Part shown: positions 1 to 64,000 of the stretch, one piece after another | Position numbering within the stretch: position 1 is the stretch's first letter | How the letters are laid out: every line of letters begins with the position of its first letter | Source of the DNA: a virus | IMG/VR virus record: IMGVR_UViG_3300018914_000001 | Location: 62,001 to 126,000 of that record | Reading direction: 5' to 3' (one strand) | DNA length: 64,000 bases | Program-made: the position numbers and the translations under genes | The notes under the pieces: generated by a model | The model's input: only the letters and a program-made list of their open reading frames with translations | The model's database searches: none | What the model was told of the DNA's origin: nothing

Positions 1-947
1 GTGCCGAACATTGCCATGCACACATCAAACATAGAGTACTTTTCGACAAGTTCAACAAACTTCGCTCTTGCCTCAGGAGAGAGCGGAGTGTGAATAGTTT
101 TGTTAACCCATTCTTCAATACGTTGGAACTCTTTTTCATTGTAGCTGTTAGTAGCAATCGCGGTTCTGCTCATGTCTTCTCTCTCCTTAATTTTCATGTC
201 TTGCTCTTCAGGCGCAATTTCGACTTTAAGAACAGGGGCTTGCATTTCTTTTACTACAGGCTGTTGCGGAGTTGCAATAGCGGCTTCAGCGGTTGCCGCC
301 ACTTCTGAAGTGGTCGATTCTTCTGTAAAACTAAACCGCTCTTTCAACTGACGCGCTAAATCTTCATTGCCTTGAAGTTCATCTAGCTTGAAGGTTGTTT
401 TCGTCTTTCCGTCTGTTTTCTTGTCATAATCAGGCAAAAGATGGGCATATTGTTTAGTAGAAAGTTCGTATCGTATTTGCCCACCCTCTCTATCTTCTAT
501 TTTGACAACATCAGCCTTCACTTTATCGCCAACATTGAAGTAGCGAGACGCATTTTGAGTGAAAGATTTCATGATATTTCTGACATGGACAACACCATTA
601 TCGCCGTTCGGGAGGCTTACGAATGCGCCCCAAGATTCGACACGTGTAACTTCGCCCTCGATTACATCGCCTACCTTGATAGCGATTTCTCTCTCCTCTT
701 CTTGTAACTCGATCTGCTGTTCTTGCTGACTCTCTTGCAAACCACCGTTCTCCCAATCCTTCTTGATAGAGTAGTAGATATTTTGCATGTAACCTTTGTC
801 TACTCCGAATTGTTCAGAAGAAGAGCGCAAAAATTCTGCTAAAGAACCACGCACTTGAAAGGCATTCTCGCTTAGTTTATTTCGAACAATCTTGGTGAAC
901 TCCTCCTTCCAGTTTTCAACTTTGGTTTCAGTGGCAGTATTTGTCAT
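1..947 (-). CDS. S1-domain RNA-binding protein (3' end beyond window)
   Basis: The ATG at 947 follows a GAAAGGAGC ribosome site, and the reading frame stays open to base 1, so the C-terminus lies outside the window (315 residues visible). Residues about 91-163 form a classic S1 OB-fold: KVGDVIEGEV, then SWGAFVSLPNG, GVVHV and FNVGDKVKADVVKI. S1 domains bind single-stranded or structured RNA (ribosomal S1, PNPase, RNase E family). The N-terminus is helical and charged; a linker rich in Ala, Glu and Pro (about 195-235) follows the S1 fold. It has its own promoter (980-1008), unlike the stem-loop-linked genes to its right. An RNA-binding role is family knowledge; a link to this phage's many structured RNAs is inference. 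Confidence 0.85.
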   Translation of the reverse strand, partial: MTNTATETKVENWKEEFTKIVRNKLSENAFQVRGSLAEFLRSSSEQFGVDKGYMQNIYYSIKKDWENGGLQESQQEQQIELQEEEREIAIKVGDVIEGEVTRVESWGAFVSLPNGDNGVVHVRNIMKSFTQNASRYFNVGDKVKADVVKIEDREGGQIRYELSTKQYAHLLPDYDKKTDGKTKTTFKLDELQGNEDLARQLKERFSFTEESTTSEVAATAEAAIATPQQPVVKEMQAPVLKVEIAPEEQDMKIKEREDMSRTAIATNSYNEKEFQRIEEWVNKTIHTPLSPEARAKFVELVEKYSMFDVCMAMFG

Positions 948-979
948 GTTGAAAGCTCCTTTCAGTAAGAACTAATGTC

Positions 980-1008
980 AGTCTAGCATAAACTTTCACG
1001 TTGCGCAA
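980..1008 (-). promoter_or_regulatory. Sigma-A promoter for the S1-domain gene
   Basis: Read on the minus strand: TTGCGC, 17 nt, TAGACT, with TG one base before the -10 (extended -10). It lies about 35 nt upstream of the ribosome site of the S1-domain gene. Confidence 0.6.
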
Positions 1009-1038
1009 TACTAAATTTTTGCCTATAACAGACAAACC

Positions 1039-1067
1039 ACATGGGTTAAACTAGATTTAACCCATGT
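1039..1067 (-). terminator. 12-bp perfect hairpin, possible terminator
   Basis: ACATGGGTTAAA and TTTAACCCATGT flank a 5-nt loop just after the stop of the 64-aa gene. The following bases are not U-rich, so termination is uncertain; it separates that gene from the S1-gene promoter. Confidence 0.5.
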
Positions 1068-1077
1068 AATTCACCTG

Positions 1078-1272
1078 TTAATCAATCTTCTTGATGAGCT
1101 TCACAAGCTCATTGGAGATGGTAAAGGAACAGCCAGCAACTGCCATGCCGTTGGATGGGTTAACACCTGAGATGTAAGTGTTATCGTCCATTTTCTTATA
1201 ATACCAATCCAGCGAACCATCATTCCCCAAAAGCTCACATCCAGCCTCTTTCAACTCTTCTACATTGAACAT
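1078..1272 (-). CDS. Hypothetical 64-aa protein
   Basis: The ATG at 1272 follows AGGAGGTGAATAGA, which lies inside the end of the upstream gene, whose TAG stop is 1 nt away, so translation is probably coupled. The start upstream at 1350 lacks a ribosome site. The protein is small and soluble, with no recognised motif. Confidence 0.75.
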   Translation of the reverse strand: MFNVEELKEAGCELLGNDGSLDWYYKKMDDNTYISGVNPSNGMAVAGCSFTISNELVKLIKKID

Positions 1273-1273
1273 T

Positions 1274-1759
1274 CTATTCACCTCCTTGCCCAAACAGTTT
1301 GTTGAGATCAAGCTTTTCCCAAACAAACTGTTCTTTTCTGAGGTTGTCAACCTGAGTCATATGCATCACCAGCGTCTTCTCCAGATTCTGAAACAGCGTT
1401 TCAACTCTGTTATGACGCTTGGTTACGCTGTTGGGGTTGAAGTGTACCGCTCTGTAGCCCATCTCACCATTGAATCCCCGCCAGCGTTGCACAACCCGTA
1501 CAGCATCCGCGCCAATGTCTCTGGTATGATGGTCAGCCAGCGATACACTAGAGTAGATCAACAGGTCGATCCAAGGTTTTTTAGTCGGAACACTGTAGAC
1601 ATGCTCCCAAGTGTTGGGGATTTGGTGTGTCACATCTTCAGCTTTCCAACTGTCCTTGTCTTCTTTGTTTCGTTTGAAGAACAATTTGTTTTTAACCATG
1701 ATGCCGTTAACTTCATAAACAAATTGTTTATTAGAGAACTTTCTGTAGTCAGCCGCCAT
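1274..1759 (-). CDS. Hypothetical 161-aa protein
   Basis: ATG at 1759 after AGGGGGTAATATCA. The gene overlaps the end of the coiled-coil gene by 11 nt and is itself coupled to the 64-aa gene, so the genes at 1,078-2,686 form one operon. The protein is basic and aromatic-rich with no familiar catalytic motif. No function is assigned. Confidence 0.75.
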   Translation of the reverse strand: MAADYRKFSNKQFVYEVNGIMVKNKLFFKRNKEDKDSWKAEDVTHQIPNTWEHVYSVPTKKPWIDLLIYSSVSLADHHTRDIGADAVRVVQRWRGFNGEMGYRAVHFNPNSVTKRHNRVETLFQNLEKTLVMHMTQVDNLRKEQFVWEKLDLNKLFGQGGE

Positions 1760-2180
1760 TGATATTACCCCCTGATTGTTTATTCAATTCTAATTGAAGC
1801 TTTTCCCTTCTTTTTACTAAACCTCTTTTTCGTTTTTCAATTTGATTTTTAGTTCTAGTGATGTCTTCTCTTGTTCTTGAGATATTCTCTTTACGGACTT
1901 CCGAAATATCGAAGTTAAATCTGGCTTGCTCTGAACGCATCTTTTCTTCATCTTCAAGTCTCTCCAAGTATTTCTCTTGCCTTTCTAGCATATCTTCGTA
2001 TCTTCTCAACATTCTTTCTGCAAATTCTACCTTGCGCTTCAAACGTACAACCTTCTCATTATTAAAGAGATTTTTGATTTCTGTAAAAATATCGTCATCT
2101 TCTTTTTGCGTAGCGTTATTTTTTTTGGCTATCTCATACCAAAGAGAGATTCGTTCCATTTGTTCTTTGGATATGTCCAT
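1749..2180 (-). CDS. Coiled-coil protein, 143 aa
   Basis: ATG at 2180 after AGGGGTAACG. From about residue 40 to 135 the sequence is almost uninterrupted charged heptads rich in Glu, Lys and Arg (for example YEDMLERQEKYLERLEDEE), predicting a long coiled coil. The tail is Gly/Asn-rich. It starts 3 nt after the stop of the 167-aa gene. Role unknown; it may be a scaffold or oligomerising partner of its neighbours. Confidence 0.75.
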   Translation of the reverse strand: MDISKEQMERISLWYEIAKKNNATQKEDDDIFTEIKNLFNNEKVVRLKRKVEFAERMLRRYEDMLERQEKYLERLEDEEKMRSEQARFNFDISEVRKENISRTREDITRTKNQIEKRKRGLVKRREKLQLELNKQSGGNINGG

Positions 2181-2182
2181 CG

Positions 2183-2686
2183 TTACCCCTCCTCTGCTAA
2201 CACATTAGTCGCCTTTGCAAGCTCTGTTAAACGAATGTTAACATTCTTGCGTCTAGCAGTTGCCGCCGTGTAAGCCATTTTGTAATTGTCAGATGGCCTA
2301 CTAAGGAAAGTGTGAAGGTTAAACACAAACTCATCACACAGAATGCCCTTGTTCTTAGCCGCAAGAGCTACTACAATCACTGGAGCCAGTAGCTTAGTAG
2401 AGTATCGTTTGTGATTGTTTAGCGCGGGATTCAGCTCATAACCAATAGAGAGATAGAGAAGGGCGTTCCATACCTTCTCTTGAAGCTTTAGGGGGATTCC
2501 ACAGTTATTCTCTCCAAGCCATTGTTTCATGTTGGCAGTGCCAATGTCGCCTTCTCCACCGCCAATCAGATATGCCGCTTGAACACAAACTAGAGCCTTC
2601 ACATCTTGCGGTACAGGGCGACGAAACCCTTCCCAAAATGTAAGGCGGGATACATCATCAACAAAGTCTTTTGTTCCCTGATTCAT
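2183..2686 (-). CDS. Hypothetical 167-aa protein
   Basis: ATG at 2686 after AGGGAGGGACTAAG. It is the first gene of the four-gene operon running down to 1,078. The protein is mostly helical and contains no motif I recognise. A helical adaptor or DNA-interacting role is possible but unsupported. Confidence 0.7.
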   Translation of the reverse strand: MNQGTKDFVDDVSRLTFWEGFRRPVPQDVKALVCVQAAYLIGGGEGDIGTANMKQWLGENNCGIPLKLQEKVWNALLYLSIGYELNPALNNHKRYSTKLLAPVIVVALAAKNKGILCDEFVFNLHTFLSRPSDNYKMAYTAATARRKNVNIRLTELAKATNVLAEEG

Positions 2687-2750
2687 CTTAGTCCCTCCCT
2701 AGGGCATAGGTATCGCTCACTGTTGCTTAGTATAGCATCTAGGTTGCTGT

Positions 2751-2879
2751 TTATGCAACTATACGATAGCAGATAGCAAACGATTTTTGTTCTGCCTCTG
2801 CCTCCTTCAACGCTTGCGTGAGCGTAGCCGCCTCCTTAACAATTTTAACGCCATTGGTTAGCATGACAAGTACTTTCAT
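2751..2879 (-). CDS. Hypothetical 42-aa protein
   Basis: ATG at 2879 after AGGAGATGTAGTTTA. The peptide (MKVLVMLTNGVKIVKEAATL...) has a beta-strand-like start followed by an Ala/Glu-rich helix. The strong ribosome site and tight fit between neighbours support it. Confidence 0.6.
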   Translation of the reverse strand: MKVLVMLTNGVKIVKEAATLTQALKEAEAEQKSFAICYRIVA

Positions 2880-2981
2880 TAAACTACATCTCCTGTTATG
2901 AATATTGAGCAATGTCTCATGCTCTATGTGCCTCCATTACAAGCTGTAATAGAGGTTAAGAACATAAGAAAAGCAGGGCTG

Positions 2982-3203
2982 TTAACCCTGCTTTTGCTTC
3001 CTGTCATATTCTCTTAATGCTTCTTCTCCTTTTGCAGTATAAGTCAGAATACCATTCCCTTGTGTGATGTAGCCGCGATCCACAAGGGCACGTAAAGTGT
3101 TATGCGGCACTGATGAGGCTGGAACAGAAGCCCCTTTCCTGCCTTTTACAATGATAATACGCAGATGAAAAGCTTGTGTTTTAGTGATTACACCCTTACC
3201 CAT
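2982..3203 (-). CDS. Small winged-helix-like DNA-binding protein, 73 aa
   Basis: The ATG at 3203 is 8 nt inside the end of the zinc-motif gene (coupled ATGGGTAA) and follows GACAGGAGGG. The pattern TLRALVDRGYITQGNGILTYTAKGEEAL resembles the recognition helix and wing of MarR/PadR-like folds, with the typical 'LT.KG' hairpin. A local transcriptional regulator is plausible; the target is unknown. Confidence 0.65.
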   Translation of the reverse strand: MGKGVITKTQAFHLRIIIVKGRKGASVPASSVPHNTLRALVDRGYITQGNGILTYTAKGEEALREYDRKQKQG

Positions 3204-3336
3204 TTGATTTTTCCCTCCTGTCATTCCTTTTAGGATCATGCTCCTTGCAATACATTCTCCCTTTGACGATATAGCTAGGGATTTTCTTGCAAATTACACA
3301 TTCGCCCATAACGTCTTTGAAGTGAAGAGATTCCAT
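3196..3336 (-). CDS. Mini zinc-binding protein, 46 aa
   Basis: ATG at 3336 after AGGAGG. Cys pairs CVIC and a C-x3-H arrangement (CKEHD) indicate one treble-clef or zinc-ribbon site. The C-terminus is strongly basic (KRNDRREK), suggesting nucleic-acid contact. It overlaps the 73-aa gene by 8 nt. Confidence 0.65.
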   Translation of the reverse strand: MESLHFKDVMGECVICKKIPSYIVKGRMYCKEHDPKRNDRREKSNG

Positions 3337-3405
3337 TTTCTAACCTCCTATTGACCACTAATGTAGAGAACTTTCTTGCCTGTATCACGCTCATAAACCG
3401 TAATG

Positions 3406-3552
3406 TTAGCTATTTAACCATTTTCTCCATTTCTTATTCTTTGTTAGCTTAGTGAACAATCCAAAGGATAAGAAGTCATAGGTTGAATCCATGATTTCGA
3501 ATTGCCAATATCTTAATATTGATTTACAGAGAGATTTTAATTTCCTCTTCAC
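3406..3552 (-). CDS. Hypothetical basic 48-aa protein, GTG start
   Basis: GTG at 3552 follows AAAGGGGGAGTATT with ideal spacing. The peptide is Lys-rich at both ends with an aromatic centre (RYWQFEIMDSTYDFLSF). No motif recognised. Confidence 0.5.
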   Translation of the reverse strand: MKRKLKSLCKSILRYWQFEIMDSTYDFLSFGLFTKLTKNKKWRKWLNS

Positions 3553-3580
3553 AATACTCCCCCTTTATAAAAGTAAGAAT

Positions 3581-3919
3581 TTATCTAACATTCTTTAACC
3601 GAAGTCTCTCTAGTTCGCTTACTGCTTGTTCTCTTGATCTTTCCATTAAAATAAATGTAGAGTCGATGGTGTCAATCAGATTTGTTAACATTGCAATTCT
3701 TTGTTTCAGTTTGTTTTGGATTTCTTTTTGCGTTGCTTTAATCCATTCCCCTTTGAATAATAGCGAATGTGCCACTATTTCATCATTGTGGAGCCACCTT
3801 AATTCCCAATTCCCTAGCGGTAGCAAGTTTACATATGCCACATTTTCATGTTCTTCATCGTCTTGACAAACAAACTTAAATTCATTCCCTTGTCTAGCAT
3901 CATCAAAAACACTAATCAA
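3581..3919 (-). CDS. Hypothetical 112-aa protein, TTG start
   Basis: A TTG at 3919 follows GAGGTGATGATTAA; no in-frame ATG has a ribosome site. The N-terminal half is beta-rich and acidic; the C-terminal half (KATQKEIQNKLKQRI...) is a helical, coiled-coil-like segment. No function recognised. Confidence 0.65.
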   Translation of the reverse strand: MISVFDDARQGNEFKFVCQDDEEHENVAYVNLLPLGNWELRWLHNDEIVAHSLLFKGEWIKATQKEIQNKLKQRIAMLTNLIDTIDSTFILMERSREQAVSELERLRLKNVR

Positions 3920-3952
3920 TTAATCATCACCTCATTGAATAAATCTAACCTT

Positions 3953-4222
3953 TTACGAAAACTTGACTTCAATCTCCTTTACGTCTTCTAGGTTATTCCA
4001 TCCCTTAGAAAGTATCAGTTCGATGTGCCCAACCATACAATGAGGATTTGTAAACTGCGAAACGTAAGGACTTGCAAAGAATCCATTGCCAGTCAAGATT
4101 AGCAATCGCACACCGAAGCATTCGGTCAACTTGACAGCGAATTTACATTCATTACATTCAAAAATGATCTCTTCATTGATGACCATATTCAGAAAGCGAT
4201 TAGCAAGCGAATCTCTTGTCAT
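3953..4222 (-). CDS. Hypothetical 89-aa protein
   Basis: The ATG at 4222 is chosen because it follows AAGGAGTGTTGACA, the ribosome site shared by the genes to the right. An alternative TTG 9 nt upstream overlaps that site. Contains FECNECK, a possible half zinc site. Function unknown. Confidence 0.7.
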   Translation of the reverse strand: MTRDSLANRFLNMVINEEIIFECNECKFAVKLTECFGVRLLILTGNGFFASPYVSQFTNPHCMVGHIELILSKGWNNLEDVKEIEVKFS

Positions 4223-4258
4223 TGTCAACACTCCTTTAATCCTGATGAAATCAACGAT

Positions 4259-4459
4259 TTATTGAAACCATTTAATTGCGTTTACGTCAAGGTGCTCTCC
4301 ATCTACGACTTCAATGAAACGTTTGTAGAACTCCCCAGATTGTACTACTTTCCACTGGGCTGTTTCTTTGTCGATGCCTACGAGCAGTTTGTCTGGCTCT
4401 ACATCAAATACATACCAGTCATGCACCATTCCAAACATTACACCTTTTGCGCTTTTCAT
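4259..4459 (-). CDS. Hypothetical 66-aa protein
   Basis: ATG at 4459 after AAGGAGTGTTCTGAAA. It is separated from the helicase gene by stem-loop 4502-4552, and no stem-loop follows it, so it marks the left border of the cassette array. Small mixed alpha/beta protein. Confidence 0.7.
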   Translation of the reverse strand: MKSAKGVMFGMVHDWYVFDVEPDKLLVGIDKETAQWKVVQSGEFYKRFIEVVDGEHLDVNAIKWFQ

Positions 4460-4553
4460 TTTCAGAACACTCCTTCAACAAGTTTAATTCCTATTTTGAT
4501 TAAACTGCTCATCTAAGCCCCATAGTTTTCTATGAGGCTTAGTCAACAGTCAA

Positions 4554-6830
4554 TCACATTACAGCATCTGTTGCGCTTTCTACAGGCAAATTTTGCTCTC
4601 CATCAGGATCAATGTCGCCTTCCCATTGGTCTTCAGTCAGCCCCATTTCTTCTACGAATCGAGAGATTCCGTAACCCTTGCCATTGAAGTATTGAACACT
4701 AGAGATGTTGACTAGTTGTTCGCCACGTGTAACCGCGACATAAGCTAGGTTGCGCTCAGATTCGACAGCCAAGTCACCTTCCTCAATAACCTTGTAGTGC
4801 GGGAGCAATCCTTCACTCATGCCTACTGCGAACACTGCTTTAAACTCCAAGCCTTTGGACTTGTGAATGGTCATTAACTGCACACCATTAATGTCTTCCT
4901 TACGCTTAGAGGTCATTTGGTCAATGTAATCAAGAAACTCGTGAATATCATCGAAGCGAGACATTGCATGTTTTAGTGTTTCAATGTTAGCTAACTGAGT
5001 GTTGTCTTCATCGTCAGACTCTTCATCATCTTGTTCAGTGAAATAGTCTCTAAAGCCAACCTCCTCTAGCAAATAGTCGATAGCCTCTTCAGGAGATTTA
5101 CTTTCATCGTTAACGATAAGGCGAAGCCCCTCAATAGCTTCTTTGAGCTTGGATACTCCTTTCTTCCAATTTTCTAGCACCCAATGCTTTTCATGCTTAA
5201 CAAGTTCCATGCCAATGTAATACTTTTTCTTGGTAGCTTTAACAGCATTTAAAAACTCTTGCCCAAGGAACCTGTTGCGGCTGTCATTTTTATCTTCAAA
5301 CTGAGGGGTGTTGTAAACGTAAAGAAAGGCCAAGTTGTCATTCGGATTGACCGCCAATTTAAGATAATTGACAATCGTTTTGACCTCTTTGCGTTCATAG
5401 AAGCTCATGCCGCCATGAATGACGTAAGAGATACCCCTAGAGATTAACTCATTCTCAAACGCCACGCATTGCGCGTTTGTACGGTAAAGAATGACTTGAT
5501 CTTTTAGCTCAATGCCGTTTTTATCATTGAGCAGTTCAACTTCTTCAACTACTCCTGCCGCTTCCTCTTGTTCATCATAATACTCTTTGAAGCTAACCAC
5601 TTTGTCATCGCCCTGTTTGTGAGGAATAAGACGTTTCGGAATGCGGAACGTGTTATTCTCAATGAGCATGTTAGCTCTGTTAAGAATATCTGGCATTGAG
5701 CGGTAGTTATTTTCAAGAGGAATTTGAGTAAGTTCAACCTCTTTGTTGTAGCCGAGTTGCTTTAAGTAAAGATTCATAAACTCATTGAACTTGATAAACA
5801 TTTCTGGTTTAGCACCTCTAAAGCGGTACATTGATTGGTCATCGTCTCCAACAATTTGAAGGTGCATCTTAGGGTATGCAAGCATGATTGCCAGCTTGTA
5901 TTGTAAGAGGTTATTGTCTTGTGTCTCATCTACCATGATGTACTGATACTGCGCTTGATAGGATTCAAGACTTTTCCTGTTACTTTCAAACAGATTGACT
6001 AAATTAAAAATCAGGTCATCCAAGTCCATGCACTGGCATTCCCATTTTTTATTTTCATATGCCTGATACATGTCAATGTAGTGAGCCATTAGAGGATTGG
6101 TAGCGTGTCGATTGGTAAACTCGATAGCGTCAATACCCTCATTTTTTGCAAGCCCAATCACCCTAAGGAATTGAGGAATTTTAGTACGTTCTAAACGTTG
6201 ACGTTGCTCATCATCTAAGCCGCTGGATTTGAGGAGTGCATTTTTGCAGTCTTGTACGAGCTTACGTTGCTTCCAGCCCATTACAAGCTCACCCACAATA
6301 TCACCCTTAGCTTTACCGCTTTCACCTTTGCCTTTAGTGAATACCGCCGCCAAATGATGTTTGGTTTCCTTGTATTCTCTAGCCAGAATACGATAGGCGA
6401 TAGAGTGAGTAGTGCCCATTGTAATATGGCTAATTGCCGCTGGAGAGATGATTTTACTTAAACGTTCTTTGATCTCTTCGGCGGCTTTTTTGGTGAATGT
6501 GGTCGCAAGAATGGCAGAAGGGTGAATGCCAAGGCATTCAACCATAAAGCCAATTCTGTTAACCATGACAGTGGTTTTTCCAGAACCAGCAACAGAGGTG
6601 ATTTGTACTGCCGCCTGTACTGTAGTTACTGCCTTGAATTGAGAAGGGTTGAGCTTCGACAGGCGTTCAATCCACTTGTCTTTCAACTCATCCCATAAAG
6701 GCGCAAGCCCTGACTTGGCGCGTTCAGTATCCACGTGCGTCCAGAACTCTTCCCAAGACAGCCACTGAATAGGTTCTCTTCCTTCAATGAACGCCTTCTC
6801 ATTGAACTTTTTGACGTTCTCCCAAAACAT
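4554..6830 (-). CDS. UvrD/PcrA-like superfamily 1 DNA helicase
   Basis: 758 aa, ATG at 6830 after AAGGAGTTGTTATA. SF1A helicase motifs are visible in order: Q-like motif NPSQFKAV (61-68), Walker A AGSGKTT (81-87), motif Ia TFTKKAAEEI, motif II DETQDNN (about 300), motif III VGDDDQSMYRFRGA, motif IV NNYRS, motif V HKSKGLEF and motif VI VAVTRGE. This family moves 3'->5' on single-stranded DNA using ATP, in repair or rolling-circle replication. It is slightly longer than PcrA, with an acidic insert (EQDDEESDDED). It has its own promoter (6884-6912) and ends at the first array stem-loop. Probably a replication or recombination helicase of the phage. Confidence 0.95.
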   Translation of the reverse strand: MFWENVKKFNEKAFIEGREPIQWLSWEEFWTHVDTERAKSGLAPLWDELKDKWIERLSKLNPSQFKAVTTVQAAVQITSVAGSGKTTVMVNRIGFMVECLGIHPSAILATTFTKKAAEEIKERLSKIISPAAISHITMGTTHSIAYRILAREYKETKHHLAAVFTKGKGESGKAKGDIVGELVMGWKQRKLVQDCKNALLKSSGLDDEQRQRLERTKIPQFLRVIGLAKNEGIDAIEFTNRHATNPLMAHYIDMYQAYENKKWECQCMDLDDLIFNLVNLFESNRKSLESYQAQYQYIMVDETQDNNLLQYKLAIMLAYPKMHLQIVGDDDQSMYRFRGAKPEMFIKFNEFMNLYLKQLGYNKEVELTQIPLENNYRSMPDILNRANMLIENNTFRIPKRLIPHKQGDDKVVSFKEYYDEQEEAAGVVEEVELLNDKNGIELKDQVILYRTNAQCVAFENELISRGISYVIHGGMSFYERKEVKTIVNYLKLAVNPNDNLAFLYVYNTPQFEDKNDSRNRFLGQEFLNAVKATKKKYYIGMELVKHEKHWVLENWKKGVSKLKEAIEGLRLIVNDESKSPEEAIDYLLEEVGFRDYFTEQDDEESDDEDNTQLANIETLKHAMSRFDDIHEFLDYIDQMTSKRKEDINGVQLMTIHKSKGLEFKAVFAVGMSEGLLPHYKVIEEGDLAVESERNLAYVAVTRGEQLVNISSVQYFNGKGYGISRFVEEMGLTEDQWEGDIDPDGEQNLPVESATDAVM

Positions 6831-6883
6831 TATAACAACTCCTTTTTGTACGGTCTGATGGGCATAGCATCCCCAATGTTTCT

Positions 6884-6912
6884 ATTGTACTATACCCTCC
6901 TGATTATTGCAA
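6884..6912 (-). promoter_or_regulatory. Promoter for the UvrD-like helicase gene
   Basis: On the minus strand: TTGCAA, 17 nt, TACAAT. It sits about 55 nt upstream of the helicase start, inside the spacer after the ParB-like gene. Confidence 0.65.
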
Positions 6913-6938
6913 GGAATATTTAGCGAAATTGCTTGCTA

Positions 6939-6969
6939 AATAGCACCCACCATTTAGATGAGTGCTATT
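6939..6969 (-). repeat. Hairpin after the ParB-like gene
   Basis: AATAGCAC and GTGCTATT form an 8-bp stem just past the TGA of the 143-aa gene. It lacks both the array consensus arms and a U-tract. Confidence 0.5.
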
Positions 6970-6978
6970 AATAAGCAA

Positions 6979-7410
6979 TCAGTGTTGGCTATTTAGAAGC
7001 GCAATCATTTCTTCTAACTCTTCCTCTTTTATGTGATAGATGCAAAAATAAAATTCATCATTGATGTCATTGCCATACTTGATAATAGCTTTTAAGCGAT
7101 TGTAACCACTTACAAGAACGAATTTATTTCTGTCTTCATTGTAAGCAAAGTGTATATCAGGAGTGATAGGGTATCCATTTCGTCTTAATTCTATCAACTC
7201 CTGAAGTTCTTTTTCAGGAGGCAGGGCATGTTGTAATAACTCTTTTGCTGATTCTACATCATCGAAGCCCATTTTTTCTAGCAGACTTTTTACTTGAGAG
7301 TAGTGAACATGAGAGCTGTAAACAAGCATATCTTCTTTAGATAAGCGAAAGTTAATCCTAAATTTAATACCATCAATCTCATAGAACTTTTTGATTTGGT
7401 TATCTTTCAT
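6979..7410 (-). CDS. ParB/Srx-fold-like protein, 143 aa
   Basis: ATG at 7410 after AAGGAGTGTTGGCAA. Residues about 68-110 match the ParB/sulfiredoxin nucleotide-binding core: an 'ELI..RRNGYPITPDI' strand-helix, then FVLVSGYNRLKAI (97-109), which aligns with the G-x-(N/R)-R-x-x-A box of ParB-like proteins. It lacks a helix-turn-helix or dimer domain, so it is not a standard partition ParB. It is the gene directly downstream of the stem-loop holding the best parS site (7455-7470). A diverged relative lies at 10162-10584. Function uncertain. Confidence 0.6.
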   Translation of the reverse strand: MKDNQIKKFYEIDGIKFRINFRLSKEDMLVYSSHVHYSQVKSLLEKMGFDDVESAKELLQHALPPEKELQELIELRRNGYPITPDIHFAYNEDRNKFVLVSGYNRLKAIIKYGNDINDEFYFCIYHIKEEELEEMIALLNSQH

Positions 7411-7435
7411 TTGCCAACACTCCTTTTGCTATTGA

Positions 7436-7489
7436 TAACTGCTCAATTCCACATTGTTTCACGTGAAACAATGTGGTGTTCAACAGTCA
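7436..7489 (-). repeat. Array stem-loop carrying a perfect parS palindrome
   Basis: The apical stem reads CCACAT then TGTTTCACGTGAAACA then ATGTGG. The common basal arms (TAACTGCTCAAT, GTTCAACAGTCA) flank it. Confidence 0.85.
7455..7470. promoter_or_regulatory. parS-type ParB (Spo0J) binding site 1
   Basis: TGTTTCACGTGAAACA matches the Bacillus parS consensus TGTTNCACGTGAAACA at all 16 positions. Host ParB (Spo0J) loads CTP-dependent clamps at this sequence. Confidence 0.8.
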
Positions 7490-7491
7490 TA

Positions 7492-7656
7492 TTAAGAACT
7501 TAGTGTAACGCTTTTATGCTCTTTCCAATCCTTGTATTCAAAGGGGTATCTTTTACATGCTCTTTCAAATTTTTCCCTTGCCTCCTCTTCTGTGTCTGCC
7601 ATACAAAAATCAACAGCAACTTTTTTACTAGTGACTGCCTTCCACCATTTTGACAT
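7492..7656 (-). CDS. Hypothetical 54-aa protein
   Basis: ATG at 7656, 3 nt after the stop of the lipoprotein gene and preceded by AAGGGGTTGGTG. MSKWWKAVTSKKVAVDF... followed by an acidic helix (DTEEEAREKFERACK). It shares a cassette with the lipoprotein: no stem-loop lies between them. Function unknown. Confidence 0.6.
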   Translation of the reverse strand: MSKWWKAVTSKKVAVDFCMADTEEEAREKFERACKRYPFEYKDWKEHKSVTLSS

Positions 7657-7659
7657 AAA

Positions 7660-7830
7660 TCACCAACCCCTTCCAGATTTGTATTTGCCATCCTGTACAG
7701 ATTTGCAGATAGCGGCATCATATCCTGCGTCTCTACACTTACGGTAGCTATCGTTGTGATTGCCACTGCACCCTGCCAGCAGGATAGCCGCAACGCTAAT
7801 GATGACAACGAACTTAGAGAGCTTTTCCAT
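7660..7830 (-). CDS. Small lipoprotein, 56 aa
   Basis: ATG at 7830 after AGGAGTGTGTTAAC. Short basic N-terminus, hydrophobic stretch FVVIISVAAILLAGC ending in a LAGC lipobox, so Cys21 would be lipidated and the 36-aa remainder displayed outside the membrane. The mature part has two further Cys residues (KCRDAG, AICKS). Small phage lipoproteins can block superinfection; that role here is inference. Confidence 0.75.
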   Translation of the reverse strand: MEKLSKFVVIISVAAILLAGCSGNHNDSYRKCRDAGYDAAICKSVQDGKYKSGRGW

Positions 7831-7968
7831 GTTAACACACTCCTAGTTAAATTTGTAGTCATAAGCCGATAGTCCCCATTCTATTCCAGAATCAGTAGCT
7901 ATATACCTACGTCTGCAAAATTAACTGCTCAATCGAACAGCATTATACAACGCTGTTCTGTTCAACAG

Positions 7969-8250
7969 TCAAGAGAATCGCGCAGGAATTTGATTCAATG
8001 CATACATAACGAGATTGTAAATGTCCACGTTGCCTTCAGACGGTTCGATGTCCCAACCTCTATCGTAGTTGCATACATTCTCTATCTGCAACTTAGAAAC
8101 CCTTCCATTATCAATACCAAACATTGAACCAATATCAAACACTTTAGCAGAAAATTTAATTCCATTTACATTACCGCTAACCCAATTCGACTTAGAATCG
8201 AAATAAAGATTAATGATGTTACCGTTTACTTCGATAGTTTGAGTTATCAT
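7969..8250 (-). CDS. Hypothetical 93-aa protein
   Basis: ATG at 8250 after AAAGGAGTGTTTATA; an in-frame ATG further upstream lies in the stem-loop and lacks a ribosome site. Beta-rich (ITQTIEVNGNIINLYFDSK). No recognised family. Confidence 0.7.
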   Translation of the reverse strand: MITQTIEVNGNIINLYFDSKSNWVSGNVNGIKFSAKVFDIGSMFGIDNGRVSKLQIENVCNYDRGWDIEPSEGNVDIYNLVMYALNQIPARFS

Positions 8251-8302
8251 TATAAACACTCCTTTAATTTTTATTTGAGCTATTAACTGCTCAATCTTGC
8301 AC

Positions 8303-8318
8303 TGTTCCACATGGAACA
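8303..8318. promoter_or_regulatory. parS-like site 2 (degenerate)
   Basis: TGTTCCACATGGAACA differs from the Bacillus parS consensus at two positions (A for G in the CG core, G for A). It is the tip of stem-loop 8284-8338. Confidence 0.45.
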
Positions 8319-8334
8319 GTGCAATGTTCAACAG

Positions 8335-8517
8335 TTAGGGCTTTTCTTGGCTCTCAGCAATCAACTCTGAGAGCGGGCGAACAGGGATAATCAGCAAACT
8401 CCCATCTCTTCGCATGTCAGTCTTGTATTGACCGCCGCCCAACTGCTTGTTGATGGCTTCCAAGTCTACAGAGGCAGTACCATCAGGAGTAAACTTTACA
8501 AAGTCCATTTTCTCCAT
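8335..8517 (-). CDS. Hypothetical 60-aa protein
   Basis: ATG at 8517 after AAAGGAGTGTTAAAT. Its TAA stop lies in the basal arm of the next stem-loop. Sequence MEKMDFVKFTPDGTASVDLE..., with a C-terminal IIPVRPLSELIAESQ helix. Unknown function. Confidence 0.7.
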   Translation of the reverse strand: MEKMDFVKFTPDGTASVDLEAINKQLGGGQYKTDMRRDGSLLIIPVRPLSELIAESQEKP

Positions 8518-8604
8518 ATTTAACACTCCTTTTATTTTTGGTAACAGTATTAACTGTTCCATATACTAGGCGTTAACATAGCAGTTAACGCCTGTTAGCA
8601 ACAG

Positions 8605-8856
8605 CTAATTTTGTTTTTTGTAGAACTCCTCTAATTCTTCATCATAGTTTGACTCTACCCATTCAAGAATACAGTAACCCCCTTCCTCTATAATGGACTC
8701 TGAAGGGAAATATTGATCTTCACTTCTGTTATCTAAAGTGAAAATAACAACATTTGTCTTTTTATCAGACACCACTAGTTTTTTATATTCGAACCAACCC
8801 ACTTTGCAATACTGATATTCAACTTTAATTTTATCTTTAAATTTCCATTCGATCAT
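8605..8856 (-). CDS. Hypothetical acidic 83-aa protein
   Basis: ATG at 8856 after AAAGGAGCTAATCTT. Beta-rich N-terminal half, strongly acidic C-terminus (WVESNYDEELEEFYKKQN). Acidic mini-proteins in early phage regions often inhibit host enzymes; that is only a possibility here. Confidence 0.7.
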   Translation of the reverse strand: MIEWKFKDKIKVEYQYCKVGWFEYKKLVVSDKKTNVVIFTLDNRSEDQYFPSESIIEEGGYCILEWVESNYDEELEEFYKKQN

Positions 8857-8934
8857 AAGATTAGCTCCTTTATATTTTGTTAACTGCTCAATCGTACCCT
8901 CTCACTAATAGCAGAAAAGGGTACTGTTCAACAG

Positions 8935-9168
8935 TTAAAAAGGAAGGCAATTGCATCCTTGCGTCCCTTTGCAATGCTCACCCCAACATTTATTAACGTT
9001 CGCTGGCGGCTTAGGGTGTATGCAGTTAAACTTAAAAGCAACATGTTCATACTTGACGTAAAAGGGTACGCCGCGCCTTTTCCTGCTCTTTTTGTACTCT
9101 AAGTCAGTCATTCCATTACTGCCTACTTCCTCCTCACCCATCAGTTCCCAATGTCTCCAATCGCGCAT
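8935..9168 (-). CDS. Hypothetical Cys-rich-tail protein, 77 aa
   Basis: ATG at 9168 after AAAGGCGGTTGTTAAT. The last 30 residues contain four Cys and two His (CIHP, KCWGEHCKG, CNC), possibly one metal site. The N-terminal half is basic (KKSRKRRGV). Confidence 0.65.
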   Translation of the reverse strand: MRDWRHWELMGEEEVGSNGMTDLEYKKSRKRRGVPFYVKYEHVAFKFNCIHPKPPANVNKCWGEHCKGTQGCNCLPF

Positions 9169-9291
9169 ATTAACAACCGCCTTTCAGGGTCATTGTTACC
9201 AACTTCGATTTTTTTTAACCATTTAGTCTCCTCCTTTACTTTAATTTAACCACTCAATCGCCCTCATCCTGTAGATGAAGGCTGTCAATGG

Positions 9292-9528
9292 TTAAAGGTA
9301 TCTACGAGTGCAAAACTCTACTCTTTTTAATACTTCTTCTAAGGCAGATGTATAGCCAGCAAAAACAGGACTATCATTCAACTGTCTTAACGTATAACGA
9401 ATTTCGATTAAATAATGAAATGCCACATCACCACTGATATGCCCCGCATTAACATCCTTTGAAATACTATCTATTCGCTCATTGTAGATTCGTGCCAATT
9501 CAACTAAAGCATCTGCCATATTTTTCAT
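9292..9528 (-). CDS. Hypothetical helical 78-aa protein
   Basis: ATG at 9528 after AAGGAGTGACTAAGT. Predicted all-helical (ALVELARIYNERIDSISKDV...). No known motif. Confidence 0.7.
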   Translation of the reverse strand: MKNMADALVELARIYNERIDSISKDVNAGHISGDVAFHYLIEIRYTLRQLNDSPVFAGYTSALEEVLKRVEFCTRRYL

Positions 9529-9622
9529 ACTTAGTCACTCCTTAAAAGGTTACTTTCATAGAGTTTAACTGCTCAATCGAGTGCTATGGTTTACATAGCA
9601 CTCTGTTCAACAGTTAAAGTCT

Positions 9623-9826
9623 TTACCGTTGCCTTTCTGGTAAATGAACCTGCTCCATTCCAAGCTGAATGGTTTGTTCAATAGTAACAGAGACTTTCAC
9701 ACTTCCGTCTCTGTAGAGGCGAATTGTGTCGCCTCCTTCAAACCATAGCTCGATATAGTCAAGTGCCTGATGTGTTTTTTGCAGGGTTTTACCTTCAAAG
9801 GTATTGATTCCTACTTCTTTTGCCAT
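9623..9826 (-). CDS. Hypothetical 67-aa protein
   Basis: ATG at 9826 after AGGAGTGATAAACA. Mostly beta (YIELWFEGGDTIRLYRDGSV) with a helical tail. No recognised family. Confidence 0.65.
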   Translation of the reverse strand: MAKEVGINTFEGKTLQKTHQALDYIELWFEGGDTIRLYRDGSVKVSVTIEQTIQLGMEQVHLPERQR

Positions 9827-9911
9827 TGTTTATCACTCCTAGTTTAAATTTAACTGCTCAACTGAGTACCTTATATTGTAAGGTACTCTATCAGCGGTCA
9901 ATATAGAGTCC

Positions 9912-10088
9912 TTAAATTAGGTTGTGTTCTTTTGCGATGCTTGCCACGTCTTCCATACTTTGTTGAGACATATATACACATGACTCTCCTTTCTCTACTC
10001 TGTACTCTCTTGTCTCTATATCTTGTGAGACTAAGCACTCTCCATTGTTATACCATCTTTCAATAATCTTTTGAATTAACTCTTCCAT
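9912..10088 (-). CDS. Hypothetical 58-aa protein
   Basis: ATG at 10088 after AGGAGGAAGGTTGA. MEELIQKIIERWYNNGECL... with a C-terminal helix (SMEDVASIAKEHNLI). Flanked by array stem-loops at 9850-9900 and 10113-10165. Unknown function. Confidence 0.65.
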   Translation of the reverse strand: MEELIQKIIERWYNNGECLVSQDIETREYRVEKGESCVYMSQQSMEDVASIAKEHNLI

Positions 10089-10161
10089 TCAACCTTCCTC
10101 CTTGTTTGTAAATTTAACTGCTCAATGAACCGCCTTAACTTATAAGGCGGTCTATCAACAG

Positions 10162-10584
10162 CTAACCGTTAAGAAGTTTGAATAGTGCCTCTTCATTCAC
10201 ATCTGTAGTATAGATGTGAATGTGAATGTTATGATTGATAAGCACATCTTTAAAACTTTCGTGAACTGTCAATTCATCCCCTTCCATAAAAGTGTATTGA
10301 CCTAGACTAAGAATGGCATTGAGACTTATTACACCCTCTAGCAACGTATATCGGTTGCTGATAGTGTTGTATGTGTAAACGATATCAATACTCAATGGCT
10401 CTCTTGCTTCGCGAATCCATTTCTGAACTTTTTCGTATTTCACAATATTAGTAGCCTGAATGTCGCTTCGCTCTGTCGGAAGCCCCAACTGTTGCACTAG
10501 CGGAAGCACATAGGGATGCAGGATAGAAGTCATGAAATGATTCTTTTCAATTTGCACAAATTCAGCTACATTGTTTTTAAACAT
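10162..10584 (-). CDS. Diverged ParB/Srx-fold-like protein, 140 aa
   Basis: ATG at 10584 after AAGGAGTGTTGACA. Residues about 53-91 (VQKWIREAREPLSIDIVYTY, then YTLLEGVISLNAI) parallel the core of the 143-aa protein at 6979-7410, including hydrophobic spacing and the 'G...L.AI' helix. The Arg of the ParB box is missing, so nucleotide binding may be lost. Possibly a duplicated, decayed paralogue. Confidence 0.5.
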   Translation of the reverse strand: MFKNNVAEFVQIEKNHFMTSILHPYVLPLVQQLGLPTERSDIQATNIVKYEKVQKWIREAREPLSIDIVYTYNTISNRYTLLEGVISLNAILSLGQYTFMEGDELTVHESFKDVLINHNIHIHIYTTDVNEEALFKLLNG

Positions 10585-10659
10585 TGTCAACACTCCTTAG
10601 TTGTTTTTAACTGCTCAATTGAACACCCTAGAGTATAAGGTGCTCTGTTCAACAGTCAG

Positions 10660-10851
10660 TTATGCTTGGTAAATCTTCAATTGTTCTTCAAATTTGTAGA
10701 CACGTTCCATGCATTCATAATACTTTTGCAACCAGAAGTCTTTATTCTGATAATGCGGACTTTCAAACCTTTTAAGGCAACTTTCTGCATTTCTCAATGC
10801 TAATTCAATATTTTGTTCGAGTATGCAAATTTCAACGTACCATCTGTTCAA
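10660..10851 (-). CDS. Hypothetical helical 63-aa protein, TTG start
   Basis: TTG at 10851 follows AAGGGGTTGATTTAA; no ATG is available in frame nearby. Helical throughout, with aromatic residues (WLQKYYECMERVYKFEEQL). Flanked by array stem-loops. Confidence 0.6.
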   Translation of the reverse strand: MNRWYVEICILEQNIELALRNAESCLKRFESPHYQNKDFWLQKYYECMERVYKFEEQLKIYQA

Positions 10852-10921
10852 TTAAATCAACCCCTTATATTTTTAACTGCTCAATTGAACACATTACATT
10901 GTAATGTGTTCTGTTCAACAG

Positions 10922-11170
10922 TTAGGGCACATAGTTCATTTCAATTGAAACCTCATTAAGCAAGCACCATGTATAAACCATGCCAGCAATGTATTTTGAC
11001 TTGCACTCTTCCACCTTGCCCTTTAACACTAGTGTTCCCCATCCATTTTGCTCAGGTCGTTTAAATAATACCACCTCATCTGTAAAGTGCTTTACGAATC
11101 CACCAAGTCTACGCATATCGCTAGTATTGATTTTAGCTACTCCAATTTCCCATTCTTCAACATAAGCCAT
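10922..11170 (-). CDS. Hypothetical 82-aa protein
   Basis: ATG at 11170 after AAGGAGTGTTAACA. Beta-rich (GWGTLVLKGKVEECKSKYIAG...). No recognised domain. Confidence 0.7.
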   Translation of the reverse strand: MAYVEEWEIGVAKINTSDMRRLGGFVKHFTDEVVLFKRPEQNGWGTLVLKGKVEECKSKYIAGMVYTWCLLNEVSIEMNYVP

Positions 11171-11245
11171 TGTTAACACTCCTTTGTAATTGTTTAACTG
11201 CTCAATCACCCACGCTTATTAGGTTAAGTGTGGGTTGTTCAACAG

Positions 11246-11509
11246 TTAAGAGCATGGTTCAAATTTTAACCTATGTGCAAAACAATAACCATTGATCCAG
11301 ATTTTTAGTCTTTCCTGAAACTGTTTACTTGCAACGGCTTGATCTGTTAGATGAATGTAAAAACTTACAACATCTCTAACTGCATCTTCGATGATTTCAT
11401 AGCCGTAGCTTAGGGTGATACCCATTTCCATCTTAACATCATTGACAAGCATTAAACGATGTGCTTGACTAATTTTTTTAACATATCCAATTCTTACTTT
11501 ATCTTGCAT
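11246..11509 (-). CDS. Hypothetical 87-aa protein
   Basis: ATG at 11509 after AAGGGAGTGATTGAAA. Basic N-terminus (MQDKVRIGYVKKISQAHR) followed by helices and a C-terminal Cys. Unknown. Confidence 0.65.
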   Translation of the reverse strand: MQDKVRIGYVKKISQAHRLMLVNDVKMEMGITLSYGYEIIEDAVRDVVSFYIHLTDQAVASKQFQERLKIWINGYCFAHRLKFEPCS

Positions 11510-11582
11510 TTTCAATCACTCCCTTGGTTATTATTCAACTGTTCAATCGAACACTCTATATTTAGAGTGCTCTGTTCAACAA

Positions 11583-11858
11583 TTAAATAACTTTATAATC
11601 ACGTGCTACAATATTTTCAGCACATCCGAATGTTTTACCTGTATTAAGATTGCGAAGATTGAAAACTCTATAATCAGGCTTTCCAGTAGGATAGCCATGA
11701 CTGTCAACATGTACCTCCATCCAATGTCCTTCAACATGGTATACATCACCGCTTATGATGCATTGAACATTCATGCCGTCTTGTAGGAACTCAGAGCGTC
11801 CTTCTAAATCTTGCCCCAACATTTCCTGAATCATGATACGATGTTTTCTTTTTAACAA
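11583..11858 (-). CDS. Hypothetical 91-aa protein, TTG start
   Basis: A TTG at 11858 is preferred because it lies 8 nt after AAGGAG; the in-frame GTG 9 nt upstream overlaps that site. Basic start (LKRKHRIMIQ), then a beta-rich body. No family recognised. Confidence 0.6.
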   Translation of the reverse strand: MLKRKHRIMIQEMLGQDLEGRSEFLQDGMNVQCIISGDVYHVEGHWMEVHVDSHGYPTGKPDYRVFNLRNLNTGKTFGCAENIVARDYKVI

Positions 11859-11936
11859 GGCAAACACTCCTTAGATATGATAATTGCTCAATTACCCGCA
11901 CTATTAAAATGCGGGCTGTTCAACAGTTATCTCTGT

Positions 11937-12116
11937 TTAAATCTTGTTGATATTAAAAAATCCTTCTTCGATAAAGCCTGTTATTTTCTGTTTTTCTTGA
12001 AGGTCTAACGAATAAGGTCTGATGGGAAGTTCATTTCCATCAGACAATTTAGCCATGTATCCATATTGACCTTGGAATTTTTTGACAACTGTAGCAATGT
12101 AAGTTTTCTTTTTCAT
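11937..12116 (-). CDS. Hypothetical 59-aa protein
   Basis: ATG at 12116 after AAGGAGTGTTCAATT. MKKKTYIATVVKKFQGQYGY... suggests a small beta-barrel (OB or SH3-like) with a basic face. Possible nucleic-acid binder. Confidence 0.6.
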   Translation of the reverse strand: MKKKTYIATVVKKFQGQYGYMAKLSDGNELPIRPYSLDLQEKQKITGFIEEGFFNINKI

Positions 12117-12194
12117 AATTGAACACTCCTTAATATCATTTGAGTTTAAACGCTCAATCGCACACCTTAAACATTAAGGTGTGCTGTTCAACGT

Positions 12195-12434
12195 TTAATA
12201 GTCTACAGTGTCGCCACCCTCATCGTTTATCGTGAAAGTATGGTTCAACCCCTGCTGTTTTGCCCATTCCCTTAGTTGGTCTACAGTTTCGTAAACGTCT
12301 TCCTCTTCAAACAGGGTGCAGTCAGGATATTCCGCGCAAAAAGCAACGCCTGTAATATTCCCCTGCTTATCGCGACTGATTCGCTTGACATACTCTAAAT
12401 TTTCATTGGAGATAGCGAAGTTTTCGTTAGTCAT
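12195..12434 (-). CDS. Hypothetical acidic 79-aa protein
   Basis: ATG at 12434 after AAGGAGTGTTCAAT. Acidic, with a central CAEYPDCTLFEEEDVYE segment. No recognised family. Confidence 0.65.
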   Translation of the reverse strand: MTNENFAISNENLEYVKRISRDKQGNITGVAFCAEYPDCTLFEEEDVYETVDQLREWAKQQGLNHTFTINDEGGDTVDY

Positions 12435-12476
12435 ATTGAACACTCCTTAGATTTTAATAACTGCTCAATGAAGTTG

Positions 12477-12492
12477 TGTTCCACGTGGAACA
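12477..12492. promoter_or_regulatory. parS-like site 3
   Basis: TGTTCCACGTGGAACA is a perfect 16-bp palindrome and matches the Bacillus parS consensus at 15 of 16 positions. It is the tip of stem-loop 12457-12511. Confidence 0.7.
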
Positions 12493-12507
12493 CAACTCTG
12501 TCAACAG

Positions 12508-12864
12508 TTATACTTCGATCTCATCTTGCGTGTACTTGCCACGCAAGCACGAAATGGTGTTTAGGATGTACTCGCAACGCTCTTTGTAATTCCATGTATT
12601 CCAGAAGTCAGCGGGAAAATCTTGACTGTTTTGAAAGAACGTTTCATCCATGATGTCAGCAGATGAAAGCACGTGAACGCCAGCGTATCCCCTTTTGTCA
12701 TTTTCGCTGTAGAGGACGTAAAACAATTCTCCGTTTACTTCCCATTCGTACCATTCGCCGCTGTCCTCACTACCTATTGAGGAAGTAGCCTCCTCAAAGA
12801 TTTCCTCATGAACAGTCAGTTGAATGTTGATAACAGAGGCTTGCTTGACATTGATACTCAACAT
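12508..12864 (-). CDS. Hypothetical acidic 118-aa protein
   Basis: ATG at 12864 after AGAGGAGGTAATGTAAA. Starts 1 nt past the stop of the 77-aa gene with no stem-loop between, so the two share one cassette. Acidic, with a beta-strand region (WEVNGELFYVLYSENDKRGY). Unknown function. Confidence 0.7.
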   Translation of the reverse strand: MLSINVKQASVINIQLTVHEEIFEEATSSIGSEDSGEWYEWEVNGELFYVLYSENDKRGYAGVHVLSSADIMDETFFQNSQDFPADFWNTWNYKERCEYILNTISCLRGKYTQDEIEV

Positions 12865-12865
12865 T

Positions 12866-13099
12866 TTACATTACCTCCTCTATTGTAACACCAGTTTTAA
12901 CAACTTGAATTTCAACACCAACATTAGAAGGGTTAAACGGCCTATCAACTTTTCGCCTCTTATTAATTTTAAACTTATTAGTAAGAGGTTTAATATTGAG
13001 ATTGTCGCCATCAACCTCTTCTACATATGCGTAGAAATTGTTAATGGGATTCTCGTATTGAATTAGAATAACGTCACCTTGCTTAACCTGTTCTGTCAT
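12866..13099 (-). CDS. Small SH3/KOW-like protein, 77 aa
   Basis: ATG at 13099 after AAAGGAGTGTTAACAAC. VKQGDVILIQYENPINN and AYVEEVDGDNLNIKPL have the turn and strand pattern of a small barrel, followed by a basic KFKINKRRKVDR stretch. Coupled to the 118-aa gene. Confidence 0.6.
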   Translation of the reverse strand: MTEQVKQGDVILIQYENPINNFYAYVEEVDGDNLNIKPLTNKFKINKRRKVDRPFNPSNVGVEIQVVKTGVTIEEVM

Positions 13100-13212
13100 G
13101 TTGTTAACACTCCTTTGTTGATAAACTTAATCGCACTCACTTGTAAAATGAGTGCTGTTAAGTACATCATAAGTTTACTTTAATGAATTGAATAATTGTT
13201 ACACTTAATTCT

Positions 13213-13392
13213 TTACTTGTGCTTAGGGGCATCCATTTGCTTCCTTTTAGTTTTAAGTACACCTTTCCCCTGACTACCTTGCCCACAACTCGTATCATGA
13301 TTCTCTGCCCCTTTTTTTCGCCGTTGAGCCTCTTTTAAACCTTGTCTATAGGCATCTTCGATGTCTTTAGCGTTGAACTCAGAGATAGACAT
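13213..13392 (-). CDS. Hypothetical basic 59-aa protein
   Basis: ATG at 13392 after AGGAGGGGTTGCA. Helix (SEFNAKDIEDAYRQGLKEAQ), then a disordered Lys/Arg/His-rich tail. Could contact nucleic acid; unproven. Confidence 0.6.
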   Translation of the reverse strand: MSISEFNAKDIEDAYRQGLKEAQRRKKGAENHDTSCGQGSQGKGVLKTKRKQMDAPKHK

Positions 13393-13465
13393 TGCAACCC
13401 CTCCTAGTGTATGGCTTAAAAGCTCAATTGCCCTCACTTATATTTAAATGAAGGCTGTTCAACTT

Positions 13466-13684
13466 TTAATTCTCATCATGTACGGTAAAAGAGTAGCCTA
13501 ATTTGTTAAGTAAGTGCATTATCATCCACGACAATTCTTTGTCGTAAAATATATAGGACTCTTCATACTTATCAGTTGTTTTGACATCTCCATTGGGCAA
13601 GAGTCCAGCGTAATATAGCTTTTTGTTGTCATCATGCAAATACCAACCGTTAAATTCCTCTAATTCGATAAACTCTTCTACCAT
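13466..13684 (-). CDS. Hypothetical acidic 72-aa protein
   Basis: ATG at 13684 after AAGGGGTGTTAACT. Acidic, aromatic (VEEFIELEEFNGWYLHDDNK). No motif. Confidence 0.65.
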   Translation of the reverse strand: MVEEFIELEEFNGWYLHDDNKKLYYAGLLPNGDVKTTDKYEESYIFYDKELSWMIMHLLNKLGYSFTVHDEN

Positions 13685-13753
13685 AGTTAACACCCCTTAA
13701 ATTTAGTGTAACACCATTCGACACACGAGCCTGTCGTGCGTCTTAGCTGTCAA

Positions 13754-14047
13754 CTATTTGAGAAACAAGCACCCATAAGAGAAGATAAAAATGTCATGCC
13801 CAGCTTCCTTAAATGCCTGTTGGATTTCCAGATTATCACTAAACTTGATTTTTTCTTTCTCCATCCAACTTAATGAGTTAAGATACTCTGATGTCAAGCC
13901 TATACGTTTGATACTAACATTATCTAAGTTAAGTGCATACTCATATTGTTGAATTAACTCAGGTAGAGTGTCAAATTTAGACTCACCTTCACACCAACTA
14001 TTGACAGCGTTATACCAGCCTACAGCGATACCATATTTTTTAATCAT
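13754..14047 (-). CDS. Hypothetical 97-aa protein
   Basis: ATG at 14047 after AAGGAGTGTTTTG. Helical with WYNAVNSWCEGESK near the N-terminus. Flanked by stem-loops 13708-13753 and 14070-14112. Unknown. Confidence 0.65.
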   Translation of the reverse strand: MIKKYGIAVGWYNAVNSWCEGESKFDTLPELIQQYEYALNLDNVSIKRIGLTSEYLNSLSWMEKEKIKFSDNLEIQQAFKEAGHDIFIFSYGCLFLK

Positions 14048-14114
14048 CAAAACACTCCTTTCAAATTAACAAACTTAATCACGTCCACCTATTAGATGGA
14101 CGCTGTTAAGTGAG

Positions 14115-14300
14115 TTAATCTTTAAAGGGAACTCCTGTTTGACATCCATTAACAGGGCAAATATATATGCATCCTTTGTACATAACACCATCAATGATGG
14201 GAATAAAATCTTCTCCATATTCCGCTTGTGTTTCTTCATTCCATTCACGTTCATCAGAAACGGCACTGCAAGCAGGACATTGAACGTTATTTTGACTCAT
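14115..14300 (-). CDS. Zinc-ribbon mini-protein, 61 aa
   Basis: ATG at 14300 after AGGAGGAGTTGATTAA. Two Cys pairs, CPAC near residue 8 and CPVNGC near 50, form a zinc ribbon. Such folds bind RNA polymerase, DNA or translation factors; the partner here is unknown. Confidence 0.75.
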   Translation of the reverse strand: MSQNNVQCPACSAVSDEREWNEETQAEYGEDFIPIIDGVMYKGCIYICPVNGCQTGVPFKD

Positions 14301-14368
14301 TTAATCAACTCCTCCTTTATTTAACAACTCAATCACGTTCACCTGTTAGATGAACGTTGTTCAGTGTG

Positions 14369-14593
14369 TTAAATGCGACTATGATTTTTAAGATAGTCTT
14401 CTATCTCATTCCAAATTGAAGAGATGTAAGGTATTTTAAATCCATAATCAATAGAAATTAGCTTTCGCTCTTTTATAACAAAAGTAAATTCATGCCGATG
14501 TGAACACTCATTGTAATAAAACTCTATCACACCCACAAAATCCCCTTCACCATCTTTGATAATATCGACAAATTCGTATAATTTTTCACCCAT
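14369..14593 (-). CDS. Hypothetical 74-aa protein
   Basis: ATG at 14593 after AAGGGGGTGGTAGGC. Beta-rich, with YNECSHRHEFTFVIK centrally. No recognised domain. Confidence 0.65.
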   Translation of the reverse strand: MGEKLYEFVDIIKDGEGDFVGVIEFYYNECSHRHEFTFVIKERKLISIDYGFKIPYISSIWNEIEDYLKNHSRI

Positions 14594-14686
14594 GCCTACC
14601 ACCCCCTTCTTATCGTTAAAATACTTGTTTTATAGAGCTTAACTGCTCAATTAAGTCCCTTATGAAATAAGGGACTCTATCAACAG

Positions 14687-14911
14687 TTACGCAAAGTCTA
14701 ATTCATAATCATACAAAGAGAAAGGAATGTTGGTTCCATCTTCTGTTTGCAAGTCATAGAGCGCACATCCTGCGGTTTCATCGAATCCTCTGTGTTCATC
14801 TCGACTAGTTGCCACACTTGCTACGGTAAGAACCATACCCATGTATTCTTCATAGTTTTCATTGTCACTGTCAATTACCACTTCATCACCAACATTAAAG
14901 TTTTGAATCAT
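14687..14911 (-). CDS. Small beta-barrel-like protein, 74 aa
   Basis: ATG at 14911 after AGGGGGTGTTATCAAA. NFNVGDEVVIDSDNENYEEY followed by MVLTVASV resembles KOW/SH3-like small barrels. The in-frame ATG 69 nt upstream is inside the stem-loop and is rejected. Confidence 0.6.
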   Translation of the reverse strand: MIQNFNVGDEVVIDSDNENYEEYMGMVLTVASVATSRDEHRGFDETAGCALYDLQTEDGTNIPFSLYDYELDFA

Positions 14912-14983
14912 TTTGATAACACCCCCTAATTTTATTAACTGCTCAATTAAACACCCTAGCTTGTAGGGTGTTCTGTTCAACAG

Positions 14984-15220
14984 TTAAAATTGGTTTATTT
15001 TTTTCCAAAATTTTTCAAAGTCTTCATCAACCTTATCCTGATATTCCCATTTAAACAGTGTGTGGAATTTTTGCTTGGTTATTACCTCACTTCCGTTCTC
15101 CAAGAAAACCATCACCATTACTTCTTCTTCTCCTTGCACATCTTCAGCGTAATATTCACCACCAATTACAATAAAACTTTCGCCAACTAAAGTCGATTGT
15201 TGAGCAATAACTTTATACAT
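14984..15220 (-). CDS. Hypothetical 78-aa protein
   Basis: ATG at 15220 after AAAGGGGTGTTGGT. Beta strands (GESFIVIGGEYYAEDVQGEE, then VMVMVFLENGSE). Similar in size and fold pattern to the 74-aa neighbour; homology not shown. Confidence 0.65.
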   Translation of the reverse strand: MYKVIAQQSTLVGESFIVIGGEYYAEDVQGEEEVMVMVFLENGSEVITKQKFHTLFKWEYQDKVDEDFEKFWKKINQF

Positions 15221-15290
15221 ACCAACACCCCTTTTTGTTAAGTTGACTGTTCAATTAGTTACAGGAGTATTCCTGTAACCTGTTCAACAG

Positions 15291-15593
15291 TCATATAGTC
15301 TTTCTGCACAACCCTTTCACAATACACGTGTTACACATTGCAACGCCTTCCTCAGTGAGACTTCCACATTCGCAATTGCGTGTAATTGTCTTAATAAGGC
15401 TGTCAATTGCCGCTTCAGCCTTACTAAGACCTCTGTAAGTAGTTTCTGTGATAATGGTTCTATCTTTTCTCAGGTGTCTTACGATCAACGTCTTAGGGCT
15501 AGGATTAACCACTATAACATTTTCAATTTGAGGATGTACCCACGCGCTTCCAAGCTGAACGAATCCGTTTTCTCCTAGCTTTTCTTTGAGCAT
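15291..15593 (-). CDS. Protein with C-terminal Cys cluster, 100 aa
   Basis: ATG at 15593 after AAGGAGTGATAAAT. The C-terminal 28 residues hold six Cys (NCECGS, MCNTC, GLCRK), likely one or two metal sites. The N-terminal part is basic and beta-rich. Confidence 0.7.
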   Translation of the reverse strand: MLKEKLGENGFVQLGSAWVHPQIENVIVVNPSPKTLIVRHLRKDRTIITETTYRGLSKAEAAIDSLIKTITRNCECGSLTEEGVAMCNTCIVKGLCRKTI

Positions 15594-15661
15594 ATTTATC
15601 ACTCCTTGTAATTGTTAACTGCTCAATCGCCCACACTGTTTAAATGTGAGCTGTTCAACAG

Positions 15662-15931
15662 TTATTTACGTTTCGGCTTGCCTTCCTCATCGTATGTGTC
15701 AGGATCAGCGCCAGTGCAATTCCAACCAAACATGGAACCCATCTCCATAGCCGCTCTTTGGGCTTTAGTAACGCCCAAGGTAGCGTTTAATTCATCCGCT
15801 GGGCGTTGATCTTTGCTTTTCCAGAAGCCCATTTCACCGCGCTTCAGCAGGATAATTTCACCTGTACTGCGAAGCGTTCCGTAACAAAACTCAGGCAATT
15901 TGTGTTCAATTTCATGATAAAAAACAGTCAT
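15662..15931 (-). CDS. Hypothetical 89-aa protein
   Basis: ATG at 15931 after AAAGGGGTGTTTTAA. Contains a helix (ADELNATLGVTKAQRAAMEM), then a Pro/Lys-rich tail. Unknown. Confidence 0.65.
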   Translation of the reverse strand: MTVFYHEIEHKLPEFCYGTLRSTGEIILLKRGEMGFWKSKDQRPADELNATLGVTKAQRAAMEMGSMFGWNCTGADPDTYDEEGKPKRK

Positions 15932-16010
15932 TTAAAACACCCCTTTAATGTATTAGCTTGATTAACAAGCTCAATCGCACCTACTTAATAAGTAGGTGCT
16001 GTTCAGCAAG

Positions 16011-16316
16011 TTAAATATCATATAGATCAATTGCATTATTAGGATTAAGAATTTTAATTTGAGTCCTCACCTGTTCATGGCATCCATTGCCCGCATTGCG
16101 CCAAAATTGGAAGGTTGCATACTCTTTTAGTCTTCTCCAATCAACTTTCTCAATTGTATGATAAGATTCATTGAATAGAATATCAATGTCTTCTTTTGGG
16201 ATAGTATCGCACGTTAACATATAACTGAGAATGTTTTGAGCAAAATCCTTGTCCTCAAACAGCACTAACCCATGAATGGCTGTTCTCATGTTGCGATAAT
16301 TAATAGCATAAATCAT
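16011..16316 (-). CDS. Hypothetical helical 101-aa protein
   Basis: ATG at 16316 after AAGGGGTGCTGAAT. All-helical, with two Cys (LTCDTIPKED, GNGCHEQ). No recognised family. Confidence 0.65.
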   Translation of the reverse strand: MIYAINYRNMRTAIHGLVLFEDKDFAQNILSYMLTCDTIPKEDIDILFNESYHTIEKVDWRRLKEYATFQFWRNAGNGCHEQVRTQIKILNPNNAIDLYDI

Positions 16317-16393
16317 ATTCAGCACCCCTTTTCACCTTGTGTTTTAACAAGCTCAATTAGAAGGTTAACGCTGTTAACCTTCTTATCAGCATG

Positions 16394-16633
16394 TTAATTA
16401 ATGTAAGCCAGCGAAACTTCAATTTCTTTGCTGTTGAGGACTTGAATTTTCTTATCGAACATTTCCACGTCATCTTCATAGCTTTTCATCCCTGCCATGA
16501 CAACGCGCTGGACAGCTTTAGGAAGACACGAAAATTGTGTAGTAAGAATAAACGATTCAAGCTCTTCAATATCACGCTCTAAGCCCGCCTTGCTCTTAAT
16601 CATGTTGTACTTTTTGTCACGTTGAAATTCCAT
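16394..16633 (-). CDS. Hypothetical helical 79-aa protein
   Basis: ATG at 16633 after AGGGAGAGTGCTAAAT. Basic start (EFQRDKKYNMIKSK), then helices. Unknown. Confidence 0.65.
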   Translation of the reverse strand: MEFQRDKKYNMIKSKAGLERDIEELESFILTTQFSCLPKAVQRVVMAGMKSYEDDVEMFDKKIQVLNSKEIEVSLAYIN

Positions 16634-16709
16634 ATTTAGCACTCTCCCTAGAATTGGTAGCTTAATTGCTCCATTGGTGGACACTTTAACAGTGTTCACC
16701 TAGCAACAA

Positions 16710-16835
16710 TTAATGATTGTAATGCTGTTTAATATCTTTCAATACGGGCACAACATACTTCTTGAGGAGGTATAGGATGCCGTGTCCAATACCCATTCCA
16801 GCAACCCATGATGCAATTGCTACAACGTCATTCAT
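16710..16835 (-). CDS. Single-pass membrane peptide, 41 aa
   Basis: ATG at 16835 after GGAGGAATTTCAA, overlapping the stop of the 26-aa gene (ATGA). Hydrophobic segment VVAIASWVAGMGIGHGILYLL, then a basic tail (KKYVVPVLKD). Holin-sized, but an early-region location argues for another role. Confidence 0.6.
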   Translation of the reverse strand: MNDVVAIASWVAGMGIGHGILYLLKKYVVPVLKDIKQHYNH

Positions 16836-16912
16836 TTGAAATTCCTCCATATGCGTTTAATAGCGCGTTTAATTTTGTCGAAGAGGGTTTTACGTTTGCC
16901 TATCACTTTCAT
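16832..16912 (-). CDS. Very basic 26-aa peptide
   Basis: ATG at 16912 after AGGAGCTACAGC. MKVIGKRKTLFDKIKRAIKR, then IWRNFK: 11 Lys or Arg in 26 residues, amphipathic. It is coupled by ATGA to the 41-aa membrane peptide, so the two are co-made. Confidence 0.5.
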   Translation of the reverse strand: MKVIGKRKTLFDKIKRAIKRIWRNFK

Positions 16913-16924
16913 GCTGTAGCTCCT

Positions 16925-17026
16925 CTATTTAATGATAATTGCACCGTTAACATAAAGATTTTTAAAATCTTGTTGTCGTTTCCACTTGGAGGCAAGTAAA
17001 ATAAGTTGCTTCCTAGTTAACAACAT
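16925..17026 (-). CDS. Hypothetical 33-aa peptide
   Basis: ATG at 17026 after AAAGGAGGTGCAA. Helical, basic (LLTRKQLILLASKWKRQQD). It starts the three-peptide cassette running down to 16,710. Confidence 0.5.
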   Translation of the reverse strand: MLLTRKQLILLASKWKRQQDFKNLYVNGAIIIK

Positions 17027-17097
17027 TTGCACCTCCTTTTATTGTATTAACTAACACCATCAGAGGCTAGATAAAACTCTAGCCTCTTAGCTGTTAG

Positions 17098-17421
17098 TTA
17101 GTCTTCTAAATAGTAGTTTGTCGGCACGTTTCCAACTAATGTAACATGATTCCCATTGGTATCATGCCAAATATACCATTTCACATGTTGTTCTAACGTC
17201 TCACCCTTGATTAAAAGCTCTTGCGGATCAATATTAGAATCGTGCGGCAAATAGATAGTCGCGTGACCATCACATTGCACCTCATCCCAATCTATGTTCC
17301 CCTCCTCATCCATTGGCATTTCACCGTTATAAATGGCTTTTTCACAATGTTCGCAAAAATGCGGTAAACCCTCCATATTTTCCCAATTAAGGTGATTACC
17401 ATTTGTGAATTTAGCTTCCAT
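17098..17421 (-). CDS. Hypothetical acidic 107-aa protein with CxxC
   Basis: ATG at 17421 after AAGGAGTGTTTTAAA. HFCEHCEKAIYNGEM near residue 22 gives one Cys pair with His, possibly half of a metal site. Acidic overall. Confidence 0.7.
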   Translation of the reverse strand: MEAKFTNGNHLNWENMEGLPHFCEHCEKAIYNGEMPMDEEGNIDWDEVQCDGHATIYLPHDSNIDPQELLIKGETLEQHVKWYIWHDTNGNHVTLVGNVPTNYYLED

Positions 17422-17507
17422 TTTAAAACACTCCTTTAAGTGTAGTTAGTGTTCATATTAATTAACACCATTAAACAGCCTATCAACTAGGCTGTTTTAG
17501 CTGTTAA

Positions 17508-17813
17508 TTACCAAAATTGAGCCATTTTAATTCGTCTTTTATACTCTTCTGCTTTAATACAACTGTGTGCACCTCTCTCTTTCATCCATCTTTCAACCAC
17601 TTCCCTTATATATTTAGGTATGGTTTCCCACGTCTTGCCCGCTGTAATACCTTCATAAACACCCATAGGCTCAGATGTAAGGGCGATAGTGGGCACATCT
17701 TTGACGATTATAAAACCATAGTCAGACCTGCCATACTTATGGTATCTAGCAATGGTTACTTGACCATTAAGAACACAATATACACACCAGTACTTATTTT
17801 CGAATAAGATCAT
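17508..17813 (-). CDS. Hypothetical 101-aa protein
   Basis: ATG at 17813 after AAGGGAGTGTTTTAA. N-terminus beta-rich (NKYWCVYCVLNGQVTIARYH), C-terminus basic and helical. Unknown. Confidence 0.7.
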   Translation of the reverse strand: MILFENKYWCVYCVLNGQVTIARYHKYGRSDYGFIIVKDVPTIALTSEPMGVYEGITAGKTWETIPKYIREVVERWMKERGAHSCIKAEEYKRRIKMAQFW

Positions 17814-17892
17814 TTAAAACACTCCCTTGGAATTGTGAATTAACAACTCAATCAGCCTTAACATATTGCTGTTAAGGCTTATCAGTAGTTAA

Positions 17893-18306
17893 TTAACCAT
17901 AAATAAGCTCACCAAACAGGGCATATTGGAAAATGCAGTCATACGTGGTAGCGTCTGCATTTTCTAGGTCACAATCGAAAGGGCGTTCCATAGCATTCAG
18001 TTTAATGCCATCAAGGAGCTTTTTCTTTGTAAGCCGCAAGTCCTTTCCATCGTACTCTTCCACGTCACGGAAAACCACACTCTTGCGATTCAAAAGCAGA
18101 TGAGTTATCCATTGAGAGAGCGGAATACCCTTTGGCTTATCATCCCATTCCTTGCGGTCATTCTGAATTTGCGCCCAATAGTTAGTTCCACCCTCTACCG
18201 CGCCACAGATAACATTGTCAATGTCGTTTGCTGTCAAATTCAGAACGCTCTTTCCGTTGCGGACAGTTGCAATCACCTTTTCGGAATCGAAGTTGATAAG
18301 TGGCAT
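17893..18306 (-). CDS. Hypothetical 137-aa protein
   Basis: ATG at 18306 after AAGGAGTGTTTTAT. One of the largest proteins of the array. The N-terminal part is strand-rich; PKGIPLSQWITHLLLNRK is a helix. No recognised motif. Confidence 0.7.
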   Translation of the reverse strand: MPLINFDSEKVIATVRNGKSVLNLTANDIDNVICGAVEGGTNYWAQIQNDRKEWDDKPKGIPLSQWITHLLLNRKSVVFRDVEEYDGKDLRLTKKKLLDGIKLNAMERPFDCDLENADATTYDCIFQYALFGELIYG

Positions 18307-18382
18307 ATAAAACACTCCTTTAGTATTTTAGTTAACACCATTAGACATATGATAAACTCATATGCCTTAGCTGTTAACTTTA

Positions 18383-18586
18383 TCAAACAGTGATGGACTC
18401 TATTTCCTCAAACTTAAATGTAAACTCCTGTACACCTTCTACCGTTTCATAGGCTAGTGTGACTGAATTTTTACAAATATCTAATACGTCACCATGCACA
18501 CATGCGCCGTCTCCATGAATAGTAACCATGCGACCATTTGCATATGCTTCTACAATCATGTTTAAGATATTCTCATATTGACTCAT
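18383..18586 (-). CDS. Small LSm/SH3-like barrel protein, 67 aa
   Basis: ATG at 18586 after AGGGGTGTTTAATAT. An N-terminal helix then GRMVTIHGDGACVHGDVLDI and strands ending FKFEEIESITV recall the helix-plus-barrel layout of Hfq/LSm or ribosomal-type small barrels. An RNA-binding role is a guess from the fold pattern. Confidence 0.55.
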   Translation of the reverse strand: MSQYENILNMIVEAYANGRMVTIHGDGACVHGDVLDICKNSVTLAYETVEGVQEFTFKFEEIESITV

Positions 18587-18656
18587 ATATTAAACACCCC
18601 TTTAGTAATAATAATTAACACCATTGGAGCCACTATTGGTTAGTGACTCTTAGCTG

Positions 18657-18830
18657 TTAATTAAATCTTCCCTTATCCAATGCCCTTTGAAGATTGCGAG
18701 AGCGTCCCCTATCATGTCTAGCCGCCCCCAATTCACAACGAATTATAAAGGAGATGATGTAAGCGTAGTCATCAAATCGCTTATTAACACGAAAATCACG
18801 TTTAAATCTAGCTAGATCGCGCATTTGCAT
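18657..18830 (-). CDS. Hypothetical basic 57-aa protein
   Basis: ATG at 18830 after AAGGAGCATATCATA. Arg-rich (RFKRDFRVNKRFDDYAYI..., RHDRGRSRNLQRA). Likely nucleic-acid contacting. Confidence 0.6.
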   Translation of the reverse strand: MQMRDLARFKRDFRVNKRFDDYAYIISFIIRCELGAARHDRGRSRNLQRALDKGRFN

Positions 18831-18903
18831 TATGATATGCTCCTTTAATTATTAATTTAAATGCACAATTGCGCCCACTCATAGAGTGGACGCTGTTACG
18901 CAT

Positions 18904-19116
18904 TTAATTTTCATCATACCACACTTGACACTCTTCCCAAGTCACAAGGTCACACATTTCCTCATTCTGGTAAAACATCATGCGGATTCGATAGGCAATA
19001 CCTTCCACAAGATACCATTCATGTAATGATAAGGCGATTTGAAGAAGGTGAATTACCTCAGATTTACTCCATCTCTTTTTGGTTTTAAGAGATTCAATTA
19101 ACTGCTGTTTATTCAT
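18904..19116 (-). CDS. Hypothetical helical 70-aa protein
   Basis: ATG at 19116 after AAAGGAGTGTTACAC. Helical, aromatic C-terminus (DLVTWEECQVWYDEN). Unknown. Confidence 0.65.
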   Translation of the reverse strand: MNKQQLIESLKTKKRWSKSEVIHLLQIALSLHEWYLVEGIAYRIRMMFYQNEEMCDLVTWEECQVWYDEN

Positions 19117-19191
19117 GTGTAACACTCCTTTAGAGTAACATGTTTAACATGCTCTATTGAGCGAGTAATTTTTACTCACTCTAACAACATG

Positions 19192-19329
19192 CTAAATCAT
19201 GTCTCCATGACAGCCTATGTCATACTGTTCATAGCACTCTTTGCATTCAACACGTACTGCATCCTCATCAACAAGAATGATTCCATCGTGACAACCACAA
19301 TCGCATATGAACAAAATTCTAAAATCCAT
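19192..19329 (-). CDS. Zinc-binding mini-protein, 45 aa
   Basis: ATG at 19329 after AAGGAGTGTTGTAAA. CDCGCHDG near residue 9 and CKECYE near 30 plus a late Cys/His (GCHGD) form at least one zinc site. Confidence 0.65.
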   Translation of the reverse strand: MDFRILFICDCGCHDGIILVDEDAVRVECKECYEQYDIGCHGDMI

Positions 19330-19412
19330 TTACAACACTCCTTAATCAATTGTAGTAAGAGGTTAATTCCTCCAGTGGTTACATTAACAACGTTAATGTA
19401 ACCTAGCAGGAA

Positions 19413-19577
19413 TTAGAATTTGTCTTGTGAATCAATCCATTCTTCAGCCTCTTGCACACTGTCGCATTCCCATTCTAATTGCCCATCTTTGAAAATCCAG
19501 ATGGGATAACTAGCCTCATCACGTGCGGTAGTTTCTTTGATAATGTGACCTTTGTATTGTTTAATTTTCTTTGCCAT
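19413..19577 (-). CDS. Hypothetical 54-aa protein
   Basis: ATG at 19577 after AAAAGGAGTGGTTAAAC. MAKKIKQYKGHIIKETTARD then PIWIFKDGQLEWECDSVQEA and an acidic helix: a beta-beta-alpha pattern seen in many small phage proteins. Confidence 0.65.
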   Translation of the reverse strand: MAKKIKQYKGHIIKETTARDEASYPIWIFKDGQLEWECDSVQEAEEWIDSQDKF

Positions 19578-19646
19578 GTTTAACCACTCCTTTTAATTAA
19601 CTGCTCAATTGCCCATTACAGTATAGCTGTAATGGGCTATCAACGG

Positions 19647-19973
19647 TTAATTGGAGAAAATTTTCATGTAATAATATTCGTAAGTGAATTTAATTTTCTC
19701 TGTCACAACTCTACGCATATCGAGCATAGAATTAGACATCCTGTTATCTTCCAAGAGCTTAACAGCCTTCATCCCTTCCGCGATTTCCCAAAGAGAATTT
19801 GCAAGACGTTTTTCCTCTTGCAACATGTTATCCCATTTCTCTTCAGAAAGAGGAGAGTTGTTGAATGTACTTAACATTTCACTGAACATGTTTACATAGA
19901 CATCTTCAAAAATATTTTTTCCACCAAATTTAAAATTAAATTCAGCAATGTTAATATTAACTTTGTTAGACAT
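19647..19973 (-). CDS. Hypothetical 108-aa protein
   Basis: ATG at 19973 after AAAGGAGTGTTTTGT. Helical middle (EEKWDNMLQEEKRLANSLWE). The longer in-frame start 42 nt upstream has no ribosome site. Confidence 0.65.
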   Translation of the reverse strand: MSNKVNINIAEFNFKFGGKNIFEDVYVNMFSEMLSTFNNSPLSEEKWDNMLQEEKRLANSLWEIAEGMKAVKLLEDNRMSNSMLDMRRVVTEKIKFTYEYYYMKIFSN

Positions 19974-20059
19974 ACAAAACACTCCTTTAGTGTTAGTGTT
20001 AGTAGCATTTAACATGCTCTAGTGGATGGTTTACGTGTGTAAACCATCCTAACAGCAGG

Positions 20060-20386
20060 TTAAACAGAGAGTTCGAAATAGTTCTTGTTTTCGTTTTCGT
20101 CATTGCAAACAATGATTAACATGTTGTTTTCAGTGATACTGAAGTGGCTGACAGGCAGATACAAACCTTCATAAATAAGAATGTATTCATTGGTAGCGTT
20201 GTACATAGCGTAGCCATCAGAAGATGTATAAGCCAAGCCAAAAAAGTCAGACATGGAAGTAGTAAAACGATACCCATGTTCCTCTTCCATCCATTCAGCT
20301 AACATTGCCTCAATGCCGTGAAGTTCAATGTTGCTCATATCTTTTTTGAAGTTAACATTAAGTTGTTCAATTTTTCTGATTTCCAT
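20060..20386 (-). CDS. Hypothetical 108-aa protein
   Basis: ATG at 20386 after AAGGGGTGTTATTAA. Central region with aromatic strands (YTSSDGYAMYNATNEYILIY). Unknown. Confidence 0.65.
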   Translation of the reverse strand: MEIRKIEQLNVNFKKDMSNIELHGIEAMLAEWMEEEHGYRFTTSMSDFFGLAYTSSDGYAMYNATNEYILIYEGLYLPVSHFSITENNMLIIVCNDENENKNYFELSV

Positions 20387-20459
20387 TTAATAACACCCCT
20401 TAATTTTATTTAAAAGCTCAATCACTTACTACAGCGCGACTGTAGTAAGCTATCAGCAA

Positions 20460-20630
20460 TTAAATAATAGTCATCATATGCGGTGCAACAGCAACGCGCC
20501 GCATGTAGGTGTTGTTAGATTCTAACCTAATTTCTTCTGCTACGCTCTCATGCTCCCAAGATTCAGTGTGTTCAGCGTAGTTTTCAGCGTCAATTGCTTC
20601 AATCAATTCATCTTCAAATGTGTATACCAT
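20460..20630 (-). CDS. Hypothetical acidic 56-aa protein
   Basis: ATG at 20630 after AGGAGTGATTTTAA. Acidic N-terminal 40 residues (DELIEAIDAENYAEHTESWE) then a basic, hydrophobic tail. Confidence 0.6.
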   Translation of the reverse strand: MVYTFEDELIEAIDAENYAEHTESWEHESVAEEIRLESNNTYMRRVAVAPHMMTII

Positions 20631-20700
20631 TTAAAATCACTCCTAATTAGTTTTAAAAGCAAAATGACCGCTACCAGTGTTGATAGCGGCTGTTTCACTT

Positions 20701-20937
20701 TTAATACTGTTTAATACCTGCTTCATTGAGCCATTGAAACAGTTCCCAAGGGTAGTTAAATTCCATTTGAAAAGAACCTACTGTAGAATCATCGTCACTT
20801 AATTCTGTAAATACTGCTTTAATTCTTAACCCCTCATCTGTGAAGGCATCAATTTTAAATCTTTTATCAACTTCAGCTTGATAAAGTTGACCTGTAAATG
20901 AGAAGTTAAAAGCACCAGTCACGAATAAATGTTTCAT
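20701..20937 (-). CDS. Hypothetical 78-aa protein
   Basis: ATG at 20937 after AAGGAGTGTGTTAAAT. Beta-rich body ending in an amphipathic helix (PWELFQWLNEAGIKQY). Unknown. Confidence 0.65.
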   Translation of the reverse strand: MKHLFVTGAFNFSFTGQLYQAEVDKRFKIDAFTDEGLRIKAVFTELSDDDSTVGSFQMEFNYPWELFQWLNEAGIKQY

Positions 20938-21008
20938 ATTTAACACACTCCTTAATGTGATTAACAGCAAAATTACTGCTACCAATGTTGATAGCAGTTG
21001 TTTCGATG

Positions 21009-21197
21009 TTAAGCGTTGTCTAATATCTCTAACAATTCTTGTAATACAAGTTTAAAATAAATACGTTCACTTACGACTGCCCGCCACTTCTTTGCCTCTC
21101 CTTCCATCTCCTTCTTCTCGCAAGAAAGGAGAAGAGATCGAGCAATTTCGATAGACTTACTTACATCGTCAATTTGTTTCATAAGATATTCTCTCAT
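21009..21197 (-). CDS. Helical 62-aa protein, first gene of the leftward array
   Basis: ATG at 21197 after AAGGAGTGTGTTAAAT. Fully helical (REYLMKQIDDVSKSIEIARS...). Upstream are the last stem-loop (21220-21276) and the large structured block; no coding sequence lies between it and 24,242. Confidence 0.65.
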   Translation of the reverse strand: MREYLMKQIDDVSKSIEIARSLLLSCEKKEMEGEAKKWRAVVSERIYFKLVLQELLEILDNA

Positions 21198-21279
21198 ATT
21201 TAACACACTCCTTAGTTGAGTTAAAGTGCTGTTGATGAGTTCCGTTTTAGAAACGCATTAACAGCCCATTAAATCAGGC

Positions 21280-22245
21280 TGTAGAGACTTAATGGAAGAG
21301 GGGGAGAGGAACAGCAATACCCTGCTCTGCAATTGGTTCTAACTTCCAGTTTGCACCTACAAGTATTCTAAATCACGTTCCGCGCCGCCACGCTGTAGGC
21401 TCTAACCTTCCGTTTGCACCCATTGTTGGGACTTACATTGCTGTCTCCTCTCCCTCTCTCCCCTGTCTCGTTTGGAGTGTTAGGAGTGTTAGGAGTTGGC
21501 CTATTCCGCGCTCGTTTGGTGTATCACGCTGTTACACGCTTTCCCATTCTCGACCGCTTGACGCGCTTCACTGCCTCCCTCAACCATTCGCAAGCCACCT
21601 GAAGCATGACTCTGTTGACTAGTCGAGACAAGCCCTATAGCAAGCTATAGGCGTATCGTCGCACGTTCCCTTGGATTCCTCTACCTCTTTGCCTAACTCA
21701 CTGTCGCGCTTAACAGCGTGGACAGGAGACAAGTCCCTTATGGTTTGCTTCACGTATGGTATCGGACGTTAACAGACCTAGCAGGGATAGCAAGAGGATA
21801 GAGGCAGTTCAATGCCTATCCAATCAGGCTACAGTTTGAAGTTGTCAAGGTGCAGTAAAACGGTTAATCCCTCACGTTAGCTTGGGCCTCGATACAGTGA
21901 AGTGGACGGCAACTGCACAAACTTGCCTATAGATCAGCAAGCCCGCCATCAACCACCCTGCTAACGTGCCTCCTCTCGTTTCGTTAGGATTTCACCCCTC
22001 ACCTATGGTGTATCATGCCCTTTGACTGCCCTTTGAAGTCCCCGCCTATAGGGATGGTTCTGGCAATCTCTAGCCATGAGCCTCTAGGACTCTTGGAGTG
22101 ATTTAGACTAGTCGCACAGTGGGTTTTCAGGCTTGCATACGCCATGTTGCACCTGAACCTGTTGGCTGACTAGCATTGCGGTCTATTCAATTCTCTATTC
22201 GGTTGGTGTTGCGTCTTGCGTGTGTTGCGTGTGTTGCGAGATCAG
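21280..22245 (-). ncRNA. Candidate large structured non-coding RNA (~950 nt)
   Basis: This block is clearly GC-richer than its surroundings and has no convincing gene in any frame. A long-range helix of about 17 bp with one bulge joins 21302-21318 to 21437-21454. Inside it are two copies of a 23-nt motif (21335-21357 and 21398-21420, consensus GGYTCTAACYTTCC plus RTTTGCACC, one inner gap). Elsewhere: a hairpin CCTATAG-CAAG-CTATAGG (21634-21651), the palindrome GACTAGTC twice (21617, 22106), GGTGTATCAYGC twice (21518, 22009) and CTCGTTTGG twice. A minus-strand promoter (22244-22272) lies at its right edge, reading toward the small-gene array. Size and phage context recall the GOLLD/ROOL class of giant RNAs; membership is not shown. 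The strand is inferred from the promoter. Confidence 0.6.
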
Positions 22246-22272
22246 AATAGCACACACGAACGATAATTGCAA
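22244..22272 (-). promoter_or_regulatory. Promoter reading into the large RNA and small-gene array
   Basis: Minus strand: TTGCAA, 17 nt, TATTCT, predicted start near 22,237. It is surrounded by CGAAC/GTTCG half-sites (22257, 22276, 22287, 22316, 22351), suggesting a regulated promoter. Confidence 0.5.
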
Positions 22273-22432
22273 ATTCGTACATAATGTTCGTGTTTTTGGC
22301 TATTGATACGCTAAATTCGTGCTATAGTGTGGGGAAAGATGGCCAAAACACGAACATTTGTTTATTGGATAGTCAAGAACTAAACTTCTTCGGAGGGTTA
22401 AATGGATATTTTTCGACAAAAACTGACATAAG

Positions 22433-22580
22433 AAATAGGTCTTCAGACCCTTGACGAAATAGGTTGTAGCACTCAGATTAGAAACATTTTAGTCAAAATG
22501 GGACTTTAGCCCTAAACAAAATAGGACTCTAGACCTATTTTTAGATATTCGTCTAAATGTTTTTTTGGGACTTTAGACTA
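22433..22580. repeat. Four iteron-like repeats, AAATRGGACTTTAGACC type
   Basis: Copies at 22433-22449, 22495-22512, 22518-22535 and about 22563-22579 share the core GG(A/T)CT(Y)TAG(A/C)C(C/T). Several are themselves near-palindromic (GGTCTTCAGACC). TTTCGACA direct repeats follow (22411, 22607, 22617). No gene is visible across 22,250-24,240, so a replication-origin or operator role is likely. Confidence 0.5.
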
Positions 22581-22650
22581 GACATAATTCTTCAAATTAC
22601 GACAAGTTTCGACAATTTTCGACAGCATTCTACAGCTTAACATTATTAAT

Positions 22651-22662
22651 GAACGGGTGTTC
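22651..22662. promoter_or_regulatory. LexA/DinR (SOS) box
   Basis: GAACGGGTGTTC fits the Gram-positive LexA core GAAC-RNRY-GTTC exactly; the outermost consensus C/G bases are T/A here. It is followed by a T-run and TTTACA. Confidence 0.55.
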
Positions 22663-23187
22663 ATAAATTTTTTTGTTTACAAATTGTGTCTATTTCACAC
22701 ACAATTTTCGCTGTCTGCATGGTCAGACTGCATGGGTAGACTCCCCTAGAAATGCCCTCTACAGCCTCTATAAGCCTCTCTGAGCGGTTTTACCCCCTAC
22801 ATAGGTATAATCCCTACCCCCTAGAGCAAAAGGGCAAAAGAAAGCGGTTTCAGAGTTAACGTATTAACTAAGTATTCCGATATGGTTAGTAGGAATTATA
22901 ATATTACCAATAGCAATAGTCGGAATTAAATATTAGTTATACATATCATATTTCTATCTATTTATATGGAATTAATGAAATTTATACTTGACATCCTATA
23001 ATTAACACAAATATACGAACATTTTATTGATGCTAGTGCGTATTGTTCGTATTTTGGGATACCCCCATGTAAGCGCTTTCATTGCCTCTCTAATGCGTTT
23101 ATTATTGCGCTCTACCTTAGGTATCACCTACCTTTGGGAAATTGAATACAGAGGAAATATGGAAAATACCTATACCCCCTATATGCC

Positions 23188-23309
23188 ATACCCCCATAGG
23201 GTATACAGCATACCCCATATAGGTATCTAGAAACCTAGGTATATCAAGGATTATTCCTATCTTGACAAATGGAGAATGTCTAACTCTGCCATATACCCCC
23301 ATAGGGTAT
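23188..23309. repeat. Identical 17-bp dyads plus related CCCC/GGGG repeats
   Basis: ATACCCCCATAGGGTAT occurs at 23188-23204 and 23293-23309; partial versions lie between (CATACCCCATATAGGTAT) and just upstream (TACCTATACCCCCTAT). The dense dyads suggest binding sites for a replication or partition protein. Confidence 0.55.
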
Positions 23310-23389
23310 ATATAGAGAGAATATTTGGAATTGTTTATTTCCCATACGCAACTCTATAGTAAATCAGTGATTAAGTTAATATTTATTAT

Positions 23390-23900
23390 AATGTCATAAT
23401 AATAAAGGGAAAAGTAACATTAAGTAAATGTTAGAAAAAAATTCCATCCAGTATAGATGAAATAAGTAAATAACTGATTTGATTAGAAGAGGTTAATATT
23501 TATGATGAGTAGGATAAAGTAAATATCAACAAGAGAAATATAAATTTATAATAATACTAACTAAGCGTTGAATCATAGAAGTAATATTGAAGTAAGTAAA
23601 TAACTAGTATAATAAGGAAAGAGTAAAGAGAGTAACAAAAGAACACTACAAGATGTGTTAATAAAAGTAAGAGGCATTGTGTGAGAGGTGCTTGAAATAT
23701 ATATGAATAAAAAGAATTAATAGGATTAACATAGGTAAGTAAGCAGGTAGTGAAGTAAACGCTTAGATGTGTGTGAGTGAATGTGAGTAACAATGGAATA
23801 TATTAGGTTATGTTAGGTTATATTAATGTTATGTTAATATAAATATGGGGTAATGTGAATAGTGGTAATGTTGGGATAAGTGGGAATTTGTGTGGGGGAG
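23390..23900. other. C-poor, purine-biased AT-rich tract
   Basis: The plus strand of this 500-nt stretch is almost free of C and rich in A and G, with recurring AAGTAAATAA/GTAAGTAA and, near 23,810, GTTAGGTTAT/GTTATGTTAA units. No gene with a ribosome site is visible. A DNA-unwinding element or origin transition zone is the likeliest explanation. Confidence 0.45.
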
Positions 23901-24135
23901 TAGTCAGCCCCCGCGCTCCTGTTAATATATACGACACTAAAATTAATTTACTTTCCCTTGCTTCTTCGTAAACACGCATAGCAACAGTCAATTAATCGCG
24001 TTTGAATGTGTTAATGAATCGACGCTGAGCTAAGATCCCTGTACTCAGTCTATTATTACACAAAGATCATTAAAACTATTTACATCTATAAGCATTTAAT
24101 ACATAATGTCATCAAATGGTTTTTAGGTGACATCG

Positions 24136-24228
24136 GGAGGGGGGTGGTTTACACTTAAACAGTCAATAAGTTTACGGCCTACTGCCGCAGGTATTCCACC
24201 ACGACAGGCTACTATAAGCCACCCCTCC
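24136..24228 (-). ncRNA. Candidate ~95-nt branched structured RNA
   Basis: The ends GGAGGGGGGTGG and CCACCCCTCC pair to close the element. Inside are hairpins CGGCC-TACT-GCCG-like (24174-24187) and GGCT-ACTATA-AGCC (24207-24220). It begins 13 nt past the stop of the 67-aa minus-strand gene, so it may be that mRNA's 3' structure or a separate RNA. The orientation is not certain. Confidence 0.4.
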
Positions 24229-24241
24229 AACCCATCAGCCC

Positions 24242-24445
24242 CTATAATTTCCCTTTTACAATCCACCATACAATCTGCTTGACTAAATACCTCTTTGTTG
24301 ACATTCTGTATTCGCCATGTTGATTAGGGTGAAACTCATTTGCTAACTCATGCAATTGTGGCACTTCCATCTGATTTAATACTGAATAAAGAGCATAAAT
24401 ATCCCCTGTGTTTTTATACAGCTTTACGAGCGCATCTTTATTCAT
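24242..24445 (-). CDS. Hypothetical 67-aa protein
   Basis: ATG at 24445 after AAAAGGAGTGGGTTGTC. Basic, helical (KRYLVKQIVWWIVKGKL at the end). It stands alone between two non-coding regions; the first part resembles small helical DNA-associated proteins, but no family is recognised. Confidence 0.65.
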   Translation of the reverse strand: MNKDALVKLYKNTGDIYALYSVLNQMEVPQLHELANEFHPNQHGEYRMSTKRYLVKQIVWWIVKGKL

Positions 24446-24559
24446 GACAACCCACTCCTTTTTTGCTAGGTAATTTTTACTCTTTTATAATTTTAGATAA
24501 TATCGCTTTCGTATAATGCTTTTACTATCAAGACTTAACATTGGATCAAATAAAGGAGC

Positions 24560-24620
24560 CTCCTGATATGAGGCTCCCTAGGGAGGCGTACCGAGATCAA
24601 GAAAGCCTCCAAAGCACATA
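24560..24620. repeat. Two adjacent hairpins between small RNAs
   Basis: GGAGCCTC-CTGATAT-GAGGCTCC is a perfect 8-bp hairpin, followed by GGAGGC...GCCTCC enclosing about 17 nt. On the minus strand the first is followed by TTTATTTG, so it may act as a weak leftward terminator. Confidence 0.45.
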
Positions 24621-24668
24621 TGTATCATACCATAATGCGATACTGGAAATACACAGGTGTTTATTACC

Positions 24669-24702
24669 AAAATAAAAAGACCCCCTGCTTCTAGTCAGGG
24701 GG
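24669..24702 (-). terminator. Intrinsic terminator of the small RNA
   Basis: Minus strand: CCCCCTGACTAGAAGCAGGGGG followed by TCTTTTTATTTT. Textbook rho-independent signal reading leftward. Confidence 0.85.
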
Positions 24703-24791
24703 ATGGACTATTCATGTCCATGATAGAATTGTGGGCAAAATGTGCATACATATCAGGTGCATCTGATATTTTGCCAAAGGCAATATGCACT
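24669..24791 (-). ncRNA. Candidate ~120-nt small RNA
   Basis: A minus-strand promoter (24798-24827) and a strong intrinsic terminator (24669-24702) bracket the unit. Within it are a GATATCAG-type hairpin (ATATCAG-ATGCAC-CTGATAT), ATGGAC-ATGAATA-GTCCAT, and then the terminator. The only frame is an 18-codon one with no ribosome site. No known family recognised; a regulatory or antisense role is inference. Confidence 0.6.
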
Positions 24792-24797
24792 TAATAT

Positions 24798-24827
24798 ATA
24801 ATATCAGAAGGTAGCTTAAAATGTCAA
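24798..24827 (-). promoter_or_regulatory. Promoter of the minus-strand small RNA
   Basis: Minus strand: TTGACA, 18 nt, TATTAT. It is divergent from the plus-strand promoter 24845-24873, with the two -35 boxes only 17 nt apart. Confidence 0.65.
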
Positions 24828-24844
24828 GTGGAAAAATATAACAG

Positions 24845-24873
24845 TTTACTCCTAGACGAAAATAGCTTATACT
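24845..24873 (+). promoter_or_regulatory. Promoter with attenuated leader
   Basis: TTTACT, 17 nt, TATACT. Its transcript first meets an ACTCA/TGAGT hairpin and then the terminator at 24914-24948, before the coding region at 25018. Confidence 0.55.
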
Positions 24874-24913
24874 AATAAGAACTCAGCAATGCATGAGTTA
24901 ACATCCATTGAGT

Positions 24914-24948
24914 CACCCTGCGCCAAACGATGTGCAGGGTGCTTTTGT
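24914..24948 (+). terminator. Leader terminator or end of a short RNA
   Basis: CACCCTGC and GCAGGGTG (8 bp) followed by CTTTTGT, about 40 nt after the predicted transcription start. It either attenuates the 25018 operon or ends a roughly 70-nt RNA. Confidence 0.65.
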
Positions 24949-25017
24949 ATGCATAAGAGTAGAGAAGGGGGGTATATTAAAACCAGAAGATATAAAACAT
25001 ACAAAGGGGTGTATGAT

Positions 25018-25203
25018 ATGGTGAATACAGGGCAGTATATTGCGAAAGGTGTTGTTTGCATCGAAGATGCTATATCAATCAAGAGATTTGCACGTGAATT
25101 TGCAGACAATGAAGGCTCCAGCGATATACAATTTGCCGCTCTGGAACGCTTTGCAGAAGAACTCGAAAAAGCATTTTGCGTAGGAGAGTATAAAAAAAGA
25201 TGA
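25018..25203 (+). CDS. Hypothetical 61-aa protein
   Basis: ATG at 25018 after AAAGGGGTGTATGAT; the frame extends upstream through the leader terminator without a ribosome site, so the downstream start is chosen. Helical (DAISIKRFAREFADNEGS, then ALERFAEELEKAF). It is coupled to the membrane peptide by ATGA. Confidence 0.65.
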   Translation: MVNTGQYIAKGVVCIEDAISIKRFAREFADNEGSSDIQFAALERFAEELEKAFCVGEYKKR

Positions 25204-25307
25204 ACGAAGAGCTAGCAAAGCAAGCGGTGAGAATAATAATTATAGCCATTTCTCTACTAATATTAATTGACATTTTATTCCCAAAGAAGAAAAAGGACAC
25301 TTGTTAG
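25200..25307 (+). CDS. Single-pass membrane peptide, 35 aa
   Basis: ATG at 25200 overlaps the previous stop. One transmembrane segment (VRIIIIAISLLILIDILF) and a KKKK tail that would stay cytoplasmic. Its stop codon lies inside the terminator 25289-25320. Confidence 0.6.
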   Translation: MNEELAKQAVRIIIIAISLLILIDILFPKKKKDTC

Positions 25308-25320
25308 AGTGTCCTTTTTA
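25289..25320. terminator. Bidirectional terminator
   Basis: AAAAAGGACAC-TTGTTAGA-GTGTCCTTTTT works on both strands and separates the convergent genes at 25200 (plus) and 25357 (minus). Confidence 0.85.
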
Positions 25321-25356
25321 CTTGCAGGTTAATTTCAGAAGAATAATAACCATGTC

Positions 25357-25575
25357 TCACGCCTCTTTAAATTCAGAATTATTTACTTCTTCACTATTTT
25401 CCACCTCAGGATAAAATTTAACCTCATATGCGCCATTAAGGATAGCCAAAGTAGTTTCTGTCAGACGATTACTGGTGGCGTTGTCAAACTCTCGAATCTC
25501 TTCGCCGCTGATGAGTTTGCAAACATTTGACAAATACTCTTCTGTTAAACGTTTAATTTCATCATACCTGTTCAT
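25357..25575 (-). CDS. Hypothetical acidic 72-aa protein
   Basis: ATG at 25575 after AAGGAGGAGTTGTTCA. Acidic C-terminus (PEVENSEEVNNSEFKEA). Convergent with the 25018-25307 pair. Unknown function. Confidence 0.7.
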   Translation of the reverse strand: MNRYDEIKRLTEEYLSNVCKLISGEEIREFDNATSNRLTETTLAILNGAYEVKFYPEVENSEEVNNSEFKEA

Positions 25576-25747
25576 TGAACAACTCCTCCTTGTTATCGGG
25601 TATTTGGCTTACATCACCATATTATGCCCAAAACCTCATTTAAACACCCAAGTACGAGCAAAAATTTCTCTTCCATTATATAGAACAATTTCACTCCCAC
25701 CCCTTGCTTTACCAGATCGGTGAAACCCTATCGCGCATGAAAACCAG

Positions 25748-25776
25748 TTGCTAGAAATGACAAGCTCTGTTATAAT
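25748..25776 (+). promoter_or_regulatory. Promoter of the winged-helix gene
   Basis: TTGCTA, 17 nt, TATAAT. The predicted start falls at the beginning of operator copy A (25784-25802), which fits autoregulation. Confidence 0.65.
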
Positions 25777-25783
25777 TCAGTAC

Positions 25784-25802
25784 AAATAGTTCACCTTTTA
25801 GG
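25784..25802. promoter_or_regulatory. Operator copy A
   Basis: AAATAGTTCACCTTTTAGG is the TAGTTAACCTTTTAGTA element with small changes, placed at +1 of the winged-helix gene. Confidence 0.6.
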
Positions 25803-25817
25803 GGGGAGTGCACCCAA

Positions 25818-26594
25818 ATGCAATTGAATATATTTAATGTTGTTAACTTTAATGAAGAGGAGGGAGGTATCTATATACCTAATGAGATATTTAATGATAT
25901 TCAAGGTAAGCTCAGTGAAATTTCTTCACATGTAGCGTTTGCCTATTCTTATTATTACTTAATCACCTATTTGTATAGGTTTACAAAGTACAGATTAGGA
26001 GAAGGTTATTTTACGCAAGCAAAATTAAAGGAGTTTTTAGGATATAGCGCTACTAACAAGAAGGTCGATTTCATCATAAAAAAGGGTGGGGTATTAGATG
26101 AATTAGGCTACACAGAGACGATTACCGACTACCCTATCGACTGGCATTCTAATGATCTTAACATGATTGTATTCAAATATGTGCGATCATTAAAGAGCGA
26201 AGAAATGCAGGACGTAAATAAATCTGAAGTGAACAGCAGAAACTTCAAAGCCAAGAAGCCTGTCAAGGCATTCATGCGTGAAGGCTATGAATGCGGCACA
26301 TTCTATGGAGTGGAAAACACACATTACATACCTGTATACGATTTCCTACAGTGCATGTACGATAAGGAGCTAGGTATTAATGCCTTCTATCTTTATGGGT
26401 TTCTTAGAATGATGTATGACAAGTTTCCTAGAGGATACAAAGTATCTGCTCCTGAGCTAATGGACTTGACAGGATTAAAAAGAAGCACTCTGTTTAAATA
26501 CATGAGGAAGCTTGAACAGGAGAAATTTATCTCTGTAACCTCTGTGAAGGTGGGAGACAAAAACTTTCCTAATGTGTATAAGGTGATTCGCTGA
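25818..26594 (+). CDS. Winged-helix DNA-binding protein, possible replication initiator or regulator
   Basis: 258 aa, ATG at 25818 after a GGGGGGAGTG site. The C-terminal part (about 195-258) reads as a winged helix: KVSAPELMDLTGLKRSTLFK (the helix-turn-helix), then YMRKLEQEKFISVTSV and a short wing. The N-terminal part (about 35-100) may hold a second such domain (FTQAKLKEFLGYSATNKK). This two-domain layout is seen in plasmid initiators and phage regulators. The three copies of a 17-bp element, one at its own start and two flanking an AT-rich tract just downstream, suggest it binds them. It lies directly upstream of the TubRZ operon. Confidence 0.65.
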   Translation: MQLNIFNVVNFNEEEGGIYIPNEIFNDIQGKLSEISSHVAFAYSYYYLITYLYRFTKYRLGEGYFTQAKLKEFLGYSATNKKVDFIIKKGGVLDELGYTETITDYPIDWHSNDLNMIVFKYVRSLKSEEMQDVNKSEVNSRNFKAKKPVKAFMREGYECGTFYGVENTHYIPVYDFLQCMYDKELGINAFYLYGFLRMMYDKFPRGYKVSAPELMDLTGLKRSTLFKYMRKLEQEKFISVTSVKVGDKNFPNVYKVIR

Positions 26595-26602
26595 ACTTTA
26601 GG

Positions 26603-26744
26603 TACTAAAAGGTTAACTAGACAACCTCCTCTATAATATATCATTATAATATATAGATATATAATATAGGTGTATACTATAAAAAAGTAAATCTATATAT
26701 AAAGTGTACATTATACAGGAGTCCAAATAGTTAACCTTTTAGTA
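26603..26744. repeat. Perfect 17-bp inverted repeat flanking an AT-rich tract
   Basis: TACTAAAAGGTTAACTA (26603-26619) and TAGTTAACCTTTTAGTA (26728-26744) are exact reverse complements about 108 bp apart. The intervening 26632-26715 is nearly all A/T with alternating TATA steps. With copy A at 25784 this makes three sites. Consistent with a small origin (binding sites plus unwinding element) or a looping operator. Confidence 0.7.
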
Positions 26745-26787
26745 TTCCAAGTGCATTTACATGGACAAAAGTCAAGTGGTCAATACA

Positions 26788-26816
26788 TTGACAATCGGAC
26801 AAACTTATGATATGCT
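26788..26816 (+). promoter_or_regulatory. Promoter of the tubRZ operon
   Basis: TTGACA, 17 nt, TATGCT. The transcript crosses a roughly 240-nt leader and the iteron array before tubR. A 67-codon frame at 26761-26964 contains this promoter and lacks a ribosome site, so it is not called a gene. Confidence 0.7.
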
Positions 26817-26988
26817 AAAAGCATCCCAAAAATTACTCCTCCTCCTTCCAGTGACATGGCGGCTTCTAGAGTTGGGATCGGAAGTAGAAGTCGCCTATAT
26901 TAATGAAGAAACACAGCTAAGACAACTTTACCAATATATTTTTTTATGGACTTGCAAGTTTTAGATTTATACTCATATAGTGTTATCA

Positions 26989-27048
26989 AGATCAAGCAAG
27001 ATCGAGCAAAATCCTGTCAGATCAACCAAGATATAGAAAGATCGGATT
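26989..27048. repeat. Centromere-like array, six 10-bp phased repeats (tubC candidate)
   Basis: Consecutive 10-mers AGATCAAGCA, AGATCGAGCA, AAATCCTGTC, AGATCAACCA, AGATATAGAA, AGATCGGATT are in exact helical phase and end 16 nt before the tubR start. Phased repeats upstream of tubR are the known layout of TubR-binding centromeres in Bacillus plasmids. Confidence 0.8.
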
Positions 27049-27064
27049 AGGAGGTGATTACACT

Positions 27065-27367
27065 ATGGGCGACAATTACTTTAGCGAGGTGATTAAAAAA
27101 CTAACTATAGATGACATAAGCATTCTAGCCATCTTGCATGATGATGACGCAACCGAAGTATTCAAGGCTATGAAGGCCAGCCAAGTGTTGAAGGCAAGTG
27201 AAATGACAGAGGCTGTATTTCGCAAAGTGATTGTTAGGCTAGAGGCTACACGCTTCATCGAAAAAACCACATCTAGCAGACATACATCTATATACATTAC
27301 AGAATTTGGTCGCTCTGCTCTACTTGTGGGTGTTCAAAGTAAGATGAAAGGGGATGCTGACCAATGA
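27065..27367 (+). CDS. tubR: TubR-like centromere-binding protein
   Basis: 100 aa, ATG after TAGGAGGTGATTACACT. Small winged-helix fold: helices ISILAILHDDD and ASEMTEAVFRKVIVRLEATR (recognition helix), then a wing around TSSRHTSIYITEFGRSAL. TubR dimers coat tubC and autoregulate the operon. The assignment rests on position: iterons immediately upstream and a tubulin/FtsZ GTPase gene overlapping its stop (ATGA). Confidence 0.8.
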   Translation: MGDNYFSEVIKKLTIDDISILAILHDDDATEVFKAMKASQVLKASEMTEAVFRKVIVRLEATRFIEKTTSSRHTSIYITEFGRSALLVGVQSKMKGDADQ

Positions 27368-28491
27368 TTGGTGTAGTCGGAGTTGGCGGTTGTGGCGGCA
27401 ATATTGCTGATGAGGCGGCGAACTACAATTGTGCAGTGGCGGCAATTAACTTCTCTGAAAAGGACTTAGAATCATTAGAGAACATAAAGGCAAAGCTTCG
27501 TTTGACTGGTTCTGATGGAGTGGGGCGCAACAGAGAGTTGGCAAAATCGCTGTTTATTGACAGTCACGAAGTAGCAATCAATTTTGTAAAAGAGCAATTC
27601 GGAAGCTCTGCAATTGATGTAGTTGTAGTGGCGTTCTCCACCAGTGGCGGCTCTGGCTCTGGCATCGCACCTATGCTGATTGATATTTGTCACAGTGTTA
27701 TGCCTGAGAAAACATTCGTAGCAATGCCCATTATTCCTGACACAACGGAAGCTGATATCAGTCAGATTAACTGTGTCAAAGCGTTTGAAGAACTGTCGCG
27801 TTTAGACGTTGCCATTTTCCCAATCGACAATAACAAAATGAGGAATAAAACACCTAGTGTTGGAAAGAATAGACTATACGAAGCAGTCAATGCCTCTGCA
27901 ATGGGCTTGTTGTTCAAGGCGTATCACTACACTGAAAAGCATTCCAAAGATGGGAATTTTGACAAGAAAGACTTTATCAATGTTCTTCGCACCAAGGGGA
28001 TTGGGCTAATTTCTGAGGTGGACTTCGATACTACTGCCAAGGGTACTATCAATATATCCAAAGAAGGCATCGCACAAGCTGTGCAAAAGTCTTGGGACGA
28101 TTCGATTTTTGCCCCCATCGAATATGAGCAAGTGGTTAAAGCAAGCGTTATTTTCGATGGTGACGAAAACCACATGAAATTTCTCGACTACCAAGCAATC
28201 TTCTCCAAATTCGAAAGTGGTATGCCAATTTACCTTTATGATGGAAATTACCACGAAAGCACTGGTAAAATCATGACAGTCCTAACTGGTCTATCATGGT
28301 GTGTGACTCGCCTGTCGGAAATAGAAAATCTTATCTCCAACAGTCAACAGAAAATCAATTCAATCCTCTCTACTACCGCGAATCAATTCTATGAATCTAA
28401 AGCGGCAATTGATATGTTGTCGCAACTCCAACAACCTTCCAATCAACCCCCTCAAAAGATATCCGAACTAGTGAAAAAATGGAAAAGGTAA
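27364..28491 (+). CDS. tubZ: TubZ-like tubulin/FtsZ-family GTPase
   Basis: 375 aa, ATG overlapping the tubR stop. The N-terminus GVVGVGGCGGNIADEA is the glycine-rich nucleotide loop of FtsZ/tubulin. The tubulin signature appears as SGGSGSG (94-100, usually GGGTGTG), with T5/T6-like DNNKMRN and ASAMGLLF segments after it. TubZ forms treadmilling filaments that pull TubR-tubC complexes apart, segregating low-copy plasmids; clostridial phage c-st carries a homologue of similar length. The C-terminus ends in a basic KKWKR, like the tail that contacts TubR in other systems. Confidence 0.88.
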   Translation: MIGVVGVGGCGGNIADEAANYNCAVAAINFSEKDLESLENIKAKLRLTGSDGVGRNRELAKSLFIDSHEVAINFVKEQFGSSAIDVVVVAFSTSGGSGSGIAPMLIDICHSVMPEKTFVAMPIIPDTTEADISQINCVKAFEELSRLDVAIFPIDNNKMRNKTPSVGKNRLYEAVNASAMGLLFKAYHYTEKHSKDGNFDKKDFINVLRTKGIGLISEVDFDTTAKGTINISKEGIAQAVQKSWDDSIFAPIEYEQVVKASVIFDGDENHMKFLDYQAIFSKFESGMPIYLYDGNYHESTGKIMTVLTGLSWCVTRLSEIENLISNSQQKINSILSTTANQFYESKAAIDMLSQLQQPSNQPPQKISELVKKWKR

Positions 28492-28495
28492 TAGC

Positions 28496-28532
28496 TACAA
28501 GGAGGGGATAGAATTGGAACCCCTCCTTGTAG
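28496..28532. terminator. Hairpin after tubZ
   Basis: TACAAGGAGGGG and CCCCTCCTTGTA form a 12-bp stem with a 13-nt loop. No U-tract follows, but it probably ends or protects the tubRZ message. Confidence 0.55.
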
Positions 28533-28542
28533 TAACAGACAG

Positions 28543-28617
28543 TTAAAACCAGCTTCCAGTCAACAGATAATCAGCAACAGAGGCCGCAATGTATCCAGCA
28601 ATCCATAATAGCGGCAT
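28543..28617 (-). CDS. Membrane peptide of 24 aa
   Basis: ATG at 28617 after AAAGGGGGTGTAAAT. MPLLWIAGYIAASVADYLLT then GSWF: a single hydrophobic helix. It is divergent from the transfer operon and opposite to tubZ; toxin-like or regulatory peptides have this size. Speculative but with a strong ribosome site. Confidence 0.45.
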   Translation of the reverse strand: MPLLWIAGYIAASVADYLLTGSWF

Positions 28618-28641
28618 ATTTACACCCCCTTTCGGCATAGA

Positions 28642-28689
28642 CTACAGGTGTTTAGATGGGTGTTCAAATTATAATCTAAACACCTGTAG
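28642..28689. promoter_or_regulatory. 16-bp perfect inverted repeat over divergent promoters
   Basis: CTACAGGTGTTTAGAT and ATCTAAACACCTGTAG enclose 16 nt containing TATAAT readable in both directions. It lies between the 24-aa peptide (minus) and the transfer-like operon (plus), so one regulator could control both. Confidence 0.55.
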
Positions 28690-28781
28690 CCCTGTGAATC
28701 CTTTGCGGCTGTAAGAAAGTACCAGTCCCACTAAACAGCCGACTTTTACTATCGTAAAACTCTTCGAGGAGGGAACTGCCC

Positions 28782-29258
28782 ATGAAGTTCCTTAGAGATG
28801 GATCGGGGCAATTGACACTTGTTGCGGCACATTCTTCTGTGCCTGTCTCGCCTATCAAGGAAGGCCGCCGTGTTACTGCTTTTATCATGGACGTTCGTGA
28901 GCTTGTTCATACGTGGGACGAAAAGATTGAAAATTATGTAGACGAAGTTTTCTACAATCCAGCACGAATGAATGAGGCAGTGGTTTGGAATATCTTTCTG
29001 CATTACATCTTTCCTTGGATGCTAGACTTCTTCAAAGTTTTCTGCCTTTTCAAAGTTCTCACTGCATGGTTCAAAGACAGCGGGCAAGAAGGGCGTTTCG
29101 GTGGCAACGGCGGTGGTATGCAAGCGTTATACAAGTGGGGCGGTGCTTACTTCCTTTTCACACTCTCGCCGTTTGCATTTGAGCTAATCGACCAAGCAAG
29201 TCAGAAGATGTATCATGAGCTAATGAAAGATGGTTCGAAAGGGTGGACTCCCGAATGA
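28782..29258 (+). CDS. Membrane protein of the transfer-like operon, 158 aa
   Basis: ATG at 28782 after GAGGAGGGAACTGCC. Soluble N-terminal 65 residues, then two hydrophobic segments (WNIFLHYIFPWMLDFFKVFC and AYFLFTLSPFAFELI) separated by a Gly-rich loop. It overlaps the M23 peptidase gene by ATGA. Its position suggests a channel or scaffold component; no family recognised. Confidence 0.65.
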   Translation: MKFLRDGSGQLTLVAAHSSVPVSPIKEGRRVTAFIMDVRELVHTWDEKIENYVDEVFYNPARMNEAVVWNIFLHYIFPWMLDFFKVFCLFKVLTAWFKDSGQEGRFGGNGGGMQALYKWGGAYFLFTLSPFAFELIDQASQKMYHELMKDGSKGWTPE

Positions 29259-30052
29259 TCGTCAAGATCAATGGGACAACAGCCGCCATTTACAATGTAA
29301 CTGCAACTTACGGCTCCATTGACCAATCTCATCTTACCCCTCACAGCGGTATTGACTTGGCGATGCCAGTAGGAACAGACATATTCAGCCCTGCCAGTGG
29401 CTACGTGCATTTGGTGGATTATGGCGACAAGAATATTGGAAAGGGTATTTTGCTCAAATTAGAAGATGGTCAACAGCTTGTACTTGGTCATCTATCGAAG
29501 TTTAACGTAAGAGATGGGCAATATGTCAATGTTGGGCAAAAGCTTGCTGAAAGTGGGAACACTGGCAATAGTGATGGAGCGCACTTACACCTTGGCTTAA
29601 TTGACCAGCATGGGAATTTTGCTGACCCATCTTACTATGAAAAGACTTTTCAGGACATTTCCACATTTCATCATCAGCTTGGCTCCTTCTATACCCAACA
29701 TGTGCCTGTCTCCTCTACACCTGCCATAACGTCTGCAAGTTCTGGCGACATGGACATGGGGTTTGTAGAGTCTGTAAAAGCAATTGGAGCTTTCTTTAAA
29801 GACCTACACAACGAAGGAGTGTTTTATGCAGTGTTCCACAAACACCTTGGCGAAGTTGTGGTAGACTGCATAAAGGCAACGCTCAGATTCATATTCCTTG
29901 ACTACAACGATGCTACTATGTTCATCCCTGCGTTACTATTCTTCCTTCTAACTTGCATGATTGGAAGAAATAGGACGACAAAATGGATTGTCCCACTCAT
30001 TTTTCTATTCTTTGTCACTCAATGCATCAAATATTCGCATATACTCGATTAG
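29255..30052 (+). CDS. Membrane-anchored M23 family peptidoglycan peptidase
   Basis: 265 aa, ATG at 29255 (coupled) after AAAGGGTGG. The zinc metallopeptidase motifs HSGID (30-34) and HLHLG (110-114) are present, with the typical GTDIFSPASGYV strand between. M23 enzymes cut peptide cross-bridges in the wall. The C-terminal third has two membrane segments (MFIPALLFFLLTCMIG and WIVPLIFLFFVTQC), so the enzyme would be tethered. Wall hydrolases tethered this way open the wall for Gram-positive transfer systems; here it precedes a VirD4-like ATPase. Confidence 0.85.
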   Translation: MIVKINGTTAAIYNVTATYGSIDQSHLTPHSGIDLAMPVGTDIFSPASGYVHLVDYGDKNIGKGILLKLEDGQQLVLGHLSKFNVRDGQYVNVGQKLAESGNTGNSDGAHLHLGLIDQHGNFADPSYYEKTFQDISTFHHQLGSFYTQHVPVSSTPAITSASSGDMDMGFVESVKAIGAFFKDLHNEGVFYAVFHKHLGEVVVDCIKATLRFIFLDYNDATMFIPALLFFLLTCMIGRNRTTKWIVPLIFLFFVTQCIKYSHILD

Positions 30053-30063
30053 GAGGGAATAGA

Positions 30064-30231
30064 ATGAAATACCCACTTCTGGACAATGTGACGTTTTGGG
30101 TGAATGTTATTTCGTGGATTGCTCAGGGAGGGTTAGTTCTCTACTTTGTGGGAGGGAAAGCCCGCCGCTGGTATAAGGACTACAAGATGAGCGTGGAAGA
30201 AGAAGAGCTTTTTCAGAAGGAGGTGAATTAA
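30064..30231 (+). CDS. Small membrane protein, 55 aa
   Basis: ATG at 30064 after TAGGAGGGAATAGA. One transmembrane helix (VNVISWIAQGGLVLYFV), then a basic, acidic tail (RRWYKDYKMSVEEEELFQKE). It is 1 nt from the ATPase start. Probably a membrane partner of the ATPase. Confidence 0.65.
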   Translation: MKYPLLDNVTFWVNVISWIAQGGLVLYFVGGKARRWYKDYKMSVEEEELFQKEVN

Positions 30232-30232
30232 C

Positions 30233-33019
30233 GTGAAGTGGAGTCTGCCTTTTCTAAAAAAGCCAAAAGCTTTGGATTGGGAAAAGTTTTTTGAGCTGTA
30301 TCGAGAACCCGTAGTTACACTTTGCATCACACCAAATAATGCGCCAAAGGAAAAAATGAAAATGCCCTCTCACATGCGAGGGGGCGGCGGCTTCTATGGG
30401 AGGGATGAAGAGGACGAAGAGTTTGAAAGCAACAACATTCTGTCGATTATTTCTAGCTTGGCAACAAAGTTTTATCTGCCAGAAAGAGTTAGAATTATCG
30501 ACAAAAAGAAAGTCAAGGTTAAATTAAATGATTTAGTTAGTTTTAAAATTTGTGTAGAGAAAGGTATAATGAAATTTTATTTAACTGTTCCCAAGCGTTT
30601 TGAAAAATCATTTGTTAAAGCGATTCGAAACGATTGGAGTCAAGTGGATATAACACAAGTTGAGGAGAAAGTTATCAAATTTAATCCAAATAAAGCAAAA
30701 GCAATGGATGTTTTTCTTCGACACCATTACGCCTTATCTATCCAACACAATGGGGTTAAAGAAAGAATGGGAGGCATGAGGATTCAAAAAGAGAACATGT
30801 TTCAAAGTCAACTTGCATCTGTTGCCAGCCAAATGGATGACAATGACAAGCTTCTTGTGGACTTCAACATTACACCTGTTCTTGATGATTGGAGAGCAGA
30901 AGCAAAAGCTGTACTGAAGAACTTCAAGAATGGTCAGTCTGCAAGACGAGCTACCACACCTTTTCATGTAGCTTTATATAAAATAATGGACACACTGGTT
31001 GTTATCATGGAAGAGACAACAAAGCTCGTAGAAAGCTTTGCCACAAATGAGGAGGTGGAAGAGAAAAAGGACGAGCAACCATTTGAAATACAGTATTCAG
31101 ATCATAAGATCAAGCAAGATACACATGGATTCAAAACTCAGATCAGAGTTGTTGCAGAATCCAAAGATAGCAGAAAATCAAAGCACATTCTCAAGGGAGT
31201 CCAAACTGCTTTCGAACAATTAAATGGAGACAACAGCTTTGTATGTAAAGAGATCAAGACTCAAAATGGCATCAAAGTGACAATCAAAGCAGTTGAGGAA
31301 AACAAGCCTGTGCTTATGAAGCCTTCGAATCTGTTCTTTGAAGGCGAAATGAACAAGATGCTCACTTTGCCTAATCGCAAATTGCTGAAGGAATACAAAA
31401 AAGTTATTGACCAAGATGGACATACCAGAGCGGAAGTTGACAACGACTTCTTTGACTCTAATAAAGATGCTATACCATTCGCAATCACTCTTGATAAACA
31501 GCCTAAAACGCTCTATTTCGGCGGCTATGAGCGTGAATGGTGGACTGAGAAGGGGCGTAAGGCACTTAGCAAACAAGCTCTAGATGACAGATGTGAAATA
31601 AACGTTGTTTCTGGTAAAAAAGGCTCTGGTAAATCAGAATGGTTAAAAACGCAGATTTTGCATACGTTCGCCGCTGATGCAAAGAATCGCGAGGAATGGA
31701 AGATTCGAAGCAAAAGCGTGGTAGCATTTGATGTTGCAGATGGTCAAATTATAACTGACGTGTGGAATCTAATCCCTGAGTGGCTTAGGGACAGGGTTAT
31801 TATACTCAATCATTCTAATCATGCAAGACCTATACCACTTAACTTTGCTGATATTGAGGAATTTAACAAGGAGGTATTGCAAGACCCTGACTTTGCCTTT
31901 GAACTTGCTGAAATGGAAATGAAGCTAATTGAAGATGCAGTAGTAGGAGAAAAATCAATCAACGTACAGAACTGGCTTCCTTGGGCTTTGCAATGCGCTC
32001 ATATCGCTGATAAAGATTATGGGCTTCCAGAGGCTATTCGTATACTTGTAGACAACGATTTCAGAGAGCAAATTGCAACAAGCATCACTGACGAAGAGCT
32101 TCAAATGACTTTGGAGACATACAATGAAATGGCAAGTGAAGGTAAAAATAAGATCGTTGTAAATGCTATACAGAATAGACTTAACCAGCTTCGTAAAGAC
32201 AAGAAGTTATGGCAGTGCATTGCTCAAAGACCAATAAGAGACGAAAACGGAAAGTGCGAGATGAATTGGAGGAAGTGGATGGATGGTGATGAGGATGGCG
32301 CATATCTTGTTCTCATCTATATCCCTAAGAGTGGAGTAACGGAACAATTTAGACACTTCACCTTTGCTCACTACTTCGTAAAAATATGGAATGTTCTTCT
32401 TTCAAGGGAGAAGGGCTTCGCTGGTCGTGAGTATAGACCTGAAACCCTTGTGGTTGTGGATGAATTACATCAAATTGTTCATATCCCAATTGTTGTACGT
32501 GTATTACTGGACATCTTTAAAGAGGTTAGAAAATATTCTGGTCGATACACTTTTACTCTTCATGGTTGGTCTTCTCTTGCGTCTGCTGGAAGAAATGATG
32601 CAAGTGCAATTAAAAAGTCAATCATGGAGAATGGTTGTAATCTCATCTTCTTGCAAGGCGGTAGTGATATGTTTAGTGAATTTGAAGAGATTCTTGAACC
32701 TTATACAATGGCGGATTTTAACAATCTCATGAAGATGGAGCATTGCGGCATCTTCTCTATCAGATGGAAGGGGAAGACGCACAACTTCCAAGCGCACTTG
32801 CCGAAGATGACAGAAGCATATATGAAAAAATACGATAATATGGAGCTGAATAATCTGGCAAGTCTTGCTTCGAAGTACAGCAGAGACAGAGAAGATGTTC
32901 GTAAGGATATTCTCAACAGAATTAAGGATATGGCGAAGAACAGCATCAAGAATTACAATCAAGTAGAAATGGAGGATGGTCAAGATATTGATTCCTTGGG
33001 TGAGGAGGATGTAGCATGA
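30233..33019 (+). CDS. VirD4/HerA-like FtsK-family ATPase
   Basis: 928 aa, GTG at 30233 after AAGGAGGTGAATTAAC. The Walker A is GKKGSGKS (461-468) and the Walker B is LVVVDELHQI (about 739-748). The stretch before it (ITLDKQPKTLYFGGYER) and the ending NLIFLQGGSDMF are typical of TraG/VirD4 coupling proteins and HerA pumps. The N-terminal 450 residues resemble no known domain; a TM pair was not seen, so membrane attachment may use the 55-aa partner. It probably pumps or docks DNA. It overlaps the replication-relaxation gene by ATGA. Could alternatively serve packaging or segregation. Confidence 0.8.
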   Translation: MKWSLPFLKKPKALDWEKFFELYREPVVTLCITPNNAPKEKMKMPSHMRGGGGFYGRDEEDEEFESNNILSIISSLATKFYLPERVRIIDKKKVKVKLNDLVSFKICVEKGIMKFYLTVPKRFEKSFVKAIRNDWSQVDITQVEEKVIKFNPNKAKAMDVFLRHHYALSIQHNGVKERMGGMRIQKENMFQSQLASVASQMDDNDKLLVDFNITPVLDDWRAEAKAVLKNFKNGQSARRATTPFHVALYKIMDTLVVIMEETTKLVESFATNEEVEEKKDEQPFEIQYSDHKIKQDTHGFKTQIRVVAESKDSRKSKHILKGVQTAFEQLNGDNSFVCKEIKTQNGIKVTIKAVEENKPVLMKPSNLFFEGEMNKMLTLPNRKLLKEYKKVIDQDGHTRAEVDNDFFDSNKDAIPFAITLDKQPKTLYFGGYEREWWTEKGRKALSKQALDDRCEINVVSGKKGSGKSEWLKTQILHTFAADAKNREEWKIRSKSVVAFDVADGQIITDVWNLIPEWLRDRVIILNHSNHARPIPLNFADIEEFNKEVLQDPDFAFELAEMEMKLIEDAVVGEKSINVQNWLPWALQCAHIADKDYGLPEAIRILVDNDFREQIATSITDEELQMTLETYNEMASEGKNKIVVNAIQNRLNQLRKDKKLWQCIAQRPIRDENGKCEMNWRKWMDGDEDGAYLVLIYIPKSGVTEQFRHFTFAHYFVKIWNVLLSREKGFAGREYRPETLVVVDELHQIVHIPIVVRVLLDIFKEVRKYSGRYTFTLHGWSSLASAGRNDASAIKKSIMENGCNLIFLQGGSDMFSEFEEILEPYTMADFNNLMKMEHCGIFSIRWKGKTHNFQAHLPKMTEAYMKKYDNMELNNLASLASKYSRDREDVRKDILNRIKDMAKNSIKNYNQVEMEDGQDIDSLGEEDVA

Positions 33020-33909
33020 CCAAGAAAAAGGGTTGGTACGAGCGCGTGGAACAAGCGAGGATTACATCTGATTGGGTAAAGCTCAATTGTAATAACATTA
33101 CAGATAGAGAGATGGAATTGCTAAGAATCATTCACAAGAGGAAGTATGTACGGCGTGACCATTTAGAGGTTATCCATCCCGCTTACAGAGACATCCCGAA
33201 TGGAGCGATTGTGCTTAATCGCTCCATTCGTAAGCTTTTCGAAAAAATGTGCATTGACAAAGTGCATGAGCAAACAGGATATAAGGAAGGAAATAAACCA
33301 TGTATTGTAGCATTAGACAGAGCTGGGGCTATCATTCTTGGAGTGAGGTTTAATAGGCGTATTAAACAACACAAGACAGTTAAAGGTGGAAATATCCATG
33401 TTCATAAACGAGAAGTGCCCATTCAATTCTTTCATGTAAATGGTGTCAATCAACTAGAAGTGGATACTATAAGATTTTGCATTAAGAATGAATGGAAGTT
33501 AGTCAGATGGGATATAGAGGTTGCAAGAAAATTTATGTACAATAAAGAAAATATTAAACTTTCACCTGATGTTTTTATGATTATGGGCATAGGGAAAAAG
33601 CCATTGATTTCATTTGTGGAGTATGACACAGGAACAGAGGATAGAGGAAATTCTAAGAATTTTCCCATGATTGAGGAGAAATTAAATAAATACAGAAAAT
33701 TTAGGCAATCAGGACATTGGATGAAAGAAGGATGGTTCAAACGATTAAAAGAAGCAGGTTTTCCACTTATTATCTTTGTTACAGAAGATGAGAGACGATT
33801 AGACTTTGTAAAGAAAAAGGGAGATGAATTTAAGCTTCAAGTTGAGGTGGTTTTGTCAAAAGATTATATAAGGTTGCTAGAAAAATTAAAGGCTAACCTA
33901 TTAGGCTAG
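33016..33909 (+). CDS. Replication-relaxation (MobC-like) family protein
   Basis: 297 aa, ATG at 33016. Starts with a winged-helix: DREMELLRIIHKRKYVRRDH, then LNRSIRKLFEKMCIDK, the pattern of the Replic_Relax family. The C-terminal half (PLISFVEYDTGTEDRGN..., FPLIIFVTEDERRLDFV) fits the family's endonuclease-like fold. These proteins occur beside VirD4-like ATPases on Bacillales plasmids and are thought to help open origin DNA. Its stop is inside the terminator at 33888-33918. Confidence 0.75.
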   Translation: MTKKKGWYERVEQARITSDWVKLNCNNITDREMELLRIIHKRKYVRRDHLEVIHPAYRDIPNGAIVLNRSIRKLFEKMCIDKVHEQTGYKEGNKPCIVALDRAGAIILGVRFNRRIKQHKTVKGGNIHVHKREVPIQFFHVNGVNQLEVDTIRFCIKNEWKLVRWDIEVARKFMYNKENIKLSPDVFMIMGIGKKPLISFVEYDTGTEDRGNSKNFPMIEEKLNKYRKFRQSGHWMKEGWFKRLKEAGFPLIIFVTEDERRLDFVKKKGDEFKLQVEVVLSKDYIRLLEKLKANLLG

Positions 33910-33918
33910 CCTTTTCTT
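33888..33918 (+). terminator. Terminator of the transfer-like operon
   Basis: AAAGGCTA and TAGCCTTT with TTCTTT following, overlapping the stop of the replication-relaxation gene. Confidence 0.8.
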
Positions 33919-34120
33919 TATCATAAATTACAACAACTTTGTTGTCAATGAGCATGTCAATATAAATAATTTCACTCCCTTCTTCAATGATAACCCAAAA
34001 ATAATGGTTAAACTCTTTTAGATCATAACATGGAACAAAATCAAATCCACTTCGGATAAGGTTTGGATCATCGCTACTTAATTGATAACTGTACCCTATT
34101 GTATACAGATGATTTCTCAT
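33893..34120 (-). CDS. Hypothetical 75-aa protein coupled to the recombinase
   Basis: ATG at 34120 overlaps the recombinase stop (ATGA). Acidic and aromatic, beta-rich (YFWVIIEEGSEIIYIDMLID). It may be a recombination directionality or accessory factor by position only. Confidence 0.6.
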   Translation of the reverse strand: MRNHLYTIGYSYQLSSDDPNLIRSGFDFVPCYDLKEFNHYFWVIIEEGSEIIYIDMLIDNKVVVIYDKEKASLIG

Positions 34121-35151
34121 TCTAATACCCCCACTTTACTCAGCAATTCGATTTGTGTTCCTCTGCTTGCGTTTTGTATGAGTGCAAGCAGTTCCTCTCT
34201 GGACAGGTGTTCCAACGGCGACAAGTCTACCTTGCGTCCCATTTGTAGCGCGGCAAATGTAATGTGATTTTTGTGCTTTTCTACATAATACTTCCAAGTT
34301 GTTTGGATGTTTGAGTGATTGCCATGAATAGCCGCCTTTTGCAAATCGCCAGTTTCTTCCAGAACCCACATAACACCCATCTTCTTAATGGAGTGGAAGC
34401 TGATTTCACGCTCTTCTTCGATCCCCATTAGCGGGACAAGCTCATCAGTAACTGCTCTTTGAAGTGTCCGTTTGCAAATTTTAAACAACTTGCCGTCAAA
34501 CCTTTTTGTGAGTTGGACAACCTTTTCAAATACGTTGTAAGGGATGGGTTTTTCATCTTTCTTCTTCCCTTTGTCTAAAACTGTTATCAAGACATACCCC
34601 TCATGTTGAGTGAAGTTGTCAATAGTGAGCTTGTGCAATGCTTCCAAGCGAATGCCAGTTCTAGCCGCCAATTCGATGGCAAGACTCTTTTGTTCACCGC
34701 TTGGAAGTGACTTGGCAAGTTCAATCATTTTTTCGACTTCATCCCATGTGAGCCAACCAATAGGCTTACTTTCGCCTTTGACTGTCTCTACATCAAAAAT
34801 GGGAAGATGGATTAGCGTAGGGAAGTCTTTTGCCAAATGTCCAAATACTTGCCTCACTACAGACATTTTGTGATTGACAGTGCTTGCGGCATAGCACTCT
34901 ACAAGCTCGTTTTTGTATTGAAGAATGTCGCTGTGCAAAATGCCGCCTTCACCTGTTTTGATGTCATCTACAGTGAGTTCATGAAGTTCTTTGCGGCACA
35001 TATAGCGGAAGAACTGGCGAATATCCCCCTCATAAGAAACCGCCGTCCGTTCTGAGTTGATGCGCTTATCATTAAGGAAAACCTCAATCATGCTTCCCAC
35101 ATCGCGCACACCAGAATGAAGCTTTACAACCCTACTTCCAATAGCTGTCAT
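34117..35151 (-). CDS. Tyrosine recombinase with altered catalytic box
   Basis: 344 aa, ATG at 35151 after GGACGGATAACTA. N-terminal SAM-like core-binding domain (about 20-115), then catalytic domain. Visible active-site elements: R168 (TGIRLE), K194 (DKGKK), H253 in FHSIK, H279 (GNHSNIQTTWKYY) and Y288/Y289. The second Arg (HxxR) is Lys256 instead. The change could reduce cleavage. Known parallels are SPbeta integrase-like proteins, including MrpR, a repressor built on this fold. It may be a phage integrase, a dimer-resolving enzyme or a regulator. Divergent from the RecD2-like helicase gene. Confidence 0.8.
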   Translation of the reverse strand: MTAIGSRVVKLHSGVRDVGSMIEVFLNDKRINSERTAVSYEGDIRQFFRYMCRKELHELTVDDIKTGEGGILHSDILQYKNELVECYAASTVNHKMSVVRQVFGHLAKDFPTLIHLPIFDVETVKGESKPIGWLTWDEVEKMIELAKSLPSGEQKSLAIELAARTGIRLEALHKLTIDNFTQHEGYVLITVLDKGKKKDEKPIPYNVFEKVVQLTKRFDGKLFKICKRTLQRAVTDELVPLMGIEEEREISFHSIKKMGVMWVLEETGDLQKAAIHGNHSNIQTTWKYYVEKHKNHITFAALQMGRKVDLSPLEHLSREELLALIQNASRGTQIELLSKVGVLE

Positions 35152-35185
35152 TAGTTATCCGTCCTTTCACATCATGCTATGATCG

Positions 35186-35233
35186 AAATGTCACCCTTGG
35201 ATTGATTATATGACATTTGCACCCGATTGTAAA
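35186..35233 (-). promoter_or_regulatory. Recombinase promoter with overlapping operator
   Basis: Minus strand: TTTACA, 17 nt, TATAAT (35205-35233). An inverted repeat AAATGTCA (35186-35193) and TGACATTT (35211-35218) brackets the -10, so a repressor could block it. Divergent from the promoter at 35263. Confidence 0.7.
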
Positions 35234-35262
35234 CATCCTCCAAGGAAAAATTTTTATTCATC

Positions 35263-35291
35263 TTGACTATTCCTCTAATTATTGGTATAGT
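35263..35291 (+). promoter_or_regulatory. Promoter of the RecD2-like helicase gene
   Basis: TTGACT, 17 nt, TATAGT. It lies within the longer open frame, which supports the TTG start at 35331. Confidence 0.7.
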
Positions 35292-35330
35292 AGAATAAGC
35301 GATATTGGAACGCAAGGAGGAGGAGTTTAC

Positions 35331-37565
35331 TTGTCTAAGAAAGAGGAATTGATTCGTCTAGACGTACAAATTATTAGAGACACTTTCATGACACATGATG
35401 GAAGTGGTTACGCCGTTTATGAGGTGGAGGTTTTTAATATTGGAGATATTTTGCCTAAAGATGAACTTCCTTTCTACGGCAGTTCGTTTGTGACGAAAGT
35501 AAAGGGAAATTTTGAAAAAAAATTCCACGCTGGCGAAGAGTACAGCATGTATTGTGTCCTTGAAGACCATCCAAGATACGGAAAGCAGTACAAAGTGCAA
35601 ATTGTTCAGGCGAAATTTGATACTGTTGCCAGTGCTAAGGCTTTTCTTATGGAATTTTGTGAGCCTTCTATTGTCAATCAATTAATCGAACACTATGGCG
35701 CTGGTGTTATCGAAAAGATTCTCAACAAAGAAGTGGATACAAATTACATTAAGGGAATGGGCAGTCATCGCTTCAATCTTTTGTATGAGAAAGTAAAAGA
35801 AAATGAATATATGAAGGATATTATTATAGAACTTGGAGAGTTTGGCATTACACCACTTCAGATGAAGAAAGCTGTCGCACTCTTTGGGGCAAACGCAGTT
35901 CAGCGTATCAAAGAAAATCCTTATGAACTGTGTAAGATTAGTGGCATTGGTTTCTTAAAAGCTGATGAAATTGCACAAGGTATGGGGTTCGATATGAAAA
36001 GCCCTTTTCGTGTAAAAGAATGTATTAAATACGTTCTTATGCAAAACAGCAAAGACGGACATTCTTGGATGGAGAGGGACGAAGTAATACAAGGTGTCCA
36101 AGATAATACTCGTCTTTCTAGAGCGGATGTTGAAAAACATGCCTTCGATATCGAAGGAGTTGTTGAACTTCATGATGGTGACGGAGGCAACGAACGCTTT
36201 GCTTTAGAGAAAGCCTTTAAAGCAGAGAAGTTCATTGCCGAAACATTGCTCAAAATGCGCGACTCTAGTACTGAGCTAGATTATGATGCAGATGCTTTTA
36301 TCGAAGAGCAGATGAAGAAGTACAACATCACTCTTACAGATGAACAGAAGCAGATTTTCTACAACCTTAAAAAGAATAGAGTGAACTTTCTTGTGGGGTA
36401 CGCTGGTTGTGGGAAATCTTTTTTGCAAAAAATGATCTTGAATCTAATGGATAAAATGAAAAAGCATGTTCTTTTATTGGCTCCTACAGGTAAAGCCGCT
36501 AAGGTGATGGAAGGATACACTGGTAGAGATGCATCAACAATTCATCGTGCGGTTGGATACATTGAAGGATTCGATGAGGTTAAAGATATCATTGCTGACT
36601 TTATCATTCTTGACGAGGCATCTATGGCTGACATTTATATTTTGAGAATGCTTTTTAAAGCATTAAAGAATCCAAATGTCCGTATTTTGATCGTTGGTGA
36701 CGACTTCCAAATTCCATCTGTAGGAGTAGGGAATTTCTTGCATGACTGCATCGAAAGTAATGCATTTTTGGTTACTAAGCTCACAAAGGTATTCCGTCAA
36801 GAAGATGGGGGTATCCTTGATATCGCAACCAAAACACGTTTGAAGCAAAAATTTATCAGTACCAATTTCCTTGGCAAAGCAGAGTTTGGCTCTGATACCG
36901 TTATCTGGTGTGTTCCACAAGAGAAAATGGTAAATGGTTATACGTACTGCTACAAGCAAGCCTTGGAAGCTGGATATAAAGTGGATGATATTATCATCCT
37001 ATCACCGCGCAAAGCAGGAGAGCTTGGGACAGAGGCTGTTAACAAAACTATCCAGTCTATTGTAAACCCTCCAGCAGACAACAAACGAGAAGTCAATTTT
37101 CACAATGTTATCTTTAGAGAAGGTGACAGAGTTATTAATATCAAAAATAACTACAAAGCTTTGATTCACTACAAACTTCTCAAAGGGGCAGACGAAGAAG
37201 AGTGCACGACTGTTGTTTATAATGGTGATACTGGCGTAATTGTCGAAATTAACGACATAGAGAAATATATCCTCATCGACTATGGCTTCGATATTATCAG
37301 AACGTATTACATCCAGCTTGAAACTATACTTCATTCGTATTGCCTTACCATTCATAAATCACAAGGCTCTGGATTTAGTGCGGTCATTGTGCTTGCTGAC
37401 AAAGCTCACAAATGGCAATTAAACGCAAATCTTCTTTACACTGCTTGGACTCGTGCAAAGAAATTCTTGCGTGGTTTATGTCAGGCAGATGTAATTAACT
37501 CCGCGATGAGGAAAAACGTCAATCTCACACGTAATACATTCCTTTGTGAATTTTTGAAAAATTAG
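35331..37565 (+). CDS. RecD2-like 5'->3' DNA helicase
   Basis: 744 aa. The TTG at 35331 follows AAGGAGGAGGAG and lies downstream of a promoter; an ATG at 35217 has neither. An N-terminal OB-like domain and helix-hairpin-helix segments (IKENPYELCKISGIGFLKAD) precede the SF1B core: Walker A GYAGCGKS (356-363), motif II DEASM, VGDDFQIPSVG, and C-terminal LTIHKSQGSGFS and YTAWTRAK. RecD2-type enzymes move 5'->3' on DNA and act in replication and recombination repair. It complements the 3'->5' UvrD-like helicase at 4554. Confidence 0.9.
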   Translation: MSKKEELIRLDVQIIRDTFMTHDGSGYAVYEVEVFNIGDILPKDELPFYGSSFVTKVKGNFEKKFHAGEEYSMYCVLEDHPRYGKQYKVQIVQAKFDTVASAKAFLMEFCEPSIVNQLIEHYGAGVIEKILNKEVDTNYIKGMGSHRFNLLYEKVKENEYMKDIIIELGEFGITPLQMKKAVALFGANAVQRIKENPYELCKISGIGFLKADEIAQGMGFDMKSPFRVKECIKYVLMQNSKDGHSWMERDEVIQGVQDNTRLSRADVEKHAFDIEGVVELHDGDGGNERFALEKAFKAEKFIAETLLKMRDSSTELDYDADAFIEEQMKKYNITLTDEQKQIFYNLKKNRVNFLVGYAGCGKSFLQKMILNLMDKMKKHVLLLAPTGKAAKVMEGYTGRDASTIHRAVGYIEGFDEVKDIIADFIILDEASMADIYILRMLFKALKNPNVRILIVGDDFQIPSVGVGNFLHDCIESNAFLVTKLTKVFRQEDGGILDIATKTRLKQKFISTNFLGKAEFGSDTVIWCVPQEKMVNGYTYCYKQALEAGYKVDDIIILSPRKAGELGTEAVNKTIQSIVNPPADNKREVNFHNVIFREGDRVINIKNNYKALIHYKLLKGADEEECTTVVYNGDTGVIVEINDIEKYILIDYGFDIIRTYYIQLETILHSYCLTIHKSQGSGFSAVIVLADKAHKWQLNANLLYTAWTRAKKFLRGLCQADVINSAMRKNVNLTRNTFLCEFLKN

Positions 37566-37568
37566 ATA

Positions 37569-37597
37569 TTGACAAATCGTTCAATTCATGCTATTAT
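37569..37597 (+). promoter_or_regulatory. Promoter 1 of the sigma-like gene
   Basis: TTGACA, 17 nt, TATTAT, right after the RecD2-like stop. Confidence 0.7.
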
Positions 37598-37618
37598 TAA
37601 GGTAATGACATGAATACA

Positions 37619-37682
37619 TTTCACTCCCGCCAACTTAGTTTAATCACAGAATTGTTGATAGAACTAGTTGACGGGAGGTGAA
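37619..37682. promoter_or_regulatory. Imperfect 16-bp inverted repeat operator
   Basis: TTCACTCCCGCCAACT and AGTTGACGGGAGGTGAA face each other across about 31 nt and overlap the -35 of promoter 2, one mismatch and one 1-nt gap apart. Confidence 0.5.
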
Positions 37683-37696
37683 TATTGTGATATAGT
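37668..37696 (+). promoter_or_regulatory. Promoter 2 of the sigma-like gene
   Basis: TTGACG, 17 nt, TATAGT followed by CAAGA. The TATAGTCAAGA block recurs at both tRNA promoters. Confidence 0.65.
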
Positions 37697-37740
37697 CAAG
37701 ATATTAACTATCTTCACATGAACGATTGGGGGTGTTGACT

Positions 37741-38301
37741 ATGGGGCTAGTAAAAATCGACACTCATAAAGCAGAACGACAGTTCGAATGTATTAGCTTT
37801 AGTGATGTTGACTGCATCAAGGGCTTAATTAAATACAGATGGATGATTGACACTTATCAAGGTATAGGCTTCAACAGGAATTATAATTCAGCAGGAGATG
37901 TAAAACCTATGAATGCCGAACTTATTGTTACATACATCGACTTGGATAACCTTATTAAGAGATGTAATTTTAGTGAAAAACAATTGGAAATCATTAGACT
38001 CTTAATGCAGGGAAATTCAGAGCAGGATGTTGCCGATCATTTTGGGCAGGATGTAAGTGGTATCAATAGAACATTCAATCTGATATGCGCTAAGATTAAA
38101 GCCAAACATGATTTTTCATGGAAATACGAATATATGTTTATGAATAACCTTAAAGCACCTTGGAGCTATAAAAGATGCAATAAGTGCGAAGAATCGAAGC
38201 CAGCGATTGCAGAGTTTTATGGTAACGATAAGCGAAACAAGGATGGTTTAAAAGGTATTTGCAAGGTATGCGAATCTTCTTCGAAATCATCCACGAAATA
38301 G
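37741..38301 (+). CDS. Sigma-region-4-like regulator with C-terminal zinc finger
   Basis: 186 aa, ATG at 37741 after GGGGGTGTTGACT. A helix-turn-helix of sigma/LuxR type spans about 78-120 (FSEKQLEIIRLLMQGNSEQD, VADHFGQDVSGINR). The C-terminus holds CNKC (146-149) and CKVC (174-177), one zinc site. Two stacked promoters and an operator precede it. It sits just before the tRNA and structural genes, so a late-gene activator is likely, though unproven. Confidence 0.65.
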   Translation: MGLVKIDTHKAERQFECISFSDVDCIKGLIKYRWMIDTYQGIGFNRNYNSAGDVKPMNAELIVTYIDLDNLIKRCNFSEKQLEIIRLLMQGNSEQDVADHFGQDVSGINRTFNLICAKIKAKHDFSWKYEYMFMNNLKAPWSYKRCNKCEESKPAIAEFYGNDKRNKDGLKGICKVCESSSKSSTK

Positions 38302-38351
38302 AGTCGATAAAAGACTCGCACCTTGCGGAATGAAAGTAGGTGGAACGATAG

Positions 38352-39194
38352 ATGACGATGTTTAAGATCAAGATGCCAGATGGACATACAAAGATTATGA
38401 GGTATAATCGCGAAACTTCAATAGAAGAAAAAATGAGTTTAGTTGAAGAGCATATCTTAAATCGCTGGGAAGAGTCCTTTAAAAACTACTGGCTAAGTAG
38501 CAATACTATCAAGCAGATTCTTGATAGATGTGCGACATTTATCTTGCTAGGTCAATCTAAAAATGCTGGCATTCTAACCAGCTACAAGATTGACAAGGTA
38601 AACTCAAAAGAGATTCCAGCGTCTAATGCAAATGATACCGCGCAGAATCTAATTTATGGCGAGTACAATCCAAGCGCAGATAATGCATCTGGATATGCGA
38701 GTGTTACGCTTACAACACAAGAGCCTTCAATCGACTTATCAAAGATAAGTGATAGCCAGCTTCGAAAGGAGCAGGAGAAAGAAGCTAAAAGAGTTGGGAG
38801 ATGGAAAACTTCAAAAACTCGCAAGCTATACAAGCTTTTCTCCACTCCAGAGATTACCACATACAAATTGAAAAGAGTCAAGGACAATGAAGGCAATGTA
38901 GTTACAAATGTTTTTGGTCAAGCAGTTTTTTTTGATGAAAAGACAACAATTGGTGGCAACCAAGGATTTGACCGATCTGCTTCTAAAGCAGAATGGTGTC
39001 GCGTTGACACTGACAATAGATTCATATTTCAAGGAGCCGTCTATGAAATAGACAAGTCTGTCAAGCAATACAAGGTAGGCAAGGACAATGAATGTGAAAT
39101 GGATATGATTCTAGTAATTCTCGCAGATGAAGATATTCATTTCTTCGATATGAATATCGAAGAAATAGTACACACATTAATCAAGCGAGTATAA
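38352..39194 (+). CDS. Hypothetical 280-aa protein
   Basis: ATG at 38352 after AGGTGGAACGATAG. Acidic and hydrophilic, without membrane segments. The N-terminal 60 residues are helical; the rest is mixed. No recognised motif. It lies between the sigma-like and HU genes and probably shares their transcript. Confidence 0.7.
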   Translation: MTMFKIKMPDGHTKIMRYNRETSIEEKMSLVEEHILNRWEESFKNYWLSSNTIKQILDRCATFILLGQSKNAGILTSYKIDKVNSKEIPASNANDTAQNLIYGEYNPSADNASGYASVTLTTQEPSIDLSKISDSQLRKEQEKEAKRVGRWKTSKTRKLYKLFSTPEITTYKLKRVKDNEGNVVTNVFGQAVFFDEKTTIGGNQGFDRSASKAEWCRVDTDNRFIFQGAVYEIDKSVKQYKVGKDNECEMDMILVILADEDIHFFDMNIEEIVHTLIKRV

Positions 39195-39244
39195 CTCGCC
39201 TGAAATATATCACACATAAGATGATCTAAAGGAGATGATTTGTA

Positions 39245-39568
39245 ATGGAATTTATTAAAGCAAACAAAAAGGATTTTATCGCGGCAATGGCAGAACTGAA
39301 TGGAATGACAAAGAAGGCGGCTGGTGAGGCTGTGGATGCGTTTCTTCTGACTCTAGAGCATCTAACTGCACAACGTAAGGAAGTTAACCTAAATGGCTAT
39401 CTTGCTACTGAGTTGAAAGTAGTAGAAGCATATGTTGGTCGCAATCCTAAGACTGGCGAGTCTGTCAATGTACCTGAAAAGATTAAGGTTAAAGCTTCCG
39501 CAAAAGCAAAACTGAAGCGTGCGGCTGAAACTGGCGAAATTTCTGGTTCTACCGAAGACGCTGAATAA
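39245..39568 (+). CDS. HU/IHF-family DNA-bending protein
   Basis: 107 aa, ATG after AAAGGAGATGATTTGTA. Matches HU: helix-rich start, then LNGYLATELKVVEAYVGRNP and KTGESVNVPEKIKVKASAKA, the beta-arm with the RNPKTGE motif. A 12-residue acidic tail is extra. HU bends DNA and assists replication, recombination and condensation. Terminator 39583-39616 follows. Confidence 0.92.
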   Translation: MEFIKANKKDFIAAMAELNGMTKKAAGEAVDAFLLTLEHLTAQRKEVNLNGYLATELKVVEAYVGRNPKTGESVNVPEKIKVKASAKAKLKRAAETGEISGSTEDAE

Positions 39569-39582
39569 TTTTTGATTCAAAT

Positions 39583-39616
39583 GAAAGCGCTTACATTCGT
39601 GTGAGCGCTTTCTACT
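39583..39616 (+). terminator. Terminator after the HU gene
   Basis: GAAAGCGCT-TACATTCGTGTG-AGCGCTTTC with TACTAC after it; a weak U-tract. Confidence 0.6.
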
Positions 39617-39651
39617 ACTTACACCAAAATCTAGCTTGGGGGTGTGTTTAA

Positions 39652-40935
39652 ATGAAACCACATAAGTTTTTATTTGACACCAATGCACTACTGCACAACC
39701 CTCACTACTTAGAAGAGGTTGATGGTACTATTTTCATCCCTCTGACAGTCTTGAAGGAACTGGACAAAATCAAATCTGAGTTTAATACAGAGCGTGGATT
39801 CAAAGCTAGGAATGCTGTGCGGAAGCTAAAATCTCTGTCAAGTGTTGAATATGGACTAGGGCATGTTTCGGCAGGATGGATTGAAAACAATGATGATAGC
39901 ATTGTTCAATTTGCCGTAGAACATGAGACAGGGATTGTTACTGGCGATTTCTTAATGCAACTAAAATCTAAAGCGAAGTTCAGAGAATATTTTACTGAAC
40001 GTGGATGGCTTAAAGGTTTAAGTGAAAATGAAGTAAATGCACTATTGGACGAATGGGTCATCGAAGCAAATAACAACGATGATTATATCAGATATACAGG
40101 CGTTGAAGAATTGCTGTTAAATCTTGACCTAGAAGAAGATAAAATCATTCTTGCTTCTATTTATGAAGGCAACAATCCTTTGAATCTTTTAAATAATCAA
40201 TATCTGATTCTTAAAGACACAAGAGAAAAATTTATCAATGAGATAACAGGTAGGATTGATTACAAGATGATTGACGTTTTTCGTTGGACAGGTCAAAGCT
40301 TTGAAAAGCTTTTGAAACCGCCAAAGAATCTGAAAGGGAAGACAATTTATCAGGATTGTGCAATTGACTTGCTAATGAATAAGAATATCCCTATTAAGAT
40401 TATTGCTGGAACATATGGTTCAGGGAAAACATTTCTAGCTATGAAGGCAGGGTTGCATCATGTGAGAGAAAAAGGCACATATGCGAAGATTGTTGCAGTT
40501 CGCAACCCAATTGGATCAGGTGAAGAAATTGGTTTTCTTCCAGGCGATAAAAGCGAAAAGATTGGCGACTTCTTCAGGCCAATTGTTCAATATCTGGATA
40601 GAGGCGAGTTTGAACTAGCTGAAATGACGCAAAGAGGTCAGCTAGAATGCGAGATTCCTTTCTATATGAAAGGACTTTCAATTCCAGAAGCATTCATTAT
40701 TGTTGATGAAGCAGAAGACCTTGATGTAAAGACGTTGAAGCTGATTGGCACTCGTTTAGCGGTGAATTCAGCCATTGTTTTTTCAGGTGATTATAAACAG
40801 GCTGAAGGAAAATACCTATACGACAATGGATTGCTGAAGATGATTGATAAGCTTAAAGGCAACTCTTTGGTTGGTATTGTGGTTCTTCCTGACGATGTTC
40901 GCTCTGAAGCTTCCAAGGTCTTTGCAGACATGTAG
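39652..40935 (+). CDS. PIN-domain/PhoH-like ATPase
   Basis: 427 aa, ATG at 39652 after TTGGGGGTGTGTTTAA. The N-terminal PIN nuclease domain shows the acidic residues in LFDTNAL (D8), KELDKIK and TGDFLMQLK. The C-terminal PhoH P-loop domain has GTYGSGKT (253-260) and FIIVDEAEDL. PIN-PhoH proteins are RNA nucleases/helicases; phages carry them in middle or late regions. It could process the tRNA transcript nearby, but that is inference. Confidence 0.9.
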   Translation: MKPHKFLFDTNALLHNPHYLEEVDGTIFIPLTVLKELDKIKSEFNTERGFKARNAVRKLKSLSSVEYGLGHVSAGWIENNDDSIVQFAVEHETGIVTGDFLMQLKSKAKFREYFTERGWLKGLSENEVNALLDEWVIEANNNDDYIRYTGVEELLLNLDLEEDKIILASIYEGNNPLNLLNNQYLILKDTREKFINEITGRIDYKMIDVFRWTGQSFEKLLKPPKNLKGKTIYQDCAIDLLMNKNIPIKIIAGTYGSGKTFLAMKAGLHHVREKGTYAKIVAVRNPIGSGEEIGFLPGDKSEKIGDFFRPIVQYLDRGEFELAEMTQRGQLECEIPFYMKGLSIPEAFIIVDEAEDLDVKTLKLIGTRLAVNSAIVFSGDYKQAEGKYLYDNGLLKMIDKLKGNSLVGIVVLPDDVRSEASKVFADM

Positions 40936-40955
40936 GATGAAAGTGGTGATTGTGA

Positions 40956-41144
40956 ATGGCTAAATATAGTCAGAAATGGGCGTTCAAAGGTGAATACGAT
41001 GATGCAACAGAAACCATCACTGAGTACGATAAAGATGGGAACGTTAAAGGTGTATACAACCTGAGAGAAGTCCTTGCATCATTGAATGGCTCAACAATTT
41101 CGATCTCTATTGGAGAAGATACTGAGCCAGATTCGATAGAATAG
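40956..41144 (+). CDS. YonK-like protein, 62 aa
   Basis: ATG at 40956 after AAAGTGGTGATTGTGA. The pattern WAFKGEYDDATETITEYD, then YNLREVLASLNGSTISISIG, resembles SPbeta YonK (about 63 aa), whose structure is known but whose function is not. Recalled by eye, not searched. Supports an SPbeta-like late module. Confidence 0.6.
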   Translation: MAKYSQKWAFKGEYDDATETITEYDKDGNVKGVYNLREVLASLNGSTISISIGEDTEPDSIE

Positions 41145-41160
41145 GGGTGAGCGAAAATTG

Positions 41161-41370
41161 ATGAACAATACTAAGGTAGAAGTCATAAAAGATTTTGGCA
41201 TGGTTTTAATTGATGGTCATGATTTCTCCTTTAAAAAAGGAGAACAATTTAATCTTGTTGCCTCCTTTGTTGGGAAGGACAAGGAAGCTTATTATGTGAT
41301 CCATAAAAAACATACTGCCCCTATTGCAGTGTATGCTTGTTATTTTGAATTTGTTGAAACCATGAAGTAG
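41161..41370 (+). CDS. Hypothetical 69-aa protein
   Basis: ATG at 41161 after AGGGGTGAGCGAAAATTG. Basic with FSFKKGEQFNLVASFVGKD; a small barrel is plausible. Last gene before the tRNA cluster. Confidence 0.65.
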   Translation: MNNTKVEVIKDFGMVLIDGHDFSFKKGEQFNLVASFVGKDKEAYYVIHKKHTAPIAVYACYFEFVETMK

Positions 41371-41387
41371 ATTTTTTAGTTTAGGTA

Positions 41388-41416
41388 TTGACAATATGTA
41401 TCATGTATGATATATT
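41388..41416 (+). promoter_or_regulatory. tRNA-cluster promoter 1
   Basis: TTGACA, 17 nt, TATATT, then ATAGTCAAGAGGTG at the start site. Confidence 0.75.
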
Positions 41417-41471
41417 ATAGTCAAGAGGTGCTTGAACCACACCTTAATTGTTGGATTTCTTATTTAGATTT

Positions 41472-41500
41472 TCAGGGTATTGTTGGTAGCAATACCCTGA
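41472..41500 (+). repeat. Spacer stem-loop before tRNA-Tyr
   Basis: TCAGGGTATTG-TTGGTAG-CAATACCCTGA, an 11-bp perfect hairpin in the leader of the tRNA transcript. Confidence 0.75.
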
Positions 41501-41503
41501 CTT

Positions 41504-41588
41504 GGGTGAGCGGTAACGATGGCGAGTTACGGTGGACTGTAAATCCATTGCTTAGGCTTAGGGGGTTCGAATCCCTCCTCACCCACCA
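41504..41588 (+). tRNA. tRNA-Tyr(GTA)
   Basis: Acceptor GGGTGAG/CTCACCC, anticodon loop CTGTAAA, T-arm TTCGAAT and encoded CCA. It has the extended variable arm normal for Tyr. Confidence 0.9.
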
Positions 41589-41593
41589 ATTAT

Positions 41594-41668
41594 TGAGCAT
41601 TCTGTATAATGGGAGTACGCCATCCTTACAAGTTGGAGGCGGGGGTTCAATTCCCTCATGCTCAACCA
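41594..41668 (+). tRNA. tRNA-Val(TAC)
   Basis: Acceptor TGAGCAT/ATGCTCA, anticodon loop CTTACAA with one weak pair in the anticodon stem, and CCA encoded. Confidence 0.75.
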
Positions 41669-41681
41669 TGCTCAACCATAC

Positions 41682-41741
41682 TCAGTGTCAAATACTCGAA
41701 GTGAGGGACATGGTGTTTAGCATCCTCCCACCTGACACTGA
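41682..41741 (+). repeat. Stem-closed spacer element (60 nt)
   Basis: TCAGTGTCA and TGACACTGA (9 bp) enclose a smaller GAGG/CCTC hairpin region. Not a tRNA. Confidence 0.65.
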
Positions 41742-41746
41742 TAAAT

Positions 41747-41822
41747 GGGGCGTTAGTTCATCTGGTAGAACGTTGCATTTGCACTGCAAAGGTGAGCGGT
41801 TCGAGTCCGCTACGCTCCACCA
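41747..41822 (+). tRNA. tRNA-Ala(TGC)
   Basis: Acceptor GGGGCGT/ACGCTCC, anticodon loop TTTGCAC in a TTGCA/TGCAA stem, encoded CCA. Confidence 0.9.
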
Positions 41823-41825
41823 ATA

Positions 41826-41899
41826 ACCACATCTGGCTCAGGCAACAGAGCAAAAGTCGATGGTAGCTCTAGCTGATGGTTCGATTCCATCAATGTGGT
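41826..41899 (+). ncRNA. tRNA-like element without CCA
   Basis: It has a 7-bp acceptor (ACCACAT/ATGTGGT), a D-like arm GCTC-AGGCAACA-GAGC and a T-arm GATGG-TTCGATT-CCATC. But it has no pairable anticodon stem and TTA instead of CCA follows. Either a decayed tRNA or a tRNA mimic. Confidence 0.6.
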
Positions 41900-41903
41900 T
41901 TAT

Positions 41904-41978
41904 GGCTCTCTAGCTGAGATGGATTAGCATTCGCCTGAAAAGCGAAGGAGATTGGATCGTTACCAATGGGAGCCACCA
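41904..41978 (+). tRNA. tRNA-Phe(GAA)
   Basis: Acceptor GGCTCTC/GGGAGCC, anticodon loop CTGAAAA, CCA encoded. The T-loop is ATCGTTA, unlike the usual TTCRANN. Confidence 0.82.
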
Positions 41979-42006
41979 CAAATCTCGAAAAATTTTAGTT
42001 AACATG

Positions 42007-42035
42007 TTGACAATTAGACCGAGATATGGTAATAT
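42007..42035 (+). promoter_or_regulatory. tRNA-cluster promoter 2
   Basis: TTGACA, 17 nt, TAATAT, followed by ATAGTCAAGAGGTT, as at promoter 1. It splits the cluster into two transcription units or boosts the second part. Confidence 0.75.
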
Positions 42036-42059
42036 ATAGTCAAGAGGTTAACAAATAAT

Positions 42060-42133
42060 GGCTTATTGGTATATGGGTAACATACTCGCCTGTCACGCGA
42101 GAGTAACGAGTTCGAGCCTCGTATAAGCCGCCA
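42060..42133 (+). tRNA. tRNA-Asp(GTC)
   Basis: Acceptor GGCTTAT/ATAAGCC, anticodon loop CTGTCAC, discriminator G, CCA. Confidence 0.9.
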
Positions 42134-42135
42134 AT

Positions 42136-42210
42136 GGTTCTTTAACTCAGAGGTAGAGTACACGACTGATAATCGTGCGGTCAATGGTTCGAATCCATTA
42201 GGAACCACCA
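42136..42210 (+). tRNA. tRNA-Ile(GAT)
   Basis: Acceptor GGTTCTT/AGGAACC, anticodon loop CTGATAA, CCA encoded. Confidence 0.9.
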
Positions 42211-42213
42211 AAA

Positions 42214-42266
42214 GCTATTTACATCATACAGCGAGTGCGCATTAGCTAGATAGAAGTGTAAATAGC
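42214..42266 (+). repeat. Stem-closed spacer element (53 nt)
   Basis: GCTATTTACA and TGTAAATAGC (10 bp, perfect) enclose 33 nt between the Ile and Asn tRNAs. Confidence 0.7.
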
Positions 42267-42274
42267 CTCAACAT

Positions 42275-42350
42275 TACAGGGTAGCTCAGCAGGTAGAGCG
42301 CGTGACTGTTAATCACGTGGTCGTGGGTTCGAATCCCGCTCCTGTAGCCA
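42275..42350 (+). tRNA. tRNA-Asn(GTT)
   Basis: Acceptor TACAGGG/TCCTGTA, anticodon loop CTGTTAA, CCA encoded. Confidence 0.9.
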
Positions 42351-42353
42351 TAT

Positions 42354-42428
42354 GGCGCATTCTTCTATGGGTTAGGAATCCTGCCTTTCAAGCAGGGAAA
42401 ACGAGTTCGAGTCTCGTATGCGCTACCA
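42354..42428 (+). tRNA. tRNA-Glu(TTC)
   Basis: Acceptor GGCGCAT/ATGCGCT with a terminal G-T pair, anticodon loop CTTTCAA, CCA encoded. Confidence 0.85.
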
Positions 42429-42434
42429 AATTAT

Positions 42435-42509
42435 TGGGGAGTAGCCAAATGGAACGGCAACAGGTTTTGATCCTGTCATTCGTGAGTTCGATTCTCACCT
42501 CCCTTGCCA
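42435..42509 (+). tRNA. tRNA-Gln(TTG)
   Basis: Acceptor TGGGGAG/CTCCCTT (weak first pair, as common in Gln tRNAs), anticodon loop TTTTGAT, discriminator G, CCA. Confidence 0.85.
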
Positions 42510-42545
42510 AATTTTATCTAGTATATAAGGGGGCGATAAATAAAC

Positions 42546-42665
42546 ATGATTTTTAAAGAATATTCAAATCCTCAAGCTACTGGTTGGAAAGGTTGGATTG
42601 AAAACTCTCAGGGTACAACAATTGGCTTCGTTAAGCTAACTGGTGAAATTATCTTTAACTGGTAG
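42546..42665 (+). CDS. 39-aa protein encoded inside the tRNA cluster
   Basis: ATG at 42546 after AAGGGGGCGATAAATAAAC. MIFKEYSNPQATGWKGWIEN then SQGTTIGFVKLTGEIIFNW: a beta-rich miniprotein. It sits between the Gln and His tRNAs and must be translated from the tRNA precursor or its processed fragment. Confidence 0.55.
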   Translation: MIFKEYSNPQATGWKGWIENSQGTTIGFVKLTGEIIFNW

Positions 42666-42678
42666 ATGGCATAAATAT

Positions 42679-42766
42679 GGTGGGTATGGCGAAATGGAAA
42701 ACGCGACAGGCTGTGAACCTGTTGAGGATGTACCTCTTGTGGGTTCGAGTCCCACTATTCACCCCA
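42679..42766 (+). tRNA. tRNA-His(GTG) with an extra-long variable arm
   Basis: G-1 (42679) opposite C73 and the GTG anticodon (CTGTGAA loop) define His. Acceptor GTGGGTA/TATTCAC, CCA encoded. The variable region forms GAGG-ATGTA-CCTC, a class II arm not expected in His tRNAs. Confidence 0.82.
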
Positions 42767-42776
42767 AAATATTAAT

Positions 42777-42853
42777 GGGCGATTGATGGAATTGGCATAC
42801 ATATGCGCCTTAGAAGCGTAGTTTTAGGAGTTCGACTCTCCTATCGCCCACCA
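42777..42853 (+). tRNA. tRNA-Leu(TAG) with a short variable loop
   Basis: Acceptor GGGCGAT/ATCGCCC, anticodon loop CTTAGAA, CCA. The D-arm resembles Leu, but the variable region is only about 5 nt (GTTTT) where Leu tRNAs normally carry a long arm. Confidence 0.8.
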
Positions 42854-42860
42854 ACCTTTT

Positions 42861-42937
42861 TAGACGCTTACAGCAAATCATAAATCTTACGCTATTCAAA
42901 TAATTGGTGATTAATATTAAAATGATTGGCGCGTCTA
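42861..42937 (+). repeat. Stem-closed spacer element (77 nt)
   Basis: TAGACGC and GCGTCTA (7 bp) enclose an AT-rich 63 nt with no readable anticodon arm; tRNA-length but not a tRNA. Confidence 0.55.
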
Positions 42938-42942
42938 GAATT

Positions 42943-43039
42943 TAGGCACATACAGCAACCTACAATTATCTAAAAGATAAAATTATTAACTTACATTGAT
43001 GAATGCTGTTTGCTTCACACTTTTAAATTGCTGTGCCTA
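42943..43039 (+). repeat. Stem-closed spacer element (97 nt)
   Basis: TAGGCACA and TGTGCCTA (8 bp) close the element. Inside, ACAGCAA can pair with TTGCTGT or TGCTGT, giving alternative folds. Confidence 0.55.
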
Positions 43040-43048
43040 GTTAATTAT

Positions 43049-43124
43049 TGCGGAGAGGACAAATGGTAAGTCGCCTGACTCATTATCAGGAAATAGTTGG
43101 TTCGATTCCAACCTCGCGCAACCA
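43049..43124 (+). tRNA. tRNA-Met or Ile2 (CAT), bulged acceptor
   Basis: Anticodon loop CTCATTA in a CCTGA/TCAGG stem; T-arm GTTGG-TTCGATT-CCAAC; CCA encoded. The acceptor TGCGGAG pairs with CTCGCGCA only if one G is bulged. Elongator Met and lysidine-type Ile cannot be separated by sequence alone. Confidence 0.7.
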
Positions 43125-43125
43125 T

Positions 43126-43214
43126 ATGGGTATAGTTCCGTAGCTTGGTAGCGGTCTTGCTTTGGACGCAAGTGGCGCAAGCCCTCGTAGGTTCGAATCC
43201 TACTGCCCATACCA
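43126..43214 (+). tRNA. tRNA-Pro(TGG) with a long variable arm
   Basis: Acceptor ATGGGTA/TGCCCAT, anticodon loop TTTGGAC in CTTGC/GCAAG, CCA. The variable region TGGCGCAAGCCCTC forms GGC-GCAA-GCC, unusual for Pro. Confidence 0.8.
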
Positions 43215-43217
43215 TAT

Positions 43218-43293
43218 GCTGGAGTAGCACAATTGGCAGTGCAGTCGCCTTGTAAGCGAAAGGTTGCGAGTTCAAGTCTTGTCTCCAGCACCA
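43218..43293 (+). tRNA. tRNA-Thr(TGT)
   Basis: Acceptor GCTGGAG/CTCCAGC, anticodon loop CTTGTAA, T-loop TTCAAGT, CCA encoded. Last tRNA of the cluster. Confidence 0.9.
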
Positions 43294-43298
43294 TAGTT

Positions 43299-43350
43299 AA
43301 AAACCTTACCACACATTGAACGAAAGTTCCTAATTGTGGTAGGGTTTTTT
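43299..43350 (+). terminator. Terminator of the tRNA cluster
   Basis: AAAAACCTTACCACA pairs with TGTGGTAGGGTTTTTT across a 22-nt loop; strong U-tract. Confidence 0.85.
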
Positions 43351-43394
43351 GTATTTTACTATTAATATGATGAATCAAAGGAGGTGCTTGTCAA

Positions 43395-44336
43395 ATGGCA
43401 GGAAGACCAGCTAAGCAACCTAAAAAAGTATGCGTTAACTGCGGAAAAGATCAGGTTATGTCTTCTTACTATAATTCGAATAGTATCATGTTCAAAGATG
43501 GTAAAGTCCCTCTTTGCAAAACATGTATTACTAGTTTAGTTAATGAAGATGATGTAGGCACTCTTAAAGCAGTCCTAATGCAGATTGACAAGCCATTTGT
43601 AGATGCTGTTTGGAGTCAATGTTCTATTGGTGCTAATCCAGTTGGGAATTACTTTAGACAAATTAATTCTCTCCCTCAGTACAAGTCTATGACTTGGAAA
43701 AATGGAGATGTAAGAGATGAGCCTAAAGTAGCGAACACACAGGTTTATGATTTTGATACTGAATTTAAAGTTACTCCAGATATTGTCCGCAAATGGGGCA
43801 AGAATTACAGTGTGGATGAGTATGAAAGATTGGAAGATTTCTACGACAGCATGTGTAGAGACTACACGATTGAAACAGCCGCCCACATGGACTATTTAAA
43901 GAAGATTTGTAAGACTTCCTTGCAAATGGATAGAGCTTTAGAAGTAAATGATATTACAAGTTATGCAAAGCTATCCAAAAACTATGACGACCTGATGAAG
44001 TCGGCAAAGTTTACTGCTGTTCAAAGAACAGCGGCTGATCGTACAGGCGGCCTTAATACTTTTTCTGAGTTTTATGAATATATGGAGAAAGAAGGTTTCA
44101 TTCCGAAGTATCATATGGATGAGCCACAAGATATTGTAGACAATACTCTTGCTAACATCAAGAATTGGACACGAAACCTTGTTTTAGGCGACCCTAACAT
44201 TGGTAAAATTGTAGATGAAACATTAAAGAAAATGAGCGCAGGAGAACAAGTAGAAGAAGAGATTAAAGAGATTGAAATTGAAGAAGAAGAAGGATATTGG
44301 GATATTGGAGATGGTCTAGATGGCGTTCCAGAATGA
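43395..44336 (+). CDS. Terminase small subunit-like protein with zinc finger
   Basis: 313 aa, ATG after AAAGGAGGTGCTTGTCAA. CVNCGKDQVMSSYYNSNS and CKTCI near the N-terminus form a zinc finger. The middle is helical and the C-terminus very acidic (EEEIKEIEIEEEEG). It overlaps the large terminase by 17 nt. Small subunits recognise packaging-site DNA; the assignment rests on position and the DNA-binding-type finger. Confidence 0.7.
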   Translation: MAGRPAKQPKKVCVNCGKDQVMSSYYNSNSIMFKDGKVPLCKTCITSLVNEDDVGTLKAVLMQIDKPFVDAVWSQCSIGANPVGNYFRQINSLPQYKSMTWKNGDVRDEPKVANTQVYDFDTEFKVTPDIVRKWGKNYSVDEYERLEDFYDSMCRDYTIETAAHMDYLKKICKTSLQMDRALEVNDITSYAKLSKNYDDLMKSAKFTAVQRTAADRTGGLNTFSEFYEYMEKEGFIPKYHMDEPQDIVDNTLANIKNWTRNLVLGDPNIGKIVDETLKKMSAGEQVEEEIKEIEIEEEEGYWDIGDGLDGVPE

Positions 44337-46086
44337 TAATGCTAAATACAAGAATACTAAAGACATTTACAATCCTGCTGGCAACAGTTTCGAAAAAGAA
44401 GATGAAAAACTTTCTAAATTCGAAAAAGTAAAGCCAACCTTCTTGCAATATGCAAGCTTCTTCCGTGAGTATCCTGATATCTTTATTGATATGATTACCC
44501 CAACTGATAGCAAATTTAAATTGTTCTTCTATCAGCGTGTGTTCCTGAGGGCGGCAATGAGGCATAGATATATGTATGCTACATTTACAAGGGCATTTTC
44601 GAAGAGCTTTCTGAGTATTCTTATTCTTTATTTAAAGTGTATTTTTTATCCTAATATCAAGCTTTTCGTTTGCTCTGGCGGTAAAGAGCAAGCCGCTAAC
44701 ATTGCGAAAGAAAAGATCGAAGAACTTTGGGACTTATTCCCAATTCTACAAAGAGAGATTAAGTATCATCAATTTTCAAAGGACTACGCTAAGCTTGTGT
44801 TCCAGAATGGTAGTAAGCTTGACATTGTTGCTGTTCAAAACAGTACACGTGGTGGTCGTAGACATGCAGGATTGATGGAGGAAGTTATTCTAATTGATGG
44901 TCAAAAGCTATCTGAGGTTATCCTGCCACTGATGAACGTTGATAGACGTGCTAAATGTGGTGATGTAGACCCACATGAGCAACATAAAGCTCAAATCTAC
45001 GTCACAACAGCAGGGTACAAGAACACATTTGCTTATCAGAAGATGGTACAACTTCTTGTGTGGATGGTTCTGAAAGATAATTCTTTTGTATTTGGTGGCG
45101 ATTGGAGAATTCCAGTCATGCATAAACTGCTTGACGAAAACTTTGTAGAAGAACTAAAAGAGGATGGTACTTATAACGAGTTATCCTTTGCAAGAGAGTA
45201 CGATAGCATTTGGAGTGGCACGAGCGAGGATGCTTTCTTTAATGCAGATTTGATTGATAAACATAGAACTCTTATTAATCCTGAATGGGAGCCTGACAAA
45301 AAAGGCAAATCATGGTATATTGTATCGGCAGACGTTGCGCGTGTTCAAGGTAAGCAAAATGCAGATACAGCGGCGTTAATTATCAAGGTTACTCCTAGAG
45401 CTAACGGAGTTTTTCATAAAGAAATAGTTAATATGTATATATTTCATGGTACGCACTTTGAAATTCAATCAATTAAACTAAAAAAGATTGTACAGCAATA
45501 CTCCGCGAGACAACTGATCGTTGATGCAAATGGAGCTGGCGTAGGACTTGTTGACTATCTAGTCAAGGAGAACGTAGATGATGCTACTGGCGAAATATTC
45601 CCGCCATACTCTGTAACAAATGATGAGGAAGGACATTATACACAATTTAAGACGAGGGATTCTTTACCTCTGTTGTTTAATGTTAAAGCCACAGTAGGGA
45701 ATAGTTCGTCAATACATATTAATTGTTTATCACAAATTAGTTCTGGCAGAGTTAAATTTCTTGTTGATGAAATGACAGCGAAGGCAAAACTTCTTGCAAC
45801 CAAAAAAGGTAGGGAGATGCCAGCAGATGAGATTGCAGAATGGTTAGCTCCGTTCATTCATACTTCTGTTTTAAAAGAAGAGATGTTAAATCTTCAGCAA
45901 CAAAACGAGGATAATAAGAATGTACAATTAAAAAGAATTAATCGTAAAATTCAAAAAGATAAATTTTCTGCTCTAGAATACGGCTTATGGTATTTAAAAG
46001 GGTTAGAGGACAAAAACATTAAGAAGCGTGAATCCATTGAGGAGATTAGTGAATTCTTGATGTTCAGAAGTCCAAAAGGATACTAG
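44320..46086 (+). CDS. Terminase large subunit
   Basis: 588 aa; start inside the small subunit gene. The ATPase half has TFTRAFSKS (88-96, the R-x-x-x-K-S Walker A of terminases), LFVCSGGKEQAANIAKE, and GLMEEVILID as the Walker B region. The nuclease half shows VSADVARVQGKQNADTAALI and LIVDANGAGVGLVDYL, the acidic residues of the RNase H-like site. It packages DNA into proheads. Close to the expected size. Confidence 0.9.
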   Translation: MAFQNDNAKYKNTKDIYNPAGNSFEKEDEKLSKFEKVKPTFLQYASFFREYPDIFIDMITPTDSKFKLFFYQRVFLRAAMRHRYMYATFTRAFSKSFLSILILYLKCIFYPNIKLFVCSGGKEQAANIAKEKIEELWDLFPILQREIKYHQFSKDYAKLVFQNGSKLDIVAVQNSTRGGRRHAGLMEEVILIDGQKLSEVILPLMNVDRRAKCGDVDPHEQHKAQIYVTTAGYKNTFAYQKMVQLLVWMVLKDNSFVFGGDWRIPVMHKLLDENFVEELKEDGTYNELSFAREYDSIWSGTSEDAFFNADLIDKHRTLINPEWEPDKKGKSWYIVSADVARVQGKQNADTAALIIKVTPRANGVFHKEIVNMYIFHGTHFEIQSIKLKKIVQQYSARQLIVDANGAGVGLVDYLVKENVDDATGEIFPPYSVTNDEEGHYTQFKTRDSLPLLFNVKATVGNSSSIHINCLSQISSGRVKFLVDEMTAKAKLLATKKGREMPADEIAEWLAPFIHTSVLKEEMLNLQQQNEDNKNVQLKRINRKIQKDKFSALEYGLWYLKGLEDKNIKKRESIEEISEFLMFRSPKGY

Positions 46087-46104
46087 AAAAGGTGGTGAGT
46101 AAAT

Positions 46105-47580
46105 ATGAGTGATAATACTGTAGAACGAAGATCAGTTTTAATCGACTTTGCATCTTTGTCTAAAATGTTACTTGGGACAGTTAGCGATTCTTCTTCTATG
46201 TTAAAGAATAAAGTAGTATCAAATAAATACTCTAAAGAAGATATTAGAAAATACCTAAATGATCCAATGCTGTTTAGCAAAGAACTAAGAAATGTGTCGA
46301 TTGGTCTTTACTTCTCAAATTCACACTATAGGCGACTTGTCAGCTACTTTTCTAGTATGCTTACTTTTGATTATATTTGCCTACCATATGAAGGTGGAAA
46401 TTTAGAAAAAATCAACATTAAGACAGCCACTACAGCTTACAAGAAAGTTCTTAATCTTTTAGAGGTGATGAACTTAAAGCACGAAATGCTAAAGGCTGTA
46501 ACTGTTGCTATTCGAGAAGATGTTTTCTATGGATACGAGCATATGGGCAAGGATTCTTACTTCATCCAAAAGATGGATGCTGACTATTGTATGATCTCTT
46601 CCATAGAAGATGGCATTTACAATTATGCATTCGACTTTTCTTTCTTTGACAGAAACCCTGAAAAGCTTGAAATTTTTCCATCGGAATTCAAATCTAAATA
46701 TAACGCCTATCTTAAAGATAGGACGAAAATGAGATGGCAAGAATTAGATTCTAAAAACACAGTATGCTTTAAGGTGAATGAAGATTTTCCATTTCCAGTT
46801 CCTGTTTTTGGTGGCACATTTGAGGATTTAATTGATCTTCAAGAGTTTAAGCAACTAAGAAAAGCAAGAGAGAAACTTGGCAATTACAAATTTTTGGTTC
46901 AGAAAATACCAGTTCGTCAAGATAGCACTGATAATGATGACTTTGCAATAACACTGAAGTCTGTTATGCATTTTCACAATCGAATTGCCCAAGTTTTACC
47001 AGATGAAATAGGTATTCTTACATCTCCAATGGATATTGAGCCTGTAAGCTTTGATAAAGATTCAGCTACATCTTCTGATGCAGTCGCGGAAGCTTACACT
47101 AGTTATATGCGTAGTGCTGGTGTATCAGAGTCTTTGTTTAATTCAGAAAAAATGGGCGCTGTCGGTTTGACATTTTCTATTAAAGCTGATGAAAGTATGA
47201 TGTTTGCTCTTTTGAGGCAGATTGAACGTTGGGTTAATAAAAAAATTAAAACTGTAGGCGGCAAATATCGTTTCAAAGTAATTTTTCCTAACTTGACAAT
47301 CTACAATAGAGATGATGAATTTGAGAAGTATCTAAAAGCCGCTCAATTTGGATTTTCTAGATTGCTTGTTGCGGCAAGCCTTGGGATGTCGCCAAATGAT
47401 ATGGTTAATATGTTAACATTAGAGCATGACATTTTAGGGCTTGATGACAAAATGATTCCTTTGGTAAGCTCTCATACACAAACAAACGAAGGAGGCAGAC
47501 CAGAGAAGAAAACAGAAAAACTCTCAGGCGAAGGGGAAAAAACAAGGGATAATCAGAAAAATCCAAACAGAGCCAAATAG
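46105..47580 (+). CDS. Portal protein
   Basis: 491 aa, ATG at 46105 after AAAGGTGGTGAGTAAAT. Recognised by position (terminase, portal, protease) and by an acidic/basic mixed sequence with PLVSSHTQTNEGGRPEKKTE at the end. A dodecameric ring at one vertex is the expected assembly. SPbeta-type portals are similar in length. Confidence 0.75.
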   Translation: MSDNTVERRSVLIDFASLSKMLLGTVSDSSSMLKNKVVSNKYSKEDIRKYLNDPMLFSKELRNVSIGLYFSNSHYRRLVSYFSSMLTFDYICLPYEGGNLEKINIKTATTAYKKVLNLLEVMNLKHEMLKAVTVAIREDVFYGYEHMGKDSYFIQKMDADYCMISSIEDGIYNYAFDFSFFDRNPEKLEIFPSEFKSKYNAYLKDRTKMRWQELDSKNTVCFKVNEDFPFPVPVFGGTFEDLIDLQEFKQLRKAREKLGNYKFLVQKIPVRQDSTDNDDFAITLKSVMHFHNRIAQVLPDEIGILTSPMDIEPVSFDKDSATSSDAVAEAYTSYMRSAGVSESLFNSEKMGAVGLTFSIKADESMMFALLRQIERWVNKKIKTVGGKYRFKVIFPNLTIYNRDDEFEKYLKAAQFGFSRLLVAASLGMSPNDMVNMLTLEHDILGLDDKMIPLVSSHTQTNEGGRPEKKTEKLSGEGEKTRDNQKNPNRAK

Positions 47581-47597
47581 AGAGGAGGTGAGATGAG

Positions 47598-48881
47598 ATG
47601 GATGTAGCTACTAAAATCCCTGTTAATTTTGAGGTTACAGAGCAATTGGATGAAAGATTTCTAAAAGTTACTATCACATTGATGCATCTTGGAGAAAACT
47701 ACAATGGCTCTTTTTTCTCAAAAGAGGTTGTACTTAAAGCATTGCCAACTCTAGCAAACACTCCAATCCTTGGTTATATTGAGCCAAACTCTCAACACCA
47801 AGAAGACTTTTCGGATCATAGAGTAGGCTTAGAAAAAGTTGATGGTGAATGGACTTTAAAATATCTAGGCTCTGCTTACGGTGTTATTCCTGAGAATAAT
47901 AATGCTAGGTTCGAAGTAAGAACAGGTTCTGATGGCGTTGAAAGAGAATACCTTGTTGTAGATGGATTGCTTTGGACTAAATTTGAAGATTCTACTAATA
48001 TATTTAATAGGGACTTAGTGAAATCTCAAAGCATGGAATTATCAAGCGACTATGAAGGCTACTGGAATGATGAAACTAAATTGTTTCATTTCTCTAAATT
48101 TAAATTTAATGGCGCTTGCGCCTTGGGATTTGATGTTAACCCAGCGATGTATGACGCTAATATAGCCTTAAAATTTACTTATGTTGATTGGGAAACTTTT
48201 AAGAGAAAAGTTGATGAATTTAACTTAGCCTTTCATAGTCGTTCAGATATTATCTTAGATAAAGGAGGAATAGGTACAGTGAATAAGGAAAATCTAATCA
48301 AGCTGTTCTCTACCTCTAAAGAGGAGATTGAAGCAAGAGGGGTAAATTTTGAAGAAATTTCTGTAGAAGACCTCCTTGTTAAACTTGCTGAATTTTCAGC
48401 AGAGAAATACTCTAACTTAGAGACAGAGTTGAATACAGCAAAAGAGCAGTTTACGGCACTAGAGGCTACCACAAGAGATGCTAATAGTAAGCTAGAGGAA
48501 GTGACAACTCAGTTTGAAGCTGTAAAATCCGAAAAAGAACAAATTCAAGAAAAATTCACAAGTCTTGAAAATGAAGTTAAAGAGCTTCGTGAGTTTAAAG
48601 CAAGTAAAATTACTGAGGAGCGTAAAGCCTCTGAGGATGCTGTCTTTTCTAAATTTGAGAAACAGCTTACCATTGAAGAGATGGCCTCTGTAAAAGAAGC
48701 CGCTTCTGAGATGACAATTGAAGAAATTGAAGTTCAACTATTTGCTCTTGTTGGAAAAAAGGTTGCGGCGACAAACTTTAGCAAGAATGACAAAAGTGAA
48801 CCTAACAAGCTAAAGATTGACTTTAATGTCAAGTCTAAGACAGGGGAACCTGCTTGGGCACATCTTTTAGAAGGTAATTAA
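47598..48881 (+). CDS. Prohead protease/scaffold-like protein
   Basis: 427 aa, ATG at 47598 after AGAGGAGGTGAGATGAG. The N-terminal 220 residues (NGSFFSKEVVLKALPTLANT, PILGYIEP, SQSMELSSDYEGYW) match the layout of phage head maturation proteases. The C-terminal 200 residues are a charged coiled coil (LETELNTAKEQFTALEATTR...), a scaffold-like tail. Protease and scaffold are often fused in tailed phages. A second start at about 48,280 with an AAAGGAGGAA site could release the scaffold alone. Confidence 0.7.
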   Translation: MDVATKIPVNFEVTEQLDERFLKVTITLMHLGENYNGSFFSKEVVLKALPTLANTPILGYIEPNSQHQEDFSDHRVGLEKVDGEWTLKYLGSAYGVIPENNNARFEVRTGSDGVEREYLVVDGLLWTKFEDSTNIFNRDLVKSQSMELSSDYEGYWNDETKLFHFSKFKFNGACALGFDVNPAMYDANIALKFTYVDWETFKRKVDEFNLAFHSRSDIILDKGGIGTVNKENLIKLFSTSKEEIEARGVNFEEISVEDLLVKLAEFSAEKYSNLETELNTAKEQFTALEATTRDANSKLEEVTTQFEAVKSEKEQIQEKFTSLENEVKELREFKASKITEERKASEDAVFSKFEKQLTIEEMASVKEAASEMTIEEIEVQLFALVGKKVAATNFSKNDKSEPNKLKIDFNVKSKTGEPAWAHLLEGN

Positions 48882-48911
48882 TCATAATAATAATAAAGGG
48901 GGAAATTTTAA

Positions 48912-49436
48912 ATGGCATATTCTCTAATTAATTTTGACAAAAAATTTGTCACTCACCTAGAGAGCGTTGTTCACACTGCTGATCTTGAACAAGGTCGCGT
49001 TGGTATGTTGGGTGACTATGCTGATGGTGAATTTAATGGTACTTTTTCTACAGAGCTAAGAAAACTAAAGGTTGTTACTGAGGCAGACTTGGAAATTCGT
49101 CCAATTCTTATCCACAACACTCCAGAGATTGTTAAGGTTTACAATCAAGCTGGTCGTGACCAATTTGTGGTTAAAGCTGGCGAAGCGGCTCGTTTCTACT
49201 ATATGGTTGAAGGCGATATTATCACTTTGTCTAACGATGCTATTACGGGGACTCCCGTTAAAGGCAAGTATCTTGTTCCAGAGGTTGGTTCTTTAAAGCT
49301 AAAAGTTTCTGATACTCCAACAATTACTATTGGTGCTAATACTTACAATCCACGTTTTGTTGCAGAAATTACTGAGCTTGGCACAATTGGCTACAAGAAT
49401 GTAGCGTCTACCACATTCGAAGTTATTAAGGCTTAA
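48912..49436 (+). CDS. Probable head decoration or capsid-associated protein, 174 aa
   Basis: ATG after AAAGGGGGAAATTTTAA. Beta-rich (FYYMVEGDIITLSNDAITGT...), lying between scaffold and capsid genes, the usual position of decoration proteins. No signature motif. Confidence 0.55.
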   Translation: MAYSLINFDKKFVTHLESVVHTADLEQGRVGMLGDYADGEFNGTFSTELRKLKVVTEADLEIRPILIHNTPEIVKVYNQAGRDQFVVKAGEAARFYYMVEGDIITLSNDAITGTPVKGKYLVPEVGSLKLKVSDTPTITIGANTYNPRFVAEITELGTIGYKNVASTTFEVIKA

Positions 49437-49463
49437 ATCAATTTATACAAAGGGGGAAATAAA

Positions 49464-50435
49464 ATGAATGAACTAGTTAAACTAGCGGTTGACCTATATA
49501 ATGGTCGTACATATGATATGTACAGCACTGACGCAATGGAAGAAGCTTTGCGTGAAAAGCTGATCGCTGTAAATGGCGGTAAATCTACTTTTACCTATCG
49601 AGAATTTCGCAGACATGAAAACGAAGTCTTTGCTATCGTAGAACAGGCTATTGACATCATCCTTGGTCAACAACTATACGATCAATTTGATGACTTTGTT
49701 GAAATTCAAACTATTGCTGAAGGTGACATCTTCCGCTTCCATGTAGACCAAGAAGACCTGTTCCCTGTGGCTATCATTTCTGATGCGAACAACAGCATTA
49801 GACGTAGACGTTTAGACCAAGGCGACTTCATGATCGACACTGTTTGGAGAGGCGTTGCAGTATACGAGGAAATTCAACGTTATCTGCAAGGTCGTGCAAA
49901 CTGGTCTGATCTTGTTAATCGTGTAGCTCGTTCTTATTCTTTGCACATTGCTACAGCAATCTACACGGCAATTTATAATAGCTACACTAACCTAAGCACT
50001 ACATACGCTGTTTCTGGTGCTTTCACTGAAGATGCATTGGCTACATTGGTTCAACACGTAGAGGCGGCTACAAATTCTGAGGCCGTAATTCTTGGTACTA
50101 AATTTGCACTTGGAAAGATCGCTCCAGCACAAGTTTCTCAAAATATGATTGACAAGAAAAATGAGCTTGGGCACTATGGAGTGTTCAGAGGTACGGAAAT
50201 GCGTGAAATTAAACAATTCCATAAGTATAACTCTGATGTATTTGCCATTGATGACAATTTCCTTATGGTCATTCCAAAGGGTGGCGAGAAAATTGTTAAG
50301 ATGGTTCTAGAGGGCGAAGGTCGCATTGAGGAGACTAAGAGCCAAAAAGATGAGACTATGGACTACATGTTCAAGAAGAAGTCAGGTATTGGTCTTCTAT
50401 TTGCTCGTAAATACGGTATTTATCGTATGGCTTAA
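49464..50435 (+). CDS. Major capsid protein
   Basis: 323 aa, ATG after AAAGGGGGAAATAAA. Mixed alpha/beta, with SDANNSIRRRRLDQGDFMID and a C-terminal FKKKSGIGLLFARKYGIYRM, typical of HK97-fold capsids. It is followed by its own terminator (50441-50468), consistent with high expression. Confidence 0.7.
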   Translation: MNELVKLAVDLYNGRTYDMYSTDAMEEALREKLIAVNGGKSTFTYREFRRHENEVFAIVEQAIDIILGQQLYDQFDDFVEIQTIAEGDIFRFHVDQEDLFPVAIISDANNSIRRRRLDQGDFMIDTVWRGVAVYEEIQRYLQGRANWSDLVNRVARSYSLHIATAIYTAIYNSYTNLSTTYAVSGAFTEDALATLVQHVEAATNSEAVILGTKFALGKIAPAQVSQNMIDKKNELGHYGVFRGTEMREIKQFHKYNSDVFAIDDNFLMVIPKGGEKIVKMVLEGEGRIEETKSQKDETMDYMFKKKSGIGLLFARKYGIYRMA

Positions 50436-50440
50436 AAGTT

Positions 50441-50468
50441 AAAGGGGTAGAAATACCCCTTTCTCTTT
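50441..50468 (+). terminator. Terminator after the capsid gene
   Basis: AAAGGGGTA-GAAA-TACCCCTTT followed by CTCTTT. Confidence 0.8.
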
Positions 50469-50508
50469 AAATTAAAATAAAATCATGAATGAGAGGGTGG
50501 TTATAAAT

Positions 50509-51078
50509 ATGGCAAATGTAAAAAATACTGGTGATTCTAAAGCGCAAGAGGCTAAGGTAGAAAAAGAAGTTGTTGCACAATCTACATCTGAGCCTGTTAT
50601 CAAGGAAAGACCTAAGAAGAAAGAAATCGACATGGATTCCCTTGTTGAAGTTTACAACGGAACAAATGGCATTCTAGTTGTTGAAGATAAAAAGACTGGA
50701 GAAACTTGGACGTTCACAAGATATGGAGATACTGACTTTATCTCTGTTGGTCAATTACGTTCAATTAAAAATTCTCACTCAAAAATACTTACAAGCCCTT
50801 GGCTGATGATTAATGACCCAGAGGTTGTTGACTTTCTTGGCTTGACTAAGCTATACGAGAATGTTATTCATCCAGAAAGCCTTTCTGGTATTTTTGAATT
50901 GAATGATCTAGAATTTGTTGAAAAAATTCGCAAACTACCTGTTGGTTGCAAGGAGCTTGTTATCAACAAGGCTATCGAACTTGCAGATGCTGAAGATGAC
51001 AGAATGACTATTCGCAAGGCTAGAGCAATCAAGGAAGCATTCGGCGTTGCAGTATTTAAAGAACTAATGGCAGATTAA
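50509..51078 (+). CDS. Head-tail region protein, 189 aa
   Basis: ATG at 50509 after GAGGGTGGTTATAAAT; an upstream ATG at 50485 lacks a site. Disordered, charged first 45 residues, then a beta part (VEVYNGTNGILVVEDKKTGE) and a helical C-terminus. Possibly a head-tail connector; not recognised. Confidence 0.6.
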   Translation: MANVKNTGDSKAQEAKVEKEVVAQSTSEPVIKERPKKKEIDMDSLVEVYNGTNGILVVEDKKTGETWTFTRYGDTDFISVGQLRSIKNSHSKILTSPWLMINDPEVVDFLGLTKLYENVIHPESLSGIFELNDLEFVEKIRKLPVGCKELVINKAIELADAEDDRMTIRKARAIKEAFGVAVFKELMAD

Positions 51079-51092
51079 GGGAGTGGTGACTG

Positions 51093-51512
51093 ATGGCTAC
51101 TCCATACCAAGATGTTTTCAATATTTTTCTTGGTAAAATCTCTGATTACACTTTGGCATCTTATACTGATGAACAACTTGATGAAATTTTTATAAACTTT
51201 CTGGATGGGGCATGTGTTAGATTTAAAGCCTGTCAGCAAGATTTATTCAGCAGAGATGATACCTTGAAACAGTTTAATGTCAATCTCACCAATGAGGAGA
51301 AGCAAATTCTGGCGAGAGCAATGGTACTTGAATGGATTGAGCCACAAATTTCTGATGCGCTACTTATCAAACAACAGATGACGGATAGAGATTTTCAAAT
51401 TACGAGTCAAGCAAATCATTTAAAAGGTCTAATGGCTCTGAAAGAATCTATTCATGTTGAAGTTCAGAAAATGATCTCTTCATATTCTTATAATGGATTG
51501 GAGGATTTTTAA
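51093..51512 (+). CDS. Head-tail connector-like protein, 139 aa
   Basis: ATG at 51093 after AGGGAGTGGTGACTG. Helical protein in the position of Gp6/Gp15-type connectors (SFX-like helix bundle QILARAMVLEWIEPQ). It overlaps the next gene by 1 nt (TAATG). Confidence 0.6.
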   Translation: MATPYQDVFNIFLGKISDYTLASYTDEQLDEIFINFLDGACVRFKACQQDLFSRDDTLKQFNVNLTNEEKQILARAMVLEWIEPQISDALLIKQQMTDRDFQITSQANHLKGLMALKESIHVEVQKMISSYSYNGLEDF

Positions 51513-51811
51513 TGCGATCAAAATATCACGATATTGATAATTCATTTATTAAAGAGTATGTTGACAGGTTGATCGGCAAGGTTTTCAAGCTCCTACCATT
51601 AAGAGAAGAGGGGAATGACACATTGAACAAGTATCACGAATCGCTGATGTATGAACTGACTGGATTCAAAGAATTGTTCGAAGTCATTACTGACAAAGCA
51701 GAGTTTGTAAGCTTGCTGGCATCACTAGAAAGCATCACTAAGATTGATGATTTTACTACTTTTAGAAGCAAGGTGTTTGAATGTATCTCTATGATTAAGT
51801 CTTTGCAATAA
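51512..51811 (+). CDS. Hypothetical helical 99-aa protein
   Basis: ATG at 51512 shares a base with the previous stop. Helical (YELTGFKELFEVITDKAEFV). Head-tail region by position. Confidence 0.6.
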   Translation: MRSKYHDIDNSFIKEYVDRLIGKVFKLLPLREEGNDTLNKYHESLMYELTGFKELFEVITDKAEFVSLLASLESITKIDDFTTFRSKVFECISMIKSLQ

Positions 51812-51824
51812 GGAGGTGGGCTAG

Positions 51825-52448
51825 TTGAGTTACGATCTATTTAGGGCGCGAATGAATATAAGAGGCAACAATGCTAATGTGTTAAAGAACTCAACTATCC
51901 ATAAAATTAACGCATCTTTTGCCGATTCTCCTTATTACAAGGTAATTCAAATTGATGGAATTGATACTGAAACAAGGATCGTTCAACAGGACACAAAGAA
52001 GGCAAACTTAAAAATGCTACTTTTAAAGCCTGATAACACAAGCGTTAAGGGAGGCTCTATAGCATTCATTGATTCTGTTCAATGGCTGGTAACAGAATTC
52101 TTTGATGAAGAGCCTTTTAAAAAAGCTAAAATTGCTGAGTGTAACTATTCGATAGATGTGAACGGCAACAGTTATCCTTGCGTAGTAAATCATATTTTAT
52201 TCGCAATGGACGTTCAGCAAATTATATCTGTTCCAAACGGAACGGCACTTCTCAGTGTGCAAGCAAATACTGATACTGAGCAAATTACTCTTGGCGATTT
52301 GTTTATGATTGGTGGAGTGAGATACAAGGTCAAGGGTATAGATAAATTAACATACAAAGGTATCATTAGTTTAACATTGGATGTTACAACGAATCCAGCT
52401 CCAATTAATGATGATATACCTAACAATGGAGGTGGCACAGGTTGGTAA
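51825..52448 (+). CDS. Head-closure or neck-like protein, 207 aa
   Basis: TTG at 51825 after AGGAGGTGGGCTAG. Beta-rich (TDTEQITLGDLFMIGGVRYK, IISLTLDVTTNP), as expected for stopper or head-closure proteins. The gene ends in Gly/Asn repeats and overlaps the next start by 7 nt. Confidence 0.55.
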   Translation: MSYDLFRARMNIRGNNANVLKNSTIHKINASFADSPYYKVIQIDGIDTETRIVQQDTKKANLKMLLLKPDNTSVKGGSIAFIDSVQWLVTEFFDEEPFKKAKIAECNYSIDVNGNSYPCVVNHILFAMDVQQIISVPNGTALLSVQANTDTEQITLGDLFMIGGVRYKVKGIDKLTYKGIISLTLDVTTNPAPINDDIPNNGGGTGW

Positions 52449-52927
52449 AGTTTGAACTTTTATCACAAAATTTACTTCTTTTGCTTAATGAGTTGAAAAA
52501 GAATGCTAATTTTGTAAAATATATTTTTTATAATGACGAAAATCCACTTCTTAATCCAATTGTGCAAAATCCAAGTGTTCTTACGGAATCTGGACTGCTT
52601 GCACCATCGCCATTCAATACAGCAATTGCAGATTGTTCACAAGTTAGAGTATATTATTTAGATATTGATATTGACAAAAATGTTGATGACTGTGTTTTAA
52701 TCTTTGATGTTGTTGTAGCTAAGAAGCTCTGGTTAATTAACAATGGGAAGCCAGCGGTTCGTCCTTATGCAATAGCGCAAGAGATTATAAATACTTTGCA
52801 AGGAAAAAGCATACAGACTGTTGGGACTTTAGATTTTCAAAGAATGAAGCACATGTGGGTAAACGAACAGTTTGATGCTGTTCGCTTATATGCTAGAATG
52901 ATTTCTTTTAACGGAAGTGAAAGCTAA
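52442..52927 (+). CDS. Tail terminator-like protein, 161 aa
   Basis: TTG at 52442 after GGAGGTGGCACAGG. Strand pattern VRVYYLDIDIDKNVDD and VLIFDVVVAKKLW plus a helix AQEIINTLQGKS fits tail-terminator folds. It overlaps the next gene by 1 nt. Confidence 0.5.
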   Translation: MVKFELLSQNLLLLLNELKKNANFVKYIFYNDENPLLNPIVQNPSVLTESGLLAPSPFNTAIADCSQVRVYYLDIDIDKNVDDCVLIFDVVVAKKLWLINNGKPAVRPYAIAQEIINTLQGKSIQTVGTLDFQRMKHMWVNEQFDAVRLYARMISFNGSES

Positions 52928-53667
52928 TGTCGTCATTAGAAAACATTGATCTAAGATTAAAGCTATTGTCTGGTGAGCCAATTTACATTGAAGGTGCGGG
53001 CTACCTAAAACCTCTTACGCTTAGATATATTGCAAAGCATGGCTATGCTACATACCTAAAACATCTTAACACTTTAACGACAAATATCGAAGATTTATTT
53101 GGTGAGGAAATAACAAGTGACGATGGAACGAAGCTTAATTTGTTTGATTTGCTTTTGAGTTCTGAGGAAAGTTTCATAGCTCATTTTGTTGATGCAATCA
53201 AATTCTTTTTTCAAGTGGAAGAGGCTGAGTATTTTCCTGAGTTTCACAATCTTGTATTTGGTGATGGTAATAGAGTTATCAATCATGACATTTTTGTAAA
53301 AGTAAAAGAGGTTATAGAATATCAGAATTATATTTCTGATCCTAATAAGGCAAGGAATCAATACAATCCAAAAGATGAAAGAGCAAGATTGTTGATTAAA
53401 AAAATGGAAGAGACAAGAAAAATTGTCAATAAACTCAAAGGAGTTGACGCAGAACAACCTGATTTTGTTGACATAATTTCCGCAGTATCTACTAGATCAA
53501 ATGTTATTGGGAAGCATGATGTGTGGAATTTGACAATTTATCAATTGTACGATGAGTTTAGCAGACTGAGGATGATTGACGAATATGAAGTAGCAATTAA
53601 AGCTACGATGGCAGGGGCATCAGGTATAGAGATAACACATTGGTCTTCAAAGGTGAAGTCTGATTAA
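52927..53667 (+). CDS. Hypothetical 246-aa tail-region protein
   Basis: ATG at 52927 (TAATG). Helical and acidic; the C-terminus contains STRSNVIGKHDVWNLTIYQL, a motif seen in some phage tail assembly proteins. No certain function. Confidence 0.6.
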   Translation: MSSLENIDLRLKLLSGEPIYIEGAGYLKPLTLRYIAKHGYATYLKHLNTLTTNIEDLFGEEITSDDGTKLNLFDLLLSSEESFIAHFVDAIKFFFQVEEAEYFPEFHNLVFGDGNRVINHDIFVKVKEVIEYQNYISDPNKARNQYNPKDERARLLIKKMEETRKIVNKLKGVDAEQPDFVDIISAVSTRSNVIGKHDVWNLTIYQLYDEFSRLRMIDEYEVAIKATMAGASGIEITHWSSKVKSD

Positions 53668-53672
53668 GGTTT

Positions 53673-53688
53673 CAAACCGCAAGGTTTG
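53673..53688 (+). repeat. Short hairpin with GCAA tetraloop
   Basis: CAAACC-GCAA-GGTTTG sits between the 246-aa gene and the tail tube gene; no U-tract. Possibly an mRNA processing or stability element. Confidence 0.4.
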
Positions 53689-53726
53689 TATATAAAAAAT
53701 TATATTTATAAAGGAGGAGTTATTTA

Positions 53727-54473
53727 ATGGCACGTTTCGGTATGAAGGAAGTGTTCAATGTCTCTTTTCTTGACGTGAATACTAAAGAAGAAGTTCTGTA
53801 TCTAGATACTCTAAAAATGTCTAATCTAGAAAATAACGCAGAACAGGTTTATGCGCAAGGTGGACAAGGCAATGGTCGTTTAATCGGCTGGGACTACAAT
53901 CACACAGTTACATTTAGCCTACAAGATGCTTTGCTAAACCCAAAATCTTTGTCTATGCAAACTGGCAATGAGGCAGTTTCTGGTGCGGCGCAAGTTTACA
54001 AGCGTGAAGTCCTTACTGCTATTGCTAGTTCAACAGCAGGTAAAACAGAAGTTACCCTAGCTAATACTCCAACGGCTAACACTGTAAAAGTTGTTAAAAC
54101 GACTGATGGCTATGAGAGAGGGGATACTGTTGCCTATACATTGGTTGGTTCTGATATGGAATTTGACAATACAGAAATTGCAGTGGGTGAAAAGGTAATT
54201 GTAACCTATTTTTATCAGTCTGGAACAAATGCAACATTGTTCACGATTTCTGGCAATAAATATCCAAGCACCTATATGGTAATTGGCGATACTCTGGTTC
54301 GTAATGAAGCTACAGGCGTTGACGAAGCTTTGCAACTTGTTATTCCAAAAGCGAAATTGCTTCCAACTTTTGCGTTGAACTTGTCTGCTGATGGTCAGCC
54401 TGTTGTTTTCGATATGAACATTGAAGTTCTGAAAACTGCTGACAATACAATGGTTCAAATGATTAAGTATTAA
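53727..54473 (+). CDS. Major tail tube-like protein
   Basis: 248 aa, ATG after AAAGGAGGAGTTATTTA. Beta-rich with an Ig-like middle (AGKTEVTLANTPTANTVKVV...). The start (FGMKEVFNVSFLDVNTKEEV) resembles that of the 131-aa protein at 55414. Followed by a terminator (54483-54515), as expected for an abundant tube protein. Confidence 0.65.
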   Translation: MARFGMKEVFNVSFLDVNTKEEVLYLDTLKMSNLENNAEQVYAQGGQGNGRLIGWDYNHTVTFSLQDALLNPKSLSMQTGNEAVSGAAQVYKREVLTAIASSTAGKTEVTLANTPTANTVKVVKTTDGYERGDTVAYTLVGSDMEFDNTEIAVGEKVIVTYFYQSGTNATLFTISGNKYPSTYMVIGDTLVRNEATGVDEALQLVIPKAKLLPTFALNLSADGQPVVFDMNIEVLKTADNTMVQMIKY

Positions 54474-54482
54474 TAAAAAGAT

Positions 54483-54515
54483 AGGGTGGACATAAGTTCG
54501 CCCTCTTTTCTTTTT
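54483..54515 (+). terminator. Terminator after the tail tube gene
   Basis: AGGGTGGAC-ATAA-GTTCGCCCT with wobble pairs, then CTTTTCTTTTT. Confidence 0.7.
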
Positions 54516-54558
54516 GGCGTATGATGTTCGATAAAAGATGAAAAGAGTGGTGTTGAAT

Positions 54559-54825
54559 ATGAAAAAGCTTCTTATTGTATGCGACTCACAAGATAAGATC
54601 AGTGAAGTTTTCGAATTTTTAACGAAGAGATTTTCATTCGATTTTAGTAGACGATGGAAGGATGAATTTAAGTTAATTTCAGAAGAGGTAGAAGTTAAAT
54701 GTATTCTTGAAAATATTGCTCAGTTGCGAGGTGCTGGTTGTACACAGGCAATATATCTAGGCAACAGAGAAGATATTGTTGAGATGTTAGATATTTGTCT
54801 ACATCGTGGAAGCTACTGGAGGTGA
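54559..54825 (+). CDS. Hypothetical 88-aa protein
   Basis: ATG at 54559 after AAGAGTGGTGTTGAAT; the upstream ATG at 54538 lacks a site. Rossmann-like opening (KKLLIVCDSQDKISEVFEFL). Unknown in the tail context. Confidence 0.6.
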   Translation: MKKLLIVCDSQDKISEVFEFLTKRFSFDFSRRWKDEFKLISEEVEVKCILENIAQLRGAGCTQAIYLGNREDIVEMLDICLHRGSYWR

Positions 54826-54831
54826 AACAAT

Positions 54832-55110
54832 ATGATGGCAGTTTATAATGGTATTTGTATATATGGTACGCCACAAGAAATTGCGGAGTTTGTCAAGACT
54901 ATGGAGATTAAGTTTACTACGACTATTGCGCCAACCAAAATTACGTCTGGTACTATCACTGGTTCTGGAACGAATTTTACTGGAAGTTTCATTAATCATA
55001 ATGAGGCTGTTGCTACTCTTGCTGAATGTACAGCTAACATTGGAGAAGAGATTGGAGAGCAATTGAAGCAGTTAGTAGATGAGGTCAAGAGACGCGGTAG
55101 CTCTCTATAA
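54832..55110 (+). CDS. Hypothetical 92-aa protein
   Basis: ATG at 54832 after GGAGGTGAAACAAT. A Thr/Gly-rich middle (ITSGTITGSGTNFTGSFINH) then helices. Unknown. Confidence 0.6.
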   Translation: MMAVYNGICIYGTPQEIAEFVKTMEIKFTTTIAPTKITSGTITGSGTNFTGSFINHNEAVATLAECTANIGEEIGEQLKQLVDEVKRRGSSL

Positions 55111-55149
55111 AAGATTGATTTTAGTAAGAATGAGAGGGGAGGTATTGCT

Positions 55150-55401
55150 ATGATTTGCAAAGGTTGTGCTAATACAGGAATAGGAATTGATGGAAAACCT
55201 TGCACTTGCGGAATTAAATCTCATTTTGTTCCAAAGATATTTGTTGCAGAAACAGAAAATGAGCAACAGATTTCGCTTATCAATGTTTCACCTGATAAAT
55301 ACGAATTAAAGATTGATAATCAATACCCCTTAGAACTAAACAGAGAAGGCTTGCTAGGGATTATTCAAATTATCGAAAAAATGTATATTGAAACTTACTA
55401 G
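55150..55401 (+). CDS. Zinc-motif protein, 83 aa
   Basis: ATG after AGAGGGGAGGTATTGCT. MICKGCANTGIGIDGKPCTC begins with CxxC and CxC, like a DnaJ-type zinc turn, then a beta and helical part. Confidence 0.65.
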   Translation: MICKGCANTGIGIDGKPCTCGIKSHFVPKIFVAETENEQQISLINVSPDKYELKIDNQYPLELNREGLLGIIQIIEKMYIETY

Positions 55402-55413
55402 GTGGTGAGAAAC

Positions 55414-55809
55414 ATGAAGTATGGAATAAGAGAAATTTTTGAAGTAGAATTTTTCGATAGTCACGGAAATTTTATTACAAAATTAGATTCACTGAAAACT
55501 TTTAACATAATAGTGCGCGGTGATAGAAAGGGTAGCATTCATATCGCTGATTCATTATATGACAGCAAACTGCTTGAATATATGGGATATAATAAAAATC
55601 TTAAAGTTATCTGTGAAGGGGTTGCTAGAGACTACAAGACTGGAAAGGATCACGTGATAACAATTGTTATAGATGATTTAGAATGTGAAAACCTATGGTC
55701 TATACGAATTAGCGATCAAAATGATCCATCAGTTAATCATATGCTTTTTAGATTTACAAAGGTTCCAAAAATAAAATTTGAGTTTGAGGAGGAGATTATT
55801 AATGGCTAA
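55414..55809 (+). CDS. Tail tube-related protein, 131 aa
   Basis: ATG at 55414 after AGGTGGTGAGAAAC. YGIREIFEVEFFDSHGNFIT then LDSLKTFNI parallels the first 45 residues of the tail tube-like protein at 53727, suggesting duplication of a tube/needle domain. It overlaps the next gene by 8 nt. Confidence 0.6.
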   Translation: MKYGIREIFEVEFFDSHGNFITKLDSLKTFNIIVRGDRKGSIHIADSLYDSKLLEYMGYNKNLKVICEGVARDYKTGKDHVITIVIDDLECENLWSIRISDQNDPSVNHMLFRFTKVPKIKFEFEEEIING

Positions 55810-56275
55810 ACAAAAGAAACTAACTCTTACAGAGGCTAAGAAACAATTAAAAGTGTACGATGAGCGTAAAGAGGTGAATGTAGGCGATGGGTATGTTGTC
55901 AACATTGACACTAAATTCAAGCCTACAAAGGTTAGCAAGGTAATTTCTGATATGCACAATGCGGTTCTAGTTTCCCATGAGAAGGGTGTTATCGTAGACC
56001 CTGTTGGTTTTCTATCTCTTTATATCATCAAACATTTTTCCGACTTGGACATTCCAAATGACTTCAATAAGCAAGTTATTGCTCTTGATACATTAGTTGA
56101 TGCGGGATATCTAACGAAGATTATGGATGCGTTTGATGTGGAAGAGCTAAAGAAGATTCAAGAAGCTATGGCGCTAGCCAATAAAGGGTTGGAGGATGCT
56201 ACGAAAGTTCTAGAGGAGCAGGAGGCGTATCAAGAACAGCTCTTGGAAGAGGGTTATACTGGTGACGAGAGCTAA
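55802..56275 (+). CDS. Hypothetical 157-aa protein
   Basis: ATG at 55802 after TTTGAGGAGGAGATTATTA, inside the end of the previous gene. Helical, acidic C-terminal coiled coil (LEDATKVLEEQEAYQEQLLE). Tail chaperone-like size; unproven. Confidence 0.6.
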   Translation: MAKQKKLTLTEAKKQLKVYDERKEVNVGDGYVVNIDTKFKPTKVSKVISDMHNAVLVSHEKGVIVDPVGFLSLYIIKHFSDLDIPNDFNKQVIALDTLVDAGYLTKIMDAFDVEELKKIQEAMALANKGLEDATKVLEEQEAYQEQLLEEGYTGDES

Positions 56276-56765
56276 TTTTAAGCAGACGTTAGACGATCTT
56301 CAAAAAGCTCTAGAGCGACAAGCTTTGGAGATTCTTGCAACAGACGTTGCTGATACAGTGAAAGTAGTAGAGGCAAAACACGTTCAAACAGATGTTTACG
56401 ACAAATACAACCCAAGAGTTTATGAGCGCAGAGAATATCTAGGGGGCTTAAAAGACCCTGATAATCTAAAAGTGTACAAGTCGAAGCGAGCTAATGGATG
56501 GATTGGGATTGAGGTTGTAAATGAAACTGTTAGTGCTATTGGTAACTCTAAAGGCAAGTTTATTTCTGACATAGTAGAGTTTGGTCATGATTACGGTATG
56601 GAAGTATTAGGATATGGGTATGACTTCCCTAATGGTATATACGGCTGGGAATACACGCAACCTAGACCATTTATCGAAAATACGATTAATGAACTTGAAC
56701 GCACAGAGATTCACGCAGTGGCTATGAAGCAAGGACTCCAGAGGCTTGGCTATGAGACTAAGTGA
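56262..56765 (+). CDS. HK97 gp10-like tail completion protein
   Basis: 167 aa, GTG at 56262 in the previous gene's end. The helix start, VETKHVQTDVYDKYNP-like core and PRPFIENTINELE near the C-terminus match the gp10 layout (the conserved 'RPF' and final helix). The site before GTG is weak, so the exact start is uncertain. Confidence 0.6.
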   Translation: MTRANFKQTLDDLQKALERQALEILATDVADTVKVVEAKHVQTDVYDKYNPRVYERREYLGGLKDPDNLKVYKSKRANGWIGIEVVNETVSAIGNSKGKFISDIVEFGHDYGMEVLGYGYDFPNGIYGWEYTQPRPFIENTINELERTEIHAVAMKQGLQRLGYETK

Positions 56766-56780
56766 TGGAGGTGAAAGTAT

Positions 56781-57755
56781 ATGGCAAAATTACCAGAGGT
56801 TACAGATGAGCAGTGGGAGCTAGTAGACAAATGGAATAGAAAATTAGTAGAAGAGTTTCTAAAACAAAGCCATTTGTCTCCACAGACGCTTATGCAATAT
56901 AAAAGTGCACTAAGACAATTCTTTAAATGGGTTTATGATGAATGTGATAATAAACAATTATACAAACTGAAACCAAGACACGCTTTGCAGTATCAAAACT
57001 TTTTGATTGATGCTGGTTTATCTCCAAGCGCGGTTAGATTCAAGCGTTCTGCCGTTTCTAGCTTGTGTGGATATGTTGAAGTTTATTATTCTGATGAAGA
57101 TGGATGCGAAACATTTAGAAATATTTACAGCAAGAAGATTCCAAATCCTGCAAAATCAAACAAAAAAGAAAAAAAGCCATTGACAGTTGACGAATATGAA
57201 CTACTTATTGAGACTATGAAAAAAAGAAAAGATTGGCAGAAGGTAGCATACCTAGAGTTTGTTTATGTAACTGGTTGCAGACGTGGCGAGACAGGGCAAT
57301 TGTTGAAAGAGGTTGTCAACTATCCTAAGCTGAAGGATAAAGAAGGCAATGAAAAGAATCTTTGGATGACACATCAAATCAGATGTAAAGGCAAAGGTAG
57401 AGAAGGAAAGGTTAGAAAGTTTACAATTGATAAACGTGTTATGGACGCTATTAGAAAATGGCTAGAAGTCAGAGGAGAAGATAACTGCCCATATGTGTTC
57501 ATTAATACAAAAGCAAAAGAGCCAAAACCATTGCATCCAAGCTCTTTCAATAACTGGTGCAAGATTTTTGGCGAGATCATTGGACGACATGTTCATCCTC
57601 ATATGTTCAGGTCAACTCGTGCTACACACATGAAAGAGGCTGGGGTAGACATCAAGAAAATCCAAAAGCATTTAGGGCATGAAAGTTCTACTACAACAGA
57701 AATCTATATCGTCTCTGAAGATGTTGAGGATTTTGACGGAATTTACGAAGAATAG
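56781..57755 (+). CDS. Tyrosine recombinase in the tail cluster (XerD-like)
   Basis: 324 aa, ATG after GATGGAGGTGAAAGTAT. N-terminal core-binding domain (about 15-110), then a complete catalytic set: R168 in GCRRGE, K203, H274-R277 (HMFR), H300 in LGHESS and Y309. It lies directly in the tail operon, upstream of the tape measure gene, as YomM does in SPbeta. It could recombine the phage or be needed for replication. Its base composition matches its neighbours, so it is not a recent insertion. Confidence 0.85.
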   Translation: MAKLPEVTDEQWELVDKWNRKLVEEFLKQSHLSPQTLMQYKSALRQFFKWVYDECDNKQLYKLKPRHALQYQNFLIDAGLSPSAVRFKRSAVSSLCGYVEVYYSDEDGCETFRNIYSKKIPNPAKSNKKEKKPLTVDEYELLIETMKKRKDWQKVAYLEFVYVTGCRRGETGQLLKEVVNYPKLKDKEGNEKNLWMTHQIRCKGKGREGKVRKFTIDKRVMDAIRKWLEVRGEDNCPYVFINTKAKEPKPLHPSSFNNWCKIFGEIIGRHVHPHMFRSTRATHMKEAGVDIKKIQKHLGHESSTTTEIYIVSEDVEDFDGIYEE

Positions 57756-57769
57756 AAGGAGTGATCGAA

Positions 57770-58198
57770 ATGAAATTAAAAAATCATGAAATTAATGGAT
57801 TTGTACAATTTCTTATGAGACTTGACTTGGAAGGCAAAGAATCGCGAATGAGAACTCGACTTGTTAAGATTCTTGTAGAGAGAATGCAAATGATAGAAGA
57901 AGAGCGTATTCAGATGGTTCAAAAATACGCTGAAAAAAATGAAGATGGAACACCAATTATTGTTACAAATGAAGATGGAGGCAGTGCCTATCAAGTTTCT
58001 GATATGGGTGCGTTTGCCAATGAGTATGCAGTTCTAATGAACGAAGACTGCATAATTGACAACAATGAAGAGCGAAAAGACATGCTTTTAACTGTCAAAG
58101 ATGCTGTGTTGAATACAAAGATTAAATTTAGTGGTCAGGATGCATTTGACTATGATCGTTATTGTGACATTGTGGAGACAGTTAATTACGCTGAGTAG
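57770..58198 (+). CDS. Tape-measure chaperone-like protein, 142 aa
   Basis: ATG at 57770 after AAGGAGTGATCGAA. Helical and acidic, immediately before the tape measure gene, the place of G/GT-type tail assembly chaperones. No frameshift signal was found. Confidence 0.6.
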   Translation: MKLKNHEINGFVQFLMRLDLEGKESRMRTRLVKILVERMQMIEEERIQMVQKYAEKNEDGTPIIVTNEDGGSAYQVSDMGAFANEYAVLMNEDCIIDNNEERKDMLLTVKDAVLNTKIKFSGQDAFDYDRYCDIVETVNYAE

Positions 58199-58254
58199 TA
58201 TGGAGTGCAGATTTTGTCACTCCAAATATAAATGCAAAAGGGGAGTGACGAATC

Positions 58255-61200
58255 GTGGCTAAAAAACCATTAGGTATTTTAATTCAAGCAAAAGTTAATG
58301 TTTCTGATATAGATAATCAAATTAAGCAAATTCAAGATAGATTAAAAGAAATTGACTTGACAATTAAAATGGATAAAGAAGTCCTAAACACACTAAGGCA
58401 ATTCAACAAGGTTATTGGTGATCTAGATAAAGCAACAGTTACAGCTATGGCTAATATGAGTCGAGCTGGGAAGAGTGTAAATCAGATCATTCAAGGCGCT
58501 AATGTAGAAACAAAAAAATTACTCCGTCAATGGGATGAAGTAAGTAAAATTTCCGATAGCTTTGATGGAGATAAGAATTTCACTGGTAGAAAAGAAAGAA
58601 GAATTAACAAAAATAGAATTGTAGAAACTACATATGACGCTGAAATGAAGCCAACTGGATATAGGGTTACTCAAAACCTAGAGCAGATTAAACGAAAACA
58701 AGCCGAATTTGAGCAATATAGCAAGGCGTGGACTAAACGAATCAATGACGCTGTTAGTATGGGGTTAATTAACGACGTGACTGCTCTAAAAATTCGCAAA
58801 AGATTAGAGAAAATTAGCCCTACTTCTATTGCATATAGCTCCAACAAAAAGGACTTTGAATCAGAATTTAAAAATGTTACTGATATGGGCAAGATTCATG
58901 CTCAGGCTATAAAAGAAAATCAGAAGTTTGAAAAAGCTCGCATGGATGCTATTCAAAAAGAAGCTATTGAGCAAAACAAGCTATTCAATCAAAAGAAAAA
59001 ACAGCAAGAAGAGTTGGATAAAGCTCATTATACGGCAATCCAAGAGAATGCAAAACGAGAACAAAAGATCATGGAGAGTCTTCATAAAGAAGCTCTAAAA
59101 ATGAATGCGGAAATTGACAAGCAAAAGTTTCTACAAAATAAGAAGATTGCAGATTTGGCTGGGGTTGACTATAACAGAGATGAAGCTATTAGACAGCGCA
59201 TTGCTGATGAACTAAACAAGAAGCATGACCTAACAGGCAAAAAGGCTATTGATTCGAATAGTGTCTCTTTAGAACGTGTATGGGACTCTAAAACACAACA
59301 AGAGATGATCCGCTACAATGCAGTCATGAATGATGGAAGTAAGCTTGTTACAAATTACAAGGGTAGTATTGATAGGCTAACTAACTCCATGTATCAGAAT
59401 GGCTCTGTAGTAAGAAACAACACTCAGGCGCAGATGGGCTTTTTTGAAAGTCTAGGGACAGCCATGCAGAAAATCCCTGTGTGGATGGCTGGTATGACTA
59501 TCTTCTATCAAACCTTACATTTCTTTACAGATGGCATCGCCTATGTAAATGAACTAAACAAGTCTTTAACTGAAATCTCTATTGTAACAGGGCAATCTCA
59601 GGCTGGTGTAGAGAAGCTAGGTCAACAATATGCTGATCTTGCTGGAGAGATGCGCGTCACAACTTTAGAGTTAACAAAAAGCGCAACGGAATTTTATCGT
59701 CAAGGTTTAAATCAAGAACAAGTTGCAGAAAGGCTAAGGACAACAACTCAGTACGCCAAAATTTCTGCTATGGATGTCAAGGAGGCAACTGAAATCCTGA
59801 CGGCTACTGTCAATTCTATGAATATCTCTATTGAACATGCTTCTGATGTCTTTTCTTATTTGGGCGATGCAACTGCAACTGGCGCTGATGAGATTGGTAG
59901 AGCATTCCAAAAAGTTGGTGGTACTGCTGGTGCGCTTGGAATCGAATTTGAGAAGGTAGCTTCATGGATTGCAGTTATTTCTTCCAAAACACGTGAATCT
60001 GCCGAAACAATTGGTAACTCTGTAAAATCTATCATTGCACGTATCCAAAATATGAAAGAGCAAGGGTTTGATTCAGAGGATGGAACTGACGTTAACATGG
60101 TATCAAAAGCGCTTGGTGCTGTAGGCATTCAGCTAATGGACGCAGAGGGCAACTTTAGAAACTTTGGTCAAGTAATGGACGAGCTTGGTGCTAAATGGGT
60201 AACTCTAAGCAATAGAGAAAAAGCATATCTTGCAACTACTGTGGCTGGTTCATATCAACAAGCACGTTTCCTGAATATCATGGAAGGTTACGCTGAGTCT
60301 GTTGACTTGTACAAACAATCTCTTGAGGCGGCTGGTACAACGCAAAGCAAATATAATTTGTGGCTACAAGGTACTGAAGCTCACCTAAATGCGCTGAAAA
60401 CAGCAGGTCAGAATGTATGGCATGATACATTTAACTCTCAGGGTATTCGCAACGCGATTGACCTACTGACAGTTCTTGTTAATATTATTGACGATATGAT
60501 TAACATGTTTGGTGCAATTCCTATGTTTGTAATTCCTGCAACATTGGCAATTTTCAAATTCAGCGAAACTGCAAAAACAGGTTTGATTTGGTTTAATGCT
60601 ATGATGGCATCAACTGTCCAAGGCCAAGTATCTATTGCCGCGTTAACATTGGGCTTCCAAAAATTAGGATTAGGCGCTAAAGCGGCAACGTGGGCTGTTA
60701 GAGCATTTCAGGCTACAGTTACTCTTGGACTTGCATTTGCTATTACTGCTGTGATTGAACTTATTGCTGATTTTGCTGGGAAAAGTGCTGAAGCGGAACA
60801 GCGTTTGCAAGATATCGAAGAACGCACTAGAAATATGACTGCTACATATGCAGAGCATGGTGCAGAGATTGAAAAACTTATTCAAACTCTAGAGAAATAT
60901 GAGCAGACCAACCCTAATGGAGAGGGACTTGATGCAAAAGAGTTAGAAGACTATACAAAAACAAGAGAAAGACTTATTGATCTAATGCCTCAGTTTATAG
61001 AGGGTGTAGATGAAGAAGGTAGAAAACGATTAGTTAACATTGAAGTTATGAAACAAGAAATTGAAATTCTTGAAAAATTAACAAAAATCAAGGAACAGGA
61101 AGCTTCTGCTAAATTTAGAAATAATTTTGAAAAACGAAATGCAGAATTAGATAATGCAAAAGAAGATTTGGATAAAGCGCAAAGAGCAATTGATAAATTT

Positions 61201-64000
61201 AAAAACTCAGATGTTTACAAAAATAATCCTGATAGCGAAGGAAATCTGAGACTCGCTAACAAGCTTGAAGCTGAAAAGCTACAGGCTCTTGCAAAGTACG
61301 AAGGTCTTCTACAACAGGCTAATGTCGATTGGAGAGATCACCTAAGAAGTCAAGCCCAAGCATTGGATGGCTATAAGAGTCTATCCAATGAAACAAAGCG
61401 TTATGTCGAAAATGTAGCCAAAGCCAATGATATTGCAAAAATTGGCAATGTAAAGGAGCTTGCTGAACAAGAAGAGAAAATGCGCAAATTAGCGCAAGCC
61501 GCTATCAATATTGAAAAAGCAATGAAGGGCGACGATACCATGAAGGTAGGGGAATCCTCATTCTGGCTTAAAAAATATGGGGATAACGCTTTTGTTGAAC
61601 AAGAAAAGTTTATTATGAATCTAAAAGATACAGCTATGCAAGCTGGCTTATCAATAGACTGGTTTAATCAAATCCTAAATAAATATATGGGCAAAACAAT
61701 TGAAGCGGGTAGCACAACTATTGACTTCAAGGGTGCTATGAATGATCTTCGTGGAGAAATGACAAAGGGAGCAGACGAAGTTAAAGACCTTAATAAAGCA
61801 ATTGAAAAACAAACAAGAGGTCAGAAATTGACTTATGATGAGGTCATTTCGTTAACAAAAGCACATCCAGAACTGCAAAAATCTTGGAAGATACTGAACG
61901 GACAAATTGTTATTTCTACTGAATCTTTATTAAAAGAGCGGGATGTAGCTCTTCAAGGGACTAGGGATAAAATCAAAGCCAAAGAAGAGGAGATGCGTCT
62001 AGGCGCACAGTTCCTTGCCCAAAAACTTGGTATGACCTTGAAAGAGGTAGAGATGATTGAGACTGTCGCTCAGGCTCAAATGAAGCTTAATGAGCTTTAC
62101 GACATGGCGGTAGATGATAACGCTGACCCAAGAGCGCAGTTGCGTCAATCTCAAATTGCTTCTTCTAGATATAGTCAATATGGAGAAAATCTAAAGGAGT
62201 ATGCCGCTCTTAAAGAAAGTCTAAATGAAATGAAGTCGGCAGTAAATTCTGGATTTAATTTCGAAACATCAACAGATGATCCGTTGAAGAAAAACAGCGA
62301 TAAAGTATCTGCATTTGCAAAAGCAATTGATGATCTAAACATGAAGCTGGAGGAGTCAAAAAGAAAGCTTGCTGAATATCCAAAATCATCTCAAGAATAT
62401 CGCGATGCTTTACAGGAGCAAATTGATCTACTAAAAGAAAAGCAAAGGCTAATCCAGAATGAGTTGAATAATCCAACTGACTATACATATGGAACTCGCA
62501 ATGCAAGCGGTGGCACAACCACATCTACCAGTGGCGTTAAAGGTTTACAAGGTGTTTTAGCGGGCAAGGAAAGCGCATTTGTAGCGGCTGGCAAACAGTA
62601 TGGAGTAGACCCTGCTTTAATTGCGGCTATTGCTATGCATGAATCTGGCAGAGGTAGTTCAGCTTTAGCTAGGAATAATAAAAACATTGCTGGTATGACT
62701 GATTACACAGGTAAGTTTTCAGATGGTTGGATGCACTATAATACCGTCGAAGACTCTATTAACGATTTAGCACGTCAAATTTCGAAATATTATATCCAAA
62801 AAGGGCTAACTACAATTGAGCAGATTGGTGCAAAATATGCTCCAATTGGCGCTGGAAATGATCCTAATGGACTAAACAACCATTGGGTAAGTGGGGTTAA
62901 AAAGTTTTACAACGAGGTTGCCAGCAATGGTGGAACGTATACTGTTAGCGGTAATAGCGAAGACGCTTCTGAGGCTCAGGTTTATAGTAAGCAACTTAGC
63001 TTGAAACAAGATTTGATAAAGACTAGAGAGGATATCAGTCAACTTGAACAAGATATCTTTAACTCCTTCTTGCAAGGATGGGAGGAAAAAATTCAAGATA
63101 TTGATTTTATTGTCAAAAGGTCTTCTATATGGATAAACCAATATAGACAAGATTTAGAAGAGACAAGTTGGACGAACAAAGAGTCTGTGAAATCCATTAA
63201 TGATGAATACAATAATCAAATTCAATATCTGAAGAATAAACAAAAATACCTGCATGAAGAAGCAAATTATATTCGTGAAAACGGTAAGATGACTGATGAG
63301 AATATCCAAAGGCTGAAAAATCTTGGTAGCCAATGGTGGGACGTACAACAGGTTATTGACCAAACAACAAAATCTCAACGCGACTTTAATGATGAATACG
63401 AGAAGTTCAACAAAGACCTTGCGAGTAAAGAAAGGGAGTCCGCTGAAGAAGCGGCAGATAAAATTATCGAAACTTGGAAGGAAGCTATCGAAAAGAAAAG
63501 AGATTTGGAAATTAAAGCTATTGAAAAAACGCAGAAAGAGAACGAAGAAGCTCATAAAAAACGTATCGACGAACTAGATGAAGAAGCCAAAAAAATCGAA
63601 GAAACATACCAGTCTCAAATTAAAGCCATCGACAAAGAAGCTAGAGATGAAGAGTATGCTGATAAGCTGAAAAAAGCCCAAGAAGAAGTAGCGGAAATTC
63701 AAAATAAAATAAACATCCTCTCTATGGACAACTCTATCGAAGGTAGACAACAAATGAAAGAGTTGCAAAAACAACTAAAAGACAAGCAAAAAAACTTAGA
63801 CGATCTAATCAAAGATAGAGAGCGAGAGAATCGCAAAGAAGAGCTAGAGAATACTTACGAAACAAATAAAAAAATAAATGAATCTGAAAAGGAAAAGGCT
63901 GACAAGAAACTTGAAGAGCAAAAACGTGCTAGCGAAGAAGCGATTAAAAGAGCTGAAGATGAGGCCGAAAAATTACTGCAAAATGACCAGTATTGGGCAG
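58255..64000 (+). CDS. Giant tape measure protein with muralytic domain (C-terminus beyond window)
   Basis: GTG at 58255 after AAGGGGAGTGACGA; 1,915 codons remain open to the window end. Residues 1-400 are a long helical, coiled-coil stretch; 400-640 match the phage tape measure core (EISIVTGQSQAGVEKLGQQY, ATGADEIGRAFQKVG). Hydrophobic segments follow at about 740-830. Residues about 1,440-1,560 form a glucosaminidase-like fold (AAIAMHESGRGSSALARN, NIAGM, YAPIGAGNDPNG) with Glu1463 as the likely acid. The end is a highly charged coiled coil. It sets tail length and probably opens the wall during DNA entry. Confidence 0.92.
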   Translation, partial: MAKKPLGILIQAKVNVSDIDNQIKQIQDRLKEIDLTIKMDKEVLNTLRQFNKVIGDLDKATVTAMANMSRAGKSVNQIIQGANVETKKLLRQWDEVSKISDSFDGDKNFTGRKERRINKNRIVETTYDAEMKPTGYRVTQNLEQIKRKQAEFEQYSKAWTKRINDAVSMGLINDVTALKIRKRLEKISPTSIAYSSNKKDFESEFKNVTDMGKIHAQAIKENQKFEKARMDAIQKEAIEQNKLFNQKKKQQEELDKAHYTAIQENAKREQKIMESLHKEALKMNAEIDKQKFLQNKKIADLAGVDYNRDEAIRQRIADELNKKHDLTGKKAIDSNSVSLERVWDSKTQQEMIRYNAVMNDGSKLVTNYKGSIDRLTNSMYQNGSVVRNNTQAQMGFFESLGTAMQKIPVWMAGMTIFYQTLHFFTDGIAYVNELNKSLTEISIVTGQSQAGVEKLGQQYADLAGEMRVTTLELTKSATEFYRQGLNQEQVAERLRTTTQYAKISAMDVKEATEILTATVNSMNISIEHASDVFSYLGDATATGADEIGRAFQKVGGTAGALGIEFEKVASWIAVISSKTRESAETIGNSVKSIIARIQNMKEQGFDSEDGTDVNMVSKALGAVGIQLMDAEGNFRNFGQVMDELGAKWVTLSNREKAYLATTVAGSYQQARFLNIMEGYAESVDLYKQSLEAAGTTQSKYNLWLQGTEAHLNALKTAGQNVWHDTFNSQGIRNAIDLLTVLVNIIDDMINMFGAIPMFVIPATLAIFKFSETAKTGLIWFNAMMASTVQGQVSIAALTLGFQKLGLGAKAATWAVRAFQATVTLGLAFAITAVIELIADFAGKSAEAEQRLQDIEERTRNMTATYAEHGAEIEKLIQTLEKYEQTNPNGEGLDAKELEDYTKTRERLIDLMPQFIEGVDEEGRKRLVNIEVMKQEIEILEKLTKIKEQEASAKFRNNFEKRNAELDNAKEDLDKAQRAIDKFKNSDVYKNNPDSEGNLRLANKLEAEKLQALAKYEGLLQQANVDWRDHLRSQAQALDGYKSLSNETKRYVENVAKANDIAKIGNVKELAEQEEKMRKLAQAAINIEKAMKGDDTMKVGESSFWLKKYGDNAFVEQEKFIMNLKDTAMQAGLSIDWFNQILNKYMGKTIEAGSTTIDFKGAMNDLRGEMTKGADEVKDLNKAIEKQTRGQKLTYDEVISLTKAHPELQKSWKILNGQIVISTESLLKERDVALQGTRDKIKAKEEEMRLGAQFLAQKLGMTLKEVEMIETVAQAQMKLNELYDMAVDDNADPRAQLRQSQIASSRYSQYGENLKEYAALKESLNEMKSAVNSGFNFETSTDDPLKKNSDKVSAFAKAIDDLNMKLEESKRKLAEYPKSSQEYRDALQEQIDLLKEKQRLIQNELNNPTDYTYGTRNASGGTTTSTSGVKGLQGVLAGKESAFVAAGKQYGVDPALIAAIAMHESGRGSSALARNNKNIAGMTDYTGKFSDGWMHYNTVEDSINDLARQISKYYIQKGLTTIEQIGAKYAPIGAGNDPNGLNNHWVSGVKKFYNEVASNGGTYTVSGNSEDASEAQVYSKQLSLKQDLIKTREDISQLEQDIFNSFLQGWEEKIQDIDFIVKRSSIWINQYRQDLEETSWTNKESVKSINDEYNNQIQYLKNKQKYLHEEANYIRENGKMTDENIQRLKNLGSQWWDVQQVIDQTTKSQRDFNDEYEKFNKDLASKERESAEEAADKIIETWKEAIEKKRDLEIKAIEKTQKENEEAHKKRIDELDEEAKKIEETYQSQIKAIDKEARDEEYADKLKKAQEEVAEIQNKINILSMDNSIEGRQQMKELQKQLKDKQKNLDDLIKDRERENRKEELENTYETNKKINESEKEKADKKLEEQKRASEEAIKRAEDEAEKLLQNDQYWA

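What the first reader, a model, noticed from the sequence alone, without database searches (positions are those of the whole stretch)
4502..21276. 43-copy stem-loop/gene cassette array
Almost every small gene in 16.8 kb is followed by a two-part RNA stem-loop: conserved basal arms that include the stop codon, an apical stem whose sequence changes in each copy while staying paired, then AAGGAGTGTT and the next start. This is seen directly. The covarying apical stems say the structure matters, not the sequence. It resembles the promoter-stem-loop cassettes of T4-type phages but lacks visible promoters. Inference: exchangeable early-gene units and/or RNA processing, stability or translation-control elements.
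Basis: partly seen in the sequence, partly recalled or inferred. Interest (0 to 1): 0.88.

Follow-up and report, generated by a model that had tools for sequence, protein, structure and literature searches.

The report
Array of phage mRNA-processing hairpins
In this large phage almost every small gene of a 17-kb block is followed by an RNA hairpin built like the phage T7 signals that RNase III cuts, so the long message is probably chopped into separate single-gene mRNAs.

Summary
On the minus strand, about 4.5-21.3 kb, 43 intergenic hairpins lie between small genes; 42 fold as one composite structure: basal stem, usually a G-G mismatch, a variable pair, a small internal loop, a ~10-bp apical stem of free sequence, then a Shine-Dalgarno. 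Pairs covary (14 of 19 changed on both sides), and the G-U excess points to coding-strand RNA. Promoter and terminator signals are at background. Two related phages (G016, G020) carry such arrays with other arms but the same core (5'-G-P-Y-A / N-A-U-P'-G-3'); most other relatives searched do not. The architecture is that of RNase III processing signals: a descriptor finds four of five T7 early sites (none in ten shuffles), and a model trained only on the three arrays ranks five SP82G hairpins first in 20 kb, four with the core GCUA/NAUGG also found here. SP82 early mRNA is named a B. subtilis RNase III substrate. No RNase III domain (PF14622) was found in the phage, so a host enzyme is the likely cutter. 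Likely function: cutting a polycistronic message into monocistronic mRNAs. Cleavage is untested. New variant of a known kind: unusually dense, in a new lineage.

The parts
21220..21273 (-). first hairpin, divergent, upstream of first array gene
20959..21013 (-). hairpin, core AAACA/AATTT
20653..20704 (-). hairpin, core AAACA/CATTT
20410..20466 (-). hairpin
20008..20065 (-). hairpin
19595..19652 (-). hairpin, core GATA/AATTG
19364..19415 (-). hairpin
19143..19196 (-). hairpin, core GTTA/AATAG
18857..18907 (-). hairpin, core TAACA/AATTG
18612..18663 (-). hairpin, core GCTA/AATGG
18330..18379 (-). hairpin, core GCTA/AATGG
17838..17894 (-). hairpin, core GATA/GATTG
17459..17510 (-). hairpin, core GCTA/AATGG
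17048..17100 (-). hairpin, core GCTA/GATGG
16661..16714 (-). hairpin, core GCTA/AATGG
16344..16397 (-). hairpin, core GATA/AATTG
15961..16014 (-). hairpin
15616..15664 (-). hairpin, core GAACA/GATTG
15244..15293 (-). hairpin, core GAACA/AATTG
14935..14987 (-). hairpin, core GAACA/AATTG
14640..14689 (-). hairpin, core GATA/AATTG
14321..14372 (-). hairpin
14068..14116 (-). hairpin, AACA/GATT core without the G-G mismatch
13707..13754 (-). hairpin, GCTA type
13416..13469 (-). hairpin, core GAACA/AATTG
13120..13168 (-). hairpin, core TAACA/GATTA
12457..12511 (-). hairpin, core GACA/CATTG, parS-like apical stem
12146..12198 (-). hairpin, core GAACA/GATTG
11880..11930 (-). hairpin, core GAACA/AATTG
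11535..11585 (-). hairpin, core GAACA/GATTG
11194..11248 (-). hairpin, core GAACA/GATTG
10874..10924 (-). hairpin, core GAACA/AATTG
10606..10658 (-). hairpin, core GAACA/AATTG
10114..10165 (-). hairpin, core GATA/CATTG
9850..9901 (-). hairpin, core GATA/AGTTG
9564..9618 (-). hairpin, core GAACA/GATTG
9245..9296 (-). hairpin, core GACA/GATTG
8880..8938 (-). hairpin, core GAACA/GATTG
8549..8609 (-). hairpin, variant
8284..8337 (-). hairpin, core GAACA/GATTG, parS-like apical stem
7921..7971 (-). hairpin, core GAACA/GATTG
7435..7489 (-). hairpin, core GAACA/AATTG, parS-like apical stem
6927..6980 (-). weak extra member, core AATA/TATTT, between gene 6979-7410 and the helicase (not among the 43)
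4501..4552 (-). last hairpin, after the helicase gene
4554..6830 (-). UvrD-type helicase gene, in or next to the arrays of all three phages
6979..21206 (-). block of about 45 small ORFs (35-143 aa, hand-picked list) served by the hairpins

Best explanation
Each hairpin is an intercistronic RNase III processing signal of the phage T7 / phage SP82 type. A long minus-strand transcript is made; at each gene junction the RNA folds into two helices around a small internal loop, and host RNase III cuts, most likely once, on the 3' side of that loop (after the N-A-U, the T7 position as I recall it). The upstream mRNA keeps the apical hairpin as a 3' guard against exonucleases. The downstream mRNA begins with a short leader that places AAGGAG(T)GTT near its 5' end, where a bound ribosome guards it against 5' exonuclease. 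The stop codon in the 5' arm means a terminating ribosome holds the signal open until it leaves. The result is a set of independent single-gene mRNAs. Shown: structure, covariation, RNA-strand bias, position, a shared core in three arrays and in SP82G/SPO1, the same architecture in T7. Inferred: one long transcript, cleavage, its position and number, the enzyme, the stabilisation, the ribosome gating.
For: Covariation in the window and across three phages: 19 of 19 pairs changed on both sides, score 1.129 against 0.252 (rows picked by a pairing rule). Coding-strand fold: apical G-U 17 against A-C 1 in 21 copies picked by arm sequence (copies not independent); R1 scores up to 72 bits on the minus and at most 31.8 on the plus strand. 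Apical stem 9-12 bp in 33 of 33 parsed window copies, 10 bp in 20 (the parser imposes the lower bound, not the upper). T7 sites fold the same way; a strict architecture descriptor gives 4 hits in T7 500-7000, all RNase III sites (4 of 5), and none in 10 shuffles. T7 R1.1 has an asymmetric 4/5-nt internal loop and lies between genes 1.0 and 1.1 (PMC6121014 passage); GATA/NATTG here is also 4/5. R2, trained without SP82 and run with filters off, ranks five SP82G hairpins first of 20 hits in 20 kb (E 3.9e-5 to 0.033). R3 finds a T7 site not in its training, 36818-36866, at the junction of genes 18 and 18.5 (E 4.3e-7), though R3 was trained with four other T7 sites.
Against: No cleavage data, and the host is unknown. 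R2 did not find the T7 sites, and its filtered search missed SP82G and SPO1. The descriptor was written after the T7 folds were seen; its looser form gave 7 hits in T7, 3 of them not known sites. It also finds 0-5 strict hits per strand in four array-free relatives. 15 of 46 parsed elements (GAACA) have a 5/5, not a 4/5, loop, and 4 more have a 5-nt 5' side without the G-G mismatch. A strongly conserved core is more than RNase III is usually said to need (recalled). 43 of 50 records searched with R3 have no match, so the signal is not general in this phage group. How T7 R1.1 is cut is itself reported contradictorily, once or twice (PMC6993053 passage), and 34 of 73 mapped B. subtilis RNase III positions form paired cuts (PMC11780869 passages); paired cuts would remove the hairpin rather than leave it as a guard.
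Confidence: 0.76

Rival explanations
1. The hairpins are not cut. They act as passive insulators and 3' guards: they stop ribosomes sliding from one gene to the next and block 3' exonucleases, and the strong Shine-Dalgarno restarts translation.
For: Stop codon in the 5' arm in 31 of 43; next start 15-46 nt downstream in 41 of 43.
Against: Would not explain the conserved internal-loop core in unrelated arms or the match to T7 and SP82G hairpins.
Confidence: 0.12
2. The core is the binding site of a sequence-specific phage or host RNA-binding protein (antiterminator, translational regulator, or an RNase other than RNase III).
For: Core G-P-Y-A/N-A-U-P'-G conserved in three arrays while arms diverge.
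Against: 19 ORFs of this phage match G016 and/or G020 but none of four array-free relatives. The 7 that were annotated are a UvrD helicase, an HNH nuclease, TubZ and its small partner, a tail fibre protein, a thioredoxin and a cytidylyltransferase: no recognised RNA-binding protein, but 12 of 19 were not annotated. The same core occurs in distant SP82G/SPO1.
Confidence: 0.08
3. Mobile gene cassettes: the hairpins are recombination sites (integron attC-like) or promoter-stem-loop cassettes that let genes be exchanged.
For: One gene plus one hairpin per unit; gene content differs between the three arrays.
Against: Integrase at 34117-35151 is far below the curated cut-offs (best 55 bits against 220) and hits no integron-specific integrase model; one hit family is named tyrosine recombinase/integron integrase. 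Promoters at background; the G-U excess points to RNA; arm ends differ in G016/G020.
Confidence: 0.03
4. Ordinary intrinsic terminators.
For: Strong hairpins after genes; 5 of the 12 terminator-like matches in the region fall on array hairpins.
Against: 12 terminator-like matches against 9.3 +/- 3.0 in shuffles, so 38 of 43 hairpins have none.
Confidence: 0.01

Closest known systems
Phage T7 intercistronic RNase III processing signals (R0.3, R0.5, R1, R1.1, R1.3, R18.5)
   Same: Between genes; basal stem, a mismatch, one pair, 2x3 inner loop with 3' N-A-U, 9-10-bp apical stem in most of them. Core x-C-U-x/x-A-U-G-x of R0.3, R0.5 and R1.1 is close to the GCTA/AATGG copies here.
   Different: T7 has a handful of sites for E. 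coli RNase III; here 43 hairpins in 17 kb of a phage whose relatives infect Bacillota. The second basal mismatch of T7 R1.1 is usually absent here; the stop codon is usually in the arm here. Site names and positions recalled.
Phage SP82 / SPO1 hairpins (SP82 early mRNA: B. subtilis RNase III substrate)
   Same: Four hairpins with core GCTA/NATGG on the minus strand at 12604-13578 of SP82G, each before a purine-rich Shine-Dalgarno, and four in SPO1; plus a GTTA-type one in each.
   Different: Different arms, few copies. Four of the five SP82G hairpins lie between annotated genes; 13530-13578 overlaps an annotated gene start. That these are the published cleavage sites (Panganiban and Whiteley 1983; only its reference line was seen) is inference.
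SP82 5' stabiliser (polypurine sequence, Hue et al. 1995)
   Same: A review states that mutating the RBS of SP82 phage mRNA shortens its half-life (PMC7509114 passage); here a purine Shine-Dalgarno follows most hairpins.
   Different: Stability not measured here; primary paper not held.
Cluster K mycobacteriophage SAS/ESAS repeats
   Same: Repeat at start codons, about half with an inverted repeat upstream, in the non-structural half of the genome (PMC3203893 passages).
   Different: Authors found little support for an mRNA hairpin there; here the hairpin covaries.
T4-type promoter-early stem-loop (PeSL) cassettes
   Same: Stem-loops between early genes (recalled; paper not held).
   Different: No promoter excess here.

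Membership tests
T7-type RNase III processing signal | lies between genes of a multi-gene message | tested here: met
   position; that there is one message is inferred from one-strand packing and no promoter excess
T7-type RNase III processing signal | two helices around an asymmetric 4/5-nt internal loop | tested here: inconclusive
   met by the GATA/GCTA/GTTA/GACA copies; the 15 GAACA copies of 46 parsed elements are 5/5 (loop of R1.1)
T7-type RNase III processing signal | one descriptor recovers both sets above chance | tested here: met
   strict form: 4 in T7 early, 15 on own minus strand (12 at listed hairpins), 12 in G016 plus strand, 8 in G020 plus strand; shuffle means 0, 0.2, 0.2, 1.1; written after seeing T7
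T7-type RNase III processing signal | sequence-structure model of the arrays alone finds T7 sites | tested here: not met
   R2 found none in T7 500-7000; only R3, trained with four T7 sites, did
T7-type RNase III processing signal | cut by RNase III | not testable with these tools
   needs the enzyme or RNA ends
SP82/SPO1 hairpins | found by a model not trained on them | tested here: met
   filters off, SP82G 1-20000; the filtered whole-genome search had found none
SP82/SPO1 hairpins | identity with the published RNase III cleavage sites | not tested
   paper not seen
T4-type PeSL cassette | early promoter in each cassette | tested here: not met
   59 against 52.9 +/- 6.9 in the whole region, both strands; other promoter types not covered
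Intrinsic terminator | T run after the stem | tested here: not met
   12 against 9.3 +/- 3.0; 5 of 12 at array hairpins
Integron cassette array | integron integrase | tested here: not met
   the one integrase tested; no other recombinase was sought
Rfam families | match at gathering score | tested here: not met
   only tRNA in the window

The most novel reading that the evidence does not exclude
A single RNase III 'cut here' loop, purine-P-Y-N / N-A-U-P'-purine, is used by unrelated phages of E. coli (T7) and of Bacillota (SP82/SPO1, and this SPbeta-related group), and this lineage has placed it after nearly every gene of a 17-kb block. The stop codon in the arm makes processing depend on translation, and the apical stems are kept different so that neighbouring hairpins cannot mispair or recombine: a natural operon-to-monocistron converter.
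Probability: 0.35. Interest if true: 0.8.

Novelty: new variant of a known kind. Interest (0 to 1): 0.66.

Why it matters
It gives a testable sequence-structure rule for RNase III signals in Bacillota phages and links T7, SP82/SPO1 and an SPbeta-related group by one loop. It suggests that a phage can rely on host RNase III to run dozens of small genes as separate mRNAs, which predicts dependence on rnc. It also offers candidate parts for insulating genes in Gram-positive synthetic operons.

Tried and rejected
T4-type promoter cassettes and terminators: rejected. Integron-like cassettes: rejected mainly. Known Rfam family: none at gathering score. Phage-encoded RNase III: PF14622 not found in 14 of 14 phage records at E 0.001, while 8 of 14 control genomes rang; the other RNase III family models were not tried. 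Exact-arm pattern scan of viral contigs: 0 matches. A looser one gave 70 single-match loci; R1 scored 26 matches in them at E up to 1, and the 13 of these that I folded look like chance or coding matches. Helicase and cargo-gene scans found no array phage beyond G016 and G020. A possible single copy in G002 (R1 E 1.6e-4) was not found by R2 or R3. A single R2 hit in FADO (E 0.0096) looks like a terminator. G033:957-1008 (R3 E 2.6e-6) was not followed up. In the seven bacterial genomes only 118 of 1,776-2,847 candidates each were scored, so they are not well tested. Primary papers on SP82, T7 signals, RNase III and PeSL were sought and are not held.
Full report
WHAT IS THERE. The window is bases 62,001-126,000 of a 158,514-bp IMG/VR virus record. 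Its portal protein relates it to Brevibacillus phage Sundance, Alicyclobacillus phage KKP_3916, Bacillus phages FADO and vB_BcoS-136, and SPbeta-like Staphylococcus phages. On the minus strand, 21.3 down to 4.5 kb, about 45 small ORFs (35-143 aa, a hand-picked list) run head to tail, ending with a UvrD-type helicase. At the gene junctions lie 43 hairpins.

ANATOMY. Read in the coding direction: a basal stem, usually of about 8 pairs or more, with the stop codon in its first bases (31 of 43; within 12 nt before it in 9); a G-G mismatch (40 of the 46 parsed elements below); one or two pairs; a small internal loop; an apical stem of 9-12 pairs in the 33 parsed window copies (10 in 20 of 33) with a loop of 3-7 nt; the 3' half; a short linker; AAGGAGTGTT or a variant; the next start, 15-46 nt after the 3' arm in 41 of 43. 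Arms and apical stems vary. The core varies little: of 46 elements that a core parser accepted in three phages (34 in the window, 12 in the others; 10 of the 43 listed hairpins were not accepted), 13 are GATA/AATTG, 15 are GAACA/(A or G)ATTG and 4 are GCTA/AATGG; the other 14 are single variants. The parser itself asks for an A before the apical stem and [AG]T on the 3' side, so those letters are partly imposed. The second core position pairs across the loop and covaries (A-U, C-G, U-A).

IS IT REAL AND IS IT RNA? A sequence-blind scan finds 43 strong composite hairpins on the minus and 7 on the plus strand of the whole genome, against 1-2 in shuffles; 25 of those 43 are array hairpins. Covariation exceeds all 500 shuffles and all slid controls. 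In 21 copies chosen by arm sequence, apical G-U pairs outnumber A-C mismatches 17 to 1, which says that the coding-strand RNA is what folds; the copies are not independent, so the probability is only a guide. Model R1 finds 26 minus-strand copies at E below 1e-6, 21 of them its own training set, all inside the array.

RELATIVES. Fifty records (43 virus contigs and seven bacterial genomes with a related portal) were searched with R1: 9 had a match at E up to 1, and only two, the virus records G016 and G020, below 0.01. Reading parts of them showed the same layout (gene, composite hairpin, Shine-Dalgarno, gene) with other arms (for example ATTCAGTGA or AATTTTTGTAA) and another start context (AAAAGGATGATAA). 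The helicase lies at the end of the array in all three. One orthologous gene pair in G016 and G020, ending ...KEVRN, is followed by hairpins with unrelated apical stems but related basal arms. A joint alignment of 22 copies has all 19 pairs changed on both sides; these rows were picked by a parser that asks for pairing, so the percentage paired is circular, the variety of pairs less so. R2, built from it, rang in G000, G016 and G020 (partly on its own training rows) and weakly in FADO among 50 records. Scans of viral contigs with two genes of the array region found no further array phage.

WHAT IT IS. Folding the T7 early RNase III sites (positions recalled) gave nearly the same dot-bracket pattern for R0.3, R1 and R1.1; R0.5 and R1.3 came out in other registers. 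T7 R1.1 is described as a 60-nt RNA with an asymmetric 4/5-nt internal loop from between genes 1.0 and 1.1, with a primary site cut in vivo and a secondary one cut only in vitro (PMC6121014, passages); PMC4858673 (passages) says it is cleaved at a single bond; PMC6993053 (passages) says reports of one or two cuts conflict. The GATA/NATTG cores here are also 4/5. A strict descriptor gives 4 hits in T7 500-7000, all at RNase III sites, with none in ten shuffles, and three hits in the first 14 kb of SP82G, also none in shuffles. It was written after seeing the T7 folds; its looser form gave three extra T7 hits, and in whole SP82G and SPO1 the loose form alone is at background until the core is added. 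With the core, SP82G and SPO1 have four hairpins each, all GCTA/NATGG, the window's GCTA class, against means of 0.25 and 0.12 in shuffles. The cleanest test is R2, which had never seen SP82: with filters off it ranks five SP82G hairpins first among 20 hits in 20 kb; four lie between annotated genes and one overlaps an annotated gene start. The filtered search had missed them, and R2 does not find T7 sites. R3, which includes five SP82G/SPO1 and four T7 copies, finds a T7 site outside its training, at 36818-36866 at the junction of genes 18 and 18.5, and a further hairpin each in SP82G and SPO1. The literature seen names SP82 early mRNA as a B. subtilis RNase III substrate by title only, and a review says that SP82 mRNA half-life falls when its RBS is mutated (PMC7509114 passage).

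HOW IT WORKS (INFERRED). Host RNase III (PF14622 not found in 14 of 14 phage records) cuts after N-A-U on the 3' side of the loop. The upstream message keeps a 3' hairpin; the downstream one starts with a short leader and a strong ribosome site. A terminating ribosome would hold the basal stem open, so cutting may wait for translation to end. If the enzyme cuts both strands instead, as for 34 of 73 mapped positions in B. subtilis (PMC11780869, passages), the hairpin is removed and the 3' protection part fails, but the splitting of the operon remains.

NOVELTY. The kind is known. I saw no report of this density (a signal after almost every gene of a 17-kb block), this lineage or the shared loop in ten searches of the paper library. 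That is a limited open-access library, read here mostly as listings and passages, so this is not proof of absence.

Noticed in passing
window 7455-7470, 8303-8318, 12477-12492: Three apical stems hold sequences equal or close to the Bacillus parS site (consensus recalled): two fit the pattern exactly and are perfect palindromes, the third has one mismatch and is not; no other match with fewer than 3 mismatches in the window. Possible decoys for, or capture of, host ParB/Spo0J sites.
   Followed up: partly
window 6979-7410 and 10162-10593, minus strand: Two 143-aa proteins look by eye like small ParB N-terminal-type domains; neither hits PHROGs, the first not Pfam either (the second was not tried). 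One sits next to a parS-like hairpin.
   Followed up: no
window 21300-25800: ORF-poor region just upstream of the array with short repeated sequences by eye; candidate site of the array promoter and perhaps an origin.
   Followed up: no
window 27065-28491 and 33016-33909: TubZ-like GTPase with a small partner gene, and a replication-relaxation protein, suggesting plasmid-like maintenance.
   Followed up: no
window 41504-43293: Cluster of 14 ARAGORN tRNA calls, one with a four-base anticodon reading (41826-41900).
   Followed up: no
L007: A 26-kb contig carries a 100% identical portal protein, so the phage or a near relative was assembled more than once, unless it stems from the same sample.
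   Followed up: no
G033:C1:957-1008: A portal-related 46-kb contig has one hairpin that fits R3 (E 2.6e-6); possibly the edge of a fourth array.
   Followed up: no

Follow-up and report, generated by a model that had tools for sequence, protein, structure and literature searches.

The window analysed here, to which all unlabelled coordinates refer, comprises positions 62001-126000 of a 158,514-bp virus record. In it, a gene for a protein of 258 amino acids (Rep) is accompanied by three copies of the site TAGTTMACCTTTTAG: A (25784-25801), B (26603-26619, inverted) and C (26725-26744). Partition genes follow, and genes of a plasmid-like block lie beyond them. The features are:

25748-25776, plus strand: predicted promoter of the initiator gene (TTGCTA-17 nt-TGtTATAAT, extended -10)
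25784-25801, plus strand: site copy A, proposed autoregulatory operator (AAATAGTTCACCTTTTAG; differs from copy C at one base)
25818-26594, plus strand: putative replication initiator gene, rep (258 amino acids, two predicted winged-helix domains; phrog_19047 family)
26603-26619, minus strand: site copy B, left arm of the proposed origin (exact 17-bp reverse complement of 26728-26744)
26632-26706, no strand: A/T-rich core, proposed DNA unwinding element (86.7% A+T)
26725-26744, plus strand: site copy C, right arm of the proposed origin (AAATAGTTAACCTTTTAGTA; best match of the relatives' site model contig-wide)
26987-27043, no strand: proposed tubC centromere, tandem repeats of about 10 bp (CAAGATCAAG-like; Tandem Repeats Finder, 5.7 copies)
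27065-27367, plus strand: tubR, 100-amino-acid DNA-binding partition adaptor (PDB 4asn TubR, E=1.4e-17)
27364-28491, plus strand: tubZ, tubulin/FtsZ-like partition GTPase of 375 amino acids (Pfam Tubulin, E=7.8e-16)
33016-33909, plus strand: Replic_Relax (replication-relaxation) protein, plasmid-like block (PF13814, E=4e-13, above the curated cut-off)
34117-35151, minus strand: Xer-like tyrosine recombinase, plasmid-like block (PF00589, E=5e-13)

Copies B (26603-26619, TACTAAAAGGTTAACTA) and C (26728-26744, TAGTTAACCTTTTAGTA) are the reverse complement of each other at all 17 bp, the perfect inverted partners that the original prediction had described. Copy A (25787-25801, TAGTTCACCTTTTAG) differs from C at one base over 15 bp, and the identity of A and C is 17/18 bp (AAATAGTTMACCTTTTAG). 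A search of the 64-kb window with up to 3 mismatches bore out the claim of three 17-bp copies around one winged-helix gene: it returned A, B and C only (expected, 0.18), and 0 of 100 shuffles reached three sites. These are the only copies in the window but not in the contig, which has two more at 54,840-54,981. No array of direct iterons was found near the initiator gene, where A, B and C stand alone with B and C inverted, and an Rfam scan of 20.5-30 kb returned no RNA family at the gathering threshold.

The predicted promoter matches the consensus at 10 of 12 positions, has a TG ahead of the -10 element and places the expected +1 near 25783. Copy A lies between this promoter and the ribosome-binding site of the gene, the start codon of which is at 25818; because it directly follows the extended -10 promoter, it covers the predicted +1, as had been proposed, and runs into the ribosome-binding site. 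At the other end of the gene, the B arm starts 8 bp past the stop codon. The tract between B and C, previously called nearly pure A/T, proved less extreme (77% A+T over the whole 105-bp spacer and 86.7% in the 75-bp core), and its core (26632-26706) has the highest A+T content of all 75-bp windows in the 158.5-kb contig.

Genes around the module

The tubZ product matched PDB entries 3v3t (E=1.1e-16) and 4xcq (TubZ; E=3.7e-16). The partition system beside rep differs among relatives, being TubZR here, ParM in pPLP3 and ParA in Sundance. A RecD-type helicase gene also lies downstream of the rep module, and Xer-like homologues occur near rep in many large relatives. At 30233-33909, a large protein that resembles a PJN02 protein annotated as a TrwB-like/type IV coupling-type ATPase is followed by the Replic_Relax protein, as in Tyroviruses, forming a conjugation-like block inside a phage. 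Fourteen predicted tRNA genes are clustered at 41504-43293, one of which (41826-41900) has an odd four-base anticodon (atgg).

The first and last 127 bases of the contig are identical, which fits a genome of about 158.4 kb that is either closed or terminally redundant. Genes are on the minus strand to the left of the module and mostly on the plus strand to its right. The cumulative GC-skew minimum, at 23.3 kb and about 3 kb from the site, coincides with this switch; among relatives, the minimum is near the module in pPLP3 and 20 kb off in the Bacillus amyloliquefaciens plasmid. As GC skew follows gene strand, we did not count it as independent evidence for an origin. The roughly 3 kb at 21207-24241, which adjoin the minimum, have hardly any convincing open frame and contain several A/T-rich tracts and short repeats, including ATACCCCCATAGGGTATA twice (23188 and 23293).

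Rep, its relatives and the inverted pair

Rep matches phrog_19047 over residues 4-241 (E=1.8e-63), a family that the phrog catalogue labels 'transcriptional regulator' and that was matched by all 51 family members scanned. The C-terminal part has a weaker similarity to phrog_270, a replication initiation protein (E=4e-6), and the C-terminal domains of Rep and of family members matched phrog_270, phrog_678 and phrog_186. Of the 51 members, 13 had matches to DnaD-like helicase loaders, and 9 and 7 to two replication initiation families. Pfam matches of the family are weak and to generic regulator HTH families. No known Rep family scored in Pfam, whether for Rep (at E<=1) or, among the 25 families listed, for the 51 members; this includes Rep_3 and RepA_N.

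An AlphaFold2 model of Rep based on a 51-sequence alignment (pLDDT 92, pTM 0.91) has a secondary structure that we read as two winged-helix domains. The Pfam matches of Rep include no helicase domain. A BFVD fold search gave four matches with E<0.001, one of which is annotated 'Replication initiator protein'. The PDB fold search with the model gave no full-length match, the best ones mostly covering single winged-helix domains, and the PDB sequence search with Rep returned single winged-helix domains only. The C-terminal winged-helix domain resembles phage replication initiators.

Homologues of rep were detected by tblastn in Alicyclobacillus phage KKP_3916, Brevibacillus phage Sundance and Geobacillus virus E3, in Tyroviruses (for example, PJN02, FADO and BcoS-136) and on plasmid records of Paenibacillus larvae, B. 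amyloliquefaciens, B. subtilis and Paenibacillus cellulosilyticus. The circular plasmid records with family members are 128-166 kb in length; the plasmid status of the P. larvae records is unconfirmed (PMC5454195). A profile scan of IMG/VR added 59 further rep loci. In a protein tree that includes homologues from Tsamsa, PJN02 and BcoS-136, Rep is sister to the KKP_3916 homologue (support 95/81; 44% identity).

Many of the IMG/VR loci are contigs of about 12-18 kb that, on the basis of sequence and gene order, carry capsid- and terminase-like genes. The small contigs examined over their full length have recombinase-like genes at an end; a terminal repeat was sought in the elements of about 16 kb and not found. 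Three IMG/VR contigs of 16-17 kb (L094, L095 and L097) encode capsid- and terminase-like proteins, have recombinase-like ends and share the initiator and inverted-pair signature; they are possibly satellites or small phages. In Cytobacillus kochii, a 982-amino-acid protein that we take to be a YonO-like phage RNA polymerase is encoded right after the initiator gene (L003:6202-9150); L021 and L028 have similar proteins after rep.

We defined an inverted pair as arms that are at least 14/16 identical and 70-220 bp apart, 3' of the rep stop codon. Of 53 non-redundant relatives, 37 have such a pair, in most cases with an A/T-rich tract between the arms, compared with 10/636 random windows, 6/1060 shuffles and 0/223 post-stop windows of other ORFs. 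In Sundance and the L047 genome, it lies slightly further 3' of rep. KKP_3916 has kept the site core at the positions of A, B and C, with AAAAGGTTAACTA at B and C and AAAAGGTTAACT at A. Across the family, the arm sequence varies by subfamily and the layout is kept: the arms are AAAAGGTTAACTA in the window phage and KKP_3916, and AGGTTGCTTAAACC-type in Tyroviruses. In loci with the core AAAGGT in each of the two arms, the core is directed inward. We rejected the exact core AAGGTW as a universal motif, as the arms have diverged and an inward pair is found in 14/53 loci (control, 23/1339). Arm sequence and Rep identity co-vary significantly but weakly (rho 0.27; control segment, 0.16).

A weight matrix of the site, trained without the window and without KKP_3916, ranked copy C first and copy A fourth over the 158.5-kb contig; on account of its divergent inner half, copy B did not reach the top 12. 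In pPLP3, the family site model scores highest at the C arm of the candidate origin of that plasmid. One perfect DnaA box lies 22 bp ahead of the rep stop codon. Since the family origins show no enrichment of such boxes (1 seen versus 1.05 expected), we attribute it to chance.

Upstream counterparts of copy A occur in KKP_3916, Tyroviruses, L047 and L065. Most small-element relatives lack them. The proposed autorepression is therefore not shared by the whole family, and we rejected copy A as a general feature; it is confined to subgroups. Given that the B/C pair is widespread and A is found only in subgroups, we regard the inverted pair with its A/T core as the widespread element and A as an added control.

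This distribution bears on a different account of the locus, which has no origin: Rep is a regulator with three operators, of which A would serve to repress rep itself, and B and C to repress a neighbouring promoter. The 'transcriptional regulator' label of phrog_19047, the generic HTH matches in Pfam and the good promoter overlapped by copy A all speak for such a regulator. However, B/C is the conserved part, present even where A is not, and usually flanks an A/T-rich tract directly after rep, whatever gene comes next. The two modelled winged-helix domains and the initiator-like similarity also point away from it, as do the partition genes that adjoin rep and the family members on circular plasmid records. 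We therefore consider a regulator without an origin to be improbable.

A second cassette without a rep gene

The contig-wide scan identified a second inverted pair at contig 54,840-54,981 (L074:14840-14981; window -7160 to -7019, outside the window), 33.7 kb from the rep cassette. Its inverted arms match B and C and are about 122 bp apart; the left arm is identical to the B arm at 34/39 bp, with similarity that runs to about 26643. The cassette is intergenic, and the contig contains no second rep gene. Remote cassettes, each like the first cassette of its own genome, were also found in KKP_3916, PJN02, BcoS-136, Tsamsa and the B. amyloliquefaciens CQN-2 plasmid, in each case scoring above the best of six shuffles, and were not found in Sundance, pPLP3, the L047 genome or E3. 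The tracts of both cassettes are A/T-rich in 5 of the 6 genomes, the exception being KKP_3916, in which the remote core is 63% A+T. A DUF262/GmrSD_N gene lies within a few kb of the remote cassette in the window phage, KKP_3916 and PJN02. This cassette is the least expected feature of the module; the main options are that it is a second origin or a copy-control site.

The two cassettes may have exchanged the roles that we assign to them, the remote one being the real (for example, lytic) origin and the rep-adjacent one a control or incompatibility site, or the reverse. That both follow the same plan, with matching arms in six genomes and tracts that are A/T-rich in all but one, is in keeping with this. 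Yet the rep-adjacent copy is the widespread one, four genomes yielded no remote counterpart and the remote core of KKP_3916 is not A/T-rich, which makes the exchange unlikely in our view.

Inverted arms are also typical of recombinase sites, and the Xer-like genes near rep in many large relatives, together with the existence of a second cassette, could suggest a recombination or dimer-resolution site for a neighbouring Xer-type recombinase. However, the recombinase gene lies about 7.4 kb from copy C here, and the small capsid/terminase-carrying elements have the cassette and no recombinase beside rep. The arms are 75-200 bp apart, too wide when compared with known tyrosine-recombinase core sites, which are far narrower, and a recombination site would give no role to copy A in the rep promoter. 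We regard this explanation as highly improbable.

A broader model can be put forward tentatively: these giant phages may carry two Rep-controlled origins that stay in sequence step within a genome, the rep-adjacent one for plasmid maintenance and the remote one for lytic replication or for copy control by cassette pairing, and the same replicon may also drive the capsid/terminase elements of about 16-17 kb. With the second cassette comes the question whether a single initiator is used at two origins, at different stages of the life cycle.

A candidate phage-plasmid replicon and its counterparts

We consider it likely that the locus is the initiator–origin–partition module of a phage-plasmid, autorepressed through copy A; the virus is a giant Bacillales-type phage that probably persists in the lysogen as a plasmid. 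What the sequence itself shows is the sites with their geometry and their conservation alongside the gene family, the two-winged-helix model, the partition genes and the second cassette. The origin reading draws on the pair after the stop codon (37/53 versus 0/223), on copy C as the top site of the contig, on the initiator-like C-terminal domain and on the adjoining partition cassette. At the level of sequence, this supports the compact self-regulated origin originally predicted, with the restriction that autoregulation through A is supported in some subfamilies only. The original prediction had overlooked the phage nature of the record, the tubC–tubR–tubZ genes next to rep and the second cassette.

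From this anatomy and from known initiator systems, we infer the following course of events. Rep would act as the initiator and bind the inverted sites B and C just 3' of its own gene, and the two bound complexes would strain the A/T-rich DNA between them until it opens; the opened tract could then be loaded with the replicative helicase. Rep bound to copy A, at the transcription start and ribosome-binding site, would repress its own synthesis and so set the rate of initiation. The tubC–tubR–tubZ genes would distribute the copies at cell division, maintaining the phage as a plasmid. The remote B/C-type cassette would share Rep as its ligand, whether as a second origin or as a copy-control site.

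Gene content has so far been the only ground for proposing plasmid prophages in giant phages of the Bacillus group. With a defined initiator and a recognizable origin, a fragment of about 1 kb would suffice to test the proposal directly. If true, the phrog_19047 'transcriptional regulator' family would become a replication initiator family, and its origin signature would offer a means of detecting and typing phage-plasmids, as well as small phage-like elements, in Bacillota.

Papers on Tyroviruses annotate a replication initiator (Thrax gp22; Kirov; in Izhevsk, a 'lambda O-type replication initiator') and suggest that the prophage is a plasmid (PMC9703825, PMC10454425, PMC7685451); the rep homologue of PJN02 is likewise annotated as a replication initiator. 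As judged from its homologues in Tsamsa, PJN02 and BcoS-136, three members of that phage group, Rep very probably belongs to the same family as the Tyrovirus initiator. The partition system here is TubZR, whereas theirs is ParM. What was already known is that the gene is called an initiator in relatives; in the passages searched of the three papers, we found no description of the origin, the sites or a second cassette, and the open-licence literature yielded no earlier account of the origin or the second cassette.

The order of tubC-like repeats, TubR and TubZ is the usual one of the TubZRC (type III) systems of Bacillus plasmids and phage c-st; here TubZRC merely adjoins the replicon, the initiator of which would instead be Rep. 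The initiators of Rep_3 iteron plasmids have two winged-helix domains, and these replicons are autoregulated and contain an A/T-rich region for unwinding. The module shares with them the two domains (as modelled) and the A/T-rich region, and autoregulation is proposed for it; unlike them, it has no Rep_3 match, an inverted pair instead of a direct iteron array and no enrichment of DnaA boxes.

Lambda O is an initiator of the winged-helix type, and the phrog matches suggest that the C-terminal winged-helix domain of Rep is related to phage O proteins and replisome organizers. In ori-lambda, inverted-repeat initiator sites adjoin an A/T-rich region (PMC5043065). In lambda, four O sites and then the A/T region lie within the O gene, whereas here a single pair flanks the tract after the stop codon and an extra site lies in the rep promoter. 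In SaPIs, the origin is immediately 3' of rep and is built of repeats of the initiator site (PMC7581432), and the proposed origin here would likewise lie directly 3' of the initiator gene. By contrast, the SaPI Rep is a helicase that acts on many short iterons, and the protein here is a helicase-less one with two predicted winged-helix domains and one inverted pair. The module combines features of SaPI origins and of ori-lambda in a different protein family.
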